A stretch of DNA of 64,000 nucleotides from Paeniglutamicibacter psychrophenolicus. GTDB taxonomy: Bacteria; Actinomycetota; Actinomycetes; Actinomycetales; Micrococcaceae. The stretch spans positions 4,630,443 to 4,694,442 of the forward strand of contig NZ_JAGIOE010000001.1 of NCBI RefSeq assembly GCF_017876575.1. Direction: 5' to 3'. The notes beneath the pieces were generated by a model that saw nothing but the letters and a program-made list of their open reading frames with translations, was not told the origin of the DNA and did not search any database. Shown in pieces: positions 1 to 64,000 of the stretch; position 1 is the first letter of the stretch; each line of letters starts with the position of its first letter. The position numbers were made by a program, and so were the translations under genes.

Positions 1-198
1 ATCCTCGCCTCGCTGGGCCTGATCGCAGTGCTGATCCCGTTGGCGTTCCTCGGTACCCTGGGGCTGGCCGCGGTGGTACTCATCCACGAGCTTTTCGAGG
101 TCTTCGTGATCGGCAACGGCGTGCGTGCCGGGCGGTCGAAGGCATTTACTTCCCCATACGGCCGGCTGCCCGCCGGCATCTCACCGATCCCCGCATAG
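1..198 (+). CDS. Heavy-metal P-type ATPase, C-terminal end (partial)
   Basis: The frame is open from the first base and ends with TAG at 196-198, giving 65 residues. It has a hydrophobic stretch (about residues 1-30) followed by HELFEVFVIGNGVRAGR, which resembles the last membrane helix and tail of cation-translocating P1B-type ATPases. The catalytic domains lie upstream of the window, so metal specificity cannot be judged. The identification rests on the tail alone; another polytopic membrane protein is possible. Confidence 0.55.
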   Translation: MLASLGLIAVLIPLAFLGTLGLAAVVLIHELFEVFVIGNGVRAGRSKAFTSPYGRLPAGISPIPA

Positions 199-244
199 CC
201 CCCGCGACGCCCCGGGCGCCACGGCATGCTGCTAGCGTGCAGGG

Positions 245-1057
245 GTGCACTTTGTAGAATTTGGCTCCGGAACACCGATCCTCATGATCCACGGGCTCTG
301 CGTCGACCACCGGCTCCTGCTCGGGCTCGACCCCGTGTTTGCCGCGCGGGGCACATGGCGGCGGATCTACCTTGATCTGCCGGGAATGGGCCGTTCCGTG
401 GCCGGGGCGGGCATCCGCAGCTCCGACGCGGTCGCCGCGACCCTGGTGGACTTCGTCCGCGAAAACCTTGGAAGCCAGCGCTTCGCGATCCTGGGCAATT
501 CGTTTGGCGGAATGCTTGCGCGCCACCTCGTGGCCGAATTCGGCGACCAGGTCTTGGGCCTGGGGCTGTTGTGCCCGGTGGTCGTGGCCGAGAAGTCCGG
601 CCGCACCCTGCCGCCCCGGAAGATCCTGCGCACCGACCCGCAGCTGCTGGCCTCGCTGGACCCGGACGACGCGGCGGCCTACGCGGAGCTGGCGGTCATC
701 CAGTCCCGCGGGAACTGGGAGCGCTTCCGCGATGGCGCGCTCCCGGGCCTGCGCGCCTTTGACCGCAGGGCCGTCGGCCGGATTGCCGGGAACTACCCGT
801 TGGCCGTCGAGCCCGAGGAGCGGGTGTCGTCATTCGGCGGACCCGTGGTTCTCATCGCGGGCCGCCAGGACCACGTGGTGGGGTTCGAGGACCAGCTGGC
901 ACTGTCGGGGCGCTACGGGAACTGCACGGTTTCGGTCCTCGAGGAGGCCGGCCACAATGCGCACCTTGACCAGCCGGGGCAAACCGGCGCGCTGCTCGAC
1001 GGGTGGCTCGCGGACATGGAAGCCCGGCAGCGCCCGGTCACCGACCGTGGGTACTGA
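245..1057 (+). CDS. Alpha/beta-hydrolase fold protein
   Basis: This 270-residue protein starts with GTG. It shows an oxyanion segment near residue 16 (IHGLCVDH), a nucleophile elbow GNSFGG with Ser86, a likely acid in GRQDHVVG, and a C-terminal GHNAHLDQP supplying the catalytic His. The length and triad order are typical of the family. The substrate cannot be inferred. The gene is convergent with the cupin gene of the creatine operon, so a shared role is not implied by position. It is most likely a cytoplasmic hydrolase, as no signal peptide is seen. Confidence 0.8.
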   Translation: MHFVEFGSGTPILMIHGLCVDHRLLLGLDPVFAARGTWRRIYLDLPGMGRSVAGAGIRSSDAVAATLVDFVRENLGSQRFAILGNSFGGMLARHLVAEFGDQVLGLGLLCPVVVAEKSGRTLPPRKILRTDPQLLASLDPDDAAAYAELAVIQSRGNWERFRDGALPGLRAFDRRAVGRIAGNYPLAVEPEERVSSFGGPVVLIAGRQDHVVGFEDQLALSGRYGNCTVSVLEEAGHNAHLDQPGQTGALLDGWLADMEARQRPVTDRGY

Positions 1058-1080
1058 GCGCGGGTACTGAGCGCTGCCAC

Positions 1081-1491
1081 TCAGGGATTCCGGCCCCGGG
1101 CCGCACGGGCCGCGGCCAGGGAACCGAACGAGGAGAAGTCCTTGTGCCCGGGTTCGCCCCAGACCACCAGCACGCGCAGCACGCCGTCCCCGGTGTTGCG
1201 CAGATCGTGCTCCACGCCGGCCGGGGCCAGGACGCTGTCCCCGGCGCGCAGCTGGTGGTGCTCGGCCCCGACCTGCATCCGTGCCGTGCCCTCGAGCACC
1301 AGGTAGAACTCCTCCAGCGCCATGGCGTCCGGGTCGTGGGAGTGCATGCCCTCGTGTCCCCCGGGGTCCAGTTCCCAGGTCTGGACGGCCACGGGCATGG
1401 CCATGGAGTCGGCAAAGTGGAATTGCATGCGGGTCGGCGTGCCTTCGTGCAGGCAGTAGTCGAAGGCGTGCGCACCACGTGGTTCAAACAT
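1081..1491 (-). CDS. Small cupin-domain protein
   Basis: A 136-residue single cupin. Motif 1 is visible as GMHSHDPDAMALEEFYLVLEG (two His, then Glu/Glu) and motif 2 as PAGVEHDLRNTG, which could bind a metal ion. It is the last gene of the minus-strand operon that begins with an MHS transporter and creatinase, starting just 17 bases after the IclR gene stop. It may be a small isomerase/hydrolase-like enzyme or a binding protein for a pathway intermediate; the sequence alone does not decide. No membrane segment or signal peptide is seen. Confidence 0.75.
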   Translation of the reverse strand: MFEPRGAHAFDYCLHEGTPTRMQFHFADSMAMPVAVQTWELDPGGHEGMHSHDPDAMALEEFYLVLEGTARMQVGAEHHQLRAGDSVLAPAGVEHDLRNTGDGVLRVLVVWGEPGHKDFSSFGSLAAARAARGRNP

Positions 1492-1507
1492 GACAGGACC
1501 CCGTTCC

Positions 1508-2302
1508 CTAGGTCACCTGGGCTCCCAGGCGAATGCTGATTTGACGCGCGGCCCGCATGCAGGCGGCACCGAGCTGGTGGAGTTGTTCCTCGGAGACCCG
1601 GTAGTACGGGGCGGCGATCATGGCGCTGGCGACCACCGCGCCGCGGTGGTCGAAGATCGGGGCGGCCACCCCCACCTCGTCGGGCGAGGTCTCCCCGTGG
1701 TTGGCCGCATAGCCGCGGCGGCGCACGGCCTCGAGGCGCGTGAGGTAGTCGGCGCGGGCGCGGGCGGTGTTCTGGGGCAGCACCACGGCCCCGGATTCCA
1801 GCAGCGCCGCTGCGCGCCCCGCTTCCTCATGGGCCAGGAAGACCTGCACCGAGGCGCTGAGCGCGGTGTTGTAGCGGCTGCCCATGGCCGAGGTGTGCTT
1901 GACCTGGTGGAGGCTGGGGATCTGTTCGACCGAGACGGATTCGAGCCCGTCCCAGATGGTCAGCACCGCGGTCTCACCGGTGCCCAGCGCCAACTCGTTC
2001 AGGAACGGGAAGGACACCCTGCGCACGTTCAGGTTGGCCAGCAGCGGCCCGGCCACGGCGATGAGCCCCAGGCCCAGGGAGTACTTGCGGGTGGCCTCGT
2101 CGCGGGCCACGATGCGTTCCTGCTCCAGGGTGGCCAGGATGCGCGAGATGCTGGACTTGTGCAGTCCCACCTGCGCCGCGATCTCGGTGACGCCCAGCAC
2201 CGGGTGCTCCACGGTGAAGCAGCGCAGCACGTCGATGACGTTGACGATGACCGAGGCGCCGCGTGGTTCCGCGGCGGGGGTTTCTGTCGTTTGGGCAACC
2301 AT
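1508..2302 (-). CDS. IclR-family transcriptional regulator
   Basis: The protein has an N-terminal winged helix (VTEIAAQVGLHKSSISRILATL) and a C-terminal IclR effector domain ending with EEQLHQLGAACMRAARQIS. I chose the ATG at 2302 (264 residues) because GGAGGA sits 6 bases upstream; an in-frame GTG at 2344 would add 14 residues but lacks such a site. It is co-transcribed with the MHS transporter, creatinase and deaminase genes, so it is the likely autoregulator of the creatine operon. I propose it binds the GTTG-N9-CAAC elements found at four promoters here. The effector could be creatine, creatinine or sarcosine; that is inference. Confidence 0.88.
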   Translation of the reverse strand: MVAQTTETPAAEPRGASVIVNVIDVLRCFTVEHPVLGVTEIAAQVGLHKSSISRILATLEQERIVARDEATRKYSLGLGLIAVAGPLLANLNVRRVSFPFLNELALGTGETAVLTIWDGLESVSVEQIPSLHQVKHTSAMGSRYNTALSASVQVFLAHEEAGRAAALLESGAVVLPQNTARARADYLTRLEAVRRRGYAANHGETSPDEVGVAAPIFDHRGAVVASAMIAAPYYRVSEEQLHQLGAACMRAARQISIRLGAQVT

Positions 2303-2353
2303 GGGGATTCCTCCGGTGGATGGGGTGCTGGTGGGTGCGTTCACAGTTGTACG

Positions 2354-2830
2354 CTACTGCGCCGGGTCGGGCTGCGCCTCGTCGACGCCGATGTCTTCGT
2401 TCCAAAGTCCCGGGTTCCGGGTGGTGAAGTCTTCCATCAGTGCGGTGGCCTTCGGATCGTCGATGACCACGACCTCCACGCCGCGGGACCGCAGCAGCTC
2501 GAGTTCCCCGGGGAAGTTCTTCTCCTCCCCGACCACCACGCGCCGGATGCCGAAGAGGATGATCGATCCGGCGCACATGGCGCAGGGCGCCAGCGTGGAG
2601 TACAGGGTGGTCCCGGCATAGGAGGCTCGGCGCCCGGCATTGCGCAGCGCGTCGATTTCCCCGTGCGCCGTCGGATCCCCGTTTTGCACGCGGCGGTTGC
2701 GCCCGGCCCCCAGCATCACGCCGTTCTCGAAGAGGCTCGAGCCAATGGGCACCCCGCCTTCCCCTGCACCCAGACGGGCTTGTTCAAGGGCGGTGGCGTA
2801 TCCGGCGCGGTCGTGTTCAACCAGGTTCAT
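2354..2830 (-). CDS. Yeast-type cytosine deaminase-like protein (possible creatinine deaminase)
   Basis: A 158-residue member of the CDA-fold deaminases. The zinc motif is complete: HGE with His56 and catalytic Glu58, and PCAMC with Cys83 and Cys86. Flanking segments GVPIG, GRNRRVQNG, TTLYSTL, FGIRRVVVGE, RGVEVVVIDD and the terminal WNEDIG resemble fungal cytosine deaminase (Fcy1) more than tRNA adenosine deaminase. The reaction would be hydrolytic deamination of cytosine to uracil. Its place between creatinase and the IclR gene suggests creatinine or a related cyclic amidine as substrate, since some bacterial cytosine deaminases also deaminate creatinine; that is inference. The start is an ATG with a weak ribosome binding site. 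Confidence 0.82.
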   Translation of the reverse strand: MNLVEHDRAGYATALEQARLGAGEGGVPIGSSLFENGVMLGAGRNRRVQNGDPTAHGEIDALRNAGRRASYAGTTLYSTLAPCAMCAGSIILFGIRRVVVGEEKNFPGELELLRSRGVEVVVIDDPKATALMEDFTTRNPGLWNEDIGVDEAQPDPAQ

Positions 2831-2864
2831 GGCGTGCGGCTCGATTCTTCGTCGGATGCGGAAA

Positions 2865-2902
2865 GGGGGTGGCGGGGCGCACGCGTGCACTCCACCACCC
2901 CC
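2865..2902 (-). terminator. Stem-loop after creatinase copy 1
   Basis: GGGGGTGG at 2865-2872 pairs with CCACCCCC at 2895-2902, and an inner palindrome GCACGCGTGC lies at 2879-2888. It sits about 18 bases beyond the creatinase stop and before the deaminase start, so it may act as a partial terminator or processing element. A related, more perfect hairpin follows creatinase copy 2. Confidence 0.6.
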
Positions 2903-2919
2903 ATCATGCCAGTTCGAGG

Positions 2920-4176
2920 CTAGGCATCGATGATGTTGTTCTCCGGGCCGAAGCCGAACTTGGTGATGTTCTCCACGCCGCCGTCCTCGCCGATGACCAG
3001 GATGTCGTGCTCGCGGTAGCCACCGGCACCCGGCTCGCCGTCGGCGATGGTGACCATCGGCTCCATCGAGACGACCATGCCCGGCTCGAGGACCGTGTCG
3101 ATGTCCTCGCGCAGCTCCAGGCCCGCCTCGCGGCCGTAGTAGTGCGAGAGGACTCCGAAGGAGTGGCCGTAGCCGAAGGTGCGGTTGGGCAGCAGTCCGT
3201 GGCCGATGAAGATCTCGTTGAGCTCCGCGGCGATGTCCTTGCAGACCGCTCCGGGCTTGATCAGTTCCAGGCCGCGCTTGTGCACCTCGACGTTCGCGTT
3301 CCACACCTGCAGCGAGCGGGCGTCCGGCTCGCCGAGGAACAAGGTGCGCTCCAGGGCGGTGTAGTAGCCGGAAGTCATCGGGAAGCAGTTCAGCGACAGG
3401 ATGTCCCCGCGCTGAAGCTTGCGGGTGGTGGCCCAGTTGTGGGCGCCGTCGGTGTTGATGCCGGACTGGAACCAGACCCAGGTGTCGCGGACCTCGCGGT
3501 GCGGGAAGGTCTTGGCGATCTCGTGCACCATGGCCTCGGTGCCGATCAGGGCGACCTCGTACTCGGTGATGCCCTCGCGGATCGCTGCCTTGATGGCCTC
3601 GCCGCCGAGGTCCCCGATGCGGGCGCCGTGCTTGATGACCTCGATTTCCTCCGCGGACTTGATCATGCGCTGGCGCATGGCATCCTGCGAGACATCCACC
3701 AGGGTGGCACCGTCGAAGGTGGCGGCGATGGCCTGGCGGGTCATCAGCGGCAGGGCGTCGTCCTCGACGCCGATGCGCGCTGCCTTCACGCCGTTGCGCT
3801 TCAGGGCCTCCTGCAGGCCGAAGTAGAAGTTGTCGCGCTTCCAGTCGGTGTAGACGATGTTGTCGCCGTAGCTGGTGCGCCACGGCATGCCGGCGTCGAT
3901 GTTCGCGGTGATGGTCGTCGAGCTGTCGGCGGTGACCACCAGCGCGTAGTTGCGCCCGAAGGTGGTGTAGAGGAAGTCCGAGTAGTACTTGATGCCGTGG
4001 TAGCTGGTCAGGATGACCGCGTCCAGTTCCTTGGCGGCCATGATCTTGCGCAGGCCGGAAAGGCGGCGCTCGAATTCGGCGTCGGAGAAGGTCAGCTGCT
4101 GCTTGGTGCCGTTGTGCAGGGTCTTGAGGCGCTCAAGCTCGGAAACGTTGGTTGCATTGGCCGGGGTATCGGTCAT
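2920..4176 (-). CDS. Creatinase (creatine amidinohydrolase), copy 1
   Basis: A 418-residue protein of the M24/creatinase fold that hydrolyses creatine to sarcosine and urea. The length is close to known bacterial creatinases (about 400-410). Recognisable family segments include DAVILTSYHGIKYYSDF, the region around YTDWKRDNFYFGLQEAL, GYGHSFGVLSHYYGREAGLE with the active-site His pair, and LEPGMVVSMEPMV with the conserved Glu. It lacks the full metal-ligand set of aminopeptidases, as expected for creatinases. It follows an MHS transporter in the same operon. The coding DNA from its 3' end to base 4145 appears identical to copy 2; only the first 10 or so residues differ. Confidence 0.94.
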   Translation of the reverse strand: MTDTPANATNVSELERLKTLHNGTKQQLTFSDAEFERRLSGLRKIMAAKELDAVILTSYHGIKYYSDFLYTTFGRNYALVVTADSSTTITANIDAGMPWRTSYGDNIVYTDWKRDNFYFGLQEALKRNGVKAARIGVEDDALPLMTRQAIAATFDGATLVDVSQDAMRQRMIKSAEEIEVIKHGARIGDLGGEAIKAAIREGITEYEVALIGTEAMVHEIAKTFPHREVRDTWVWFQSGINTDGAHNWATTRKLQRGDILSLNCFPMTSGYYTALERTLFLGEPDARSLQVWNANVEVHKRGLELIKPGAVCKDIAAELNEIFIGHGLLPNRTFGYGHSFGVLSHYYGREAGLELREDIDTVLEPGMVVSMEPMVTIADGEPGAGGYREHDILVIGEDGGVENITKFGFGPENNIIDA

Positions 4177-4237
4177 GATGGTGTCCTTATGGCTGGGGCA
4201 TTGCGGGGTGGGTGGATATGCGAATGGGCGCCGGCCG

Positions 4238-5638
4238 TCAGGCCAGGGCCTTCTTGCTGGTTTCCGCCGAGAGCGCCACGGCGACCAGCGAGATCACTGC
4301 GGCGGCCATCAAGTACCAGGCAGGAGCCAGGACGCTGCCAGAGGTGGCGATCAGCACGGTGGCCACGAACGGGGCGGTGCCGCCGAACAGGGCGTTGGAG
4401 AGGTTGAAGGACACGGCGAACCCGGTGTAGCGGACCCGGGTGGGGAACATCTCGGCCAGGTAGCTCGGCAGGGTGCCGTCGTTGAGGGTGAGCATGCCTC
4501 CAAGCAGGATCTGCACGAGCACGATGACCAGGAAATTGCCGGTGTCCAAGAGCATGAAAGCAGGAACCGTGAGCACCACGAAGGAGATCGAGGCGCTCAA
4601 GAGGACCTTTTTGCGTCCGAAGTGGTCCGAGAGCATGCCGGTGAGGAAAATGAAGCCGATGTAGGTCGTCAGGGCCACGGTCGTCGCCACGTAGGATGCG
4701 GTTTCGTCCAAGCCCAGTTCCTGGGACAGGTAGGTGGGCATGTAGCTGAGGATGACGTAGAAGCCCACCGCGTTCAGCAACACCGCGCCGACCGCCTGGA
4801 TGAGCTGGCGCCAGTGGTTCGTGAACAGCGTCTTGACGGGTGCCTTGATGACATTGTCTTCATTGGCAAGTTCCTTGAAAACCGGGGAATCCTCAAGCTT
4901 GGTCCGGATATAGCGGCCGATCAAGCCCATGGGTGCTGCCAGCAGGAACGGCAGTCGCCAGCCCCACGACTGCATTTGCTCGGTATCCAACAATCCGGTC
5001 AAGAGCGCCGCGAGCAGTGAGCCCAGCAACAGGCCGGTGGCGGTGCTGGCCGGAACCACTGCCGCGTAGAGGCCGCGGCGGTTTGCCGGGGCGTATTCGA
5101 CCAGGAAGGCCGAAGCCCCCGCATATTCCCCGGAAGCCGAAAATCCTTGGACCACGCGGATGATCAGCAAGAGGATCGGCGCCCAGACGCCGATGGTGTC
5201 GTAGGAAGGGATCAAGGCGATGCAGAACGTGGCCATCGACATGATCAGGATCGACCAAGACAACGCTGTTCGACGACCGATCTTGTCGCCCAGGTGCCCC
5301 CAGACGAATCCACCCAACGGACGGACAAAGAAAGAGACTGCGAAAAGAGCGAAGGTGAGCATCAAGCCGGTGGCCGGGTCGGAGTCGGGGAAGAAGACCG
5401 CGGTGATGGTGACCGCCAGGTAGCCGTAGACCGCATAGTCGAACCACTCGACGAAGTTGCCGATGAAGCTTGCGGCGATGACCTTTTGACGGGTCTTCTT
5501 GCCGACCCCGCCGGGGTGGGGACGTTCCTGGCCGCTGAGCGTGGGGCCCAGGTCCACGCCCCTTCTTGCTGCGTGCGAGGTCGCACCGGCATGCTTTTCG
5601 GGAAATTCGCCGGCTGGAGTGTTGTTGCTCTGATTCAT
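4238..5638 (-). CDS. MHS-family MFS transporter, copy 1 (creatine/creatinine uptake candidate)
   Basis: A 466-residue major facilitator of the metabolite:H+ symporter type with about 12 membrane segments. The signature loop between helices 2 and 3 is RPLGGFVWGHLGDKIGRR, and FLVEYAPANRRGLYAAV and EMFPTRVRYTGFAVSFN follow as in MHS proteins. A cytoplasmic N-terminal extension of about 50 residues precedes helix 1. It heads an operon with creatinase, so uptake of creatine or a related compound is the natural inference. Its protein is clearly paralogous to the transporter at 8569-9948 but diverged from it, mostly at both ends. Confidence 0.88.
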   Translation of the reverse strand: MNQSNNTPAGEFPEKHAGATSHAARRGVDLGPTLSGQERPHPGGVGKKTRQKVIAASFIGNFVEWFDYAVYGYLAVTITAVFFPDSDPATGLMLTFALFAVSFFVRPLGGFVWGHLGDKIGRRTALSWSILIMSMATFCIALIPSYDTIGVWAPILLLIIRVVQGFSASGEYAGASAFLVEYAPANRRGLYAAVVPASTATGLLLGSLLAALLTGLLDTEQMQSWGWRLPFLLAAPMGLIGRYIRTKLEDSPVFKELANEDNVIKAPVKTLFTNHWRQLIQAVGAVLLNAVGFYVILSYMPTYLSQELGLDETASYVATTVALTTYIGFIFLTGMLSDHFGRKKVLLSASISFVVLTVPAFMLLDTGNFLVIVLVQILLGGMLTLNDGTLPSYLAEMFPTRVRYTGFAVSFNLSNALFGGTAPFVATVLIATSGSVLAPAWYLMAAAVISLVAVALSAETSKKALA

Positions 5639-5663
5639 TGGGCTACCACCAGAATGAACAGGA

Positions 5664-5721
5664 GTTGCACTGATTGCAACTCGATTGCACTAGTATCTCC
5701 ATGTGACGATCCTCACGTCAA
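5664..5721 (-). promoter_or_regulatory. Promoter and palindromic operator of MHS-1/creatinase-1 operon
   Basis: On the minus strand TTGACG (5716-5721) and GATACT (5692-5697) are 18 bases apart. Immediately downstream of the -10 lies GTTGCACTGATTGCAAC (5664-5680, written on the plus strand), an inverted repeat GTTGCA-N5-TGCAAC, with an additional TTGCAC half site at 5685-5690. The same layout recurs at three other promoters in the window, which supports a repressor site overlapping the transcription start. Confidence 0.7.
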
Positions 5722-6152
5722 GCCTTTGCGTGGGCATCTTTCCAGAAATGCACCCACCCAAACAAGCAGCCTCCGATTCCCGCCCAACACCCGGTCGCGT
5801 CCGGGGACCCTGGCGCAGACCTGCCCGCTCATTTCGGCTCCAATGCTGCGCACGGGAGGCTTCGCCGCAGTGCCGGCACCATCACCGGATGGATAGACCG
5901 GTACCCGCACGGCACGAGGGCACCGAGGACGCATTGCCGCGGGGCGTCCGCGGAATTCCAGACTTCCCGCCAGGGCATCCGTGTCGTCGACCGATCCGAT
6001 AAGGACGGTGGGCGGTGGGGACCGGAATCAGCCATGCGGCTCCCAGTGCCCAGGCAGAAAGTACCTCGGTGAACCAGTGACATCCGAGGCAGACCCTGCC
6101 CGGTGAGGCCGGGATCGGCTTCGGCCTCCGCAGGCACCCGGCCTTCACGGGA
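5722..6152. other. Gene-poor stretch between creatine operon and IS remnant
   Basis: No reading frame here shows a recognisable protein motif or a convincing ribosome binding site; the open frames on both strands are typical high-GC shadows. It adjoins an IS110-type relic, so it may be decayed sequence left by insertion and rearrangement between the two transporter-creatinase modules. Confidence 0.5.
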
Positions 6153-6918
6153 TCAAATGGCCAGGCAGGTGGCGGCCGTGACGACGCCGAAGCCCTTCAT
6201 CCCAGGCAGCGGTGCGGCCTCGATGACCTTGACCAGTTCGGTGATCCGCGTGTTCTTGCCGGCCAGGTCCTTGTCGAGCTCACCGATCCGCTTCGCCAGC
6301 CGGACGACTTCGGCACTGGCCACCGAGAGCGCCGGCTCCTCGTCGCGGGCACGCCACCGGGACACCTCGGCAATCTGCACGGCGCTCAGGGCCTTGCGGG
6401 CGTCCAGGCCAGGCTCGTTGAGACGTACCAGCGCGGTCAACGCATTCACATCCCCGGTGATTTCATTGGTCATCGAATCACATGCAGCTACCAAGCCCCT
6501 CAAGGCCGCGCGAACGCCGTCGGCCTGCCGCGGGCGGCGCAATCACTTGATCGCCAGCGGGAGCACGCCCTGGCGATCCTCTGGGCATCGAGTTCGGATT
6601 TTCCGACGCCGCGGGGCGCCCGGGCATCCATCCGCGCCGCCTCGACGGCCGGGCACACCTCGGCGGCCACGGCGCCGGCGAGGGTGTCCCCGCAGGAGAC
6701 CACCCATTCGATCACCCGGAGCGCGGCGAGGTCGGCGCCGGTGCGGCGGGCCACCCAGGCGAAGGCGCGGCCGAAGTCGGCACTGCTCGCGGGAACTACC
6801 TGGTGTCGATGCGCCCACCGGTCTTGGCGGCGAGGAGGGCGTAGACGTGCTTGCGTGCGTGTGTGTCGACACCACCGGCAAATGCATGAGGATGCGCGAC
6901 GATAGATTTGGCGGTCAT
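6153..6918 (-). pseudogene. Degenerate IS110-family transposase
   Basis: Pieces of one transposase are spread over three minus-strand frames. The N-terminus (from an ATG at 6918) reads MTAKSIVAHPHAFAGGVDTHARKH, with the Asp of the DEDD RuvC-like domain. A middle piece in another frame contains GKSELDAQRIARA, typical of IS110 proteins. The C-terminal piece, ending at 6153, has LVKVIEAAPLPGMKGFGVVTAATCLA, the Transposase_20-type helix-hairpin-helix segment. At least two frameshifts separate them, so the element is inactive. No clear element ends were found; IS110 elements usually lack terminal inverted repeats. Confidence 0.75.
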
Positions 6919-7191
6919 TCGCACCCTCCTCCTCACGGATATGGTCATGGCCGCTGTCGGCCGGCACCAGTGCCGGTAGAGGTTGGTTCGGAACAATACT
7001 GTGACGAGTTCACGTCCCGGGTGCGGACAGCCTTCAGATCAAGTCGCACAGCGGTTCGTGTCCGTCGATGCAGGATTTTGCCTCCGGCTTCCCTCCGACC
7101 CCACCTCGCGGTGACGCGGTTGCAGCTGAACCACCTTGTCTTTCAGAGGACTTTCAACTCCAAGCACATGCCCATGCTGGGCGCGCCAAAA

Positions 7192-7227
7192 GGGGCGGTG
7201 GGGTGCACGCGTGCATCCCACCGCCCC
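7192..7227 (-). terminator. Stem-loop after creatinase copy 2
   Basis: GGGGCGGTGGG at 7192-7202 pairs exactly with CCCACCGCCCC at 7217-7227, and the interior TGCACGCGTGCA is itself self-complementary, giving a nearly perfect 36-base hairpin 18 bases past the creatinase stop. The core GCACGCGTGC is shared with the hairpin after copy 1, but the outer arms differ by compensating changes. Confidence 0.75.
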
Positions 7228-7244
7228 ATCATGCCAGTTCGAGG

Positions 7245-8501
7245 CTAGGCATCGATGATGTTGTTCTCCGGGCCGAAGCCGAACTTGGTGATGTTCTCCA
7301 CGCCGCCGTCCTCGCCGATGACCAGGATGTCGTGCTCGCGGTAGCCACCGGCACCCGGCTCGCCGTCGGCGATGGTGACCATCGGCTCCATCGAGACGAC
7401 CATGCCCGGCTCGAGGACCGTGTCGATGTCCTCGCGCAGCTCCAGGCCCGCCTCGCGGCCGTAGTAGTGCGAGAGGACTCCGAAGGAGTGGCCGTAGCCG
7501 AAGGTGCGGTTGGGCAGCAGTCCGTGGCCGATGAAGATCTCGTTGAGCTCCGCGGCGATGTCCTTGCAGACCGCTCCGGGCTTGATCAGTTCCAGGCCGC
7601 GCTTGTGCACCTCGACGTTCGCGTTCCACACCTGCAGCGAGCGGGCGTCCGGCTCGCCGAGGAACAAGGTGCGCTCCAGGGCGGTGTAGTAGCCGGAAGT
7701 CATCGGGAAGCAGTTCAGCGACAGGATGTCCCCGCGCTGAAGCTTGCGGGTGGTGGCCCAGTTGTGGGCGCCGTCGGTGTTGATGCCGGACTGGAACCAG
7801 ACCCAGGTGTCGCGGACCTCGCGGTGCGGGAAGGTCTTGGCGATCTCGTGCACCATGGCCTCGGTGCCGATCAGGGCGACCTCGTACTCGGTGATGCCCT
7901 CGCGGATCGCTGCCTTGATGGCCTCGCCGCCGAGGTCCCCGATGCGGGCGCCGTGCTTGATGACCTCGATTTCCTCCGCGGACTTGATCATGCGCTGGCG
8001 CATGGCATCCTGCGAGACATCCACCAGGGTGGCACCGTCGAAGGTGGCGGCGATGGCCTGGCGGGTCATCAGCGGCAGGGCGTCGTCCTCGACGCCGATG
8101 CGCGCTGCCTTCACGCCGTTGCGCTTCAGGGCCTCCTGCAGGCCGAAGTAGAAGTTGTCGCGCTTCCAGTCGGTGTAGACGATGTTGTCGCCGTAGCTGG
8201 TGCGCCACGGCATGCCGGCGTCGATGTTCGCGGTGATGGTCGTCGAGCTGTCGGCGGTGACCACCAGCGCGTAGTTGCGCCCGAAGGTGGTGTAGAGGAA
8301 GTCCGAGTAGTACTTGATGCCGTGGTAGCTGGTCAGGATGACCGCGTCCAGTTCCTTGGCGGCCATGATCTTGCGCAGGCCGGAAAGGCGGCGCTCGAAT
8401 TCGGCGTCGGAGAAGGTCAGCTGCTGCTTGGTGCCGTTGTGCAGGGTCTTGAGGCGCTCAAGCTCGGAAATCTGGGTGACGGCTGCGGTTGCGTTCGACA
8501 T
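7245..8501 (-). CDS. Creatinase (creatine amidinohydrolase), copy 2
   Basis: A 418-residue creatinase. The protein equals copy 1 from SELERLKTLHNG to the C-terminus; only the first residues (MSNATAAVTQI against MTDTPANATNV) differ. By eye the DNA identity covers 7224-8470 against 2899-4145, about 1,247 bases at a constant offset of 4,325, with no difference noticed, which suggests recent duplication or gene conversion. It follows a second MHS transporter in a two-gene operon and ends at a strong hairpin. The function is hydrolysis of creatine to sarcosine and urea, in the cytoplasm. Confidence 0.94.
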   Translation of the reverse strand: MSNATAAVTQISELERLKTLHNGTKQQLTFSDAEFERRLSGLRKIMAAKELDAVILTSYHGIKYYSDFLYTTFGRNYALVVTADSSTTITANIDAGMPWRTSYGDNIVYTDWKRDNFYFGLQEALKRNGVKAARIGVEDDALPLMTRQAIAATFDGATLVDVSQDAMRQRMIKSAEEIEVIKHGARIGDLGGEAIKAAIREGITEYEVALIGTEAMVHEIAKTFPHREVRDTWVWFQSGINTDGAHNWATTRKLQRGDILSLNCFPMTSGYYTALERTLFLGEPDARSLQVWNANVEVHKRGLELIKPGAVCKDIAAELNEIFIGHGLLPNRTFGYGHSFGVLSHYYGREAGLELREDIDTVLEPGMVVSMEPMVTIADGEPGAGGYREHDILVIGEDGGVENITKFGFGPENNIIDA

Positions 8502-8568
8502 AGGGGGGTTCTCCTTCGTGTTGTTACGTGTTTGTTGATGGTTTGCGGGGAAGAAAGTGGGGGTGGTG

Positions 8569-9948
8569 CTATGCCAATGGCTTCTTGCTGGTTTCTGCCG
8601 AAAGCGCCACGGCGATCAGGGAGATCACTGCGGCCGCCATGAGGTACCAGCCGGGAGCCAGCAGGGATCCGGAGGTGGCGATCAGCAGCGTGGCCACGAA
8701 CGGGGCGGTGCCGCCGAACAGGGCGTTGGAGAGGTTGAAGGACACGGCGAATCCGGAGTAGCGGACCCGGGTCGGGAACATCTCGGCCAGGTAGCTCGGC
8801 AGGGTTCCGTCGTTGAGGCTCAGCATGCCTCCGAGCAGGATCTGTACGAGCACGATGACCAGGAAATTGCCCGTGTCCAGGAGCATGAAGGACGGGACGG
8901 TGAGCAGCACGAAGAGGATCGACGCCGTCATCAACACCTTCTTGCGGCCATACTTGTCCGAGAGCATGCCGGTGACGAAGATGAAGCCGATGTAGGTGGC
9001 CAGTGCCACGGTGGTCGCAGCGTAGGAGGCTGTCTCCGCCAGGCCGAGCTCGTTTGACAGGTAGGTCGGCATGTAGCTGAGGATGACGTAGAAGCCCACC
9101 GCGTTGAGCAGCACCGCGCCGACGGCCTGGATGAGCTGGCGCCAGTGGTTCTTGAACAGCGAGCTGACCGGGGTCGCCTCGGCAGTGTCCTGCTTCGCCA
9201 GCTCGGTGAAGACCGGGGATTCCTCGAGCCTGGTGCGGATGTAGCGGCCGATCAGGCCCATGGGCGCTGCCAGCAGGAACGGCAGGCGCCAGCCCCAGGA
9301 TTCCATCTGCCCTGCATCCAGCACGCCGGTAAGCACCGCCGCCATAAGCGAGCCCAGCAACAGGCCCGTGGCGGTGCTGGCCGGGACGACGGCGGCATAG
9401 AGGCCGCGCCGGTTGGCCGGGGCGTATTCGACCAGGAAGGCCGTGGCGCCGGCATATTCGCCGGAGGCGGAGAAGCCCTGCACGACGCGGATGATCAGCA
9501 GCAGGATCGGGGCCCAGATGCCGATGGTGTTGTAGGACGGGATGAAGGCCATGCAGAAGGTTGCGGCCGACATGATCAGGATCGACCAGGAAAGCGCTTC
9601 GCGCCGGCCGATCTTGTCCCCGAGGTGTCCCCAGACGAATCCGCCCAGCGGGCGGACGAAGAACGACACCGCGAAGAGCGCGAAGGTCAGCATCAAGCCG
9701 GTTGTCGGGTCGGAATCGGGGAAGAAGACCGCCGTGATGGTGACCGCCAGGTAACCGTAGACGGCGTAGTCGAACCATTCCACGAAATTGCCGATGAAGC
9801 TTGCGGCAACGACCTTGTTGCGCGTCTTGCTGTCGATGCCGACGGGGCCCTGGCCGCCGGCTTCGGGTCCGGAGCCGATGGTGAGCGTACTCGTGGCAGA
9901 ACGCGCGGCGGAGCCGTGGCCGGCCGCGGAGTTGTTGCGTTGAATCAT
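8569..9948 (-). CDS. MHS-family MFS transporter, copy 2 (creatine/creatinine uptake candidate)
   Basis: A 459-residue metabolite:H+ symporter-type transporter, paralogous to the one at 4238-5638 but with many amino-acid and synonymous changes, unlike the creatinases next to them. RPLGGFVWGHLGDKIGRREA and EMFPTRVRYSGFAVSFN are present. I chose the ATG at 9948 (MIQRNNSAAG), which aligns with the other copy's start MNQSNNTPAG; a longer frame from 9981 would begin inside the operator. The two transporters may differ in substrate (for example creatine against creatinine or sarcosine), which is inference. Confidence 0.88.
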   Translation of the reverse strand: MIQRNNSAAGHGSAARSATSTLTIGSGPEAGGQGPVGIDSKTRNKVVAASFIGNFVEWFDYAVYGYLAVTITAVFFPDSDPTTGLMLTFALFAVSFFVRPLGGFVWGHLGDKIGRREALSWSILIMSAATFCMAFIPSYNTIGIWAPILLLIIRVVQGFSASGEYAGATAFLVEYAPANRRGLYAAVVPASTATGLLLGSLMAAVLTGVLDAGQMESWGWRLPFLLAAPMGLIGRYIRTRLEESPVFTELAKQDTAEATPVSSLFKNHWRQLIQAVGAVLLNAVGFYVILSYMPTYLSNELGLAETASYAATTVALATYIGFIFVTGMLSDKYGRKKVLMTASILFVLLTVPSFMLLDTGNFLVIVLVQILLGGMLSLNDGTLPSYLAEMFPTRVRYSGFAVSFNLSNALFGGTAPFVATLLIATSGSLLAPGWYLMAAAVISLIAVALSAETSKKPLA

Positions 9949-9974
9949 TGTGGAACCACCAGAAATTTGCACGA

Positions 9975-10032
9975 GTTGCATTCATTGCAACGCTGTTGCG
10001 ACAACTCTATTTGTGCCGCGGGTCACTGTCAA
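9975..10032 (-). promoter_or_regulatory. Promoter and palindromic operator of MHS-2/creatinase-2 operon
   Basis: Minus-strand TTGACA (10027-10032) and TAGAGT (10004-10009) are separated by 17 bases. Downstream lies GTTGCATTCATTGCAAC (9975-9991, plus-strand reading) with an extra GTTGC at 9995-9999. The arrangement matches the promoter at 5664-5721. Confidence 0.75.
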
Positions 10033-10077
10033 GGGCAAATCTTGAGCTGCGTCACATTCGCCAATCTTGGCGTAAAC

Positions 10078-10113
10078 GCGGCGGGGTGCCCGGTTACCCG
10101 GGCACCCCGCCGC
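10078..10113 (-). terminator. Terminator of creatininase-BCCT operon
   Basis: A 16-base-pair perfect stem (10078-10093 with 10098-10113) and a TTAC loop lie about 35 bases past the BCCT gene stop. Read on the minus strand it is followed by GTTTACG. It also separates this operon from the head of the MHS-2 operon. Confidence 0.8.
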
Positions 10114-10148
10114 TTGTCATCCATCGCCGGTGGTCAACGCAACGCGGC

Positions 10149-11888
10149 CTACTTTCCGCCGCTCCCCGGAGCCTGCTCCGCGGGTGCGTGCTCGTGGCTG
10201 ACCAAGACAGCCTCACCGCTGGGCAGGTATTCGACGCGCTTGGTGGGACTCGGGTCGTTGACTTCCTTTTCCAGCCGCCGGATGCCCTTGTCGCGCTTGA
10301 TGAGCCGGCGGATGAGGTTGGCAATCATCAGCAGAATCACGAAGGAGAACGGGAAGGCGCCGATGATGGTGCCGGTCTGCACCGTGTCGATCACCGCGGT
10401 TCCGCCCAGCGTCAACAGCACCACGGCGACGGCCGCGATGCTGGCCACCAGGACCACACGGAAGCCCGGTCCGGACTTCTTGGGTGCGGAGACGAATTCG
10501 GCCAGCGCATAGGTGCCCGAGTCCAGTGACGTGACGTAGTAGGTTGCCACCAAGATGGTGGCCACGACCAGCAGCAGCCCGCCGATGATCGGGATGGACT
10601 CGAGCATCACGAACAGGCCGCTGGAGGTCTCCTCGGCCACGGCCGCCGATACTCCCCTATCGGTCTTGTCGTCGTAGTAGATGGCGGAGGAGCCAATGAC
10701 ACCGATCCAGATCATCACGATCAGGGAAGGAATCACGGTGACGCCGATGACGAATTCGCGAATGGTCCGTCCGCGGGAGATGCGGGCGATGAAGCCGGCA
10801 ACGAACGGCGAGAAGGCAATGACCCAGCACCAGATGAAGACCGTCCACCAGCCGTTCCAGCTGTCCTGCCAGCTCTCGAGCGGCTCGGCGGTGATCGACG
10901 AGTCCGTCCAGAAGCTCATTGGAATGAAGTTGGTGATGAACGAGCCGAAGGTCTGCGACAGGCTCGAGATGATGAACAGCGTCGGCCCGAAGACGAACAC
11001 GGCAACGACCAGTACGATGCTGAGGATGGAATTGGTCTCGCTGATCCGGCGCATGCCCTTGTTGATGCCGAAGAATGCCGACACCGCGGTCAGCGTGCCC
11101 AACGCGAGGATTACGATGAGCCAGGTCAGCGGACTGGATGCCAGTCCGGTGAACGAGGTGACACCCGAGCTGAACTGCATGGCGGCAAACCCAAAGGATG
11201 TTGCCAGCCCCAGGACGGTGGCGATGATGGCCAGTAGTTCCACCACGACGCCTGCCCCGCGCTGCGCCCAGCGGGGCAGGATGTCGACGGTGGCTTCGCG
11301 GAAGGTCAGGGTTTTGCCGAGGTTGTGGTGTGAATAAGCCAGGCAGACCGCGACGACGCAGTACATGGCCCAGGCCGTCAGGCCCCAGTGGAAGTATGAC
11401 CAGACGATGCCTCCCTCGGAGGCTCCCGCGTCGCCGACCGGGATGACGGGGTTTTCCTCGCGGAGCATGATGGGCTCGGCCACGGACCAGAAGATCAGTC
11501 CGATGCCTTGCCCGCAAGCGAAGAGCATGGAGTACCAGGCGAACTTGCTGTGTTCAGGCTTGGACTTCGGCCCGCCCAGCCTCACCTTGCCGACGCGGCT
11601 GACGGCGAGCCACACGCACACCGCGACGGCGATGATGGAATACATGATGAACAGCCAGGTGAACTTGCCGGTGACGAAGGTGCGCATGTTCGAGATGACC
11701 TTGGCTGCACCGACGGGGTTGAGGATCACCAGCAGGATCACCGTGGCGATCAGCACCGGCGGGAGGACCTTGATGACCAGCCGGTCAAGGGGCGGGATGT
11801 CCCTGCCCATGAACCTCGGGACCTCCACGAGCGAAGGTTCGCCCTTGTTGCCCGGGGACTTGGTGTGCGGGGATTCGTCAACGGACAC
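10149..11888 (-). CDS. BCCT-family transporter
   Basis: A 579-residue betaine/carnitine/choline-type secondary transporter with about 12 membrane segments. The family signature appears in the region FACGQGIGLIFWSVAEPIM, and the long tryptophan-rich helix 8 segment WNGWWTVFIWCWVIAFSPFVAGF is present. The GTG start shares its G with the TAG stop of creatininase, so translation is coupled; an ORF extending further upstream overlaps creatininase and is unlikely. The context suggests import of creatinine, creatine, glycine betaine or sarcosine; betaine is a plausible alternative because its demethylation also yields sarcosine. Confidence 0.88.
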   Translation of the reverse strand: MSVDESPHTKSPGNKGEPSLVEVPRFMGRDIPPLDRLVIKVLPPVLIATVILLVILNPVGAAKVISNMRTFVTGKFTWLFIMYSIIAVAVCVWLAVSRVGKVRLGGPKSKPEHSKFAWYSMLFACGQGIGLIFWSVAEPIMLREENPVIPVGDAGASEGGIVWSYFHWGLTAWAMYCVVAVCLAYSHHNLGKTLTFREATVDILPRWAQRGAGVVVELLAIIATVLGLATSFGFAAMQFSSGVTSFTGLASSPLTWLIVILALGTLTAVSAFFGINKGMRRISETNSILSIVLVVAVFVFGPTLFIISSLSQTFGSFITNFIPMSFWTDSSITAEPLESWQDSWNGWWTVFIWCWVIAFSPFVAGFIARISRGRTIREFVIGVTVIPSLIVMIWIGVIGSSAIYYDDKTDRGVSAAVAEETSSGLFVMLESIPIIGGLLLVVATILVATYYVTSLDSGTYALAEFVSAPKKSGPGFRVVLVASIAAVAVVLLTLGGTAVIDTVQTGTIIGAFPFSFVILLMIANLIRRLIKRDKGIRRLEKEVNDPSPTKRVEYLPSGEAVLVSHEHAPAEQAPGSGGK

Positions 11889-12682
11889 TACTTCACCCCC
11901 AGGACGGCGACGGGAAGCGAGTACTCGGCCTCGATGGCAGAGGCCACGCCATCGACCACGGCGTCGAGCAGAAGCCGGCCTCGATCGGCGCTGGCGCCCC
12001 TGGGGGAGGACAGACATCCGCTGGCCGGTGTTCGCGCGGGATCCTCCGGGAAGATGTCGTAGGGCTTGAGCAGGGCAGGCGGGTGGTCAACCGCACGGGA
12101 CATGTCGACCTTCGAGGGATGCAGCAGGAGCATCAGCGAGGTTTCCAGCACGCCGCCGTGCTCGATGTCCCAGCCAAGGAAACCGTCGGGAAAGACCGCT
12201 TCCAGGGTTTCCTCACCGACGAAGTCCCAGTAGGACAGCAACATGGCCCGCGCATCTGCTCCGGTCTCACGGGCACGGCCAACGGCAACTTCCAGGCCCT
12301 CGTAGATGAACTGGTAGTTCTCGAAGTGGCCGTTGAGGATGACCACCTTGGTGAATCCCTGGGCCATGAAGGACCGGGCAATGTCTTCCACCTGACCGGT
12401 CAGGGTTGCCCCGCTCAGGCTCGTGGTCCCGACTCGGTGGTTCCCTCCCCCGGAGCGCGGCTGGGATTTGTATCCATAGGACAGGGTGGGTGCCACCAGC
12501 GCGCCAAGCTTCTCGGCCACCGCACCGGAAATGGCGCGCGAAAGCATGGCGTCGACACCCAGCGGCATGTGGGGGCCGTGCTGTTCGGTGGCGCCGGCGG
12601 GGATGATGACCGTCGCATGCGGTTGGGACACGTATGCGGCGTACGTTTCGGCGTCGATATCTTCCAGGTAAACCGATTGCAT
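11888..12682 (-). CDS. Creatininase (creatinine amidohydrolase)
   Basis: A 264-residue enzyme that opens creatinine to creatine. It aligns closely with Pseudomonas creatininase: TEQHGPHMPLGVD holds metal ligands Glu33, His35 and Asp44; GYKSQPRSGGGNH and GTTSLSGATLTG follow; NGHFEN supplies His119 and Glu121; LSYWDFV and FLGWDIEHGGVLETSLML complete the active site, and DHPPALLKPYDIFPEDPARTPASG closes the protein. The whole ligand set is intact. It starts with ATG and is the first gene of a two-gene operon with the BCCT transporter. Confidence 0.95.
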   Translation of the reverse strand: MQSVYLEDIDAETYAAYVSQPHATVIIPAGATEQHGPHMPLGVDAMLSRAISGAVAEKLGALVAPTLSYGYKSQPRSGGGNHRVGTTSLSGATLTGQVEDIARSFMAQGFTKVVILNGHFENYQFIYEGLEVAVGRARETGADARAMLLSYWDFVGEETLEAVFPDGFLGWDIEHGGVLETSLMLLLHPSKVDMSRAVDHPPALLKPYDIFPEDPARTPASGCLSSPRGASADRGRLLLDAVVDGVASAIEAEYSLPVAVLGVK

Positions 12683-12748
12683 CTAGGTACTCCTCAGTGG
12701 TGCCGGCCCTCGGGGGCCGGACGGGTAGGGAAGGAAATCAAGAAGCCT

Positions 12749-12806
12749 GTTGTGATGAACGCAACAGAGTTGCACTGATCATGACAGTGACCCGAGTCAC
12801 CGTCAA
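12749..12806 (-). promoter_or_regulatory. Promoter and operator of creatininase-BCCT operon
   Basis: Minus-strand TTGACG (12801-12806) and CATGAT (12778-12783) lie 17 bases apart; the spacer holds GTGAC-TCGG-GTCAC. Downstream is GTTGTGATGAACGCAAC (12749-12765, plus-strand reading) plus TTGCAC at 12770-12775, the same three-part element as at the MHS promoters. Confidence 0.7.
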
Positions 12807-12857
12807 GTCTGTTTCGCGCCCGCCCGCGCAGCGCACCCATCGGCCAGGCACGCGAGC

Positions 12858-12894
12858 GCGGGCCCCCCGGCGAGGATGTCGCCGGGGGGCCCGC
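12858..12894 (-). terminator. Stem-loop after NCS1 permease gene
   Basis: A 16-base-pair GC-rich perfect stem (12858-12873 with 12879-12894) with a 5-base loop directly follows the NCS1 stop on the minus strand. No T-run follows, but the position between two operons fits a terminator. Confidence 0.6.
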
Positions 12895-12907
12895 GGGGAC
12901 CGTTCGC

Positions 12908-14557
12908 CTAGGATCCGATCCGGTGCTTGGCGGAGTCGCCGCCTGGCTCATGCTCCGCCGGCGCCGCCAAGGGCCGTGCCGGGGGCTGATCCTGCGTCAG
13001 CAGGCTGGCATCGTCGGGCACGTGGTCTTCGATCCGCTGTTCGGCGAGCAGGAATTCCGCGCTGCCGTGCTGGCGGATGAACTCCTCGTCGGAGCAACCG
13101 AGTTTCAGGCCGAGGGGAACGCCGCGCTCAATGCGGGACTTGAAACGGGCGTAGCCCAGGACGAAGTACAGTCCGGCACTGGTGGCCGTTCCGGCCAGCC
13201 AGGAGAAGTCGATGCCGCCGACAGCGGTGGCAATGGGACCCTGGAGCGCGGGCACCGAACCGTACATGCACATCCACGTCATGAAGATGCCGCCGGCGAA
13301 AGCAATGAAGGCAGCCGGGTTGAAGGCCTTGAGCTTGGTGGACCTGGGATCCAGGAACAAGTAGGAGAAGTCCTTGTGACGACGCTCGAAGACAAAGTAG
13401 TGCACCGCCATGATGCCGCCCCATGTCGCAACCCACGCCGCGATGGCGATGATCCAGTTATGCAGGACCTCGGCGAAGTCCGTCGCGAAGAGGAACGCGA
13501 TGACCGCGCCCATGGCCAGCACACCGACCAGGATGGACAGCTTCTTGCGCGAGACGTTGATGTCAAGGGCCTGGGTGGCCACCCCGAAGGTGTACATGTT
13601 GATGATGTTGGTGGCGATGGGCCCGTGGATCACCAGCAGGATCACCGGGATCGACAGGGTGCCGAAGGACTCGACGATGAGCTGGCCGGGGTCGGCCGTG
13701 CCGTTCTTGGTGGCGAGGCTGGCACCCAGGATCCCAAGCCACACAACGGGGAGGAACTGGCCCAGGACGCTGACCAGGTAGAGCTTGTGCTGCTTGATGC
13801 GCTTGGAGACGAACCGGGAGTAGTCCGGTGCGTAGGTGAACCAGCCGATGCCCCACCCGATGCCGATGGCCGTCATGATCGAGGACATGGCCGCAATGCG
13901 CGGCATGCCGGTGAGGACTTCGCCGACCGGACCCTGGTAGCCCCAGTCGATGTCCAACTGCGTCCACGCCAGGATTGACATGGCGATCAGCACGATGATG
14001 GTCGGCGGCATGGTGATGCGCTCGAAGCGGGCAATGGCCTTGTAGCCCCGGTAACAGATGATGACCTGGATGGTCATGATCACCGCGGCGGTGGCGATGC
14101 GCCACAGCATGTTGCCCGCGGTGGGATCGACCCAGCCGATCATGCCGAACAAGGCCATGATCAGGTCCAGGATGACCCAGGTATTGACCGCGGACCACCC
14201 GATGGCGATGACCGCCTGGATGGCTGCCGGCAGGTAGGCCCCGCGTCGCCCGAAGGCGCCGCGGGCCAGCAGCATGCCGGTGGCCCCGGTCTTCTGCCCC
14301 AAGATGACGAAGAACCCGAAGCCCAGCATGCCGATGACGTTTCCGGCGATCAGGACGGTCAGGGTGTCGGCGAGCCCGAGACCCAGGTGGATGCCGAGGG
14401 CACCGAGGATCCAGTTGATGGGGGCAACGTTGGCCCCGGCCCAGATCCAGAACTGCCCGGAAAGCTTGGTGGTTCTGGCCGATTCGGGAATGGGCTGGAG
14501 AGAATCCTCGACCTCATGGGTCACACTCTCCGACGAACTGGCTGCTTTTCTACTCAT
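12908..14557 (-). CDS. NCS1-family nucleobase/allantoin-type permease
   Basis: A 549-residue membrane protein with about 12 helices. The N-terminal segment from LSGQFWIWAGANVAPINWILGAL, and the GARGAFGRRG-like LLARGAFGRRGAYLPAA motif, mark the nucleobase:cation symporter-1 family (cytosine, purine, hydantoin, allantoin permeases). Divergence from a PucR regulator supports a nitrogenous ring compound as substrate. Given the neighbouring cytosine deaminase-like gene and creatinine genes, cytosine, N-methylhydantoin or creatinine are candidates; the sequence does not choose. A long hydrophilic C-terminal tail of about 60 residues follows the last helix. Confidence 0.87.
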   Translation of the reverse strand: MSRKAASSSESVTHEVEDSLQPIPESARTTKLSGQFWIWAGANVAPINWILGALGIHLGLGLADTLTVLIAGNVIGMLGFGFFVILGQKTGATGMLLARGAFGRRGAYLPAAIQAVIAIGWSAVNTWVILDLIMALFGMIGWVDPTAGNMLWRIATAAVIMTIQVIICYRGYKAIARFERITMPPTIIVLIAMSILAWTQLDIDWGYQGPVGEVLTGMPRIAAMSSIMTAIGIGWGIGWFTYAPDYSRFVSKRIKQHKLYLVSVLGQFLPVVWLGILGASLATKNGTADPGQLIVESFGTLSIPVILLVIHGPIATNIINMYTFGVATQALDINVSRKKLSILVGVLAMGAVIAFLFATDFAEVLHNWIIAIAAWVATWGGIMAVHYFVFERRHKDFSYLFLDPRSTKLKAFNPAAFIAFAGGIFMTWMCMYGSVPALQGPIATAVGGIDFSWLAGTATSAGLYFVLGYARFKSRIERGVPLGLKLGCSDEEFIRQHGSAEFLLAEQRIEDHVPDDASLLTQDQPPARPLAAPAEHEPGGDSAKHRIGS

Positions 14558-14664
14558 TGGTTCACTCTTTCGGCTGCTATGGCACTGTTAGAACTAGTAG
14601 ACAATCCTAGAAGTGATCTGCGCCACGTAGTACACTCAAACCGTATGCTCCTCACGGTCATTGG

Positions 14665-14679
14665 GTGACAAAGTGTCAC
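14665..14679. promoter_or_regulatory. 15-base palindrome in the NCS1/PucR divergent region
   Basis: GTGACA-AAG-TGTCAC is a perfect inverted repeat located 54 bases before the PucR start and 108 bases before the NCS1 start. It is the only strong symmetrical element in this intergenic region and is the best candidate site for the PucR regulator. Confidence 0.5.
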
Positions 14680-14732
14680 TCGCCAAGTCTGAGGCTCGGC
14701 GATCGCGTCGCGCTGAGAGTTAGGAATCCTGC

Positions 14733-16235
14733 ATGTTGCTGAATCTCAACGACGTCCTGGCCACCCCTCTTTTCATCAAAGCGCATCCGCGGATCATGGC
14801 GGGGGCCGAAAACGCGGCGACCAATCTGGTGCGCTGGGTGCACTCGAGCGAGGTCCTCGAAATCGCACCCTTGTTGCGCGGTGAAGAGCTACTGCTCAGC
14901 GGCGGCCAGAACCTCCTGGCGCTTCGGGTCGAGGCCCAGGTCCAGTACATCCAGAGCCTGGCCGAGCGAAAGGTAGCCGCCCTGGTCATCGACACGGTGG
15001 GCCTGAACCGGTCACTGTCCCCCGCCCTGATCGAGGCGGCGGAAACAGACGGGTTGCCCTTGATCGAACTGCGCGCCACCGTGCCTTTCGTAGAACTGGC
15101 CGAGACCATCAACCGGGCCATCGTCTCCGCCCAGGCCCTGGCGCTGCAACGTGCCGACGAGGTCTCCCAGCGGCTGGCACACCGGATCGCCACTTCCGGC
15201 CCGGGCCTGCCCCCGCTGGTGGCGCTGATCGCCCAAAACCTGAACGTGAATGCATTGCTCGTCGACATGGGCGGCAACATCCTGGCCAGCAGCAGAGACA
15301 TCCCCGACGACCGGATCAAGATGAAGGTCGTTTCCGACATCTTCCTCTCCGACCTTGTCGCGGCGCGGCTCCAACTGGAAAGCCGCCATCCGGCCGAACG
15401 GGAGCTGCTGTCCACGGTGGCGGAGCGGCTCGGAAGCATCCTGGCGCTCGCGCTGTCCCAGCACCATCGGCCCACCCGGTCACAGATCGCCGATGCGGCA
15501 CTCACGCAGGCGATCATCCGCGATGCCAGCGCCAACGACATCAGGGAGCTTTGCGGGCAGGTCGGGCTCGACGCGGCAGTCCCGGTGGCCGTGCTGGTGA
15601 TTCGCGGGGTCGAACTGGGTCGGGTCCGCAGCGCGGTGGAGAGGATCCTGCGGCGCAACAGCCCCGACATCAAGACCTATCTCGATTCCGAATACCTTTA
15701 CGGAGTGATTCCACTGAAGGGGGTTTCGCCCCGGAAGGAGCGCCGGCGGATCCTGCTGGGGTTGCGCGAGGAGATAGAGACGGTGGCGGTCCAGGGCATC
15801 ATGGGCCCATGGGTGCCCGATGCCACGCACGGACAGTGGTCCCTGCAACAGGCCCTCCTGACCGAACGCCTCGCGCTGCCCATGCCGAATTCCGGGGCGC
15901 TGCGCGACTGCGAAGACGTCGCCCTGGAGCGCCTCTGCGAGCGGGAACTCGGGCCGCGGAAGATCGCGCGCTACATTCAGGAGCTCCTCTCGGACTTGCT
16001 GCTGCACGACAGCATGCGCTCCGGCGATCTGGTTGCCACCCTGGATGTCTGGCTGTCGAGCGGATGCAATTCCACCGCTGCTGCGGCCGCATTGTTCATG
16101 GAACGCCAGACGTTGCACAAGCGGCTGAACAAGATCTTCGACCTGCTCGGCGGCGATCCGCGCGGAACCTCGCGCCTCGCGGCGATCCACTTGGCAACAC
16201 GACTGGCCCTCGCAAACCTGGGCACGCGCAAATAG
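14733..16235 (+). CDS. PucR-family transcriptional regulator
   Basis: A 500-residue regulator with an N-terminal PucR domain (about residues 5-125, beginning LNDVLATPLFIKAHPRIMAG), a central GGDEF-like/sensor region, and a C-terminal CdaR/PucR helix-turn-helix (TLDVWLSSGCNSTAAAAALFMERQTLHKRLNKIFDLLGGD). Members commonly activate purine or amino-acid catabolic genes. It is divergent from the NCS1 permease, which is therefore the probable target; the nearby creatininase operon is another. The ATG is preceded by TAGGAATCCTGC. Confidence 0.87.
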   Translation: MLLNLNDVLATPLFIKAHPRIMAGAENAATNLVRWVHSSEVLEIAPLLRGEELLLSGGQNLLALRVEAQVQYIQSLAERKVAALVIDTVGLNRSLSPALIEAAETDGLPLIELRATVPFVELAETINRAIVSAQALALQRADEVSQRLAHRIATSGPGLPPLVALIAQNLNVNALLVDMGGNILASSRDIPDDRIKMKVVSDIFLSDLVAARLQLESRHPAERELLSTVAERLGSILALALSQHHRPTRSQIADAALTQAIIRDASANDIRELCGQVGLDAAVPVAVLVIRGVELGRVRSAVERILRRNSPDIKTYLDSEYLYGVIPLKGVSPRKERRRILLGLREEIETVAVQGIMGPWVPDATHGQWSLQQALLTERLALPMPNSGALRDCEDVALERLCERELGPRKIARYIQELLSDLLLHDSMRSGDLVATLDVWLSSGCNSTAAAAALFMERQTLHKRLNKIFDLLGGDPRGTSRLAAIHLATRLALANLGTRK

Positions 16236-16269
16236 CGCGCCGCACCCGGGCTGCCGGCTGGAGCCGGCT

Positions 16270-16941
16270 TTAGAGCACTGCCCTGATTGTCTGCTCGAAG
16301 CTGGTGATGTGCGCCAGGGCCAGGGCCTCGGCCGCATCCGCCTCCCTTGCCACGATGGCGTCGAGCAGGTCCGCATGCTCCTCGATATGCCCCGCGACGG
16401 ACGGGACCTTGTCCAGCACCAGGCACCAGATGCGGGTGGCCAGGTTGTCCAGGCGGATCAGCGTTTCCTCCAGGTGCGGGTTTCCCGCCACCCGATAGAT
16501 CAGCCGGTGAACGCTGAGGTCATATTGCATCAACCCGCGCTTGTCGACGTTCTTGTCCCGCAGCCGCTCGATGTCGCGCGCCAGTTCACGCAGGGCGTCG
16601 CGATCAGCGTCCGAGGCGCCAAGCGCGGCCTTGCGGGCGGCCAGGGGTTCGAGCGAACGGCGGAGTTCAGAGACGTCGGCCAACTCGGTGATATCCACGA
16701 TCGTGGCAAAGGTTCCGCGCCGCGGATAGGAGATGACCAGGTGGTCGATTTCCAGGCGCTTGAGTGCCTCGCGCACCGGGGTGCGCCCGACGCCCAGCTC
16801 CAACGCGAGCTGCCCGTCGTTGATGGGTTCCCCCGGTTTGATATCCAGCATGATCAACCGGTCCCGGATGTCCCGGTAAGACTGTTCGGCCAGCGAAATG
16901 GGCTCGGCCAGCAACCCCGGGCCTGCGGAGACTGCGCTCAT
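16270..16941 (-). CDS. GntR-family regulator, FCD subgroup
   Basis: A 223-residue protein with an N-terminal GntR winged helix (RLIMLDIKPGEPINDGQLALELGVGRTPVREALKRLE) and a C-terminal all-helical FCD domain with the Asp/His ligand pattern (DLSVHRLIYRVAGNPHL, HIEEHADLLDAI). The ATG at 16941 has AAGGAGAA upstream; the longer frame to 17034 lacks a site. It is divergent from glyA-soxBDAG-sdaA-purU, with 157 bases between them, and probably controls that operon in response to an organic acid or sarcosine/glycine. That target assignment is inferred from position. Confidence 0.88.
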   Translation of the reverse strand: MSAVSAGPGLLAEPISLAEQSYRDIRDRLIMLDIKPGEPINDGQLALELGVGRTPVREALKRLEIDHLVISYPRRGTFATIVDITELADVSELRRSLEPLAARKAALGASDADRDALRELARDIERLRDKNVDKRGLMQYDLSVHRLIYRVAGNPHLEETLIRLDNLATRIWCLVLDKVPSVAGHIEEHADLLDAIVAREADAAEALALAHITSFEQTIRAVL

Positions 16942-17010
16942 GTGATTTTCTCCTTGTTGTCGCCGATCAACCTTAGTGTGACCGGCATGGCGACTCATTT
17001 CAGGCGGCTG

Positions 17011-17039
17011 TTGACACCGTGTGATTCTCATCATAACAT
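17011..17039 (+). promoter_or_regulatory. Sigma-70 type promoter of the sarcosine oxidase operon
   Basis: TTGACA (17011-17016) and TAACAT (17034-17039) have 17 bases between them, 60 bases before glyA. TGATATATCA, a perfect 10-base palindrome, lies just downstream at about 17052-17061 and may be a regulator site. Confidence 0.75.
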
Positions 17040-17098
17040 TGTGTCCAGTTCTGATATATCAATCAGCAACAACTTGTACTTCAAGGAGTGAATACTGG

Positions 17099-18421
17099 AT
17101 GACGGCCACGAACACCACGCTTGTCGAGTCGACGTTGACTGAAAGCATTGCCACCCTGGATCCGGAGATTGCGCAGCGCATCGACGCGGAGCTGGCCCGC
17201 CAGCAGCGCGGCCTGGAGATGATCGCCTCGGAGAACCACACGGCGCTGGCCGTGATGCAGGCGCAGGGCTCGGTGCTGACCAACAAGTACGCCGAGGGCT
17301 ACCCGGGCCGCCGTTACTACGGCGGCTGCGAGGAGGTCGACGTCGTGGAGACGCTGGCCATCGAACGGGTCAAGGCGCTGTTCGGCGCGGCGTTCGCCAA
17401 CGTGCAGCCGCACTCCGGTGCCCAGGCCAACGCCTCGGTGATGCACGCGCTGATTCGTCCGGGCGACACCGTCATGGGCCTGAACCTGGCCCACGGCGGG
17501 CACCTGACCCACGGGATGAAGATCAACTTCTCCGGGCGCCTCTACAACATCGTCCCGTACGGTGTGGAGGAGGACACCCTGGTGGTGGACATGGACAAGG
17601 TCGAGGCCCTGGCCATCGAGCACCAGCCCAAGATGATCGTCGCCGGCTGGTCCGCCTACCCGCGCCAGCTGGACTTCGAGCGCTTCCGCGCGATCGCCGA
17701 CAAGGTCGGCGCGTACCTGTTCGTGGACATGGCGCACTTCGCCGGCCTGGTGGCCGCCGGCCTGCACCCGTCCCCGGTTCCGCACGCCCACGTCACCAGC
17801 TCCACCACGCACAAGACCCTGGCCGGTCCGCGCGGCGGCATCATCCTGACCAACGACGCGGACATCGCCAAGAAGATCAACTCCGCGGTGTTCCCCGGAC
17901 AGCAGGGCGGCCCGCTGGAGCACGTGATCGCCGGCAAGGCGGTCGCGTTCAAGATCGCGGCCACGCCCGAGTTCGCCGAACGCCAGGCACGCACCATTGC
18001 CGGGGCCAAGATCCTGGCCGAACGCCTGTGCGCCCCGGACGTCGCGGCGGCCGGCATTTCCGTGCTCACCGGCGGCACCGACGTGCACCTGGTGCTGGTG
18101 GACCTGCGCCACTCGGAGCTGGACGGGCAGCAGGGCGAAGACCTGCTGGCCAAGGTGGAGATCACCGTGAACCGCAACGCGGTCCCCTTCGATCCGCGTC
18201 CGCCGATGGTCACCTCGGGGTTGCGGATCGGCACCCCGGCGCTGGCCACCCGCGGCTTCTCCGAGGCCGCCTTCGTGGAGGTCGCGGACATCATCGCCGA
18301 AACCCTCATCAGTGGCACGAAGGCCGGGAACGAGGCCACGCTCGCGGCCTTGAAGGACCGCGTCACCGCCCTGGCCAACGCCCACCCCCTCTACCCGCAC
18401 CTCGCCCCGATTGGAGCATAA
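17099..18421 (+). CDS. glyA: Serine hydroxymethyltransferase
   Basis: A 440-residue PLP enzyme interconverting glycine + 5,10-methylene-tetrahydrofolate and serine. The PLP lysine sits in [24 protein letters not shown] and [15 protein letters not shown] are classic. I start at the ATG at 17099 (AAGGAG 10 bases upstream), not at an in-frame upstream codon inside the promoter. As the first gene of the sox operon it would consume both glycine and the methylene-folate made by sarcosine oxidase. It is likely a catabolism-dedicated copy; a housekeeping glyA would be elsewhere. Confidence 0.95.
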
Positions 18422-18425
18422 GAAC

Positions 18426-19643
18426 ATGGCTGACATCCTCCCCGAGCACCCGGAGTTCCTCTGGCACAACCCGGACCCCAAGCCCTCCTACGACGCCGTC
18501 ATCGTCGGCGGCGGCGGGCACGGCCTGGCCACCGCCTACTACCTGGCCAAGAACCACGGCATGACCAACATCGCGGTCCTGGAGCGCGGCTGGCTTGCCG
18601 GCGGCAACATGGCCCGCAACACCACCATCATTCGCTCCAACTACCTCTGGGACGAATCCGCTGGCATGTACGAGAAGTCCCTGAAGCTCTGGGAGCAGCT
18701 CCCCGAGGAACTGGAATACGATTTCCTCTTCTCACAGCGCGGGGTCATGAACCTCGCCCACACCCTGGGCGACGTCCGCGAATCCATGCGCCGCGTCGGG
18801 GCCAACCAGCTCAACGGCGTCGACGCCGAATGGATCACCCCCGAGCAGGTCAAGGAACTGTGCCCGATCATCAACATCGGGGACGACATCCGCTACCCGG
18901 TCATGGGTGCGACCTACCAGCCGCGCGCCGGCATCGCCAAGCACGACCACGTCGCCTGGGCCTTCGCCCGCAAGTGCGACGAAATGGGTGTCGACATCAT
19001 CCAGAACTGCGAAGTCACCGGCTTCATCAAGGACGGCAACCGGGTCACCGGTGTCAAGACCAACCGCGGGACCATCAACGCCGGCAAGGTCGCATTGTGC
19101 GGTGCCGGGCACTCCTCGGTGCTGGCCGAACAGGCCGGCTTCGATCTGCCGATCCAGTCGCACCCGCTGCAGGCACTGGTCTCCGAACTGCACGAACCGG
19201 TCCACCCGACCGTCGTGATGTCCAACCACGTCCACGTCTACGTCTCCCAGGCACACAAGGGTGAACTGGTCATGGGCGCGGGCATCGACACCTACAACGG
19301 CTACGGCCAGCGCGGCGCCTTCCACGTGATCGAGGAGCAGATGGCAGCTGCCGTGGAGCTCTTCCCGATCTTCGGACGCGCCCACGTGCTGCGCACCTGG
19401 GGCGGAATCGTGGACACCACCATGGACGCCTCGCCGATCGTTTCCAAGACCCCGATCGACCAGCTGTACGTGAACTGCGGCTGGGGCACCGGCGGGTTCA
19501 AGGGCACACCGGGCGCCGGTTTCACCTTCGCCCACACCATTGCCAACGACGAGCCGCACGAACTCAATGCGGGATTCAGCATTGAGCGCTTCGAGACCGG
19601 CCACCTCATCGACGAACACGGCGCCGCAGCCGTGGCCCACTAG
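18426..19643 (+). CDS. soxB: Sarcosine oxidase, beta subunit
   Basis: A 405-residue flavoprotein subunit of the heterotetrameric sarcosine oxidase, which oxidises sarcosine to glycine and passes the methyl group to tetrahydrofolate. A dinucleotide-binding motif VIVGGGGHG lies at residues 26-34. AKHDHVAW at 171-178 contains His173/His175, where FMN is covalently attached in characterised enzymes. The ATG is 4 bases after the glyA stop. Length and sequence are typical of Arthrobacter/Corynebacterium SoxB. Confidence 0.95.
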
Positions 19644-19661
19644 AAAGGGATCCACACAACC

Positions 19662-19970
19662 ATGATGCTCATCGAATGCCCCTGGTGTGGGCCCCGAAAC
19701 GAGACCGAATACGGCTACGGCGGAGAAGCCCACGTGGCCTACCCGGCAGACCCGAATGCACTGACCGACAACGAATGGGCCAAGTTCCTGTTCTACCGCA
19801 AGAATCCCAAGGGGCTCTTCGCCGAACGCTGGGTCCACTCGGCCGGCTGCCGCCGCTGGTTCAACGCCGTGCGCGACACCCTCACCTATGAATTCAAGGC
19901 CGTCTACAAGCCTGGCGAACCACAACCCATCGCCACCACCAACGCACCAGCACAGGGAGGAACCAAGTGA
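19662..19970 (+). CDS. soxD: Sarcosine oxidase, delta subunit
   Basis: A 102-residue zinc-binding subunit. Cys6 and Cys9 in IECPWCG with His59 and Cys63 in [12 protein letters not shown] form the zinc site. Two adjacent ATG codons begin the gene; the second (19665) would give the shorter family-like start MLIECPWCG. The stop overlaps the start of soxA. Confidence 0.93.
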
Positions 19971-22879
19971 GCACCACTTCTTCGCACCGACTCGGCGCAG
20001 AAGCATCGGCATCCGCCCGCATCGACCGCGGGCGGGAAATCACCTTCACCGTTGACGGCAAGGAACTTTCCGGTTTCGCCGGGGACACCGTGGCCTCTGC
20101 CATGCTGGGAGCCGGGCTCAAGGCCTGCGGCCCCTCGCTCTACCTGGACCGCCCACGCGGCATCATGTCCTCCGGCGTCGAGGAATCCAACGCGCTGGTC
20201 AAGATCGGTGCCCGCTACGCAGGGCATGTGAACGAATCCATGCTCCCGGCCACCACCGTGGAGTTGACCGAAGGCATGGAAGTGACCCTGCTTTCGGGCC
20301 TGGGCCAGCTGGACCCACGTGCCGACGAGGCCATCTACGACCGCAAACACGTGCACACCGACGTCCTGATCGTCGGAGCCGGGCCCGCCGGGCTGGCAGC
20401 TGCCCGCGAGGCAGCCAAGTCAGGTGCCCGCGTCATCCTCATCGACGAACAGCCCGAAGCCGGCGGTTCGCTGCTTTCGGCCTCGACGGAAACCATCGAC
20501 GGCCGGCCGGCCGCGCAGTGGATCGCCGAGACCCGCTCGGCCCTGGACGCGGCCGAGGAATTCACCTACCTGGCACGCACCACCGCATTCGGCAGCTACG
20601 ACGCCAACTACATCCTGGCAGTCCAGCGCCGCACCGACCACCTGGGCGGCGAGCTGGGTGCCGGGGTGTCCCGCGAACGCATCTGGCACATCCGTGCCTC
20701 CCAGGTCGTGCTGGCCACCGGCGCGCACGAGCGCCCGCTGGTCTTCGAGAACAACGACCGCCCCGGCATCATGCTGGCCGCCGCCGCCCGCTCGTACCTG
20801 AACCGTTACGGCGTCCAGGTCGGCCAGCAGATCGTCGTGGCCACCACCAACGATTCCGCCTACGCCCTGGTCGAAGACCTGTTGGCCCGTGGCACCAGCG
20901 TCGCCGCCGTCGTCGACGCCCGCGAGGAGCCCTCGATTCGCGCGACGGAACTCTCCGCGCGCGGCGTCCGGGTCCTGACCGGCTCGGTGGTCGCCAACAC
21001 CGCGGCAGGCGTCGACGGCGCCCTGGCCTCGGTGACCATCAGCGGCATCGACGCCCCCGGCGCCCTGAACGGCAGCGTCGAAACCATCGACGCCGATGTA
21101 CTGGCCGTTTCCGGCGGCTGGAACCCGGTGGTGCACCTGCACTCCCAGCGCGAACGCCGCCTGGGCTGGAACGAGGCTCTCTCCGCGTTCGTCCCGGCGC
21201 ACCCGGTGGCCAACCAGCAGACCGCCGGCGCCATGAACGGCCGCTTGGAACTTGCCTCCGCGCTGGCCGAGGGCGCCCGCGCCGGAGCCGACGCGGCAAC
21301 AGCCGCCGGGTTCTCAAGCACCGCTTCGGTGCCCAGCGCCCCGGTGGAGACCCCGGGTGCGTCCCGGGCCCTGTGGCTGGTGCCTTCGCTTGACGGCGAT
21401 GCCGCCGACTACAAGAACCACTTCGTGGACTTCCAGCGCGACCAGACCGTGGCCGATGTGCTGCGTTCGGTCGGCGCGGGCATGCGTTCGGTGGAGCACG
21501 TGAAGCGCTACACCTCCATTTCCACCGCGAACGACCAGGGCAAGACCTCCGGGGTCAACGCCATCGGCGTGATTGCCTCCGCCCTGGACATCAACGACGT
21601 GGCGGGCATCGGCACCACCGCGTTCCGCGCCCCCTACACCCCGGTGGCCTTCGCGGCACTGGCGGGGCGCGAACGCGGGGAGCTCTTCGACCCCGCCCGC
21701 CTGACCTCCATCCACCCCTGGCATGTGGAGCGCGGTGCGCTGTTCGAGGACGTGGGACAGTGGAAGCGCCCCTGGTACTACCCGCTGGAAGGCGAGGACA
21801 TGGACACCGCGGTCTACCGCGAGTCCAAGGCCGTGCGCGATTCGGTGGGCTTCATGGATGCTTCCACCCTCGGCAAGATCGAGATCCGCGGCAAGGATGC
21901 CGGCGAGTTCCTGAACCGCATGTACACCAATGCGTTCAAGAAGCTCAAGCCCGGTCTGGCCCGCTACGGCCTGATGTGCAAGGCCGACGGCATGATCTTC
22001 GACGACGGTGTGACGCTGCGCCTGGACGAGGACAGGTTCTTCATGACCACCACCACCGGCGGTGCCGCCGGCGTGCTGGATTGGCTGGAGGAATGGCTCC
22101 AGACCGAATGGCCGGAACTTGACGTCAAGTGCACCTCGGTCACCGAACAGTACTCCACCGTTGCAGTGGTGGGACCCAAGTCCCGCGCCGTGCTGGCCAA
22201 GCTGGCCCCCGAATTGGACCTGGACAACGAGTCCTTCCCGTTCATGGCCTTCAAGGAGACCGTGCTGGCCTCGGGCATCGCAGCCCGGGTCTGCCGCATC
22301 TCCTTCTCCGGCGAACTCGCCTACGAGATCAACGTGCCGTCCTGGTACGGACTCAAGGTCTGGGAAGCAGTGGCGGCGGCCGGGGAGGAATTCAACATCA
22401 CCCCCTACGGCACCGAAACCATGCACGTGCTGCGCGCCGAAAAGGGCTTCATCATCGTCGGCCAGGACACCGACGGCACGGTGACCCCGCAGGACGCCTC
22501 GATGGAATGGGTCGTCTCCAAGGTCAAGGACTTCGTGGGCAAGCGTTCCTTCGACCGCGTGGACAACAAGCGCGAGGACCGCAAGCAACTGGTCACGGTG
22601 CTTCCGGAAGACAAGACCCTGCGCTTGCCGGAGGGCACGCAGCTGGTCAACTACGGAACCGAACTGACCCAGGCCACCGAGCCGGTCCCGATGGAGGGCT
22701 TTGCGACCTCCAGCTACCACTCGCCGGCGCTGGGACGCAGCTTTGCGATGGTCATGCTCAAGAATGGCCGGGCCCGCATCGGTGAAAAGCTGCAGGCCTT
22801 TGTCGATGGAAGCCTCGTCGATGTTGTAGTTTCCGAAACCGTACTGTTTGATCCCGAAGGGAGCCGTCGAGATGGCTGA
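19967..22879 (+). CDS. soxA: Sarcosine oxidase, alpha subunit
   Basis: A 970-residue subunit starting with GTG that overlaps the soxD stop by 4 bases. Domains in order are a ferredoxin-like 2Fe-2S fold without its cysteines (about 24-110), an NAD-binding region with GAGPAG at 137-142, a middle nucleotide-binding region with GVNAIGV near 530, and a C-terminal aminomethyltransferase (GCV_T) pair from about 600 that binds folate. Full length for the heterotetrameric enzyme. Confidence 0.95.
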
Positions 22880-23489
22880 GCAAGTTTTGACTGATATTTC
22901 CGCATTGCGCACCAGTCCGTTGGCGCACATGGCATCCGCGCTCCAGCAGGGCGCTGTGGCCGGGGAACGCGGTGTGAGCGCACGCGAGCTCGCGTTCACC
23001 ACGCAGATCGGCCTGCGCGCCGAGCCCGGTTCCGAGGCCCACGCGGCCCTGGCTGCGGCAACAGGTGTCGGCCTGCCCGCATCGGTGGGCGAAGTCGCCG
23101 GGAACACGGAGGGCACCGCGGTGCTCTGGAGCGGTCCGGACGAGTTCCTTGCGGTGGCGCCGGAAGGCACCGGGCTGCTCGATGACTTGGTAGCGGCGCT
23201 GGGCCAGTCCGCGGGCCAGGTCGTCGACCTCTCGGCAAACCGCACCGTCGTCGAGCTCTCGGGCCCCAGTGCCCGGCTCGTGCTGGAAAAGGGCTGCCCG
23301 GCGGACCTGCACCCACGCAGCTTCGGCGTGGGAACCGCAATCACCACGGTGCTCGGCCCGGTGCCGGTGTTGCTGTGGAAGACCGCCGAGGACACCTTCC
23401 GGCTGCTGCCCCGTGCCTCCTTCGCCGACTACACGGCGCGCTGGCTGCTCGACGCCATGACGGAGTTCGCCTCCCCAGAGGTCGACTAA
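22872..23489 (+). CDS. soxG: Sarcosine oxidase, gamma subunit
   Basis: A 205-residue subunit related to the aminomethyltransferase fold ([32 protein letters not shown], then [21 protein letters not shown]). It overlaps the end of soxA by 8 bases and shares TAATG with sdaA. I start at the ATG at 22872 ([10 protein letters not shown]); an upstream in-frame codon lies inside soxA. It closes the soxBDAG set in the usual order. Confidence 0.93.
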
Positions 23490-24880
23490 TGGCACTGAGC
23501 GCACTTGACCTTTTTTCCATCGGCATCGGCCCCTCCTCCTCTCACACGGTGGGGCCGATGAAGGCGGCGAAACGGTTCGCCGATGATTTGCTGGCAGGCG
23601 GGCGACTTACCCAGGTCGCCCGCCTGCGGGCGGAGCTTTTTGGTTCGCTGGGCGCCACCGGCCTGGGACACGGCAGCGACAAGGCCGTCATCCTGGGCCT
23701 GCAGGGACACGACCCTGCAACTGTGGACACCGCGCTGGCCGATTCCTTGGTTGCGCAGTCCATTGCGGCGGGGACCCTGCAGCTGGCTGCTGGACACCGC
23801 ATTGGTTTTGACGATGAAAAAGACGTCATCCTGCACCGCCGCAAGTCGCTGCCCGGACACCCCAATGCCATGACCTTTGCCGCGTTCGATGCCGCGGGCA
23901 CGCTGCTTCAGGAGCAGACCTACTACTCCGTCGGTGGCGGTTTCGTGGTGGACGAGCACGAATTCGGGGCCGAACGCATCGTGAACGACGATTCGGCCCT
24001 GCCCTACCCCTTCACCACCGGGGCGCAGCTCTTGGCGCACTGCTCCACCGAAAACAAGTCCATTGCGCAAATCATGCTGGCCAATGAACTCACCTGGCGC
24101 AGCGAGGCGGAATTGCGCGGGCAGCTGTTGAACATCTGGGCCGTCATGGAAGCGTGCGTGGAAAACGGTTGCACCCGCACCGAGGACTTGCTGCCCGGCG
24201 GGCTCAAGGTCCGCCGGCGGGCACCGGCGCTGCGCGAGAAGCTGCGGGCCACCGAGGCCGCAGCTGCCGGCCAGGTTCCCGATCCGTTGTGGGCCATGGA
24301 ATGGGTGAACCTCTATGCGTTGGCGGTCAACGAGGAGAACGCCTCCGGCGGGCGCATCGTCACGGCCCCCACCAACGGGGCCGCGGGCATCATTCCGGCG
24401 GTGTTGCATTTCTTCATGCGCTTCATGCCGGGCGCCAGCGAAGACAAGGTGGTCGAATTCCTGCTCACCGCCGCGGCCATCGGGATCCTGTTCAAGGAGA
24501 ATGCCTCGATCTCCGGGGCGGAGGTCGGTTGCCAGGGCGAGGTCGGTTCGGCCTGCTCGATGGCCGCCGGTGCGCTGTGCGCGGTCTTGGGCGGCACCCC
24601 GGCCCAGGTGGAGAACGCCGCGGAGGTCGGGATCGAACACAACCTGGGACTGACCTGTGATCCGATCGGAGGGCTCGTGCAGATCCCGTGCATCGAACGA
24701 AACGCGATCGCCAGCGTGAAGGCCATCAATGCCGCACGACTCTGCTTGCAGGGCAACGGCGAGCACAAGGTGTCCCTGGACGCGGCGATCGAAACCATGC
24801 GGCAGACTGGCGCAGACATGAAAACCAAGTACAAGGAAACCTCGCGCGGCGGACTCGCCGTGAATGTAACGGAGTGCTGA
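23489..24880 (+). CDS. sdaA: L-serine dehydratase, single-chain iron-sulfur type
   Basis: A 463-residue enzyme converting serine to pyruvate and ammonia. The N-terminal [18 protein letters not shown] motif is diagnostic. Cysteines at about 348, 355, 389 and 400 ([25 protein letters not shown]) would hold the 4Fe-4S cluster. The ATG overlaps the soxG stop (TAATG), which excludes the longer frame starting inside soxG. In this operon it drains the serine made by GlyA, delivering sarcosine carbon to central metabolism. Confidence 0.94.
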
Positions 24881-24881
24881 G

Positions 24882-25748
24882 ATGGATACGAAGTCCGAAG
24901 TTGAACACGTACTGACTGTCGCCTGCCCCGAGCGCCCAGGCATCGTCCATGCGGTGACGGGGTTCCTGCTGGGTGAAGGCCGCGACATCGTCGAGCTCAA
25001 GCATTTCGGGGACCGCCGCGCCGGGCAGTTCTTCATGCGCATCGACGTCGCCGGCCCCGACGCCGAGGGCCTGACCGAGCGCATGCGCGGCGGCTTCGAG
25101 GCGCTGGCGGCGGAGTACGGCATCACCTGGACGCTGGCGCCAAAGGGCACCAGGAAGCGGGTGCTGATCATGGTCTCCAAGTTCGACCACTGCCTCAACG
25201 ACCTGCTGCACCGGGCCCGGCTGGGCGAGCTGCCGATCGACGTGGTCGCGGTGGTCTCCAACCACACCGACCACCAGTCCCTGGCGCAGTGGCACAACGT
25301 GCCGTTCTTCCACGTGCCTGTCACCCCGGAGACCAAGCCGGAAGCCGAGGCGCGGCTGCTGGAGTTGATCGACCAGTTCGACGTGGAGCTGGTGGTCCTG
25401 GCCCGCTACATGCAGGTGCTCAGCGACGAGCTCAGCGCCAGGCTCAGCGGCATGACCATCAACATCCACCACTCGTTCCTGCCCAGCTTCAAGGGGGCCA
25501 AGCCGTACCACCAGGCCTGGGACCGCGGGGTCAAGACCGTGGGCGCGACCGCGCACTACGTCAACGCCGAGCTCGACGAGGGCCCGATCATTTCCCAGCA
25601 GGTCCAGGACGTCGACCACACCTACTCCCCCGCGGACCTGGTGGCGGCCGGGCGCGACACCGAATGCAAGGCGCTGTCCAACGCGGTGAAGTGGCATTGC
25701 GAGGGCCGGGTGTTCCTCTACGGCAACCGCACCGTGGTGCTGCGCTAG
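24882..25748 (+). CDS. purU: Formyltetrahydrofolate deformylase
   Basis: A 288-residue enzyme releasing formate from 10-formyl-tetrahydrofolate. An N-terminal ACT domain (residues 8-85, [19 protein letters not shown]) precedes a formyltransferase-fold domain with [17 protein letters not shown] and the [11 protein letters not shown] segment, together giving the Asn-His-Asp active site. It ends the sox operon 1 base after sdaA, before a strong terminator. It probably recycles tetrahydrofolate when sarcosine supplies more C1 units than GlyA can use. Confidence 0.94.
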
Positions 25749-25768
25749 CGCCATGCCTTTTCGGCCTC

Positions 25769-25812
25769 GGGCCGGCGGGATCCCTTCCGGGGTTCCGCCG
25801 GCCCGATTTTTT
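25769..25812 (+). terminator. Rho-independent terminator of the sox operon
   Basis: GGGCCGGCGG (25769-25778) pairs with CCGCCGGCCC (25795-25804) and is followed by GATTTTTTG. This is the clearest intrinsic terminator in the window. Confidence 0.9.
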
Positions 25813-25865
25813 GTGCCGGGAGTCCGGCCGGGTCCGGGATGTGAGTCGCGATCAAACACCTTGCG

Positions 25866-25886
25866 CTATACCCCTATGGGGTATAG
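25866..25886 (+). promoter_or_regulatory. CsoR-type copper operator
   Basis: Arms CTATACCCC (25866-25874) and GGGGTATAG (25878-25886) form a perfect inverted repeat around TAT. The ATACCCC-N3-GGGGTAT pattern is characteristic of CsoR-family repressor sites. It ends 9 bases before the start codon of the copper ATPase. No csoR gene was seen in the window, so the regulator would act from elsewhere. Confidence 0.75.
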
Positions 25887-25895
25887 CTTGGTGGC

Positions 25896-27989
25896 ATGAG
25901 CAGCCACCAACACCTCCCAGGCACAACGAGCGACGAATCCCCGGCGCACCCGCACCAGGAACACGACCACGCGGCGATGAACCTCGGCAACCATGAAGGT
26001 CACGGCGGCCACGAGGGGCACGTTGCGGTCTTCCGGAACCTTTTCTGGATCATGCTTGCCATCTCCCTGCCGGTGTTGGCCTTCAACTCCATGTTCACCA
26101 TGCTCATCGGCGTATCCCTGCCCGAAAACGCCTGGATCCCCTGGGTGTCCCCGCTCCTGGGCACCGTGATGTACCTCTGGGGCGGGCGCCCCTTCCTGAC
26201 CGGGGCTCGCGACGAGCTGACGGCCCGCAAGCCGGGCATGATGCTGCTCATCTCGCTGGGCCTCACCGTCGCCTTCCTCGCTTCCTGGGGCGCAAGCCTG
26301 GGAATCCTGGACCACGGCCTGGACTTCTGGTGGGAGCTCGCGTTGCTGGTGGTCATCATGCTGCTGGGCCACTGGATCGAGATGCGCTCGCTGGCCCAAA
26401 CCACCTCCGCCCTCGACGCCCTGGCCGCGCTACTGCCCGACACCGCCGAACGGCTGACGGGCGATACCTTCGAACAGGTGGCCCCGGCCGACCTGGAATT
26501 GGGCGACGTGGTGATCGTGCGCCCCGGCGGGCGGGTCCCTGCCGACGGCATGGTCACCGAGGGCACCGCCGAAATGGACGAATCCATGATCACCGGCGAA
26601 TCCCGGACCGTGTCCCGCGGTCCCGGCGCCCATGTGGTGGCAGGAACCGTCTCCACCGACACGGCCATCCGCGTGAAGGTCACCGCAATCGGCGCCGACA
26701 CCGTCCTGGCCGGCATCCAGCGGCTGGTCTCCGACGCGCAGGCCTCCAGCTCGAGGGCACAGCGCATCGCCGACACCGCGGCCGGCTGGCTGTTCTGGTT
26801 CGCCCTGGGCGCCGCCGCCATCACCGCCACCATCTGGTCGCTGCTGGGCGATCCGGATGCGGCGGTCGTGCGCACCATCACGGTGCTGGTCATTGCCTGC
26901 CCGCACGCCCTGGGGTTGGCCATCCCGCTGGTGGTTTCCATTGCCACCGAGCGGGCCGCCGCCGGCGGGGTGCTGATCAAGGACCGCTTGGCCCTCGAGG
27001 GCATGCGCCAGGTGACCTCTGTGCTCTTCGACAAGACCGGCACCCTGACCGTTGGCAAGCCCGTCGTCACCGCAGTGGCCACGGTACCCGGGCACTCCGA
27101 AAACCAGATTCTCGCCCTGGCCGCCTCGGCCGAATCCGACAGCGAACACCCGCTGGCCAGGGCCATCGTGCGTGCCGCGGCCGACCGCTCGCTGCAGCTT
27201 TCGCCATCCACCGGTTTCCGCTCGGCCGCGGCCGAGGGCGTGCAGGCCACCGTCGACGGCATCGCCGTCGGGGTCGGCGGCCCGCACATGCTGGCCAACC
27301 ACGCGCTGGCGCCGCTGGCTGCCAGCGAGGCCTGGAAGGCCGACGGGTCCACCATCCTGCACGTGGTCGCCGAGGGGCGGGTCATCGGGGCACTCGCCCT
27401 GAGCGACGAGATCCGCCCAGGGTCCCGCATGGCCGTGGACGCGCTGCACGCCCGGGGCCTCGAGGTCGTCATGATCACCGGCGACGCGGCCGCGGTGGCC
27501 GAATCCGTGGGCAGGGAGCTGGGCATCGACAGGGTCTTTGCCGGCGTCCGGCCCGAGAACAAGGCGGCCAAGGTCGCCGCCCTGCAGGCCGAGGGCCGCA
27601 AGGTCGCCATGGTCGGGGACGGCGTCAACGACGCCCCGGCGCTCGCCCAGGCCGATGTGGGAATCGCGATCGGCGCGGGCACCGACGTGGCCATCGCCTC
27701 GGCCGGGGTCATCCTGGCCAGCGACGATCCGCGCTCGGTCATCTCGGTGATGGACCTCTCGAGCGCCAGCTACCGGAAGATGAAGCAGAACCTGTGGTGG
27801 GCCGCCGGGTACAACCTGGTCTCGGTTCCGCTGGCGGCCGGAGTGCTGGCCGGGGTCGGCTTCATCCTGCCGATGTCCCTCGGCGCGGTGCTGATGTCGG
27901 CCTCCACCATCGTGGTGGCGCTGAATGCGCAGCTGCTGCGCCGGCTCGACCTGCGCCCAGGCGCAGCAACCGACACCCGGAACACCTAG
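25896..27989 (+). CDS. copB: CopB-type copper-translocating P-type ATPase
   Basis: A 697-residue P1B ATPase that exports copper from the cytoplasm. The N-terminus (residues 1-45) is His-rich (HQHLPG, HQEHDHA, NHEGHGGHEGH) rather than carrying CxxC heavy-metal domains. The helix 6 motif is CPHALG (CPH, the P1B-3 type), the phosphorylation site is DKTGTLT, TGES and HPLARAI are present, and the hinge is GDGVNDAPAL. MSASTIVVALNAQLLRR ends the membrane domain, as in CopB proteins. The CsoR-like palindrome just upstream agrees with copper induction. Whether it prefers Cu(II) or Cu(I) cannot be read from sequence. Confidence 0.92.
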   Translation: MSSHQHLPGTTSDESPAHPHQEHDHAAMNLGNHEGHGGHEGHVAVFRNLFWIMLAISLPVLAFNSMFTMLIGVSLPENAWIPWVSPLLGTVMYLWGGRPFLTGARDELTARKPGMMLLISLGLTVAFLASWGASLGILDHGLDFWWELALLVVIMLLGHWIEMRSLAQTTSALDALAALLPDTAERLTGDTFEQVAPADLELGDVVIVRPGGRVPADGMVTEGTAEMDESMITGESRTVSRGPGAHVVAGTVSTDTAIRVKVTAIGADTVLAGIQRLVSDAQASSSRAQRIADTAAGWLFWFALGAAAITATIWSLLGDPDAAVVRTITVLVIACPHALGLAIPLVVSIATERAAAGGVLIKDRLALEGMRQVTSVLFDKTGTLTVGKPVVTAVATVPGHSENQILALAASAESDSEHPLARAIVRAAADRSLQLSPSTGFRSAAAEGVQATVDGIAVGVGGPHMLANHALAPLAASEAWKADGSTILHVVAEGRVIGALALSDEIRPGSRMAVDALHARGLEVVMITGDAAAVAESVGRELGIDRVFAGVRPENKAAKVAALQAEGRKVAMVGDGVNDAPALAQADVGIAIGAGTDVAIASAGVILASDDPRSVISVMDLSSASYRKMKQNLWWAAGYNLVSVPLAAGVLAGVGFILPMSLGAVLMSASTIVVALNAQLLRRLDLRPGAATDTRNT

Positions 27990-28025
27990 GGCCCGCACTG
28001 CCCGCGAGTCGGCATCCACCCGCCC

Positions 28026-28056
28026 TTGACATTGACGCAACGTCAAGCTTTACCGT
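28026..28056 (+). promoter_or_regulatory. MerR-type promoter with 19-bp spacer and operator
   Basis: TTGACA (28026-28031) and TACCGT (about 28051-28056) are 19 bases apart, the over-long spacer typical of MerR-activated promoters. Inside it TTGACG-CAA-CGTCAA (28032-28046) is a perfect inverted repeat. The promoter is that of the downstream MerR gene, indicating autoregulation. Confidence 0.75.
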
Positions 28057-28063
28057 TGGTTCC

Positions 28064-28825
28064 ATGGAACGCTCGATTCAACAGGTTGCCAAGCTCGCCG
28101 GCACCACCAGCCGCACGCTGCGCCACTACGACGACATCGGGCTGCTGCCGCCCAGCCGGATCGGGCACAACGGCTACAGGTATTACGACGAATCCGCGCT
28201 CATCCGCCTGCAGCGCATCCTGCTGCTGCGCGAGCTGGGACTGGGCCTGCCACAGATCGCCGACCTCATCGCGGCCGAGGCCAACGAGGCCCAGGCGCTG
28301 ACGACGCACCTTTCCCTGTTGCGCGCCGAACAGGACCGCCTGGCCCGGCAGATCGCCGCGGTGCAGCACACCATCAATTCACTCCAAGGAAGCGAAAAGC
28401 TCATGGCAAAGAACATGTTTGACGGTTTTGACCACACGGTGCACCGGGAAGAGGTGGAGCAACGCTGGGGCAAGAAGACCTACGCCCGCTCCGATTCCTG
28501 GTGGCGGGGGCTGGGCAAGGAAGGCCAAGACGTCTGGAAGAGCCGCGTCCGGGAACTTGGCAGGGACTGGATCGACGCGGCCCGGGACCCCGGAACCACC
28601 CCGAACTCCCCGCGGGCCCAGGACCTGGCCCGGCGCCATGTCCAGTGGCTCACCGGGATTCCGGGAACCCCCGCCGCCGACTCTCCCGAACACACCAAGG
28701 CCTACGTACTGGGACTTGCCGAGATGTACGTGGCCGACGAGCGCTTCGCCGCGAACTACGGCGGAACCGAGGGAGCATCGTTTGTGCGCGATGCCCTAAA
28801 GGCCTACGCCAAGACCATGCCGTAG
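28064..28825 (+). CDS. MerR-family regulator with TipAS drug-recognition domain
   Basis: A 253-residue protein. The N-terminal MerR domain (IQQVAKLAGTTSRTLRHYDDIGLLPPSRIGHNGYRYY) is followed by a coiled-coil dimerisation helix (about 75-108) and a C-terminal TipAS-like domain starting at MFDGFDHTVHREEVEQRWGKKTYARSDSWW and containing the YVLGLAEMYVADERFAANYGG segment. The internal ATG at the MAKNMFDGFD start could yield a separate short TipAS form, as in Streptomyces TipA. It may sense thiopeptide-like or other lipophilic compounds. No obvious resistance gene follows, so the regulon is unknown. Confidence 0.87.
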   Translation: MERSIQQVAKLAGTTSRTLRHYDDIGLLPPSRIGHNGYRYYDESALIRLQRILLLRELGLGLPQIADLIAAEANEAQALTTHLSLLRAEQDRLARQIAAVQHTINSLQGSEKLMAKNMFDGFDHTVHREEVEQRWGKKTYARSDSWWRGLGKEGQDVWKSRVRELGRDWIDAARDPGTTPNSPRAQDLARRHVQWLTGIPGTPAADSPEHTKAYVLGLAEMYVADERFAANYGGTEGASFVRDALKAYAKTMP

Positions 28826-28834
28826 TCTGGCCGC

Positions 28835-29044
28835 ATGGAAAGCCACACGTACACGCTGCAATATGCCGGCCAAGATTTCACGCTCACCGAGGCCGACCAC
28901 AAGAAACTGTCCAAGATCTACAGTTCGGGGCTGTCCATCAGCAGCGTGTTGTACCGGTTCATTCCTGTGGGAGAGGACGGCGAGGTGGCCATTGCCGTGG
29001 GTGCCGGCGCGCAACTCGTGCTCCGGAAAGGCATCCCGGCGTAG
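28835..29044 (+). CDS. Small protein of unknown function
   Basis: A 69-residue frame starting 9 bases after the MerR gene. It is acidic to neutral, without a membrane segment, and has an alternating hydrophobic pattern in the C-terminal half (YRFIPVGEDGEVAIAVGAGAQLVL). I do not recognise a family. The close spacing suggests co-expression with the regulator. A GTG/ATG frame at 28863 overlaps it but has shadow-like composition. Confidence 0.45.
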   Translation: MESHTYTLQYAGQDFTLTEADHKKLSKIYSSGLSISSVLYRFIPVGEDGEVAIAVGAGAQLVLRKGIPA

Positions 29045-29112
29045 GCCATCGGCCCCACACGCCGCACCCGCGTGAGACGGTGCGGATGCGGCGGCGGGGG
29101 GTCCCAAACCAC

Positions 29113-29170
29113 AGGTGCGTCGGCGCGAACATCTTCAGCAGCGCCTGCAGCACCACGACGTTCGGGCCCC
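29113..29170 (-). pseudogene. Relic of a TPP-enzyme gene 3' end
   Basis: These 58 bases match 30360-30417, the 3' end of the intact TPP-enzyme gene, with about six differences, and encode [17 protein letters not shown] against [17 protein letters not shown]. The frame does not stop at the same place and no upstream body of the gene is recognisable. The surrounding 29045-29402 stretch holds no other gene that I can support. It may mark an ancient duplication or deletion endpoint. Confidence 0.6.
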
Positions 29171-29402
29171 GAAATGCCGGCGCACGCGCCGTCGAACCAG
29201 GACTCCGGCGGTCCCCACGCTAGCTGATGAGGGATTCCAAGGCACCTGAAGACACCGCACGCGCCGCACGCCTGGTTCCCGCAGGTCGGAAAAATAGGTC
29301 TGGCCATGGCCGGGATGCAATGTCATCATTGAACCCGACCGTCCGCTACCCCAAGGCATGGCCGAAACGTCGATAGCTTGACCCTGCGGGAGGTTGGAAG
29401 CA

Positions 29403-30236
29403 ATGACAAGTGACAAACGCCGGCGGCAGCTGGGCGACAACGCGGCCCCGGTGGAAGAGGAAATCGAGGAGTCCTTCGATCGAATCGTCGAAGACGGCGC
29501 CCAACGCCTGGCCCGCTCCTGGACGACGATGCTGGTCACCGGGACTTTCGGCGGACTGGAAGTCGGCGTCGGCGTGATGGCATACCTCGCGGTCATGCAC
29601 GAAACACACAACCACCTGTTGGCCGGGTTGGCCTTCGGCATCGGCATGGTTGCCCTGCTGCTGGCAAAGAGCGAGTTGTTCACCGAGGGATTCCTGGTGC
29701 CGATCGCCGCGGTCGCCGCCAAGGAGGCCAGCGTCGGCCAGCTGATCAAGCTGTGGGGCTCAACCCTGGTGATGAACCTCGTCGGCGGATGGGTCTTCAT
29801 GTGGATTGTGGTGAAGGCCTTTCCCCAATGGAGGCCCGAGCTGGAAGACGCGGCCCGGTACTTCGTGGAGGCCGGGTTCACCTGGCAGTCGATCTGCCTG
29901 GCCATCCTTGCCGGCAGCACCATCACGCTGATGACGCGAATGCAACAAGGCACCGACTCCGACGTGGCGAAAATGGCGGTGGCCATGGCCGATGGCTTCA
30001 TCCTCGTCGGACTGCAGCTGTTCCACTCGGTGCTGGATTCGCTACTCATATTCGGGGCCATCCATGCAGGGGTCCCCATCGGATACGAGGATTGGCTGGG
30101 CTGGTTTGGCTACACGGTGCTGTTCAACATGGTCGGCGGCCTGCTACTGGTCACGACTCTGCGGTTGGTGCGCAACAAGGACCTGATTCGCGAACGCCGG
30201 GAGGATGCGCCGGAAGATCCGGACGCCGCCCGGTAA
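29403..30236 (+). CDS. Formate/nitrite transporter-family membrane protein
   Basis: A 277-residue protein with about six membrane helices (TMLVTGTFGGLEVGVGVMAYL, GLAFGIGMVALLLAKSELFTEGFL, TLVMNLVGGWVFMWIVVKAF and others). The KSELFTEGF segment matches the FocA/NirC-type signature. The ATG at 29403 follows GGAGG; a TTG nine bases earlier is also in frame. In context it might release formate made by PurU, although the gene is 3.6 kb away and in another transcription unit; nitrite or hydrosulfide are alternatives. Confidence 0.8.
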   Translation: MTSDKRRRQLGDNAAPVEEEIEESFDRIVEDGAQRLARSWTTMLVTGTFGGLEVGVGVMAYLAVMHETHNHLLAGLAFGIGMVALLLAKSELFTEGFLVPIAAVAAKEASVGQLIKLWGSTLVMNLVGGWVFMWIVVKAFPQWRPELEDAARYFVEAGFTWQSICLAILAGSTITLMTRMQQGTDSDVAKMAVAMADGFILVGLQLFHSVLDSLLIFGAIHAGVPIGYEDWLGWFGYTVLFNMVGGLLLVTTLRLVRNKDLIRERREDAPEDPDAAR

Positions 30237-30296
30237 AGGTGCCACGAGCCGCCCCCCTGGCGTCTCGGCGCAAACGCCCGCAGACGGGACAAGCGA

Positions 30297-30319
30297 CCCG
30301 GTTCCATGAATGAACCGGG
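30297..30319. terminator. Stem-loop between convergent genes
   Basis: CCCGGTTC (30297-30304) pairs with GAACCGGG (30312-30319) around a 7-base loop, between the FNT gene on the plus strand and the TPP-enzyme gene on the minus strand. A GC palindrome also sits at 30339-30356. No T-run follows, so terminator function is tentative. Confidence 0.45.
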
Positions 30320-30355
30320 CCCCCTTGTCCCTGTAGACGGCCGGCTTCCGGCCGG

Positions 30356-32014
30356 CTAGAGGTGCGTTGGCGCGAACATCTTCAGCAGCGTCTGCACCAC
30401 CACGACGTTGGGTCCCTGCGCGGCGAATGACTCCTCGAGCGCCTCGCGCACGTTCTCCGGCTCCACCAGTCGGGCCGGGATCCCGAAGGACTGCGCCAGC
30501 GCCACGAAGTCCGGGCGGGCGAGCTCGGTGGCCGTGGCCTTCCCGAAGGTGCCCTCCATGTACTCGCGCAGGATCCCGTAGCCGCCGTCATCGACGATCA
30601 GCCAGGTGACCGGCGCGTTGTGCTGCTTCGCGGTGGCCAGCTCGGCGATCGAGTACATGGCCGAACCGTCGCCGGAGACCGCCAGCACGCGCTCGCCCAA
30701 CCCCAGCGCCCCGCCGATGGCGGAGGGGAAGCCGAAGCCCAGGCCGCCGGCGCCCTGCGCGGAGTGGAATTCCCCGTCCCGCGCATCCCAGCAGCTCCAG
30801 CCCCAGTAGGCGGAGATGGTCATGTCCCAGAAGGTCTGCATGTCATCGGGCACAGCGGCACGGATGTCTGCCATGAACGTGCGTTCCTTGGCCAGGTCCT
30901 GCGAGTCCAGGCGTGCCACGACCTTGGCCAGGGTGTCGGCAACGACCCCTTCGGGCCCCTGCCCGTGCCAGTCGGCCTCGGTCCCGCCCTCGACCTTGCC
31001 CAGGGCCTCGCCCAGGTATTCGAGCGCGGCCTTCGCGTCGGCCCGGATGCCCAATGCGGGACGGTTGGATTCGAGCACGCGCGGCTCGGCGTCGATCTGG
31101 ATCAGGTGCCCGCGCGGTTCCAGGGTGAAGTAGTTGCTGGTGACCTCGCCCAGGGCGGAGCCCACCACGATCAGCACATCCGCGTCCTCGAGGATTTCGG
31201 TGACGTGCCGGTCCTCGACCCAGGACTGCAGGGACAGCGGGTGGTTCCAGGGGAAGGCGCCGTTGCCGCCGGGCGAACAAACCACCGGCGCGCGCAGCGT
31301 TTCGGCCACCGCCAGCAGCGCATCCTGTGCCCCGGCCCGGCGCACCCCGCCGCCGGCCACGATGACCGGGCGGGCCGCCTTGGCCAGCCAGCGGACCGCC
31401 TCGTCGATGAGCTCCACGCGCGGCGGGTGCTCGTACGCCTCGGCCAGTGCATCAACCACCGGCGGGACAAAGACCTCGGCCAGCAGGACGTCCTGCGGGA
31501 CCTCGACCCAGACCGGTCCCTGCGGCACGGTGATGGCGTCCGCCCAGGCGTCCTGGATCGCCGAGGGGATGCCCGAGGCGTGGTGCACGGTGCGCTGGGA
31601 CTTGGTGACGTTTGCGGCCGAGGCCTTTTGGTCGTCGAGCTGGTGCAGCATGCCCTTGCGGCGGGCGCCGAGCCCGTCCAGCGGGATCTGGCTGGCCACC
31701 ACGACCATCGGCACACTCGTGGCATAGGCTTCCTGCAGCCCGGCCAGCGAGGTCAGCGCACCGGGGCCGGTGGACAGGAAGAGCACCCCGACCTCGCCGG
31801 TGGCCCGGGCATAGCCGTCGGCGGCAAAGGCGGAGTTGTTTTCCACGCGGGACGAGACGAAATGCAGCTTCGAGCGCGAGAGTGCGTCGAACAGGCCCAG
31901 GGCGTGCTGGCCGGGGATGCCGAAGACCGTGTGGGCGCCGAGCGCCTCGAGGGTCTCGATGACCAGGTCCCCGCCGTTGCGCGTGCCCACCTCGGCGATG
32001 TCGTCCGGGCTCAT
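30356..32014 (-). CDS. Thiamine diphosphate-dependent decarboxylase/synthase-like enzyme
   Basis: A 552-residue ThDP enzyme of the acetolactate synthase fold, with three domains (PYR about 10-175, central 195-330, PP about 375-545). The cofactor-activating Glu is in [18 protein letters not shown], and the Mg-ThDP motif is [12 protein letters not shown]. The second half of that motif, normally NN, reads DDGGYG here. The gene overlaps the ureohydrolase gene by ATGA. That pairing suggests a guanidino-acid pathway, for example 2-ketoarginine (5-guanidino-2-oxopentanoate) decarboxylation feeding 4-guanidinobutyrate hydrolysis; this is inferred from position only. Confidence 0.82.
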
Positions 32015-33003
32015 GCCTGGGCCGCTTTCTTGTCGTTGGCGCGCTTGTCGGCGATCAGCGAGATCAGGTCGTAGGCGACGTGCGAGGCGGCGACGCCGGT
32101 CATTTCGGCGTGGTCGTAGGCCGGGGCGACCTCGACGATGTCCGCGCCGACGATGTTCATGCCGCGCAGCCCGCGGATGATTTCGAGCAGTTCGCGGCTG
32201 GTGATGCCGCCGGCTTCGGGGGTTCCGGTGCCCGGGGCGTGGGCCGGGTCCAGCACGTCGATATCCACCGAGATGTACAGCGGGCGGTTGCCGATGCGGT
32301 CGCGGAGCTTGTCCACGATCTCGCGCACGCCCTGGTAGTAGACATCCGAGCTGGTCACGATGCCGAAGCCGAAGCGCTTGTCGTCCTCGAGGTCCTTCTT
32401 GCCGTAGAGCGGGCCGCGGGTGCCCACGTGGGAGATGGCCTCGGTGTCGAGGATGCCCTCCTCCACGGCGCGGCGGAAGGGTGTTCCGTGGGTGTATTCG
32501 GCGCCGAAGTAGGTGTCCCAGGTGTCCAGGTGCGCGTCGAAGTGCAGCATGGCCACGGGGTTTCCCGCGCGTTCGGCGGCGGCGCGCAGCAGCGGCAGGG
32601 CGATGGTGTGGTCCCCGCCCAGGGTCACCAGGGTGGAACCGTCCGCGGTGAGATCCAGCGCATTTTGCTGGATGGTCTCGATGGCTTCGTTGATGTTGAA
32701 CGGGTTCACCGCCATGTCCCCGGCGTCCGCGACCTGGGTCAGCGCGAACGGCGAGACATTCAGGGCCGGGTTGTACGGGCGGATCAGTCGCGAGGACTCG
32801 CGGATGTGGGTGGAACCGAAGCGCGCGCCGGGCCGGTAGGAGACCCCGGAGTCAAACGGCACCCCGACGACCTTGATGTCCGCGGAGGGCACCTGGTCGA
32901 TGCGCGGGAGCCTGGCATAGGTCCCCAGTCCGGCGAAGCGCGGAATCTTGGAGGCATCGATGGGCCCGATGTTTCCGTTGTCTTCAATGCGGATTTCTTC
33001 CAC
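32011..33003 (-). CDS. Agmatinase/guanidinobutyrase-type ureohydrolase
   Basis: A 330-residue manganese enzyme that removes urea from a guanidino compound. Ligand motifs are complete: GGDH (His132), FDAHLD (Asp156, His158, Asp160) and SVDIDVLDP (Asp247, Asp249). [16 protein letters not shown] and [12 protein letters not shown] are typical of agmatinases and guanidinobutyrases. I start at the GTG at 33003, with GGGAGAA 5 bases upstream; the longer frame runs into the operator at 33054. Agmatine, 4-guanidinobutyrate, guanidinopropionate or guanidinoacetate are possible substrates. It shares its promoter layout with the creatine genes. Confidence 0.9.
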
Positions 33004-33053
33004 GATCTTCTCCCTCAGGGGTTTCCGGCAGTACCCACCGCCGGCCACGTCTT

Positions 33054-33113
33054 GTTGCTCAATATGAAACAACCGTTGCCCTGTATGCTATTTGTGGCGC
33101 GGCTTACAGTCAA
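33054..33113 (-). promoter_or_regulatory. Promoter and operator of the ureohydrolase operon
   Basis: Minus-strand TTGACT (33108-33113) and TAGCAT (33085-33090) are 17 bases apart. Downstream, GTTGCTCAATATGAAAC (33054-33070, plus-strand reading) resembles the GTTGCA-N5-TGCAAC element of the creatine promoters, with a further GTTGC at 33075-33079. The match is more degenerate than the other three. Confidence 0.6.
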
Positions 33114-33135
33114 GGCTCCCGCGCGAAACCTTGCG

Positions 33136-33441
33136 CTACATCTCCTGTTCGAGCATGGCCCGCAGCGCCGCCACGTGCCCCACGTAGGCCCTGCGACCCT
33201 CCACGGTCAGTGCGACCCTGACATGGCTCCGGCCGCCCTTGGCGAAGCGCTCGACATGGGCATAGCGGGCATCAACCAGCGCCTTGAGGTGCTTGCTCAG
33301 CACCGAGTCTGCAACACCGAGCGCATCGCGCAGCTGGGCAAATTCGGCCCACTGCACCGGGGCCAGGGAAGCGCAGATGCGCAGGCGCACCGGTGCATGG
33401 ATCAGTTCGTCAAACGCGGCAGGATTAGATGGGTCGCTCAC
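33136..33441 (-). CDS. Winged-helix transcriptional regulator
   Basis: A 101-residue DNA-binding protein. The recognition region is LRICASLAPVQWAEFAQLRDALGVADSVLSKHLKALVDARYAHVER, typical of the ArsR-like/MarR-like HTH_34 winged helices, with a basic wing KGGRSHVRVALT. I start at the GTG at 33441, which overlaps the upstream membrane-protein gene by 17 bases; a longer frame is a shadow. Such regulators commonly pair with small membrane proteins of this kind and repress their own operon. Confidence 0.82.
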   Translation of the reverse strand: MSDPSNPAAFDELIHAPVRLRICASLAPVQWAEFAQLRDALGVADSVLSKHLKALVDARYAHVERFAKGGRSHVRVALTVEGRRAYVGHVAALRAMLEQEM

Positions 33442-33889
33442 TGGCGTCCTCGAGTCGGTTCCTGATCGCGGAATTGCGCATGCGGGACATGGCGTACCAA
33501 CAGATGGCAAACACAACGATCCACTTGGCGGCAACTTCCCACCACGACCCTGGCACCCAGAACCGGCCGGCCTGCATGACGAGCATGAGCAGGAACGCGT
33601 ACAACATGTAGGGCCCGGAATGGCTCAGGATGGGGCGCGGCTTGGGCCGTGCGCGCATAGCGAGCAAGTACCACGCAAGCAGGGGCGCACCGAGTGACCC
33701 GACACCCAAGAGGATCGGCCACGAAGCGACTCCGAGCAGCGCCATGACGGTCGACATGACCAGCACCAGGGCCAGCATGAATCCGCGGGGAGCCTCGGTG
33801 GAGTGCACCATGGCACCGGAGGCGCCGTCGACCTCGGCGAGCGCCTCGCGCGGGTCGATGCCGGCGGGCCAGGTTTTTTCGTCGGACAT
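33425..33889 (-). CDS. Small integral membrane protein
   Basis: A 154-residue protein with about four membrane helices (FMLALVLVMSTVMALLGVASW, ILLGVGSLGAPLLAWYLLAM, YMLYAFLLMLVMQAGRFWV, WIVVFAICWYAM). The N-terminus is hydrophilic and cytoplasmic. No family is recognised with certainty. It is first in an operon with the winged-helix regulator, starting 11 bases below a pair of palindromic operators, so expression is probably tightly repressed. The ATG at 33889 follows GTGGGGA. Confidence 0.75.
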   Translation of the reverse strand: MSDEKTWPAGIDPREALAEVDGASGAMVHSTEAPRGFMLALVLVMSTVMALLGVASWPILLGVGSLGAPLLAWYLLAMRARPKPRPILSHSGPYMLYAFLLMLVMQAGRFWVPGSWWEVAAKWIVVFAICWYAMSRMRNSAIRNRLEDASERPI

Positions 33890-33900
33890 GCACGTCCCCA

Positions 33901-33940
33901 CTTTCCGTTACGGAAAGTCTTGTCTTTCCATCACGGAAAG
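33901..33940 (-). promoter_or_regulatory. Tandem 17-base palindromic operators
   Basis: CTTTCCGTTACGGAAAG (33901-33917) and CTTTCCATCACGGAAAG (33924-33940) are two copies of CTTTCC-N5-GGAAAG 23 bases apart, about two helical turns. They lie directly upstream of the membrane protein/regulator operon and are very likely the site of the winged-helix protein. Confidence 0.75.
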
Positions 33941-33947
33941 TCAAAGG

Positions 33948-34385
33948 TCAGGATGCCGGTTTGGGCTTCCGCGGTCTTGCGAATGAGGCAAACAGGGCGC
34001 GGTCGGCCCCGTAGATGCAAATGGAAATGCCCGCGGACAAGGCCAGTGCCTTGATGATGATCTCTTGCGGGTTTGCCGGCAGGAGCATCACCTGGACGGG
34101 TCCCACGAGGAAAACCAGCAAGACCATCCACAACAGGTACGAAAGGGACACCGGCGGCTCGAGGGCCTCGGGATGATATTGCCTGCGCATGATCGTGGCC
34201 ACGGTGATGAAGACAATGATCAGGGCCAGGGCGATGGCCCCGGGAATCACGAACTCCCTGTAGGCGCGCAACAACGTCAAGGTAACGCCCATTGCCCCGC
34301 CCACCAACATGGCCAGCCACCAAGGTGCCCAGAGCCGCTTGGGTCGCCAAGGAACCGCAGCGGAATCTTCGGGCAGGGAACTCAC
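33948..34385 (-). CDS. Small integral membrane protein
   Basis: A 145-residue protein with about four membrane helices (WWLAMLVGGAMGVTLTLL, GAIALALIIVFITVATIM, LLWMVLLVFLVGPVQVMLL, IIIKALALSAGISICIYGA) and a basic C-terminus. GTG at 34385 is chosen because AAGGA lies 8 bases upstream; a TTG two codons earlier is also possible. It is upstream of the tandem operators, in the same direction as the membrane protein/regulator pair, and may be a relative of that membrane protein. Function unknown. Confidence 0.7.
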   Translation of the reverse strand: MSSLPEDSAAVPWRPKRLWAPWWLAMLVGGAMGVTLTLLRAYREFVIPGAIALALIIVFITVATIMRRQYHPEALEPPVSLSYLLWMVLLVFLVGPVQVMLLPANPQEIIIKALALSAGISICIYGADRALFASFARPRKPKPAS

Positions 34386-34563
34386 AAGCAATGTCCTTAA
34401 ACGAGCGGGCGCGAACCAGGAAACGACTTCCTTGCGTATCCCGCTACAAAATGGTTGCTTTTCGCCAGCTAAATGTCAAAGTAGACCCTGTCAGCTATGT
34501 CACTAAAAGCACTTGTCCCAAGGTATATCCAGTGATGCGCAACCAGGAGTAGGGTTCACACTC

Positions 34564-36531
34564 GTGAAGAAAACAACGGGCCCCAAATACCCCGCCCAGC
34601 CCCCGCGCCGAGCGGGCGGGACGAAGCACATTGCAGCATGGCTCAAGGACACCGACATCGGCCAGGAACACCCCCATGAGGTTGCCGCCAAGCCGGCCGG
34701 ACACCGCTGGTGGCAGGTCATGTGCCTTTCGGGCCTGGACTACTTCTCGACCCTGGGCTACCAGCCGGCCATCGCTGCCCTAGCCGCCGGCGCCCTGGCC
34801 CCGCTGGCCACCCTCATGCTCGTGGCGGTCACCCTGGGTGCAGCGCTTCCGGTGTACCGCCGCGTGGCCAACGAATCCCCGCACGGGCAGGGGTCCATCT
34901 CGATGCTCGAACGCCTGCTGCCGCACTGGAAGGGCAAGCTGTTCGTGCTGGTGCTGCTGGGCTTCGCCGCAACCGACTTCATGATCACCATCACGCTTTC
35001 CTCGGCCGACGCCTCGGCACACATCATCGAGAACCCCTTCACTCCCGATTGGTTCAACGGGCAGCAAATCATCATCACGCTCGTGCTGATCCTGCTGCTC
35101 GGGGCCTTGTTCCTGCGCGGCTTCCACGAGGTCATTTGGCTGGCCGTAGGGCTGGTGGCCACCTACCTGCTGCTGAACGTCGTGGTGATCGCGGTGGCCG
35201 TGGCCTCCCTTGTCGCCGACCCGGCGCCCGTGGACCACTGGTGGCTGAACCTCACGGCCACCCATTCAAGCCCGTGGATGATGATCGCGATCTCGCTGAT
35301 CGTGTTCCCCAAGCTGGCGCTGGGCCTGTCGGGCTTCGAAACCGGCGTGGCCGTGATGCCGCAGATCAGGCACACCCCCGGGGACACCGAGGAGAACCCG
35401 CGCGGTCGCATTGCCGGGGCCCGGAAGCTGCTGCTCACCGCCGCACTGACCATGAGCGTGTTCCTGGTGTTCTCCTCGGTGGTCACCACCTTGCTGATTC
35501 CCGCCCCGGAGTTCCAGCCCGGGGGCGACGCCAACGGCCGGGCCCTCTCGTTCCTGGCCCACGCGATGCTCGGCGACGGGTTCGGCAGCATCTACGACCT
35601 GTCCACCATCCTGATCCTGTGGTTCGCCGGGGCCTCGGCCCTGGCCGGCATGCTCAACCTGATCCCCCGGTACCTGCCGCGCTTTGGCATGGCGCCCGAG
35701 TGGGCCCGGGCCATCCGCCCGCTGGTGCTGGTGCTCATCGGCATCGCCGTGGTCATCACCATCGCCTTCGAGGCCAGCGTCGATGCCCAGGGTGCCGCCT
35801 ACGCGACCGGCGTGCTGGTGCTCATGGCCTCCGCCGCGGTGGCCGTGACCATCTCCGCCAAGCGCCAGGGCCAGCGGTGGCGGGCCATCGGGTTCGGCAT
35901 CGTGTCGGTCATCTTCGTCTACACCACCGCGGCCAACGTCGTCGAGCGCCCCGACGGCATCCGGATCGCGGCGTTCTTCATCGCCGGCATCATCGCCGTC
36001 TCGCTGATTTCCCGCTTCCGCCGCTCCACGGAACTGCGGGCGACTTCGGTGACCCTGGATGCAGCGGCCCTGGAGATCGTCAAGACCTCCACCGAGGATT
36101 CGATGGTGCGGATCATCGCCCACGAACCGGTGCGCCTCTCGGCCGCCCGCTACAGGCACAAGCTTGCCCACGCCAAGATGGCCAGCCACCTGCCCGAGGA
36201 GGCCCGGGTGCTCTTCATCGAGATCAAGGTCTCCGACTTCTCGGACTTCGCCCAAGACATCAAGGTTTGCGGGATCACCCGGCACGGCTACAAGATCCTG
36301 CAGGCAGAGGCCCCCTCGATCCCCACCGCGATTGCCGCGATCTGCCTGGAAATCCGCGATGTGACAGGAGTGATGCCGCACATCTACTTCCGCTGGACCG
36401 AGGGGAACCCGGTGCGCAACCTGCTGCGCTTCCTGTTCCTGGGCCAAGGCGAGATCGCGCCGCTGACCCGCGAGGTGCTGCGCGAGGCCGAGCCGTCGAT
36501 CGCCCGGCGGCCCTGGGTGCACGTGGGCTAG
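34564..36531 (+). CDS. APC-superfamily permease (amino-acid or potassium uptake type)
   Basis: A membrane protein of about 655 residues. A cytoplasmic N-terminus of about 50 residues precedes [29 protein letters not shown], the APC helix 1 region; about 12 helices follow to near residue 475, then a C-terminal cytoplasmic domain of about 170 residues with no membrane segments. That extension resembles APC-type permeases annotated as amino-acid permeases and KUP-like potassium transporters. The GTG at 34564 is my best start; a TTG at 34513 is also open. No operon partner is evident. Confidence 0.78.
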
Positions 36532-36588
36532 CGCCCGGAAGTACGCCCTGGGATTGCATGGTTGCTGTCGTTCGTCGTGGAGTCTTGC

Positions 36589-37230
36589 ATGCCTGTTTCG
36601 GAAAAAATGCCGTCCCGAGAGCGCGGGCGCGTCCTGCTGGTCGGGCTGTCCGCGATCTACCTGGTCCTGCTCGCCTGGCTAGTGCTGTGGAAGCTCGAGG
36701 TCCCCTACATCGGCGCCGGCGCGTTGCGCCAGGTCAAGTTGGTCCCGTTCGCCGCCGGTTCCGGGTTCGGCGCCAGCCCACCCTTCGAGGTCGTCGCGAA
36801 CTTCGTGCTTTTTGTCCCCTTCGGCCTGTACCTTGGGCTGTTTGCGCCGTCCCTGCGGTGGTGGAAAGCCGCGGGCGTGGCGGCCGGAGCGAGCCTTGCC
36901 CTGGAAATCGCCCAGTACGTCATGTCCCTGGGGAGCTCGGGTGCCACCGACCTCGTCGTCAACACCGCCGGGGGCCCGGCCGGGATCGGCATGCTCGCCC
37001 TGGCGCACCGCCGGTTGCGGGCCAGGACCTCCCTGATCATGACTCGGGTCTGCTCGATCGGGACAGTGTTCGCACTGCTTTTGGCCGGGATCTTCGTTGC
37101 TTCCCCGCTGCGCTATGCGCCACCGCGGGATGTCGCGGGGGCATCCTTCCCGCCGGCCGGGGACCACACCAGGGGAATTGATCGGGCCTTCCCGCGTGCC
37201 GCGCCCATGGGGCTTGGCAACTTGTCCTAG
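36589..37230 (+). CDS. VanZ-like membrane protein
   Basis: A 213-residue protein with about five membrane segments. KLVPFAAGSGFG, FEVVANFVLFVPFGLYLGLF and LALEIAQYVMSLGSSGATDLVVNTAGGPAGI carry the VanZ-domain pattern (N-x-x-x-F-x-P-G and the D-x-x-x-N-T-x-G motif). VanZ-like proteins are linked to teicoplanin resistance or sortase-like surface functions, but for most the role is unknown. The ATG at 36589 has GGAG 6 bases upstream. The gene overlaps the XRE-cupin gene by four bases at their convergent ends. Confidence 0.82.
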   Translation: MPVSEKMPSRERGRVLLVGLSAIYLVLLAWLVLWKLEVPYIGAGALRQVKLVPFAAGSGFGASPPFEVVANFVLFVPFGLYLGLFAPSLRWWKAAGVAAGASLALEIAQYVMSLGSSGATDLVVNTAGGPAGIGMLALAHRRLRARTSLIMTRVCSIGTVFALLLAGIFVASPLRYAPPRDVAGASFPPAGDHTRGIDRAFPRAAPMGLGNLS

Positions 37231-37802
37231 CGCGAAGCGGCCGGCACCAGGGTCCAGGTCACCACGGCTTCCTCGCCCGTGGGGTTGAGCCAGCTGTGCG
37301 GCTCCCTGCCCGGGAAGGTCACGGTGTCCCCCGCATCCAGGTCGAAGCGTTCGTTGGCGAAGATCAGGACGAAGCGCCCGGAGAGCACGTGGAGCACCTC
37401 GACCTCGCAATCCACCGCGTAGAGCTCCTTTTCGCCCTCGCCGTGCGGGGCGATGACCGCGCGAATGACCTGCAGGCGCCGCTCGGAGCGGGCCGTCACC
37501 AATTGCTCGACGATGCCCTCGCCTCCCAGCGAGATCCGGGGGGCCTCGGCGAGGCGCACCACGTGGGTGTCCGGAGCCGTGAACAACTCGCCGACCTCCA
37601 TCGAGAGCACCTGGCACAGGGTCACCAGCGAGGCAACCGAGGGGCTGGTCAGGTCGCGTTCCACCCGGGAAAGGAAGCCCTTGGTCAAGCCCGTGGAGTC
37701 GGCAACCTGGTCGATGGTCAGTCGCTGGGCGTGCCGGGCCGCACGGATCCGCGAACCGATGGCCAACGCGGCACTGCTGGGTTCGACGGGCAGGGCTTTC
37801 AT
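37227..37802 (-). CDS. XRE-type regulator with C-terminal cupin
   Basis: A 191-residue protein with a helix-turn-helix (IRAARHAQRLTIDQVADSTGLTKGFLSRVERDLTSPS) and a cupin sensor domain (about 105-188, ELYAVDCEVEVLHVLSGRFVL, AGDTVTFPGREPHSWLNPTG). Family members include PuuR-like regulators of amine catabolism. It is divergent from the SSS symporter, which is probably its target. The ATG at 37802 follows GGAGAA. Confidence 0.87.
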   Translation of the reverse strand: MKALPVEPSSAALAIGSRIRAARHAQRLTIDQVADSTGLTKGFLSRVERDLTSPSVASLVTLCQVLSMEVGELFTAPDTHVVRLAEAPRISLGGEGIVEQLVTARSERRLQVIRAVIAPHGEGEKELYAVDCEVEVLHVLSGRFVLIFANERFDLDAGDTVTFPGREPHSWLNPTGEEAVVTWTLVPAASR

Positions 37803-37874
37803 GGGCAAGGTTCTCCAGGGGTGCTCAAAGAAATATTTGGTCTGTCCAGCTTAGGGCAATTGACGTGTAAGGCA

Positions 37875-37894
37875 TCTCACATTAGCCTATGAGA
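37875..37894. promoter_or_regulatory. Inverted repeat between XRE-cupin and symporter genes
   Basis: TCTCA (37875-37879) and TGAGA (37890-37894) form an inverted repeat with a 10-base gap in the 163-base divergent region, a plausible operator for the XRE-cupin regulator. A second short repeat CATCA-CC-TGATG lies downstream near 37916. Confidence 0.4.
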
Positions 37895-37965
37895 CAACAA
37901 ATGTTTACTAACAGGCATCACCTGATGGTTGTTGGCCCCGCTCCCGAAGCAAAGGCACCCCCTTC

Positions 37966-39492
37966 ATGGAATTCATCAATGGCACCATCGTCGCCGTCTA
38001 CCTGGCGGCCATGCTCATCTTCGGCTGGTGGGGCAAATCGCGCACCAAGAACAGCAGCGACTACCTCGTCGCCGGCCGCCGGTTGGGACCTTTCCTCTAC
38101 ACCGGGACCATGGCCGCGGTCGTTTTGGGCGGCGCGTCCACCGTGGGCGGCGTGGGACTTGGCTACAAGTTCGGCGTCTCCGGCATGTGGCTGGTCGTGG
38201 CGATCGGCACCGGAGTCATCCTGCTCTCGCTGCTCTTCGCGCCGACGCTGCAGCGACTGAAGATCTTCACGGTCTCGCAGATGCTCACCCTGCGCTACGG
38301 CAGCAAGTCGGCAACCAACACCTCGGGCGTCGTCATGCTCGCCTACACGCTGATGCTCTGCGCCACCTCCACCAGCGCCTACGCGACGATCTTCGTGGTC
38401 CTCTTCGGCTGGGAACGCTGGATGGCCATCGCCATTGGCGGGGTCATCGTGGTCATCTACTCCACCATCGGCGGCATGTGGTCGATCACCCTGGCCGACC
38501 AGGTGCAGTTCGTCATCAAGACCGTGGGCATCTTCTTCCTGATGCTTCCCTTCGCATTGAACGCAGCCGGCGGCATGTCCGGGATCCGTGAGCGCGTCGG
38601 CGCCGAGTTCTTCACCTGGGACGGCATCGGCGTCCAGACCATCATCACCTACTTCGTGGTCTACACCCTGGGCCTGCTCATCGGCCAGGACATCTGGCAG
38701 CGCGTCTTCACCGCCAAGACCCCGACCGTGGCCCGCTGGGGCGGCACCACCGCCGGCATCTACTGCGTGCTCTACGGCGCAGCGGGCGCGGTCATCGGCT
38801 TGGCCGCCCGCGTCGCCCTTCCGGAGATCGACGTGGCCAACCTCGGCAAGGACGTCGTCTACGCCGAGGTTGCCACCCAGCTTTTGCCCGTCGCGATCGG
38901 CGGACTGGTGCTGGCCGCGGCCGTCGCCGCGATGATGTCCACCGCCTCGGGCGCGCTGATTGCCGCGGCCACCGTTGCCCGCACCGACGTCACCCCGTTC
39001 GTGGCCAGCTGGTTCGGCAAGCAGATGCACGTGAACACCAACGAGAACCCGGAGCACGACGTGCGCGCCAACCGCATCTGGGTGTTGCTGCTGGGCGTGG
39101 TCGCCATCGTGCTGGCCATCATGGTCTCCGACGTGGTCGCGGCCCTGACCATCGCCTACGACATCCTGGTCGGCGGCCTGCTGGTGGCCATCATCGGCGG
39201 GCTCATCTGGAAGCGCGGCAACGGGTTGGGCGCCGCCGCCTCCATGGCCGCCGGAACCATCGTCACGCTGGGCACCATGATCACCCTGGAGATCCAGGCG
39301 GAGAACCGCTTCGACGGCATCTACGCCAACGAGCCGATCTACTTCGGCCTTGTCGCCTCGGCACTGGTCTACGTGGTGGTCTCGCTGCTGACCCGGCCCA
39401 CCGAGCCCTCCGTCATCACCAACTGGAACGCGCGGGTCGCCGGGCAGGGCGACACCGAGGGCGTGGACCTCTCCGAGGTTTCCGGACGCTAG
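37966..39492 (+). CDS. Sodium:solute symporter (SSS family)
   Basis: A 508-residue transporter with about 13 membrane helices. SSDYLVAGRRLGPFLYTGTMAA and the G-G-A-S-T-V-G-G segment in helix 2, and the stretch TASGALIAAATVARTDVT, mark the SSS family. The substrate is unknown; the divergent XRE-cupin regulator and a ureohydrolase operon 5 kb away suggest a polyamine or guanidino compound, but this is weak evidence. A strong hairpin follows. Confidence 0.88.
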   Translation: MEFINGTIVAVYLAAMLIFGWWGKSRTKNSSDYLVAGRRLGPFLYTGTMAAVVLGGASTVGGVGLGYKFGVSGMWLVVAIGTGVILLSLLFAPTLQRLKIFTVSQMLTLRYGSKSATNTSGVVMLAYTLMLCATSTSAYATIFVVLFGWERWMAIAIGGVIVVIYSTIGGMWSITLADQVQFVIKTVGIFFLMLPFALNAAGGMSGIRERVGAEFFTWDGIGVQTIITYFVVYTLGLLIGQDIWQRVFTAKTPTVARWGGTTAGIYCVLYGAAGAVIGLAARVALPEIDVANLGKDVVYAEVATQLLPVAIGGLVLAAAVAAMMSTASGALIAAATVARTDVTPFVASWFGKQMHVNTNENPEHDVRANRIWVLLLGVVAIVLAIMVSDVVAALTIAYDILVGGLLVAIIGGLIWKRGNGLGAAASMAAGTIVTLGTMITLEIQAENRFDGIYANEPIYFGLVASALVYVVVSLLTRPTEPSVITNWNARVAGQGDTEGVDLSEVSGR

Positions 39493-39515
39493 GTCCCTTC
39501 GGCACCGCACCACCG

Positions 39516-39552
39516 ATGGCCCCCTCTGGCGCACCGCGCCGGAGGGGGCCAT
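39516..39552 (+). terminator. Terminator of the symporter gene
   Basis: A 17-base stem with one G-T pair (39516-39532 with 39536-39552) and an ACC loop begins 24 bases after the stop. A short T-C-rich run follows on the plus strand. Confidence 0.75.
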
Positions 39553-39586
39553 TCCCAACCGGCCCCCGCGCTCCTAGGCTGGGCCC

Positions 39587-40165
39587 ATGGACGATTTCAA
39601 GGACCACCTGGCGACGTACCTGAACAACTCCCGCCAAGCCATGCTCTGGAAGGCCGAGGGGCTCGGCGACAAGGAGCTGACACGGCCCATGGTGCCCACG
39701 GGCACCAGCATCCTGGGCCTGATCCAGCACCTCGGGTTCGTGGAGTACGGATACTTCGTCCAATGCCTCGGCTTCAGCATCGCGGACGAGCACTACGCGG
39801 CGCTGGAGGCCGATGCGGATGACAGCGCGGACATGTGGGTTTCGGCCGATGTCCCGTGCGCCGAGGTCCTGGCCTTCTACCGGCGGGCCATCGAGGCTGC
39901 GAACCGCAACATCGCCGCGCTGTCCCTGGACGCCCCGGCAACCGTTCCGTGGTGGCCCGGGGAACGGCGCCACACCACCCTCGGGCGGCTGATGCTGCAC
40001 ATGAACGTGGAAACCGCGCGCCATGCGGGGCACGCCGACATCCTGCGCGAGCTCATCGACGGGTCCACCGGGATGCGCCGGGACAACGACAACATGCCGC
40101 CGTATGACGACATTGCGTGGAACGAACTACACGAAAAGATCCTGCGCGCCTCCGAATCGCGGTAA
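39587..40165 (+). CDS. DinB-like DUF664 protein
   Basis: A 192-residue four-helix-bundle protein. DHLATYLNNSRQAMLWKAEGLGDKELTRPMVPTG is typical of DUF664, and the metal-site histidines fall in LIQHLGFVEYGYF and LHMNVETARHAGHADILRE. Related DinB/YfiT proteins include mycothiol- or bacillithiol-dependent transferases, but no substrate can be assigned. It stands alone between two terminators or leaders. Confidence 0.82.
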   Translation: MDDFKDHLATYLNNSRQAMLWKAEGLGDKELTRPMVPTGTSILGLIQHLGFVEYGYFVQCLGFSIADEHYAALEADADDSADMWVSADVPCAEVLAFYRRAIEAANRNIAALSLDAPATVPWWPGERRHTTLGRLMLHMNVETARHAGHADILRELIDGSTGMRRDNDNMPPYDDIAWNELHEKILRASESR

Positions 40166-40309
40166 TGTGGGACCCAGCTTCACGAGACGCGTCGGCAAGC
40201 TCCGACTAAGACGCGCACCAACCCCAGGTTCATGGGTGGTTCGGATGAAGAAGCGGCCGCGGTCCATTTGGCCCCGGCAAGAGCTAGCGAAAGGCCGTCC
40301 CGTCCCGCC

Positions 40310-40582
40310 ATGGCACCTTCCATCCCCGTCCTGCCCCTGCTCGATGTGCACCGCTCGGTCCTCGAACTTCGCATCCACGGCACCTGGCTGCGCTTCCACG
40401 TCGCGGAGGCCGAAGCCCTCGCCGCGGACCTGGCCAACGCGGTCGCCTCCCCGCGCTGGAACCCCGACGCCCGGGCACTGGTGGTGCGCATCCCGAAGGC
40501 CGGTTGCGCCACTGGCCAGACCCGGATTTTTAGCCTCAGCGAATTCTCCCGGACCCTTCCGAACGCTACACTCGTGGGTTGA
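40310..40582 (+). CDS. Small protein of unknown function
   Basis: A 90-residue frame from ATG 40310 (a longer version from 40232 is open). It has an alternating pattern LDVHRSVLELRIHGTWLRFHVAEAEALAADLANAV, suggesting a small alpha/beta fold. I do not recognise a family. Its stop codon lies at the first bases of the manganese riboswitch, which makes the frame somewhat less certain. Confidence 0.45.
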   Translation: MAPSIPVLPLLDVHRSVLELRIHGTWLRFHVAEAEALAADLANAVASPRWNPDARALVVRIPKAGCATGQTRIFSLSEFSRTLPNATLVG

Positions 40583-40720
40583 AGGGGAGTAGTTCCCAGA
40601 CCCGCCGGCAGCGGCGGGACAGCGGTGCGTCGACATACTGGTTACAACGTCGTAACCCGGCAATCCACCCAGGGCCAGAGGCGGCAACGCCTGGTCCGGG
40701 CGAACGAGACCTTCGGTCCA
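40581..40720 (+). ncRNA. yybP-ykoY manganese riboswitch
   Basis: The conserved blocks appear in order: AAGGGGAGTAG (40582-40592), TCGACATACTGG near 40630, CCCGGC near 40656, and GAACGAGACCTTCGG (40702-40716), with GC-rich helices between. These match my memory of the Mn2+-sensing yybP-ykoY family, whose outer loops carry GGGGAGUAG, GACAUAC and GAGACCUU. A GGCCTCCCGAGGCC hairpin between it and the gene may be the expression platform. The downstream gene is a ferritin-like/VIT1 transporter, which fits metal control. Confidence 0.85.
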
Positions 40721-40823
40721 CACACTGGTGGCCCGAGGTCCAACGCACCCAAGAAACAATCCCGCTGGGCCTCCCCATCGCATGGCCTCCCGAGGCCGTG
40801 AACGCCCACACGAGGATGAGAGC

Positions 40824-41927
40824 ATGACGCCGCAAGCGCCGACCCCCACCCCAGCCCAGATCAAACGCTGGCGCAAGTACCTGGCCGACGAAGTCGCCGA
40901 GGGCGCGGTCTACCGCGAACTGGCCAACAAGCGCCAAGGCGAGGAACGCGCGGTCCTCCTGGGACTGGCCGAGGCCGAAACCCGCCACGAGGAACACTGG
41001 CGCACGCTGCTGGGCGAACATGCCGGCAAGGCCATGAGCCCCTCGATCCGCCGCACCATGCTCCGCTTCCTGGCCCGGCACTTCGGCTCGGTCTTCGTGC
41101 TGGCCCTGGCCCAGCGCGCCGAGGGCAACTCCCCCTATGCCGGGGACACCGACGCCAGCCGCCAGATGGCCGCCGACGAATTGGTCCACGAGGAGGTCGT
41201 GCGCGGCCTGGCCACCCGGGGCCGCAACCAGCTTTCGGGCAACTTCCGCGCCGCGGTCTTTGGCGCCAACGACGGCCTGGTCTCGAACCTCGCCCTGGTC
41301 ATGGGCATCGGCGCGACCGGGGTGGCCACCTCGATGGTGCTCTTTTCCGGCATTGCCGGACTGCTCGCCGGCGCCCTGTCGATGGCCGCCGGCGAGTACG
41401 TCTCGGTGCGCTCGCAGCGCGAGCTGCTCTCCGCGTCCAAGCCCACCCAGGTGACCCTGGCCGCCGCCCCGGACCTGGATTTGGACGCCAACGAGCTGGT
41501 GCTGGTCTACAAGGCCCGAGGCATGAGCGACGAGGACGCGGCCCACCGTGCCGCCGAACGCATGGGCATCTACTCCTGCGACTGCAACCCCTCGCTGTCG
41601 CTTCAGCCCGAACTGGCCGACATCGCCGAGGCGCAGGAACACGAGGAAATCGGCTCGGCCATGGGAGCTGCCTCCTCGTCGTTCTGCTTCTTTGCCTCCG
41701 GCGCGGTGATCCCGATCCTGCCGTTCATCTTCGGCATGGGCGGAACCCCTGCCATCATGCTCTCCGCGCTGTTGGTGGGCATCGCCCTGCTGCTCACCGG
41801 GGGCGTGGTCGGCCTGCTCTCCGGTGCTTCCCCGACCAAGCGCGGGCTGCGCCAGCTGGCCATCGGCCTGGGCGCCGCGGGCGTCACCTACGCCCTGGGG
41901 CTGCTCTTCGGTGGATCCGTGGCCTAG
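40824..41927 (+). CDS. Ferritin-like/VIT1 fusion metal transporter (MbfA-type)
   Basis: A 367-residue protein. The N-terminal half (about 15-135) is a rubrerythrin/ferritin-like domain with metal-site Glu/His residues in LADEVAEGAVYRELANKRQGEERAVLLGLAEAETRHEEHW and ADELVHEEVVRGLA. The C-terminal half is a CCC1/VIT1 transporter domain: FRAAVFGANDGLVSNLALVMGIGATG, MAAGEYVSVRSQRELL, and three further helices. The arrangement matches membrane-bound ferritin (MbfA) exporters of iron or manganese. The manganese riboswitch upstream favours Mn2+ export; iron is the alternative. It ends before a long hairpin. Confidence 0.88.
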   Translation: MTPQAPTPTPAQIKRWRKYLADEVAEGAVYRELANKRQGEERAVLLGLAEAETRHEEHWRTLLGEHAGKAMSPSIRRTMLRFLARHFGSVFVLALAQRAEGNSPYAGDTDASRQMAADELVHEEVVRGLATRGRNQLSGNFRAAVFGANDGLVSNLALVMGIGATGVATSMVLFSGIAGLLAGALSMAAGEYVSVRSQRELLSASKPTQVTLAAAPDLDLDANELVLVYKARGMSDEDAAHRAAERMGIYSCDCNPSLSLQPELADIAEAQEHEEIGSAMGAASSSFCFFASGAVIPILPFIFGMGGTPAIMLSALLVGIALLLTGGVVGLLSGASPTKRGLRQLAIGLGAAGVTYALGLLFGGSVA

Positions 41928-41951
41928 CGGTTTCCCCGCAAAATCCATGTC

Positions 41952-41997
41952 AGGGCGCTGCCATCCCCCAAGGTCGGGGATCTGGCGGCGCCCTTTC
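41952..41997 (+). terminator. Terminator of the ferritin-VIT gene
   Basis: A long imperfect stem (AGGGCGCTGCCATCCCC against GGGGATCTGGCGGCGCCCT) is followed by TTTCC, 25 bases after the stop. It is consistent with a rho-independent terminator. Confidence 0.75.
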
Positions 41998-42088
41998 CTC
42001 CCGGTTGCCCAGCGAAGGGGCATTTGTACGGAGGAGAAATCGTCCACAACAGGACTCGAATATATTTTCTAAATTCCTTGAGAAACTG

Positions 42089-42117
42089 TTCCATTTCCCG
42101 ATTCCCGGTTCTACAAT
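42089..42117 (+). promoter_or_regulatory. Promoter of HNH gene, probably leaderless
   Basis: TACAAT (42112-42117) lies only 6 bases before the ATG at 42124, with a weak TTCCAT 17 bases upstream. Transcription would start at about the start codon. GGAGAC just before the ATG could otherwise act as a short ribosome site. Confidence 0.5.
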
Positions 42118-42123
42118 GGAGAC

Positions 42124-43533
42124 ATGGCAACGACGTCATCGAGCGGCATCCCTTCAGCCGGCACCGCCACAGGTGGAGCCGGGAAGGACCTGGGCTACGA
42201 AACGTTGCTGGCCGACGGTGCGGATATGGATGCACTGGTTGCCGAGCATCTGGCCCACACCGGCACCGAGGGGATCCTGTCCCTGGCCGCCGCCGTGAAC
42301 GCGGCCCCGGTGCTGACCGGCACCCATGACGCGGTGGCCGCAGTTGGCGCCCTGGAGACCTTGAAATGCGCCGCCACGGCGAAGCAGGCCGACCACAGTG
42401 TCGCCTACCAAGACTGCCTGGTTGCCGATCGGAAGCGCGCCGGGATCAGGGAGAAGAACCCCGCCTGGGGCTCCAGCGGGGACGTTGCCCTGGCCCTGCA
42501 CCTGTCCCCGACGGGCGGGACCAATCGCACCAACGACTTCCGGCTCCTTGCCGAAGACCTGCCCCGCTGCCACCAGGGGCTTCGCCAGGGCATCTTGACC
42601 TGGGACCAGGTACACGTGGTCATCAGCGGCACCCGGAACCTCAAGATCGAAAACCGCAGAATGCTCGATTCCCTGCTGTGGGAGGACACCCACACCTGCT
42701 TCGTGGAAGGGATTGCGACGCTGCGTGACTTGGTCGAATACTGGGCCCTCATCCTGGAACCGGAAACGGCCGAAAAGAAGGAAGAAGACGCTGCCGACAA
42801 GCGGTATGCCAGCGGCTACCAGCTGAATGAAAACACCGTGCGGATCGTCGGCGAATTTCCGCTGGACCAGGGCATCCCCATCCTGCAGGTGCTCAACCGC
42901 GAAATGGAACGTCCCCGGGAGCCCGGGGACGAGCGCACCAATGCCCAGGTCGCGGCTGACACCGTCTTCGAAGCGCTTACCGACACCAAGGCCACCGGCT
43001 CCAGGCCCGTGGCGCTGTTCCTGATCATGGAGCCGGAGAGCCTTACCGGGGACAGCGACGAGCCGGCACTGATCCCGGGCCACGGCTACATCAGCGCCGC
43101 CAGGGCACGCTCGCTGGTGGCTGGCGACCCCGAGCACCCGCTGAACACCTGGTACCGGCGCCTCTACGCCGCCCCGGAAACCGGCAAGCTTGTCGCCATG
43201 GACTCCGCGGCCCGACGCTTTGCCGGAAACCTCAAGCGCTTCATCAGCCTCCGCGACCAACGCTGCCGCACCCCGCATTGCAACGGCCGCATCCAGGAAC
43301 TCGACCACATCGTGCAGGTGCGCCGCAACGGCAAGACCACCGAGAACAATGCCTCGGGTCGATGCAAGACGTGCAACCGGACCAAGGAAGCGCCCGGCTG
43401 GCACGAGGAACCGCTGTCCGGTCAGGGCCGGCACTCCTTCAAGATCACCACCCCCAGCGGCCACAGCTATATCTCCACGGCTCCGCCACTGCGGCCCGGC
43501 ACCGGCATGAACCGGCCACCCCAGCGGAAATAG
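42124..43533 (+). CDS. DUF222 domain HNH endonuclease-like protein
   Basis: A 469-residue actinobacterial protein. The large helical DUF222 domain occupies about 30-370. The C-terminal HNH motif is RDQRCRTPHCNGRIQELDHIVQVRRNGKTTENNASGRCKTCNRTKE: the Cys-x4-Cys, DH and C-x2-C residues of a zinc-bound nuclease are all present. Such genes are highly repeated in Micrococcaceae and their function is unclear; phage or mobile-intron relatives are possible. Confidence 0.88.
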   Translation: MATTSSSGIPSAGTATGGAGKDLGYETLLADGADMDALVAEHLAHTGTEGILSLAAAVNAAPVLTGTHDAVAAVGALETLKCAATAKQADHSVAYQDCLVADRKRAGIREKNPAWGSSGDVALALHLSPTGGTNRTNDFRLLAEDLPRCHQGLRQGILTWDQVHVVISGTRNLKIENRRMLDSLLWEDTHTCFVEGIATLRDLVEYWALILEPETAEKKEEDAADKRYASGYQLNENTVRIVGEFPLDQGIPILQVLNREMERPREPGDERTNAQVAADTVFEALTDTKATGSRPVALFLIMEPESLTGDSDEPALIPGHGYISAARARSLVAGDPEHPLNTWYRRLYAAPETGKLVAMDSAARRFAGNLKRFISLRDQRCRTPHCNGRIQELDHIVQVRRNGKTTENNASGRCKTCNRTKEAPGWHEEPLSGQGRHSFKITTPSGHSYISTAPPLRPGTGMNRPPQRK

Positions 43534-43574
43534 CCGCCCGCCGCAACGCGCGGGAAACCCACACCCTTGCACCA

Positions 43575-43600
43575 CCGGGGATGCATCCACGCATCCCCGG
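43575..43600. terminator. Bidirectional stem-loop between HNH and iolE
   Basis: CCGGGGATGC (43575-43584) pairs perfectly with GCATCCCCGG (43591-43600) around a 6-base loop, between two convergent genes. It likely ends both transcripts. Confidence 0.7.
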
Positions 43601-43653
43601 CACACCCATGCGCCCAGGGGGTGCAGGAGACCGTCAACCAGTCGGCGGGCGTC

Positions 43654-44526
43654 CTACAACCCCAGCAGGAAGTCGATTGACGCGCGGACATCGGTCTTGG
43701 CAGCGGCGCCGTCAAAGGCCGATTCGAGCACAGCATCCTGTTCCATGACATACCAGCCCTTGTATCCGGCTTCCTTGAGCAGGCCGACAATCTGTCCGAT
43801 CTCGCAGTCGCCCTGGCCCAACGGAACAAACATGCCGTTCTTGACGGCCTGCACGAATCCCAGCTCGCCGCTTGCCACCTTGGCGGCAATCTCGGAGCGC
43901 ACGTCCTTGAGGTGGGCGATGCCCACGCGCGAGGCGTGCAGGCGCACCAAGTCCAGCGGGTTGGTGCCTCCGACCAGCAAGTGGCCGGTGTCCAGGCAGA
44001 TCTGCGCCGCGGTGGTTTCCAGCAGGCGTTGCACGCTGGCTGCGGATTCGACCATGGTGCCCACATGGGGGTGCAACACGGCAAGGATCCCGGCTTCCGC
44101 GGCCAGGTCCACCACTGCCTGGAGGTTGCGCCCGAACACCTCCCACTGGCTTTCGTCCATTTCGTGGTGGGCCTCGTAGTCGCCGGTCCCGGCGTCGGCG
44201 GCCAGCACCAGCACCGATGCCCCTGCGACGGAGAACGCCTTCAACTCAGCCTCGACCAGCGGCAACGGATCAACGGCCTGGTCGTGGAGCACAACCGGCA
44301 GGAAGCCTCCCACGGCTTTCATGCCGTACCCCTCGAGGTGCGCGGCGCGGGCGGAGGGTTCGGTCGGCAGGAAGCCCAGCGGCCCGAATTCGGTGGCCTT
44401 GATGCCAAGTTCCCGCATGTCCCCCAGGACCTGTTCTGGGCTTAGCTGCACTCCCCAGTCGGCGGCCTCGCATACGCCCCAGGAAATCGGGGCGGCTGCG
44501 AGCTGGTTGGCGATGGTGGTGCTCAT
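43654..44526 (-). CDS. iolE: Inosose dehydratase (IolE-like)
   Basis: A 290-residue TIM-barrel enzyme of the AP-endonuclease-2 fold. APISWGVCEAADWG at the N-terminus is typical of IolE (2-keto-myo-inositol dehydratase), and the metal site is visible in CLDTGHLLVGG, HLKDV and YVMEQDAVL. It removes water from scyllo-inosose to give the diketone used by IolD. It is last in the minus-strand ABC importer operon, next to two Gfo/Idh genes, which supports inositol catabolism. AAGGA precedes the ATG. Confidence 0.87.
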   Translation of the reverse strand: MSTTIANQLAAAPISWGVCEAADWGVQLSPEQVLGDMRELGIKATEFGPLGFLPTEPSARAAHLEGYGMKAVGGFLPVVLHDQAVDPLPLVEAELKAFSVAGASVLVLAADAGTGDYEAHHEMDESQWEVFGRNLQAVVDLAAEAGILAVLHPHVGTMVESAASVQRLLETTAAQICLDTGHLLVGGTNPLDLVRLHASRVGIAHLKDVRSEIAAKVASGELGFVQAVKNGMFVPLGQGDCEIGQIVGLLKEAGYKGWYVMEQDAVLESAFDGAAAKTDVRASIDFLLGL

Positions 44527-44583
44527 GGATGGAAGTCCTTAGAACGGGCGGTTGAGTGGTAATTGGTGTTGGGCGGGCGGAGC

Positions 44584-45618
44584 CTAGACGGCAGGAACCG
44601 GAGCAATGGAGACCGGCACCCCGGTGAGCAGGGATTCCTGGGCAGCGTCGGCAACGCGAGATGCGGCCACGGCGTCCCATGGCGAGCAGGGGTTTTCCCG
44701 TTCCCCCAGGACGTACTCGATGAAGGCCACCAGTTCGGCGCGGTAGGCGCCGTCGAAGCGCTCGATGAATGTCTGGTGTGCGGTGCCGGAGGGGAAGGTG
44801 ATGCCTTCCTCGGCCGAGTGCAGGGCGGATTTCTCGTCAAGGCCCACCACCACGGTGTCCTTGGACCCCTGGATCTCCAGGCGCACGTCGTGGCCCGCCC
44901 CGTTGTAGCGGGTGGCTATCGCGGTGGCCACCGTCCCGTCCTCAAAGGTCAGCACGGCCAGCGCGGTGTCCACATCCCCGGCGGCTCCGATCCCCGGGTC
45001 CCCGTTGTTCGAGCCCTTGGCGTAGACCTCGACGATTTCCTTGCCGGTGAGCCACCGCAGGATATCGAAGTCATGGACCGAGCAGTCGCGGAAGAGCCCG
45101 CCGGAAGAGGCAATGAACTCAAGGGAAGGAGGGAACATGTCCCCGGTGATGGCACGCATCGAGTGGATCCACCCGATATCCCCGGCATCCAGGCGGCGCT
45201 TGGCGTCCAGGTAGCCCGCGTCAAAGCGGCGCTGGTGGCCGATCTGCACCCGGCCGTTGGCGGCTGCGATTTCCTCCAGCAGCGGCAGGGCGGCCTCCAC
45301 GTCGCCGGCCACCGGCTTTTCGCAGAAGACCGGCAGGTTCGCGGCGATGCCGGCCCGGATCAAGTCCGGGTGCGTCATGGTCCCCGTGGCAATGAGCAGC
45401 GCGTCCACTCCCGAATCGATCATCGATTGGACGGAGTCGAAGAAGCTGGCGCCCAGGCCCTCGGCCACGGTGCGCGCGTAGTCGGCGGCAACGTCGGTGA
45501 TCCACAGGTTCACGTCCAGGCCACGTTCGACCAGCTGCGGGCGCAGCGAATTGAGGTTGTTTGCGTGCATGGTGCCGATGCGGCCGACTCCGATGAGTCC
45601 GATGTTCAAGGTCTTCAT
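44584..45618 (-). CDS. Gfo/Idh/MocA oxidoreductase, inositol 2-dehydrogenase-like
   Basis: A 344-residue NAD(P)-dependent dehydrogenase. GVGRIGTMHANNL is the dinucleotide motif, EKP (VFCEKPVAGD) the family Lys motif, and SGGLFRDCSVHDFDILRWL holds the catalytic His/Asp (HDFD). It resembles bacterial myo-inositol 2-dehydrogenases (IolG/IdhA). The ATG overlaps the stop of the preceding gene (ATGA). It lies just before iolE, giving a dehydrogenase-dehydratase pair; scyllo-inositol or chiro-inositol are alternatives. Confidence 0.87.
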   Translation of the reverse strand: MKTLNIGLIGVGRIGTMHANNLNSLRPQLVERGLDVNLWITDVAADYARTVAEGLGASFFDSVQSMIDSGVDALLIATGTMTHPDLIRAGIAANLPVFCEKPVAGDVEAALPLLEEIAAANGRVQIGHQRRFDAGYLDAKRRLDAGDIGWIHSMRAITGDMFPPSLEFIASSGGLFRDCSVHDFDILRWLTGKEIVEVYAKGSNNGDPGIGAAGDVDTALAVLTFEDGTVATAIATRYNGAGHDVRLEIQGSKDTVVVGLDEKSALHSAEEGITFPSGTAHQTFIERFDGAYRAELVAFIEYVLGERENPCSPWDAVAASRVADAAQESLLTGVPVSIAPVPAV

Positions 45619-46670
45619 GGTGTTTGCTTTCGTGTGGTGGTGTCCGGGAATTCCATGCCGGTCTGGCGTCGGATTTCGTCGGCCAGTTCAAGGGTCCTCA
45701 GTGTGTGTTCCAGCGGGCGTTGCGGTGCCTCGGTGAGTCCAGCGGCAATGCTTCTGGCCGCCGCCGCCGCTTCAAAGTGCAACCCCTCGAAGTGTGCCCC
45801 GGGATCCTCCTCAAAGCGCAGTTCACGTCCGTCTTTATGACGCAGGGTAAAGCCGCCGGGCATATTGAAGGGGCCGTCGATGCGCAGGGTCGCTTCGGTG
45901 CCCACGATCACGGCCTCGGTCGGGGTGAAGTTGTACAGGTTGGTGTTCACGATTCCCTGGGCCCCGTCGGCGAACCCCAAGGCCATGGACAGTTGGCCGT
46001 TCACGCCCGAAGGATGGGGTGTTCCGATGGCGGCCACCGATTCCGCGGCGCCGAGCACCCTGGTGGCGAAGGCCAACGGGTAGGTGCCCAGGTCCATGAG
46101 CGGACCGCCGGCCAGGGCCGGGTCGAAGATCCGGTGTCCCGCCTCGAAGTGCTCTCCGTATTCGGCGAAAACCGAGACGATGTCTCCCAGCGCTCCGCCC
46201 TCCAGCAACTGGGTGACCACGTCGAACTTCGGCAGGAAGAACGTCCACAGGGCCTCGGCGGCAAAGACGTTCCGCACCCGTGCGGCCTCGGCCATGATCC
46301 GCACCTGTTCACCGGTGATGCCCATGGGCTTTTCCACCAGCACGTGCTTTCCTGCCTCTATTGCCGTCATGGCCGCATCGAAGTGTTGCGGGTGCGGGGT
46401 CGCCACGTAGACGATGTCGACGTTTGGATCCTGTGCCAGTTCCTTGTAGCTTCCGTGGCCGGCGGGTATCGAGTGCTTGGCCGCAAAATCTGCCGCACGC
46501 GAGGCCGACCGGGAGCCGACGGCCGTGATGTTCTGCGCGGAATGCGCCTTGACTGACTCGACGAATCGTTCGGCGATCCAACCGGGGCCGGCAATTCCCC
46601 AGTTCAGCACTGGTGCATCTTGCGAATCGGGGACCCGGGACTCGGGAAGTGCAGCGGGGAATCCGCTCAT
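45615..46670 (-). CDS. Gfo/Idh/MocA oxidoreductase (dihydrodiol-dehydrogenase-like)
   Basis: A 351-residue dehydrogenase. NWGIAGPGWIAERFVESV is the N-terminal motif and VEKPMGITGEQ the EKP motif; the DPALAGGPLMDLGTYPLAFATRVLG segment replaces the HDxD element of the inositol dehydrogenases, as in the AFR/dihydrodiol subgroup. I chose the ATG at 46670 (AGGAGCGCCC upstream), not the long upstream frame. It overlaps the following dehydrogenase gene by ATGA. The reaction is unknown; sugar or inosose reduction is plausible. Confidence 0.84.
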   Translation of the reverse strand: MSGFPAALPESRVPDSQDAPVLNWGIAGPGWIAERFVESVKAHSAQNITAVGSRSASRAADFAAKHSIPAGHGSYKELAQDPNVDIVYVATPHPQHFDAAMTAIEAGKHVLVEKPMGITGEQVRIMAEAARVRNVFAAEALWTFFLPKFDVVTQLLEGGALGDIVSVFAEYGEHFEAGHRIFDPALAGGPLMDLGTYPLAFATRVLGAAESVAAIGTPHPSGVNGQLSMALGFADGAQGIVNTNLYNFTPTEAVIVGTEATLRIDGPFNMPGGFTLRHKDGRELRFEEDPGAHFEGLHFEAAAAARSIAAGLTEAPQRPLEHTLRTLELADEIRRQTGMEFPDTTTRKQTP

Positions 46671-46788
46671 GGGCGCTCCTGCGCTTTCTGGCGTTGCCGG
46701 TGTCGGGAATTGGGGAATCAGCTGGTCGCACCCGGTTTCGGCACGCGTTCCGGGTGCCGAAACCGGTGGGCGCCACCGGACTCGGAGG

Positions 46789-47730
46789 CTAGGAGTGGCG
46801 CCCGGCGGCAGGGGCGTCCAGGGCATCTGCCACCTCGGCCTTGACCTCGGCAAGCACGTCGGCGTGGCCGCCGGACTGCTCGAGCTCATGGGCGAGTTCG
46901 GCCAGTTCCGCGCCGCCTGCCATTTGGCTGGTCAATTCGTCGATGGTGATGTCCTTCTTGTCGTAGTAGCCGATCGACTTGCCGCGCTTGAGCAGCAGGA
47001 AGCGGTCCCCGACAGGGAAGGCATGGTGCGGGTTGTGGGTGATGAAGATGACGCCCAGGCCGCGGTCGCGCGCCTGCAGGATGTAGCGCAGCACCACGCC
47101 GGACTGCTTGACGCCCAACGCCGCGGTGGGTTCGTCAAGGATCAGCACCTTGGCACCGAAGTGAACGGCGCGGGCGATGGCGACGCACTGTCGTTCACCG
47201 CCGGAGAGTTGCCCGATGGGCTGCTCCACGTCCCGCAGGTCGATGCCCATGGCGGCGAGCTCGTCCTTGGTGATCTTCTTCATCTTCTCCACGTCGAGGC
47301 TCTTGAACGGACCCACGCCCTTGGTGAGTTCGGAGCCGAGGAAGAAGTTGCGCCAGATCGGCATCAGGGACACGACCGCGAGGTCCTGGTAGACGGCGGC
47401 AATGCCGGAGTCCAGGGCCTCTCGAGGGGAGTTGAGCTTGCGTTCGGCACCCATGATCTCCAAGGTGCCGGTGGTGTGCTGGTGGAGACCCGCAATGATC
47501 TTGATCAAGGTCGATTTGCCGGCCCCGTTGTCACCCAACACGCAGGTCACGCGTCCGGTGTCCACGGCCATGGTGACGCCGGTCAGGGCGATGATGTTGC
47601 CGTAGTGCTTGCCGACGTCCTTGAGCTCAAGCAGGTGCACCGGGGTATGGGTGAGCGGGTCGGTCTGTTCCTGCAGCAGCGTCGCTTGGTCGATGCGTTC
47701 GGTGGCTGGGGGATTATTGGTGTTCGTCAT
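46789..47730 (-). CDS. ABC transporter ATP-binding protein (CUT2 type)
   Basis: A 313-residue ATPase with one nucleotide-binding domain: Walker [11 protein letters not shown]-loop YQDLAVV, signature LSGGERQ, Walker [13 protein letters not shown] and switch His in [10 protein letters not shown]-terminal extension of about 60 residues follows. Most sugar ATPases of the CUT2 family carry two domains; a single domain resembles FrcA-like systems. It follows the permease gene at 28 bases, with AAGGAG before the ATG. Confidence 0.92.
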
Positions 47731-47758
47731 GGGATTGGCTCCTTGGTTCCTTGCGCTG

Positions 47759-48814
47759 CTACTTGGTCTCGGCACGTTTCTTCACGATCAGGTTCACGAT
47801 CGTGGCCAGCAGCAGCATCAGGCCCAGGAAGAACTTGAACCAGTCCGGGTTCCATTCGGCGTAGACGATGCCCTTGTTGGCCATGCCGAAGATGAAGGCG
47901 CCGATGGCCCCGCCCACTGCCGAGCCGTAGCCGCCGGTGAGCAGGCAGCCGCCGATGACGGCGGCGATGATGTAGAGGAATTCGTTGCCGATGCCCTCAC
48001 CGGACTGGACCGTGGCGAAGGCGAAGAGGTTGTGCATGCCCAGGATCCAGGCACAGAAGCCCACCCCCATGAACAGTCCGATCTTGGTGCGGATTACCGG
48101 TACGCCCACTGCGCGCGCGGCATTTGCGTCGCCGCCCACGGCGAAGATCCAGTTGCCAACACGGGTTCGCAGCAGGATCCAGGAGGCCACTGCCACCAGG
48201 ACGATCCAGATGAAAACCGTGATCTTCACGTCGACCCCGGCGATGTTCACCGACGAGGCGAAGACGGAGCGGGCCGATTCGAAGCCATCCATGTCTGCGA
48301 TCGAGGGTGTGGATACCGAGCCGCCGATCAGTCGGGTCAGTCCCAGGTTCAGGCCGGTCAGCATCAGGAATGTGGCCAGCGTGACGATGAAGGAAGGAAG
48401 GTTGGTCTTGATCAAGATCCAGCCGTTGATGAATCCGACGGCCAGCGAGACGACGAGCGCGAGCACCACACCCACCCACACGTTGGTTCCGAAGTACCAA
48501 GAAAAGAGGGAAGCACTCAGTGCCGAGGAAATCACCGCGACACCGGTGGAAAGGTCGAATTCTCCACCGATCATCAGCAGCGAGACGCCCACCGCCATGA
48601 TTCCGATGGTCGAGGACCCGTACAGCACCGTGGCGAAGGATGAAGGCTGCAGGAATACGGGTGCCACGAACGCGAAGAACGCGAACATGGCAACCGCGCC
48701 GACGAGGGCACCGAATTCGGGCCGACCCAACAGCGTTGAGATGGCGCCCTTGGACGCCACCCGCTCATCGGCCACCTTGGGGGCGGTGGGCGGGGTGAGG
48801 AGTGTGTTCGTCAT
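47759..48814 (-). CDS. ABC transporter permease (CUT2 type)
   Basis: A 351-residue membrane protein with about 9-10 helices of the ribose/inositol permease family. [44 protein letters not shown] and [22 protein letters not shown] match the family. The ATG at 48814 gives MTNTLL; an upstream frame runs into the intergenic hairpin. It forms the channel of the importer fed by the two lipoprotein binding proteins. Confidence 0.92.
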
Positions 48815-48839
48815 GATGTGAATTACTTTCCGTTGGTCC

Positions 48840-48871
48840 GTGGCGGCGGTGGTTTCATCCACCGCCGCCAC
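48840..48871 (-). terminator. Intercistronic hairpin after binding protein 1
   Basis: A 13-base perfect stem (48840-48852 with 48859-48871) and a 6-base loop lie between the binding-protein gene and the permease gene. Such hairpins typically stabilise or partly terminate the upstream message, giving more binding protein than permease. It is not likely to be a full terminator. Confidence 0.7.
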
Positions 48872-48886
48872 GTGGGTCTTTGACTG

Positions 48887-49882
48887 TTAGCGGATGCCCT
48901 GTTCGGCGAATTCGAGGACCGCTGCGGCGTTCTCCTTGGAAATGATGGCCGGGCCGGTCAGTACCGGCTGGCCGCCACCGATCTCGAAACCGCCGCGGGT
49001 GTTCTGCCATAGCGCATCAACTGCGCCGTATCCCTGCAGCCACGGCTGCTGGTCAACAGTGAAAATGACGTTTCCGTCGACGATTTGCTGGGCCAGTTCG
49101 GGGTTCAGGTCAAAGGAAGCAACCTTGGCATCGGAATTGGCTCCGGCCACCGATTTCAGGATGGTCAAGGTGAACGGTGCGCCGAGCCCGATGACGACAT
49201 CGACGTCCTTGCTGGCTTGCAGCTTGGCCGTGACGGTGGACTGGACCTGGGTCATGTCGGTGCCTTGCACGTAGAGGATTTCCGATCCGGGGACCTTTTC
49301 CTTCACGCCTGCACAACGATTCTCAAGGCCGACGTGGCCTTGTTCCTGAATGACGCAAACGGGGTGCTTGAATCCGTCGGCGGCCAGTTTCTCGCCGACC
49401 GCTTCGCCGGCGAGCTTCTCATTGGAGCCGAAGTGCGTGAAGGCGCCGAGTTCCTTGGACCGGTCCTCGCCTGCGTTCAGGCTGACCACTGGAATACCCG
49501 CGTCGCGGGCCTTTTTCAACGCCGAAGCCAGGGCATCGGGCTTGGCCAGCGTCACGGCAATGCCGTCAACCTTCTGGTCGACAGCTTGTTCGATGAGCTG
49601 GGCCTGGCGTCCTCCGTCCGGGTCTGAAAGATACTGCAGGTCGACATTGTCCTTCGCGGCCGCTTCCTCGGCGCCCTTGCGCACGGTGTCCCAGAAGGTG
49701 TCACCGGGTGCAGCGTGGGTGATCAGTGCGACATTGATCTTTGGTGTTGTGACAACGGCACCGGTGGCGCCGTCATTGGCCGCTTCAGGTGCCCGGCCGC
49801 CGTCACTAGAACATGCTGCCAAGCCGAGGGCCGGAACAATCAGCGCTGCCGCTGCTACCTTGCGCCAGGAAAACTTTGACAT
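48887..49882 (-). CDS. Sugar/inositol-binding lipoprotein of ABC importer, copy 1
   Basis: A 331-residue lipoprotein. The signal peptide ends at a lipobox LAAC with Cys24. The mature part is a Peripla_BP_4 (ribose-type) binding fold, starting with INVALITHAAPGDTFWDTVRKGAEEAAAKDNVDLQYLSDPDGG. It is first in the importer operon and lies next to a paralog at 50223-51218. The substrate is inferred as inositol or a related polyol from the neighbouring iol genes. Confidence 0.9.
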   Translation of the reverse strand: MSKFSWRKVAAAALIVPALGLAACSSDGGRAPEAANDGATGAVVTTPKINVALITHAAPGDTFWDTVRKGAEEAAAKDNVDLQYLSDPDGGRQAQLIEQAVDQKVDGIAVTLAKPDALASALKKARDAGIPVVSLNAGEDRSKELGAFTHFGSNEKLAGEAVGEKLAADGFKHPVCVIQEQGHVGLENRCAGVKEKVPGSEILYVQGTDMTQVQSTVTAKLQASKDVDVVIGLGAPFTLTILKSVAGANSDAKVASFDLNPELAQQIVDGNVIFTVDQQPWLQGYGAVDALWQNTRGGFEIGGGQPVLTGPAIISKENAAAVLEFAEQGIR

Positions 49883-49994
49883 TACAAGAATCTCCTTGAG
49901 TCGTGGGCTCGCCTCGTTGCTCCAAGACGGCCCAGGGATTCCAGCCGAGTGTCGGAGGCGTCATTGGCGCCAACCAGCTGCTCCCTTTCCATTG

Positions 49995-50038
49995 ATCATC
50001 GTGACTACAGTCACACATGTCAAGACATTGTCAGGACA
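49995..50038 (-). promoter_or_regulatory. Promoter of importer operon with tandem IolR-like boxes
   Basis: Minus-strand TTGACA (50018-50023) and GATGAT (49995-50000) are 17 bases apart. Overlapping and upstream of the -35, TGTCAAGACA (50018-50027) and TGTCAGGACA (50029-50038) are two TGTC-NN-GACA boxes. On the minus strand they read TGTCTTGACA and TGTCCTGACA, matching the corynebacterial IolR motif KGWCHTRACA as I remember it. Confidence 0.65.
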
Positions 50039-50173
50039 TATTTACATCAGCCCTTACTTGGCGTCGATTGTTACGCACCCGCAAGGCCGCTCAGCGCCGG
50101 CCGCAACACCAATAAGATCCCGAAACGTCCAGGAATTCTCGCGGCGGGGCGCCCCGGACCGCCATGGCAAGGG

Positions 50174-50204
50174 ATGGGGAGGAACCAAGACGAGGAACCT
50201 CCCC
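50174..50204 (-). terminator. Stem-loop after binding protein 2
   Basis: TGGGGAGG (50174-50181) pairs with CCTCCCCA (50197-50204), 19 bases beyond the binding-protein-2 stop on the minus strand. Binding protein 2 therefore probably forms its own transcription unit. Confidence 0.55.
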
Positions 50205-50222
50205 ACCCGTCACCGCCTTCCG

Positions 50223-51218
50223 CTAGCGGAGGCCTTCCTCGGCGAACTTCAGCACGGCCTTGGCGTTGTCCTTGTCCACAATGCTCGGGCCGGTCGGCAC
50301 CGGCTGCCCTCCACCAAGGGCGAAGCCACCCACGGAATCGAGCCAAATCGCATCGATCGACTCATACCCCTGGAGCCACGGCTGCTGGTCGACAGTGAAG
50401 ATGATTTCGCCGTCCACGATCTTCTGGGCCATTTCGGCATTCATGTCAAAGGATGCGACCTTGGCCGAACTATTGGCCTCGGCAACGGATTTCAGCAGCG
50501 TCAGGCTGATGGGTGCACCCAGCCCGATGATGACGTCCACGTCTTTCGACGTTTGCAGCTTTGCGGTCGTCGTCGACTGCACCTGGGTCATGTCGGTGCC
50601 CTGGACGTAGAGAACCTCGGTGGCGGGGATCTTGGATTTCACCCCGGCGCAGCGCGCCTCGAGTCCCACGTGCCCCTGGACCTGGATGACGCAGATCGGC
50701 TTCTTGTAGTTCTCATCGAGAAGCTTTTGCCCCACAGCTTCTCCGGCGGCACGTTCGTTGGATCCGAAATTCGCGAAGGCACCCAGCTCCTTGTAGCGAT
50801 CCTCGCCGCCGTTGAGGCTGGTGATGGGAATGCCCGCCGCCTTCGCCTTGGCCAGGGCGCCGGCCACGGCGTCCGGCTTGGCCAGGGTCACGGCAATGCC
50901 GTCAACTCCCTGGTCCACGGCCTGCTCGATGAGCTGGGCCTGGTTCCCGCCCTCGGGGTCACTGAGGTACTGCAGATCGATATTGTCCTTGGCCGCTGCG
51001 GCCTCCGCACCCTTGCGGACAATGTCCCAGAAGGTGTCCCCGGCCGGAGCGTGGGTGATCATCGCAACCTTGAGGCGCGGGGTGTCGGCGACGGCACCCT
51101 GGGCCGAGGCGTCCGGCTCGGGGGCACGCCCGCCCTGGCTGGAACAGGCGGTGAGGCCAAGCGCGGGAATCAGCAAGAGCGCGGCCGAAGCCGTGCGCCA
51201 GGAAAATTTTCTGGACAT
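50223..51218 (-). CDS. Sugar/inositol-binding lipoprotein of ABC importer, copy 2
   Basis: A 331-residue paralog of the protein at 48887-49882 with the same length and fold. The lipobox is LTAC, Cys25. LKVAMITHAPAGDTFWDIVRKG, TDMTQVQSTTTAKLQTSKDVDVIIGLGAP and the C-terminal DNAKAVLKFAEEGLR are near matches, with conservative changes elsewhere. I start at the ATG at 51218 with GAGGAG upstream. It may supply the same permease with a different affinity or ligand. Its own promoter and terminator are visible. Confidence 0.9.
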   Translation of the reverse strand: MSRKFSWRTASAALLLIPALGLTACSSQGGRAPEPDASAQGAVADTPRLKVAMITHAPAGDTFWDIVRKGAEAAAAKDNIDLQYLSDPEGGNQAQLIEQAVDQGVDGIAVTLAKPDAVAGALAKAKAAGIPITSLNGGEDRYKELGAFANFGSNERAAGEAVGQKLLDENYKKPICVIQVQGHVGLEARCAGVKSKIPATEVLYVQGTDMTQVQSTTTAKLQTSKDVDVIIGLGAPISLTLLKSVAEANSSAKVASFDMNAEMAQKIVDGEIIFTVDQQPWLQGYESIDAIWLDSVGGFALGGGQPVPTGPSIVDKDNAKAVLKFAEEGLR

Positions 51219-51327
51219 GGGAATGCTCCTCGAAATGAAAGTGAATTGATTGAGATTGCGATTGCCATGGGAACTGGCATGTGTTCGCGGCTGGGCCTTG
51301 GGTCGGCCGCTCGTTCGTTCACAATCG

Positions 51328-51371
51328 AGCATGATTTGTTAATTTCGAGAAGTCAATAGATTGTCAGGACA
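51328..51371 (-). promoter_or_regulatory. Promoter of binding protein 2 with IolR-like box
   Basis: Minus-strand TTGACT (51351-51356) and CATGCT (51328-51333) are 17 bases apart. TGTCAGGACA (51362-51371) sits five bases upstream of the -35. The same box occurs at the importer operon promoter, and the region around it is unusually AT-rich. Confidence 0.6.
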
Positions 51372-51460
51372 AATATTTTAACTAAATAAAAAGGCACACC
51401 AAAGTTTCGCCATTCATTTACTCAATGATTGGCGTGTCTTGAGCGCGGCGGGCGCGGCCC

Positions 51461-52486
51461 TTAGTCGGCCGCCCTCGCCGTCGATCCGCGCACCACGAGC
51501 CGGGGTTCCACCAGGCTTGTGGCCGCTTCCTGCTCCGCTCCGTCGAAGCGCGCCAACAATGCCAAAGCGGCCTGCCGCCCGACTTCAAGGTTCAGGGCAT
51601 CCACCGTCGTAAGCCGCAACAGGTTGGAGGATGCCAGCGGGGAATTGTCGTAACCGAGAAGGGATATGTCCTCCGGAACCCGCAGCCCCAGGTCCCTGAT
51701 GGCCGCGGCCGTGCCCATGGCCATCGAATCGTTGGCAGCAAAGACGGCAGTGGTCTCGGGATTGGCCTGAAGCAGCATCTTGGTGAAGTGAAACCCGTCC
51801 TGCTCAGAAGTTCCTGCGTCACCCAGCACCACGGGTTCAACCCCGGCTTCGTGAAGAGCATGGACGAATCCCGCAGCGCGCTCGCGGGCCGAACCGCCGC
51901 CGCCCGTCACGTGGCCGATTTTCCGGTGCCCCAGGCCCAGCAGGTGGTCAGCCGCCAGCTTGCCGCCACGCCTGTCGTCACTGGTGACGATGTCCGCCCC
52001 GGGAATCCGTCGGAGCCGGTTTCCGGCCAGGACGGAGGGCACTGCGATCCCATCGCCCATCTCGGGGCTCGGTTCGGAGGCAACGACGATGCCGTCGACC
52101 CGCATGGCCAAAAACCCCTCCAGCGGCGAGGCATCCACATGGGCGTTGAACGACCTGTCGGACACCGCCACCCGGATGCCACGTTCGGCCAGCACTTCCT
52201 GCACGCCATGCAGGAAGTCGACAAACCACAGGTTCCGGTAGTCGTCGATGATGACCCCGATGGTACCGGTGCGGCTTCCAGCCAGCGCCGCGGCAGCCCG
52301 GCTGGGCCGATAGTTCAGTTCGGCAATCGCCGACTCCACGGCCGCGCGCCGTTCCGCCGAGACGTTGGGCGAGCCGCGCAGCACCAGGGACACCAGCGAC
52401 TTGGACACCCCTGCCCGCTTGGCAACGTCGTAGATGGTGGGACGCTGTGCTTCCCGGGGTCGGGCAGATGCGGCGGTTTCGGTCAT
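51461..52486 (-). CDS. LacI-family regulator
   Basis: A 341-residue regulator. The helix-turn-helix is TIYDVAKRAGVSKSLVSLVLRG and is followed by a Peripla_BP_3-type sensor domain (GVIIDDYRNLWFVDFLHG, VFAANDSMAMGTAAAIRDLG, LLGYDNSPLASSNLLRLTT). It is divergent from a Gfo/Idh gene at 52625, with a perfect LacI-type palindrome between them. The ATG at 52486 is used because the longer frame runs through the operator region. The ligand is likely a sugar or inositol derivative. Confidence 0.9.
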   Translation of the reverse strand: MTETAASARPREAQRPTIYDVAKRAGVSKSLVSLVLRGSPNVSAERRAAVESAIAELNYRPSRAAAALAGSRTGTIGVIIDDYRNLWFVDFLHGVQEVLAERGIRVAVSDRSFNAHVDASPLEGFLAMRVDGIVVASEPSPEMGDGIAVPSVLAGNRLRRIPGADIVTSDDRRGGKLAADHLLGLGHRKIGHVTGGGGSARERAAGFVHALHEAGVEPVVLGDAGTSEQDGFHFTKMLLQANPETTAVFAANDSMAMGTAAAIRDLGLRVPEDISLLGYDNSPLASSNLLRLTTVDALNLEVGRQAALALLARFDGAEQEAATSLVEPRLVVRGSTARAAD

Positions 52487-52510
52487 TTTCAAACCCTTCG
52501 GGGAAAAAGA

Positions 52511-52556
52511 TTGACAGGACATATGGACAACCGTAACGTTCATATGGAGCGCTCCA
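52511..52556 (+). promoter_or_regulatory. Divergent promoter region with LacI operator
   Basis: TTGACA (52511-52516) and TAACGT (52534-52539) are 17 bases apart and drive the Gfo/Idh gene. TGGAGCGCTCCA (52545-52556) is a perfect palindrome with central CG that fits the LacI consensus TGnAnCGnTnCA exactly, and lies at about the transcription start. TGACAGGACA (52512-52521) resembles the IolR-like box with one mismatch. Confidence 0.75.
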
Positions 52557-52624
52557 ACAGTCTAGGGCATCATCAGCAAATGTCACCACCATCCCCCGCT
52601 TTTTAGTTTCCAAGGAGACACCCA

Positions 52625-53806
52625 ATGTCGAATGAAATCAGGGTTGCCGTCATCGGCGCAGGCATGGCCGGCAAGGCCCACGCCGCCGCCTTCCGCAGCG
52701 CCTCCACGCTCTACTCCCCCGTCCTGCCGCCCATCAGGCTCGTGTCCATCGGGGACATGAACCCGGAATTCGGCTCGCTGGCCGCGCGCCGATTTGGCTA
52801 CGAACGCACGGACAGCAGTTGGCAGGCCATTGCCGAGGCCGACGACATCGATGTTGTCAGCGTCGTCATCGCCAACTCCCTGCACCGCCAGGCCGTCGAG
52901 GGACTGCTGGCGGCCGGCAAGCATGTGCTGTGTGAAAAGCCGCTGAGCGACACCATGGAGGACGCCCGCGCCATGGCCGAGCTCGCCTCCAAGGCCAGCG
53001 GGATCGCACGCGTCGGATTTACGTTCCGCCGCACCCCCGGCATCGCCTACATCCGCGACCTGATCCGCACCGGCGTGCTGGGCGACGTCCTGCACTTCAG
53101 CGGCCGCTACTGGACCGATTACGGATTCGATGCCGCAGCACCCATGAGCTGGCGCTACAAGGGCGGGGCCGGTTCGGGCGCCCTGGCCGACGTGGGAAGC
53201 CACCTGGCATATGTCTCCGAGTTCCTCTGCGGCGACATCACCGCCGTCAGCGGCGGACGGCTGAGCACCGTCATCAAGGAACGCCCCCTGCCCCTGGGCG
53301 CCGTCATGGGCCACGACCATACCCCGGTCAGCGACACGTTCGAACCGGTGGAAAACGACGATTACGCCGCCTTCTCCGCGGAATTCGCCAACGGCGGCTC
53401 CGGCGGCTTCGAGGTCTCCCGCGTCGCCGCGGGCCACGCCAACTCCCTGATCTTCGAGGTGTTCTGCGCCAATGGGTCGGCCCGGTTCGACCAGCGCCGG
53501 CCCGCGGAAATCGAGCTCTTCCTCAACGAGGGTGCCAGCGCACAAAACGGCTACCGCCAGGTCATCCTCGGCCCGGAGCACCCCTACCTGGCCGGCGGCC
53601 TGCCCATGGATGCCCCCAGTGTTGGATTCGGCCAGAACGAGGCCTTCGCCTACCAGGCGCGCGCCTTCCTCGAAGAGGTTGCCGGAGTGTCCGAGGCGGA
53701 GTCGCTGCCGCGCTGCGCCACTTTCGAAGAGGGCGTGCGGAACATGGAGGTCCTGGCCGCGGTCGCCGCTTCGGCGCAGGCCAACGGAAAGCTCGTCACC
53801 ATCTAG
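52625..53806 (+). CDS. Gfo/Idh/MocA oxidoreductase
   Basis: A 393-residue dehydrogenase. VAVIGAGMAGKAHAAAF is the dinucleotide motif and LCEKPLSDTMEDA the EKP motif; the catalytic segment is GSGALADVGSHLAYV (GSH in place of HDxD). Typical length. It is divergent from a LacI regulator through a LacI-type operator and is preceded by AAGGAG. It is followed by another Gfo/Idh gene and the GntR/IolB genes, so a role in inositol or sugar-acid catabolism is likely. The exact substrate is unknown. Confidence 0.88.
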   Translation: MSNEIRVAVIGAGMAGKAHAAAFRSASTLYSPVLPPIRLVSIGDMNPEFGSLAARRFGYERTDSSWQAIAEADDIDVVSVVIANSLHRQAVEGLLAAGKHVLCEKPLSDTMEDARAMAELASKASGIARVGFTFRRTPGIAYIRDLIRTGVLGDVLHFSGRYWTDYGFDAAAPMSWRYKGGAGSGALADVGSHLAYVSEFLCGDITAVSGGRLSTVIKERPLPLGAVMGHDHTPVSDTFEPVENDDYAAFSAEFANGGSGGFEVSRVAAGHANSLIFEVFCANGSARFDQRRPAEIELFLNEGASAQNGYRQVILGPEHPYLAGGLPMDAPSVGFGQNEAFAYQARAFLEEVAGVSEAESLPRCATFEEGVRNMEVLAAVAASAQANGKLVTI

Positions 53807-53866
53807 AACGGCCCCGGTCCCCGCGGCGGCGGGCGCAGGACCCGGCCCGCCGCCGCGAACCAACAC

Positions 53867-54988
53867 ATGACAGGCGCCAGGGCCACTGCAAACACCGAAG
53901 GGGAAGTGCCACCGGAAATGAGCGAAGAACCCGATGTCCGCATTGGACTGGTTGGCTACGGCTGGGGAGGAAGATACTTCCACGCCGCCGTCATCGAAGC
54001 CGCCGCCGGCGCCGTGCTGGCAGGTGTCGTGACAACCTCGGCCGCACGGCGAGCAGACCTGGCGATCGAGCACCCCGGGGTCCGCGCCCACGACTCCCTT
54101 GAATCCCTGGTGGCATCGGGCATCGATGTCCTGGTGCTCTCGGTGCCCGCCCCCGGGCGGGAAAAGCTGGTCAGGGAGGCCTTGGGCTCGTGCGCAGTGG
54201 TGATCCTGGACAAGCCCTTTGCCATGGATGCCGGCCAAGCAAGGGAGTTGGCCGCATGCGCCGAGGCTTCCGGGGCACGCCTTGGCGTCTACCAAAACCG
54301 TCGCTGGGACACCAACATCGCAACGCTGGGCGCGGTGCTTGCCGAGGGCCGGCTCGGTCAGGTGCAGAGCCTGGAATCGGTGTTCGACCAAAACGAACCA
54401 CGATCCGTCGAATCGGCCTCCAGCGGAGGAGCCCTGCTGGATCTGGGGAGCCACTTGGTGGATCAGGCGCTGTGGCTCTTCGGCCCGGTCGACAACGTCG
54501 CGGCCGGCATGACGTGGACGCCCACCTCGTGGGGAGTCAACGACTCGGCATTCACCATTCGCCTGGACCATGCCAGCGGCGTCACCAGCTGGCTGTCCGC
54601 GAACAAGCTGGCGGATCAGGGGCAACGCCTGCTCCGGGTCCAAGGCGAGGACGGCCTGCTCACGCTCCGGGGCAACGACATCCAGGCCGAGGCCCTGCTG
54701 GAAGGACAACGCCCCGCGGACAACCCCGGCACCTGGGGCTTCGACCCGGTCGAAGCCACGCTGGTTACCGGCGGCCGAACGACGGCGGTTGCCTCGGCCC
54801 AGGGAAGGTACCACGCCTACTACGAGTTGCTGGTCGAATCCGTGCGCCACCGGACACCCTTGCCGGTGTGCGCCTGCGAGGCCGTTGCCTGCCTGCGGGT
54901 TTTGGATGCCGCCCGGCTCAGCGCCACCCTGGGCGGAACCGAGGTCCCCGTTCCCAAGGCGGAAACCCAACCATGCCTGCAGTGCTGA
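53867..54988 (+). CDS. Gfo/Idh/MocA oxidoreductase with DKP motif
   Basis: A 373-residue dehydrogenase-like protein. LVGYGWGGRYFHAAVIEA is the nucleotide motif; the family EKP is VILDKPFAM here (DKP), and LDLGSHLVDQALWLFG follows. The lysine is kept, so activity is likely. The ATG at 53867 gives a longer N-terminus than usual; the ATG at 53918 (MSEEPDV) is an alternative start. It lies 60 bases after another Gfo/Idh gene in the same direction. Confidence 0.83.
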   Translation: MTGARATANTEGEVPPEMSEEPDVRIGLVGYGWGGRYFHAAVIEAAAGAVLAGVVTTSAARRADLAIEHPGVRAHDSLESLVASGIDVLVLSVPAPGREKLVREALGSCAVVILDKPFAMDAGQARELAACAEASGARLGVYQNRRWDTNIATLGAVLAEGRLGQVQSLESVFDQNEPRSVESASSGGALLDLGSHLVDQALWLFGPVDNVAAGMTWTPTSWGVNDSAFTIRLDHASGVTSWLSANKLADQGQRLLRVQGEDGLLTLRGNDIQAEALLEGQRPADNPGTWGFDPVEATLVTGGRTTAVASAQGRYHAYYELLVESVRHRTPLPVCACEAVACLRVLDAARLSATLGGTEVPVPKAETQPCLQC

Positions 54989-55063
54989 CCCACTGACCTG
55001 AACCGACGGGGAACCAGCCTCCTCCATGAGCATCTGGGCTGCTATGCTCAACTCAAGTTAGAA

Positions 55064-55073
55064 TGTCTTGTCA
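55064..55073 (+). promoter_or_regulatory. IolR-like box upstream of GntR gene
   Basis: TGTCTTGTCA has one mismatch to TGTCNTGACA and lies 43 bases upstream of the GntR start, suggesting autoregulation. The evidence is a single short match. Confidence 0.4.
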
Positions 55074-55116
55074 AACTATTCGTGCGGAATGCCAACGGGT
55101 TTCATGGAGGAAACAA

Positions 55117-55857
55117 TTGAGCGTGGACCTGAATATCCAGATTGATCGTTCGTCCCCCGTGCCGCTTTACCACCAGATCGTCCAGGGCATCGAGACCGCC
55201 ATCCACGACGGAACGCTGGAAGCCGGCAGCCGCCTGGAGAACGAGATCGATCTGGCGCAGCGCCTGAATCTTTCACGCCCAACCATGCGCAAGGCCATGG
55301 ACGAACTGGTCCGCTCGGGGCTGTTGGTGCGCAAGCGCGGCGTGGGAACCCAGGTCGTCTCCAGCCAGGTGCGTCGGCACCTGGAGCTTTCCAGCCTCAA
55401 CGACGACCTTGAACGTTCCGGGAAGACTCCGACCACCGAATCGCTGAGCTTCAGCCACGGCCCTGCCGACAAACGCGTGGCCGACCTGATGAAGCTCCCG
55501 GCCGGGGTGCAGGTCTACCACTTCACGCGCCTGCGCAGCGTGGACGGCAGCCCGCTGGCACTGATGGAAAACTGGGTGCGCGACGACATCGTCACCATCG
55601 ACGAGCAATCGCTCAACGAGCGCGGGCTCTACCAGATCCTGCGTGATGCGGGCGTGAATTTCCGGCTGGCGAACCAGCGGATCGGCGCCATGATCGCCAA
55701 CGACTACCAGGCCCCGCTGCTGAAGGTCGCCGAGGGCTCTGCGCTGGTGACCATGGAACGCACTGCTGTCGATGACACCGGCCGCAGCGTGGAGACCGGC
55801 AGCCACGTGTACCGGGCTGATTCATACAGCTTTGAAATGACTCTCGTCCAGCGCTAG
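55117..55857 (+). CDS. GntR-family regulator with UTRA domain (IolR-like)
   Basis: A 246-residue regulator. The winged helix (VPLYHQIVQGIETAIHDGTLEAGSRLENEIDLAQRLNLSRPTMRKAMDELVRSGLLVRKRGVG) is followed by a UTRA sensor domain (about 90-240). The GGAGG six bases before the TTG at 55117 decides the start; a GTG two codons later is possible. Domain type, neighbouring iolB and the TGTCNTGACA boxes at the importer promoters agree with an IolR-like repressor of inositol genes. Confidence 0.87.
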   Translation: MSVDLNIQIDRSSPVPLYHQIVQGIETAIHDGTLEAGSRLENEIDLAQRLNLSRPTMRKAMDELVRSGLLVRKRGVGTQVVSSQVRRHLELSSLNDDLERSGKTPTTESLSFSHGPADKRVADLMKLPAGVQVYHFTRLRSVDGSPLALMENWVRDDIVTIDEQSLNERGLYQILRDAGVNFRLANQRIGAMIANDYQAPLLKVAEGSALVTMERTAVDDTGRSVETGSHVYRADSYSFEMTLVQR

Positions 55858-55894
55858 AAATGCCGGGCACCAGGAACCTCGAAAGGGCAGAACC

Positions 55895-56788
55895 TTGACA
55901 GATTGGGTATATCCGGCCGGAACAGCCACCGACGGAGCATGGCAAACATCTATCGGCGCAGTTGATTCAGAACTGGATGTTCCCGGTTGGGCGCACACCG
56001 GCATCAAGATCGCGGTCCTTGCACCCGGCGAATCGCTGTCGATGCCTGCGGCGGCGGAGGAACGCATCATCGTCCCGCTGCAAGGGGCCTTTAACGCCGC
56101 GGTTGACGGCCAGGACCATGAACTTGCCGGGCGCCCCTCGGTGTTCAACGGGCCATCGGACGTCCTGTACACCGGCATCGACACCGCTGTGACGGTCTCC
56201 TCTGCGGCAGGTGGCCGCTTTGCCGTGGCGCTGGCACCGGCCCGGGCCGCCTACCCCACGCGGCTGGTCACGGCTGCCCAGACACCGGTTGAACTTCGCG
56301 GAGCGGGCAACTGCTCGCGCCAGGTCCACAACTTCGGCACGCCCGCGGCGCTGGAGGCCGACCGCTTCATCGTCTGCGAGGTCATCACCCCGGCAGGCAA
56401 CTGGTCTTCCTATCCCCCGCACAAGCACGACGAGGAGAAGGACGGGGAGTCCAACCTCGAGGAGATCTACTACTTCGAGACCCGCGTGGCCAGGGATTCT
56501 CCCGCCCCCGAGGAGAGCGATCCGGTGGGCTACGCCCGCGTCTACGCCTCCGATGAGCGCCCCATCGACGTGAACGTCGAGGTGCGCACCGGCGACGTCG
56601 TGCTGGTTCCCTACGGCTGGCACGGGCCCGCCATGGCGGCACCGGGCTACGACCTGTACTACCTCAATGTCATGGCCGGGCCGGGCAGTGTGCGCGAGTG
56701 GCTGATCAGCGACGACCCCCACCACGGCTGGGTTCGAAGCATCTGGGACCAGGAGTCGATTGATCCTCGGCTGCCTTTCACGTCCTAG
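55895..56788 (+). CDS. iolB: 5-deoxy-glucuronate isomerase
   Basis: A 297-residue bicupin enzyme of inositol catabolism that converts 5-deoxy-D-glucuronate to 5-dehydro-2-deoxy-D-gluconate. SSYPPHKHDEEKDGESNLEEIYYF carries the metal-binding His/Glu residues, and VRTGDVVLVPYGWHGPAMAAPGYDLYYLNVMAGP closes the second cupin. The start is TTG at 55895 with AAAGGG upstream. IolC, IolD and IolA are not seen in the window, so partners lie elsewhere. Confidence 0.94.
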   Translation: MTDWVYPAGTATDGAWQTSIGAVDSELDVPGWAHTGIKIAVLAPGESLSMPAAAEERIIVPLQGAFNAAVDGQDHELAGRPSVFNGPSDVLYTGIDTAVTVSSAAGGRFAVALAPARAAYPTRLVTAAQTPVELRGAGNCSRQVHNFGTPAALEADRFIVCEVITPAGNWSSYPPHKHDEEKDGESNLEEIYYFETRVARDSPAPEESDPVGYARVYASDERPIDVNVEVRTGDVVLVPYGWHGPAMAAPGYDLYYLNVMAGPGSVREWLISDDPHHGWVRSIWDQESIDPRLPFTS

Positions 56789-56802
56789 TCAAGCTGCAGG
56801 CT

Positions 56803-56835
56803 GGTGCCGTATCCGGGATTCCCGGATACGGCACC
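56803..56835. terminator. Stem-loop after iolB
   Basis: GGTGCCGTATCCGGG (56803-56817) pairs perfectly with CCCGGATACGGCACC (56821-56835), a 15-base stem with a 3-base loop, between iolB and the convergent LacI gene. No T-run follows. Confidence 0.7.
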
Positions 56836-56986
56836 AATGCGTTAAAGCCCGCTGAGGCCATTGATCGGTAATGCACCGGGACGAAGGCACCGCCGCTGCG
56901 CATGGACTCGACCATGGCCTCACCGACGAGCGAGGCCATGGGGCACCGCCCGGATCATGGATGGCCGGTGGACGATGGCGAACCGC

Positions 56987-58018
56987 CTACCGGTGCGGCC
57001 CGGCAGGCATGTTGTACGGGGTGATCACGTCGATGGGCGTGGACGGGGGCGCCCAGGTCCCGGGCAGCGCCCCGTGAAAATGCATCAGCGCCCGGCAGGC
57101 CGAATGCATGTCCCCCTGCAGGTTGTGGTGCAGCACGACGCTCAGGGTTCCGTCGGAGAGCAGGAGTGCGTTTTCCGGGTTCAGGTCATGCCCGATGAAC
57201 ACCTTGGGCAGGTGCCCCGATTCCCGCCAGGCCCTGGCCAACCCGGGGTTTCCTCCGCCGGGCGAGTAGAGCCCGGACAGGTCCTGGTGTTCGGCGAGCG
57301 CCGCGCGCATGACCTCGTAGGCGGTGCCGTCCAGTCCGTCCGAGGCCGGCAGGTAATGCACCTCGCGCCGCCCGCCCAGGGCACGCATCGTGGAACGGAA
57401 GCCGGTCTCCCGTTCCTCCTCGCCCTGGAAGATCCCGTTGCTCAGGGTCACGGCCACCGACCCGTGGCGCCCGGCCAGCCATGAGTGCATCAGGTATGCG
57501 GCCGTGGCACCGGCGGCACGGTTGTCCATGCCCACATAGGCCAGCCGCGGGCTGCCCGGCACATCGGTGACGAAGGTGACCACGGGAATCCCGGCCCGGG
57601 CCAGTCGCTGGATCGCGGCGGCGATCTCGGGCGTATCGGGTGCCTTGAGCAGCACCCCGTGCGACCCCCGCCGGGCAATCGCATCGAGCTGCAGCACCAG
57701 TGATCCCGAACCCCAGCGCTCTCGCATGTGGAAGCGCGCCCGGAATACTGCCGGGCGAAGCAACGGCAGTTCGGCCTCCAACGCACGTCGGGCCGCCATG
57801 TGGAACCTGGCCGGGGCATCGACCACCACGTCGATCATGAACCGCCGCCCGGAGAGCTCAAGCTGCGTACTTTGCGCCTCCAGGTCCGCGATGGCCTGCC
57901 TGACCAGGCCGATGGTCGCGGGCCTGACGCCGGGCCTGGAATGGAGGACGCGGTCCACCGTGGCGTCGCTGACCCCCGCCTGCCGGGCAACTTCCCTGAT
58001 GGAGAACCGGTGCGCCAT
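56987..58018 (-). CDS. LacI-family regulator, second
   Basis: A 343-residue regulator. The helix-turn-helix FSIREVARQAGVSDATVDRVLHSRPGVRPATIGLVRQA is typical, and the sensor domain is of the Peripla_BP_4 type (VLLKAPDTPEIAAAIQRLARAGIPVVTFVTDVPG, YVGMDNRAAGATAAYL, VFIGHDLNPENALLL). It is divergent from the PhyH gene across a 200-base region. The region between has no sharp palindrome that I could pick out. The likely target is the PhyH-fusion gene pair. Confidence 0.87.
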   Translation of the reverse strand: MAHRFSIREVARQAGVSDATVDRVLHSRPGVRPATIGLVRQAIADLEAQSTQLELSGRRFMIDVVVDAPARFHMAARRALEAELPLLRPAVFRARFHMRERWGSGSLVLQLDAIARRGSHGVLLKAPDTPEIAAAIQRLARAGIPVVTFVTDVPGSPRLAYVGMDNRAAGATAAYLMHSWLAGRHGSVAVTLSNGIFQGEEERETGFRSTMRALGGRREVHYLPASDGLDGTAYEVMRAALAEHQDLSGLYSPGGGNPGLARAWRESGHLPKVFIGHDLNPENALLLSDGTLSVVLHHNLQGDMHSACRALMHFHGALPGTWAPPSTPIDVITPYNMPAGPHR

Positions 58019-58218
58019 GTTCCTGGCCTTCCTGAGGTGTTTTTGATGGATTCTTCCCTAGTATCCCACCGCCGCACTTCCGGAGAATAGGTGGTACCGG
58101 GAAGACCACTGCAACCCCGCCGGCCGGCACGGCACACGGCGGCGAACTTGAGGGGTTCCTGAGGTACCCGATTCGCACCGGAGCGCTTTGCGCACCGGCT
58201 TTCCGAAAGGACAAAAAC

Positions 58219-59409
58219 ATGACCACCACCTCGACCTCGGCAGGCGCCGCACGCTGGTTCCGGACCGAAGACTGCAATCTGGAGGACTTCGCGCAGATCG
58301 TCTCCACCCAGACCCTCATTCAGGACTACCCGTATGCCGACGCCGTGGAACAGAACGTGCTCATCTACGGCCCGCGGCTGCACTCCTACCTGGACGACCC
58401 GGCCGAGCGCGCCGACGTCCAGGCCGAGTTGGCCCGTGCACTCACCGAGGGCCCGGGCATCGTGGTGTTCAAGGGTGCCTTCCCCGATCTGGGCGTCGTG
58501 GACCGTGCCACCGGCGCCTTCAACCGCCTGATCGCGGCACAGAAGGCCGCAGGGGTCACCGGCGGGGACCACTTCGCCAAGCCGGGCGCCAACGACAGGG
58601 TCTGGGGTGCGCTGGACAAGCTGGCCCTGGCCGAACCGGAGGTCTTTGCCGAGTACTATTCCTCGGACGTGCTGGCATTGGTGTCCGAGGCGTGGCTGGG
58701 CCCCAACTACCAGGTGACCAGCCAGGTCAACGTGGTGAACCCCGGCGGCGGCGCCCAGCGCGCACACCGCGACTACCACCTGGGCTTCATGTCCGCCGAG
58801 CAGGCCTCCGCCTACCCTGCCCACGTCCACCTGCTCACCCCGGCGCTGACGCTGCAGGGGGCCGTCGCACACTGCGACATGCCCCTGGAATCGGGTCCCA
58901 CCCTCTACCTGCCGCACTCCCACAAATACGCCCCGGGCTACGTGGCCTTCCACCGGGAGGACTTCACCGAATACTTCCAGGCCAACCACGTCCAGCTGCC
59001 CCTGGACAAGGGCGATGCCGCCTTCTTCAACCCGGCGCTGTTCCACGGTGCCGGAAGCAACGTCTCGACCGACATCAAGCGCATGGCCAACCTGCTGCAG
59101 GTCTCCTCGGCGTTCGGGCGGGCCATGGAAACGGTGGACCGCACCGCCATGGGCAAGGCCCTGTACCCGGTGTTGCTGGACCTGAAGGCCGCGGGAATCC
59201 CGCAGGCGGTCCTGGACAACGTCATTTCCGCCTCTGCCGAGGGCTATGCGTTCCCCACGAACCTGGATTCGGACCAGCCCATCGGCGGCCTGGCACCGCT
59301 GTCGCAGGCCGATGTGGTCCGCGAACACCTGGGGCGCGACGCGGCCCCGGAAGAATTGAACCAGGCCCTGGACGCCCAGGGCTCCCGACGAATGACGGAG
59401 GCAAAGTAA
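58219..59409 (+). CDS. PhyH-type Fe(II)/2-oxoglutarate dioxygenase
   Basis: A 396-residue protein of the phytanoyl-CoA dioxygenase family. AHRDYHLG supplies the HxD metal ligands and FHGAGSN the distal His; a following Arg in DIKRMANLLQ could bind 2-oxoglutarate. Family members hydroxylate or oxidise a range of small molecules. Translationally it abuts the Gfo/Idh-SDR fusion (TAA then GTG with no gap), so it probably acts on the same substrate, maybe an inositol or sugar derivative. AAAGGA lies before the ATG. Confidence 0.83.
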   Translation: MTTTSTSAGAARWFRTEDCNLEDFAQIVSTQTLIQDYPYADAVEQNVLIYGPRLHSYLDDPAERADVQAELARALTEGPGIVVFKGAFPDLGVVDRATGAFNRLIAAQKAAGVTGGDHFAKPGANDRVWGALDKLALAEPEVFAEYYSSDVLALVSEAWLGPNYQVTSQVNVVNPGGGAQRAHRDYHLGFMSAEQASAYPAHVHLLTPALTLQGAVAHCDMPLESGPTLYLPHSHKYAPGYVAFHREDFTEYFQANHVQLPLDKGDAAFFNPALFHGAGSNVSTDIKRMANLLQVSSAFGRAMETVDRTAMGKALYPVLLDLKAAGIPQAVLDNVISASAEGYAFPTNLDSDQPIGGLAPLSQADVVREHLGRDAAPEELNQALDAQGSRRMTEAK

Positions 59410-61227
59410 GTGGAAAAGCGCATATTGAGGGTCGGGCTGCTCGGCTCGGGCCGCATCGGACGGGTCCATGCGGCCAACCTGGCCGCCCACCCCGGGATTG
59501 ACTTCGCCTGGGTGGCGGACCCGATGCTCGATTCGGCCCGTGAGGTCGCCGCCCTGCACGGGGCCACTGCCACCGCCGATGCGGCCGGTGTGCTGGAGGA
59601 TCCGGCCCTAGACGCGCTGCTGATCTGCTCGCCCACCTCGACCCACGTGGATTTGATCATCGAGGCCTCCCGGCGCGGCATCGCGGTGCTCTGCGAAAAA
59701 CCGGTCGACCTGGACCTGGCCCGCGCCCGGGCCTGCCGCGAGGCGACCGCGGGTGCCACCGCACCGATCATGATGGGCTTCAACCGCCGCTTCGACCCGT
59801 CCTTCAAGGAGGTGCGCGAGGCGGTGGAAGCCGGGGAGATCGGCACCCTGGAAAACCTGGGCATCACCAGCCGCGACCCGGCACCGGCACCGCTGGGCTA
59901 CCTCGAGTCCTCCGGCGGGATCTTCAAGGACCAGTCCATCCACGACCTGGACATGGCCCGCAGCTTCCTGCCCGACATCGTGGAGGTCACCGCCCACGGA
60001 TCAAACCTGTTCGACGAGGGCATCGCCGCCCTGGGCGACTACGACACGGTGCTGATCACCCTGCGTGCCGCCTCCGGCGCGCTGGTCAGCATTTCCAACT
60101 CCCGGCATTGCGCTTCCGGGTACGACCAGCGGCTGGAGGCCTTCGGTGCCTCGGGCATGTTGGAGGTCGCGAACATGACCGACACGATGGTGCGGCGCTC
60201 CACCGCCTCCGGCACCGGCACCGCCGGCGCGTTCCAGCCCTTCTTCCTGGAACGCTATGCAAGGGCGTATGCCGAGGAGCTGGACTACTTCGTGTCCTGC
60301 GTGCTGCGGGGCACCGCTCCGGTGCCCGGGCTCGAGGACGGGATCGCGGCCCTTGAGCTGGCCGAGGCCGCGTTGCTCTCGGTGCGGGAAAAGCGGACGG
60401 TGGCCGTGTCCGAGATCCGCCGGGGCGGTGGTTTCCCGGTGAGCCTTCAGAACCTGCTCGCCGGCAAGGTCCTGCTGGTCTCCGGCGGCACCCAGGGCCT
60501 GGGCGCAGCCATCGCCCGGGCCGCCGCCGCCCAGGGAGCCGAGGGCATCACTGTCACCGGGAGGAGGGCCGAGCCGGGGCGGGCACTGGCCGCCGAGCTC
60601 ACGGGCGCGGGCACGCCCACCGAATTCATCGCCGCGGACCTCGCCGTCGTGGCCGAGGCACGGGCCACAGTCACAGGGACCATCGAACGCTTCGGGCGCG
60701 TGGACCTGGTGGTCAATGCCGCGGGCCTGACCACCCGCGGGACCATGCTGGACACCGACGAGGCGCTCTTCGACGCGCACGTCGCGGTGAACCTGAGGGC
60801 CCCGTTCTTCATCATGCAGGAGGCCATCGCGCACCTGGTGGAACGCGGGGCCGGCGGGAACATCGTCAACATCGTGACCATGTCCGAGCACGGCGGGCAG
60901 CCCTATCTGGCACCCTATGTGGCGTCCAAGTCCGGGCTGGCGGGGTTGGTGCGCAACGCGGCCCATGCCCACCGCTGGGACCGGATCCGGATCAACGGGC
61001 TGAACATCGGCTGGACCGCCACCGAGGGCGAAGACGCCATCCAGCGCCGCTTCCACGGAGGAGGAGACGACTGGCTGGCCAAGGCCTCGGCCTCCGTACC
61101 GATGGGCAAGCTCGGCCAGCCCGACGAGATCGCCGACTTCGTGGTGTTCCTGCTCTCGGGGCGCTCGGGGGTCGTCACCGGTTCGGTGATCGACTGGGAC
61201 CAGAGCGTTCCCGGGGCCCACGATTAG
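59410..61227 (+). CDS. Gfo/Idh/MocA-SDR fusion dehydrogenase
   Basis: A 605-residue protein starting with GTG. Residues 1-340 form a Gfo/Idh/MocA dehydrogenase: LLGSGRIGRVHAANL, EKP at 96-98, and HDLD at 178-181. Residues 350-605 form a short-chain dehydrogenase: GGTQGLG at 359-365, NAAG, and YVASK with Tyr503/Lys507. The usual catalytic Ser appears as Thr490, with Ser492 two residues on. Two NAD(P) enzymes in one chain could oxidise and then reduce one substrate, an epimerisation. There is no frameshift, so the fusion is genuine in this sequence. The substrate is not known; inosose/inositol is inferred. Confidence 0.87.
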   Translation: MEKRILRVGLLGSGRIGRVHAANLAAHPGIDFAWVADPMLDSAREVAALHGATATADAAGVLEDPALDALLICSPTSTHVDLIIEASRRGIAVLCEKPVDLDLARARACREATAGATAPIMMGFNRRFDPSFKEVREAVEAGEIGTLENLGITSRDPAPAPLGYLESSGGIFKDQSIHDLDMARSFLPDIVEVTAHGSNLFDEGIAALGDYDTVLITLRAASGALVSISNSRHCASGYDQRLEAFGASGMLEVANMTDTMVRRSTASGTGTAGAFQPFFLERYARAYAEELDYFVSCVLRGTAPVPGLEDGIAALELAEAALLSVREKRTVAVSEIRRGGGFPVSLQNLLAGKVLLVSGGTQGLGAAIARAAAAQGAEGITVTGRRAEPGRALAAELTGAGTPTEFIAADLAVVAEARATVTGTIERFGRVDLVVNAAGLTTRGTMLDTDEALFDAHVAVNLRAPFFIMQEAIAHLVERGAGGNIVNIVTMSEHGGQPYLAPYVASKSGLAGLVRNAAHAHRWDRIRINGLNIGWTATEGEDAIQRRFHGGGDDWLAKASASVPMGKLGQPDEIADFVVFLLSGRSGVVTGSVIDWDQSVPGAHD

Positions 61228-61994
61228 GCGAATGCGTTCCTGAAACCGGCGAGGGCGGCCTCCGAGTCGCCGGAGGCCCACCCTTCAAGGCCCACGGTCC
61301 CGGTGTAGCCCAGGGCACGCAGCGCCGCGGCGATGGCCGGGTAGTTGATCTCCCCGGTGCCCGGTTCACAGCGCCCCGGAACGTCGGCCACCTGAACCTC
61401 CCCGAGGTGGTCGATCGAGTCGCGCAGCAACGCGATCAGGTTCCCCTCCCCGATCTGCGCGTGGTACAGGTCAAGCATCATCTTCACGTTCGGGTGCCCG
61501 ACCCCGGCCACCAGGGCCAGGGTGTCCTTGGCCCGGGCCAGCGGGATGCCGGGGTGGTCCAGGACGGTGTTCAGGTTTTCCACGGTGAACACCAGGCCGT
61601 GTTCGGCCCCGAGCTCGCCGAGCTTTTCCAGGGTGCGGGCCGCGGTCAGCCACATCTGGCCCGTGGCCCGGAACAGCGGCCGGGCCGCCTGTCCGTCGAT
61701 GAGTTCGGCCGGGTGCACCACCAGCCGTTCGATGCCCAGTTCCAGTGCGGCGGGGACCAGTTCGGCGGCGGTGCGCAGCACCTCGCCGCAACTGTCCGGG
61801 TCGATCAGGGAACCGGCGCTGTAACCGGTCATCGAGGAGAAGTTCGCGCCGGTGGCCGCCAGCGCGGCGATGTCCTTGGTGCGCGAGTCCCACATTTCCA
61901 CGGCAAAGCCCAGCTCGTGGATCTTCTCGACCCGCTGGGTGAATGGCAGGTCAAGGAACACCATCTCGGCGCAGACGGCCAGCTCCAGGCTCAC
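61224..61994 (-). CDS. TIM-barrel isomerase (hydroxypyruvate isomerase-like)
   Basis: A 256-residue AP-endonuclease-2 fold protein. The metal-site residues are in FTVENLNTVLDHPG, MMLDLYHAQIGEGN, EVQVADVPGRCEPGTGEINY and VGLEGWASGD, the layout of hydroxypyruvate isomerase-like proteins. It starts with GTG in a GTGA overlap with the upstream Gfo/Idh gene and overlaps the fusion gene by 4 bases at the convergent ends. Isomerisation of a keto-sugar or related polyol intermediate is likely; substrate unassigned. Confidence 0.84.
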   Translation of the reverse strand: MSLELAVCAEMVFLDLPFTQRVEKIHELGFAVEMWDSRTKDIAALAATGANFSSMTGYSAGSLIDPDSCGEVLRTAAELVPAALELGIERLVVHPAELIDGQAARPLFRATGQMWLTAARTLEKLGELGAEHGLVFTVENLNTVLDHPGIPLARAKDTLALVAGVGHPNVKMMLDLYHAQIGEGNLIALLRDSIDHLGEVQVADVPGRCEPGTGEINYPAIAAALRALGYTGTVGLEGWASGDSEAALAGFRNAFA

Positions 61995-63079
61995 AGGGCA
62001 CCGCCGGCGGTTTCGCGGACCAGCCGGACCGCTTCGCCGGTGCGCACGGATTCAACGCAGGCCAGCGCGATTTCCAGGGCATCACGTGCCGCCTGGGCCC
62101 CCGGGGTGGGAACGGCAGGGGCCTCGGCGTGGCCGTTGCGGGCCGCGATCAGCTGGGCAAAGTGGGCAAGTTCCGACCGGTACGCCCCGGCAAAGAGCTC
62201 GATGTTCAGCCGCTCGGTGGGGGCCTGCGCACCGGCCGCGGTGAATGTGCCGGTGGCCAGCTGCACCGGGTTCCCGGCGGTGGCCATGCCGGCGGAACCG
62301 AAGACCTCCCCGCGCACGTCATAGCCGTAGAGGGCGCTGAAGCTGGCCTCGGCCACGGCGATCGCGCCGTTGTCGTAGCGCAGGGTCACCACGGCGGTGT
62401 CCAGCAGTCCCCCGCCCTTGAAGGACGGTTCCACCAGGGCATCGGCCATGGCACGCACCTCGGTGACCCGGGCGCCCTCGTTGAACCAGTTCAGGGTGTC
62501 AAAGTCATGGATCAGCGTCTCCAGGAAGATGGTGTTGGGCTTGATGCGTTCCGCGTGCCCGATCCCGGCGGCGGTGCCCGGGTCGCGGGTCAGCGAACGC
62601 ATGAGCTGCACGCTTCCGATGTCCCCGGCGTTGATGCGGTTCTTGGCTTCGGCGAAGTCGGCGGCAAAGCGGCGGTTGAAGCCGATCTGGAATTCGACAC
62701 CGGCGCGGTCCACGGCATCCAGCGCACCTTCCAGCTCCACCAGGTCCAGGCCAGCGGGCTTTTCGCTGAACACATGCTTCCCTGCGGCGGCGGCCTGGGC
62801 GATCAGCGTGGCGTGGAAGGCGGAGGGCGCGGCAATGAGCACCCCGTCGACATCCGGGTCGGCGAACAGATCCGCCGGGTCTGTGGTGTGCTTGGCGATC
62901 CCCAGCTCGGCGGCCAGCGCCGCGGCAGCGCCGGGCGCCGGGTCGGCGACGGCTTCGAGCCGCACTCCGGGCAGGTGGCCGGCGAGGGAGCGGGCGTGGA
63001 ACGCGCCGATCCAGCCGCAGCCGATGACCGCGATGCGGATGGGTTCCGGGATTGGCGGGGTGTTCGGGGAATAGGCCAT
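61991..63079 (-). CDS. Gfo/Idh/MocA oxidoreductase, inositol dehydrogenase-like
   Basis: A 362-residue dehydrogenase. IAVIGCGWIGAFHARSL, FSEKPAGLDLVELE, GFNRRFAADF and ETLIHDFDTLNWF place it near bacterial inositol/scyllo-inositol dehydrogenases. I use the ATG at 63079; a longer frame from 63127 would cross the operator. It is divergent from a LacI gene with two strong palindromes between, and is coupled to the isomerase gene below it. The two genes likely form an operon controlled by that LacI protein. Confidence 0.87.
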   Translation of the reverse strand: MAYSPNTPPIPEPIRIAVIGCGWIGAFHARSLAGHLPGVRLEAVADPAPGAAAALAAELGIAKHTTDPADLFADPDVDGVLIAAPSAFHATLIAQAAAAGKHVFSEKPAGLDLVELEGALDAVDRAGVEFQIGFNRRFAADFAEAKNRINAGDIGSVQLMRSLTRDPGTAAGIGHAERIKPNTIFLETLIHDFDTLNWFNEGARVTEVRAMADALVEPSFKGGGLLDTAVVTLRYDNGAIAVAEASFSALYGYDVRGEVFGSAGMATAGNPVQLATGTFTAAGAQAPTERLNIELFAGAYRSELAHFAQLIAARNGHAEAPAVPTPGAQAARDALEIALACVESVRTGEAVRLVRETAGGAL

Positions 63080-63095
63080 GTGGTTCACGATCCTT

Positions 63096-63166
63096 CTAGA
63101 ACGTTCTAGTTTCTGCTGTCCCGGCAACTATGCCACACTGTTAGTCAGTCGTCTAGATCGTTCTAG
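63096..63166. promoter_or_regulatory. Two LacI-type operators in a divergent region
   Basis: CTAGAACGTTCTAG (63096-63109) is a perfect 14-base palindrome with central CG; CTAGATCGTTCTAG (63153-63166) is a near copy 57 bases away. They flank the promoters of the Gfo/Idh-isomerase operon and the lacI gene, so the third LacI protein probably represses both, possibly by looping. Confidence 0.82.
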
Positions 63167-63188
63167 AAGAACTCCCGGAAGGCCCGAA

Positions 63189-64000
63189 ATGAATCAATCC
63201 GCCCCGCCCCCACGCCGCACCACCCTGGCCGATGTCGCCAGGGAGTCGGGGGTGTCGGTGGCCCTGGCATCGATCGTGATGCGGGGGGCCGAAGGCGCCA
63301 GCGAAGCCTCCCGCCTCAAGGTCAAGGCCGCCGCCCAAGCCCTTGGCTACAGGCCCGACAGCCGGGCCCGGGCCCTGCGTTCGCTGCGCTCAGGCCTGCT
63401 GGGGGTCTCGCTGCGACTGGACGAACCGTTCCATGCCGAGCTCGTTGACGAGATCTATGCCGCCGCCGAGGAACACGGCTACGAGGTCGTGCTCGGGGCC
63501 GTCGGGAAACACCGAAGCGAGGCCAGGGCGCTGGAGGGGCTGGCCGATTCGGGGTGCGAGGCCATCCTGGCGATCGCAGCCTCCGGCACTCGTGCGGAAC
63601 TCGCCGCGGTGGACGCCAGGCTCCCGCTCGTCAGCCTGCTGCGCGAGGTTCCGGGAATCGACTCGGTGTGCACCGATGACGCATCGGGGGTGGACCAGGC
63701 CGTGGCCCACCTGGTCGGCCTCGGGCACCGAAGGATCTTCCACCTGGACGGCGGCGGTGCGGTGGCCTCGGCCGAACGCCGGAGCGCCTACCTCGCGGCC
63801 ATGGAGCGCCATTCGCTGGGCGATCTGGCACGCGTGCTGCCGGCCGGGGCGGATGAACGCGAGGGTGCCGCGGCGGCTGGACGCCTGCTGGCCGATCCAC
63901 GGCACCCGGCGCCCAGCGCCCTGGTGGTGTTCAACGACCGCTGTGCGCTGGGGGTCGTGGACGCGCTGGAGCGCGCAGGCCTGGCGGTTCCTGCCGACAT
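63189..64000 (+). CDS. LacI-family regulator, third (cut by window end)
   Basis: The frame starts at ATG 63189 with GGAAGG upstream and is open to the last base, giving 270 residues. The helix-turn-helix is TLADVARESGVSVALASIVMRGAEGASEASRLKV, followed by GYRPDSRARALRSLRSG and a Peripla_BP_3-type sensor domain (AHLVGLGHRRIFHLDG, LVVFNDRCALGVVDALERAG). The C-terminus lies outside the window. It is divergent from the Gfo/Idh gene at 61991. Confidence 0.9.
   Translation, partial: MNQSAPPPRRTTLADVARESGVSVALASIVMRGAEGASEASRLKVKAAAQALGYRPDSRARALRSLRSGLLGVSLRLDEPFHAELVDEIYAAAEEHGYEVVLGAVGKHRSEARALEGLADSGCEAILAIAASGTRAELAAVDARLPLVSLLREVPGIDSVCTDDASGVDQAVAHLVGLGHRRIFHLDGGGAVASAERRSAYLAAMERHSLGDLARVLPAGADEREGAAAAGRLLADPRHPAPSALVVFNDRCALGVVDALERAGLAVPAD

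Follow-up and report, generated by a model that had tools for sequence, protein, structure and literature searches.

The window analysed here, a 64,000-nucleotide stretch of the Paeniglutamicibacter psychrophenolicus genome, contains three creatine/creatinine operons on the reverse strand. The first encodes an MFS transporter (4238..5638), a creatinase (2920..4176; Creatinase_N and Peptidase_M24), a cytidine-deaminase-like protein (2354..2830; Pfam dCMP_cyt_deam_1), an IclR-family regulator (1508..2302; Pfam HTH_IclR and IclR_C, with PF09339 at 48.7 bits and PF01614 at 101.6 bits, both above cut-off) and a cupin. The transporter is nearest to metabolite/H+ symporter models (TIGR00883, 412.3 bits, slightly under the cut-off of 443.45) and by analogy with CreT, as described in the accessible part of PMC8864220, may be a creatine carrier. 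The second operon consists of a second MFS gene (8569..9948; 82% identical to the first), whose start at ATG 9948 leaves the operator upstream, and a second creatinase gene (7245..8501; 98% identical). The third includes genes for a creatininase (11888..12682; TIGR04448, 341.9 bits, cut-off 235) and a BCCT transporter; PucR (14733-16235) and GntR (16270-16941) regulator genes are in the neighbourhood.

Further to the right, also on the reverse strand, is an agmatinase-family ureohydrolase gene (32011..33003; TIGR01230, 213.9 bits, cut-off 174.3), probably guanidinobutyrase-like (guanidinobutyrase 3nio is its best match in the PDB, at E 1.3e-80), paired with a gene for a TPP enzyme of the acetolactate synthase superfamily (30356..32014). 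For the latter, the top NCBIfam model describes a subfamily of hypothetical proteins (349 bits, cut-off 571) and the next one 5-guanidino-2-oxopentanoate decarboxylase (340 bits, cut-off 500), both scoring below cut-off. An XRE-cupin regulator is encoded at 37227..37802 (reverse strand; HTH_3 32.1, HTH_31 33.6 and Cupin_2 39.7 bits, all above cut-offs), divergent from an SSF transporter gene (37966..39492, forward strand; Pfam SSF) that, from the intergenic region, is a possible member of the same regulon.

The first-pass annotation described a GTTG-N9-CAAC repeat at four promoters, one of them that of the ureohydrolase. In a search of the whole window the repeat is exact at 5664, 9975 and 12749 only; at 33054 the core reads GTTG-N9-AAAC, and the single mismatch places this site outside the pattern as first stated. 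The short core by itself is weak evidence (3 observed against 1.07 expected, and at least 3 in 9 of 100 shuffles of the window), and it becomes rare when the third box is added. The pattern common to the three creatine/creatinine promoters is GCAAY-N3-GTTG-N8-RCAAC, matched on the reverse strand at 5664..5688 (operator 1, preceding the MFS-creatinase-deaminase-IclR-cupin operon), 9975..9999 (operator 2, preceding the second MFS-creatinase pair) and 12749..12773 (operator 3, preceding the creatininase and BCCT transporter genes). Operators 1 and 2 are exact matches but not independent, as their operons are duplicates of each other; operator 3 is an exact match to the looser pattern and scores lower on the profile (27.8, versus 43.8 and 33.0 for the other two). 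Most relatives have the form GCAAC-N3-GTTGC-N7-GCAAC. The frequent unrelated matches that would count against such a motif are not seen: the 4.9 Mb genome holds four exact matches, comprising operators 1-3 and one further site preceding a gene whose product matches N-carbamoylsarcosine amidohydrolase 1nba (1.7e-173), with an IclR paralogue of 42% identity located 2 kb from this site. Allowing at most one mismatch gives 11 matches versus 5 for a reversed control; a loose pattern with three mismatches is uninformative across the genome (1647 matches versus 1614 for its control).

The shared -35/-10 pair noted previously is present at all four promoters, in each case with a 17-base spacer. On the reverse strand these are 5693..5721 (TTGACG and GATACT, read from the sequence), 10004..10032 (TTGACA and TAGAGT), 12778..12806 (TTGACG and CATGAT) and, for the ureohydrolase, 33085..33113 (TTGACT and TAGCAT). 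A CRP-like box lies between the two hexamers in all four, these being GTGAGGATCGTCAC, GTGACCCGCGGCAC and GTGACTCGGGTCAC at the creatine/creatinine promoters and the weak GTAAGCCGCGCCAC at the ureohydrolase promoter. The CRP/GlxR consensus is a GTGA-N6-TCAC-like palindrome. For alignment, 39 promoters were hand-picked from exact matches, excluding one-mismatch matches, a copy at L001 identical to operator 1, and two at L160 that are the same as L011; four type B rows were then removed from the creatinine profile and from the CRP-box count. GTGA-N7-CAC is present in 33 of the 35 remaining promoters versus 0.6% of random 50-mers. The occurrence of the box in both promoter sets suggests a possible global input in common.

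The ureohydrolase operator (33054..33080, reverse strand) is GGCAAC-N4-GTTTCA-N6-GCAAC, and a profile of such sites was built from 26 of the loci with the best 30 ureohydrolase matches, four (L078, L081, L083 and L085) being dropped with fewer than 15 of 27 matching positions. This threshold lies within noise, since 1268 out of 4000 random stretches of 280 bases reach it, and the profile accordingly includes a few weak rows. Elsewhere in the window, matches of at least 6 to this profile are found at one place only, a second copy of this operator type at 37882..37929, between the XRE-cupin gene and the divergent SSF transporter gene, where overlapping matches score 20.2, 15.4 and 8.5. Of the 30 genomes with the best ureohydrolase matches, 29 have the XRE-cupin gene linked to the ureohydrolase; it lies directly upstream at L081, L083 and L085, and the L078 genome has no XRE-cupin at cut-off. 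The best match to the profile falls within 220 bp before the XRE-cupin gene at 26 of the 30 loci, a count that overstates independence because of relatedness among the genomes (a single genus contributes 15 of the 30 ureohydrolase loci) and that includes two very weak matches (3.9 and -7.3 bits); at the other four the best match is elsewhere and scores below 0 bits. A joint pattern with at most one mismatch is confined in the P. psychrophenolicus genome to the ureohydrolase and XRE-cupin promoters, which, as the pattern was derived from both, reflects its rarity elsewhere rather than their match; a ureohydrolase-type match with two mismatches is at C1:1382659.

Although the short core does not reach significance in the window, a chance origin of the creatinine repeats, or their being plain promoter features, can be practically dismissed, as the stricter three-box motif is present in 87 of 197 genomes of the family and its reversed control in 0 of 197. 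An IclR of the window type (E<=1e-60) is encoded in 92 of the 197; site and regulator occur together in 84 genomes, the site alone in 3, the IclR alone, with no exact site, in 8, and neither in 102, giving 11 discordant genomes; as the genomes are related, the Fisher p-values overstate independence. In addition, for 106 of 131 type A sites an IclR with 50% identity or more is encoded no further than 12 kb away. More distant targets conform to this: three genomes (L209-L211) have sites in front of MFS genes distant from the IclR, and three (L212-L214) have them in front of creatinase/creatininase operons at 20-35 kb from it; around the sites of G032 and G111, no creatinine gene is in view. Genomes G031 and G065 carry creatinase, creatininase, NCS1, PucR, GntR, SHMT and SoxB genes but have no IclR at E<=1e-60, no exact site genome-wide, and no site with up to two mismatches in the 20 kb surrounding the creatinase. 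These two genomes, with both regulator genes and no site, also make it very improbable that PucR or GntR, despite their proximity, binds the creatinine operators, as does the presence of the site at L012 and L158 with neither gene in view. Co-occurrence, linkage, distant targets and absence of the site where the IclR is absent thus point to the IclR at 1508-2302 as the protein that probably binds the three creatine/creatinine operators, in agreement with the first-pass annotation.

The extension of this regulon to the ureohydrolase-TPP operon, as previously proposed, is not supported. The boxes and their geometry are alike, and the ureohydrolase core ranks high on the creatinine core profile (7.4 on its better strand, exceeded outside the creatinine sites by only 4 of 127,968 window positions), with the corresponding site at L074 (15.7) falling within the creatinine range (minimum 12.0). 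However, the site scores 6.8 on its other strand versus 18.7-31.8 for the three creatinine sites, and its left box is one base more distant (AAC-N4-GTT rather than N3). It is also retained in seven genomes lacking this IclR, clearly in four and more weakly in G022, G032 and G034; in G024, which also lacks the IclR, it is not above noise, the noise being overstated because the random stretches contain true sites. Outside the genus, with same-genus genomes left out, likeness to the creatinine core does not follow the IclR (Mann-Whitney p 0.41, 4 versus 7 genomes). A single guanidino-compound regulon with the window IclR at all four sites is therefore improbable. Slightly less so, but still unlikely, is that a different IclR-family protein reads the ureohydrolase operator, whose GTT-11-AAC and AAC-N4-GTT geometry is that given for IclR-family three-box sites in the accessible part of PMC8222616; together with its rank on the creatinine profile, this geometry may allow IclR cross-binding. 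Neither IclR, though, has a homologue (E<=1e-4) in 60 ureohydrolase/XRE-cupin loci with flanks of up to 1.5 kb, or elsewhere in the window; in two longer regions, the search returned a single homologue at L156, which is the creatinine IclR, and none at L161. The XRE-cupin is a constant neighbour of the ureohydrolase. Judged by sequence, the XRE-cupin at 37227-37802 is most likely the regulator of the ureohydrolase-TPP operon, so that the proposed single regulon probably splits in two, with look-alike promoters served by an IclR three-box operator in one and an XRE-cupin operator in the other.

The window IclR would bind the three-box operator directly downstream of the -10 hexamer in three operons, including the one encoding the IclR itself. 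This operator position suggests repression, presumably relieved by a pathway compound such as creatinine, creatine or sarcosine. The XRE-cupin most likely binds the three-box motif of the ureohydrolase-TPP promoter; its own promoter would likewise be under its control, as might the divergent SSF transporter gene, with the CRP-like box as a putative global input to both regulons.

The paralogous IclR elsewhere in the genome presumably reads the near-identical operator ahead of the N-carbamoylsarcosine hydrolase gene, which belongs to a second creatinine route. At 12 annotated type B loci, covering 13 of 18 type B sites, all 12 have a hydrolase and/or hydantoinase gene in view and 11 have the IclR paralogue (the exception is L206). 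The recognition helices of the two IclR clades are almost identical, and with a single operator alphabet this tentatively suggests that both creatinine routes (via creatinase and via N-methylhydantoin/N-carbamoylsarcosine), together with distant creatine carriers, could belong to a single regulon with cross-talk, gated through a CRP-like site inside the core promoter.

All three window creatinine sites, allowing Y/R variants, have the GTT-11-AAC palindrome plus alternating third box of the PcaU, PobR and HmgR operators, and the regulator is likewise in or adjoining a regulated operon, as far as the accessible part of PMC8222616 describes these systems; here the boxes are GCAAC/GTTGC and the predicted regulon is for creatinine and creatine, with no occurrence of creatin* or sarcosine in the main text of that article. 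The same kinds of gene (for a carrier, a creatininase, an N-carbamoylsarcosine amidase and a hydantoinase) are described for Corynebacterium glutamicum ATCC 14067 (PMC8864220, accessible part), but its creatine genes are under nitrogen control by the TetR-family AmtR at CTAT-N6-ATAG rather than at a dedicated IclR-type operator; our literature search found this AmtR system and no IclR-type regulator of creatine/creatinine genes. The XRE-cupin resembles the Pseudomonas local repressors PauR, PsdR and ErfA (PMC7901475) in its domains, neighbouring targets, likely autoregulation and polyamine/arginine-type substrates, and differs in phylum, in the third box of its predicted site and in its predicted ureohydrolase-TPP target.

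The probable regulator of the guanidino operon is encoded in the same window at a distance of 4 kb, correcting the proposed link to the creatinine genes. For the latter, the analysis provides a candidate regulator, its operator and a possible two-route regulon, along with a natural control in genomes that have the genes without the IclR and the site. Arthrobacter-type bacteria are a source of clinical creatinine-assay enzymes, and, if binding is confirmed, the window IclR would become a candidate sensor of creatinine or creatine.

The first-pass annotation had joined four promoters under the IclR-family protein encoded at 1508-2302 (minus strand), each with a GTTG-N9-CAAC element. This core has a perfect match at three of the four positions named, and the short core alone is not beyond chance; most rows of the alignment share a longer operator, GCAAC-N3-GTTGC-N7-GCAAC, which begins a few nucleotides past the -10 box. 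A genome-wide scan with GCAAY-N3-GTTG-N8-RCAAC gave four exact matches, the fourth of which lies outside the window and precedes a gene matching N-carbamoylsarcosine amidohydrolase 1nba (E 1.7e-173). A hydantoinase-type gene is divergent from this gene, and an IclR paralogue (42% identity) lies 2 kb away. The N-carbamoylsarcosine route is the other known pathway of creatinine breakdown, and a search with the operator alone thus reached it. Corresponding gene types have been described in C. glutamicum (PMC8864220).

The MFS, creatinase, deaminase, IclR, and cupin genes run in that order on the minus strand (5638 down to 1081); upstream of them lie another MFS-creatinase pair, a BCCT transporter, and a creatininase. 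The IclR is 98% identical to a locus of Arthrobacter sp. AQ5-05, which, like Paeniglutamicibacter, is close to the actinobacterium that carries the window. The cytidine-deaminase-like gene of this operon (2354-2830) is kept in several relatives, and might encode a deaminase for creatinine or a related compound that supplies the second route. Segment 5900-7200, flanked by creatinase copies that are 98% identical and MFS copies that are 82% identical, matched none of the reference proteins used and by eye resembles a mobile-element remnant. A perfect palindrome (GTGACA-AAG-TGTCAC; 14665-14679) between the NCS1 permease and divergent PucR genes is a candidate operator of another regulator.

Of the 197 family genomes, 87 have the exact operator (none has the reversed control), 92 a window IclR homologue (E<=1e-60), and 93 a creatinase (E<=1e-150). 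Operator and IclR occur together in 84 genomes (three have the site only, eight IclR only), and IclR and creatinase in 90 (three creatinase only, two IclR only). For 106 of 131 type A sites, an IclR with 50% identity or more is no further than 12 kb away; some type A sites stand before carrier genes located on a different contig or at a distance of megabases (L209-L211), or before creatine operons at 20-35 kb (L212-L214). The clearest, natural control is provided by G031 and G065, which have creatinase, creatininase, NCS1, PucR, GntR, SHMT, and SoxB genes, lack an IclR at E<=1e-60, and have no exact operator genome-wide and none at up to two mismatches within 20 kb. The co-occurrence, the linkage, and this control support the earlier assignment of the window IclR, which is the likely reader of the operators at 5664, 9975, and 12749. 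Two genomes without this IclR also have an exact three-box site (L207 9698-9722; L208 7649-7673) where no creatinine gene is in view; these may be chance matches or mark another target.

Type B sites (GTTGCT-N5-AGCAAC), associated with the N-carbamoylsarcosine-hydrolase route, have an IclR among the matches listed within 12 kb in 11 of 18 cases, the paralogue being nearest in nine of the 11; direct annotation of 12 loci (13 of the 18 sites) found the paralogue in 11. The typical recognition helices differ little (LHKSS[IV]SRIL in clade A, LHKSTVSR[MI]L in clade B), and some clade A members have T in the helix (L101-L103, L105, L106), consistent with the near-identical boxes of the two clades.

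The fourth site (33054-33080, minus strand) precedes the ureohydrolase and TPP enzyme genes (33003 down to 30356), which are distant from the creatinine genes, and its membership of the same regulon is not supported. Its form is GGCAAC-N4-GTTTCA-N6-GCAAC, not that of the creatinine operator, and it persists in genomes without a window-IclR homologue at E<=1e-40, clearly in G011, G020, G031, and G033, and more weakly in G022, G032, and G034. The promoter is kept in all 15 same-genus genomes, this one included, with 21 to 27 of 27 positions matching. With a profile built from those 15 loci only, nine of the other 15 loci of the family exceed random stretches and one (L079) is borderline; the remaining five (L078, L081, L082, L083, and L085) do not rise above them.

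A gene for an XRE-cupin protein is immediately before the ureohydrolase in at least four of seven loci (L081, L083, L084, L085). Using one such upstream gene as query, orthologues were found in 33 of 59 genomes, including this one, where it is within the window (37227-37802, minus strand). In 29 of the 30 genomes whose ureohydrolases are closest, it is on the ureohydrolase contig and within 7 kb of that gene (positions compared by eye); G027 lacks it. Besides the ureohydrolase site, the ureohydrolase-site profile picks out a single location in the window, 37882-37929, where hits on the two strands overlap; it lies before the XRE-cupin gene. The best match of the profile is within 220 bp before that gene in 26 of 30 loci, although two of the 26 are very weak. 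In Pseudomonas, XRE-cupin proteins locally inhibit the genes next to them, and autoregulation is suspected for some (PMC7901475). From the linkage, the 37882-37929 match, and this precedent we chose a model in which the XRE-cupin protein would read both the ureohydrolase site and its own promoter as a local inhibitor. The rival reader is an IclR-family protein, which we retain because the site has the same geometry as IclR-family three-box sites, as described in PMC8222616. Contig C1 of this genome also has, at 1382659-1382695 (L165, L166), overlapping two-mismatch matches to the ureohydrolase-type motif on both strands.

By-eye comparison of the promoters would yield a single class, as both the creatinine and ureohydrolase promoters have a CAAC/GTTG three-box site behind TTGAC, a CRP-like palindrome, and a -10 box. 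Of the 35 creatinine promoters aligned, 33 contain GTGA-N7-CAC, compared with 0.6% of random 50-mers from the same loci; the box is weaker at the ureohydrolase promoter (GTAA...CCAC), and the intergenic region between the XRE-cupin and SSF transporter genes (37803-37965) has TTGACG, then CRP-like TGTAAGGCATCTCACA, then a ureohydrolase-type operator. Among the open-licence papers listed, we found none on an IclR regulator of these genes, a scope that would miss older subscription literature on creatinine genes of Arthrobacter. With the creatinine operators immediately downstream of the -10 box, IclR, once bound, would prevent initiation or escape, and a pathway compound would presumably release it, the sign and ligand both being inferred. 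The CRP-like box in the spacer suggests that a global carbon signal may also act at these promoters.
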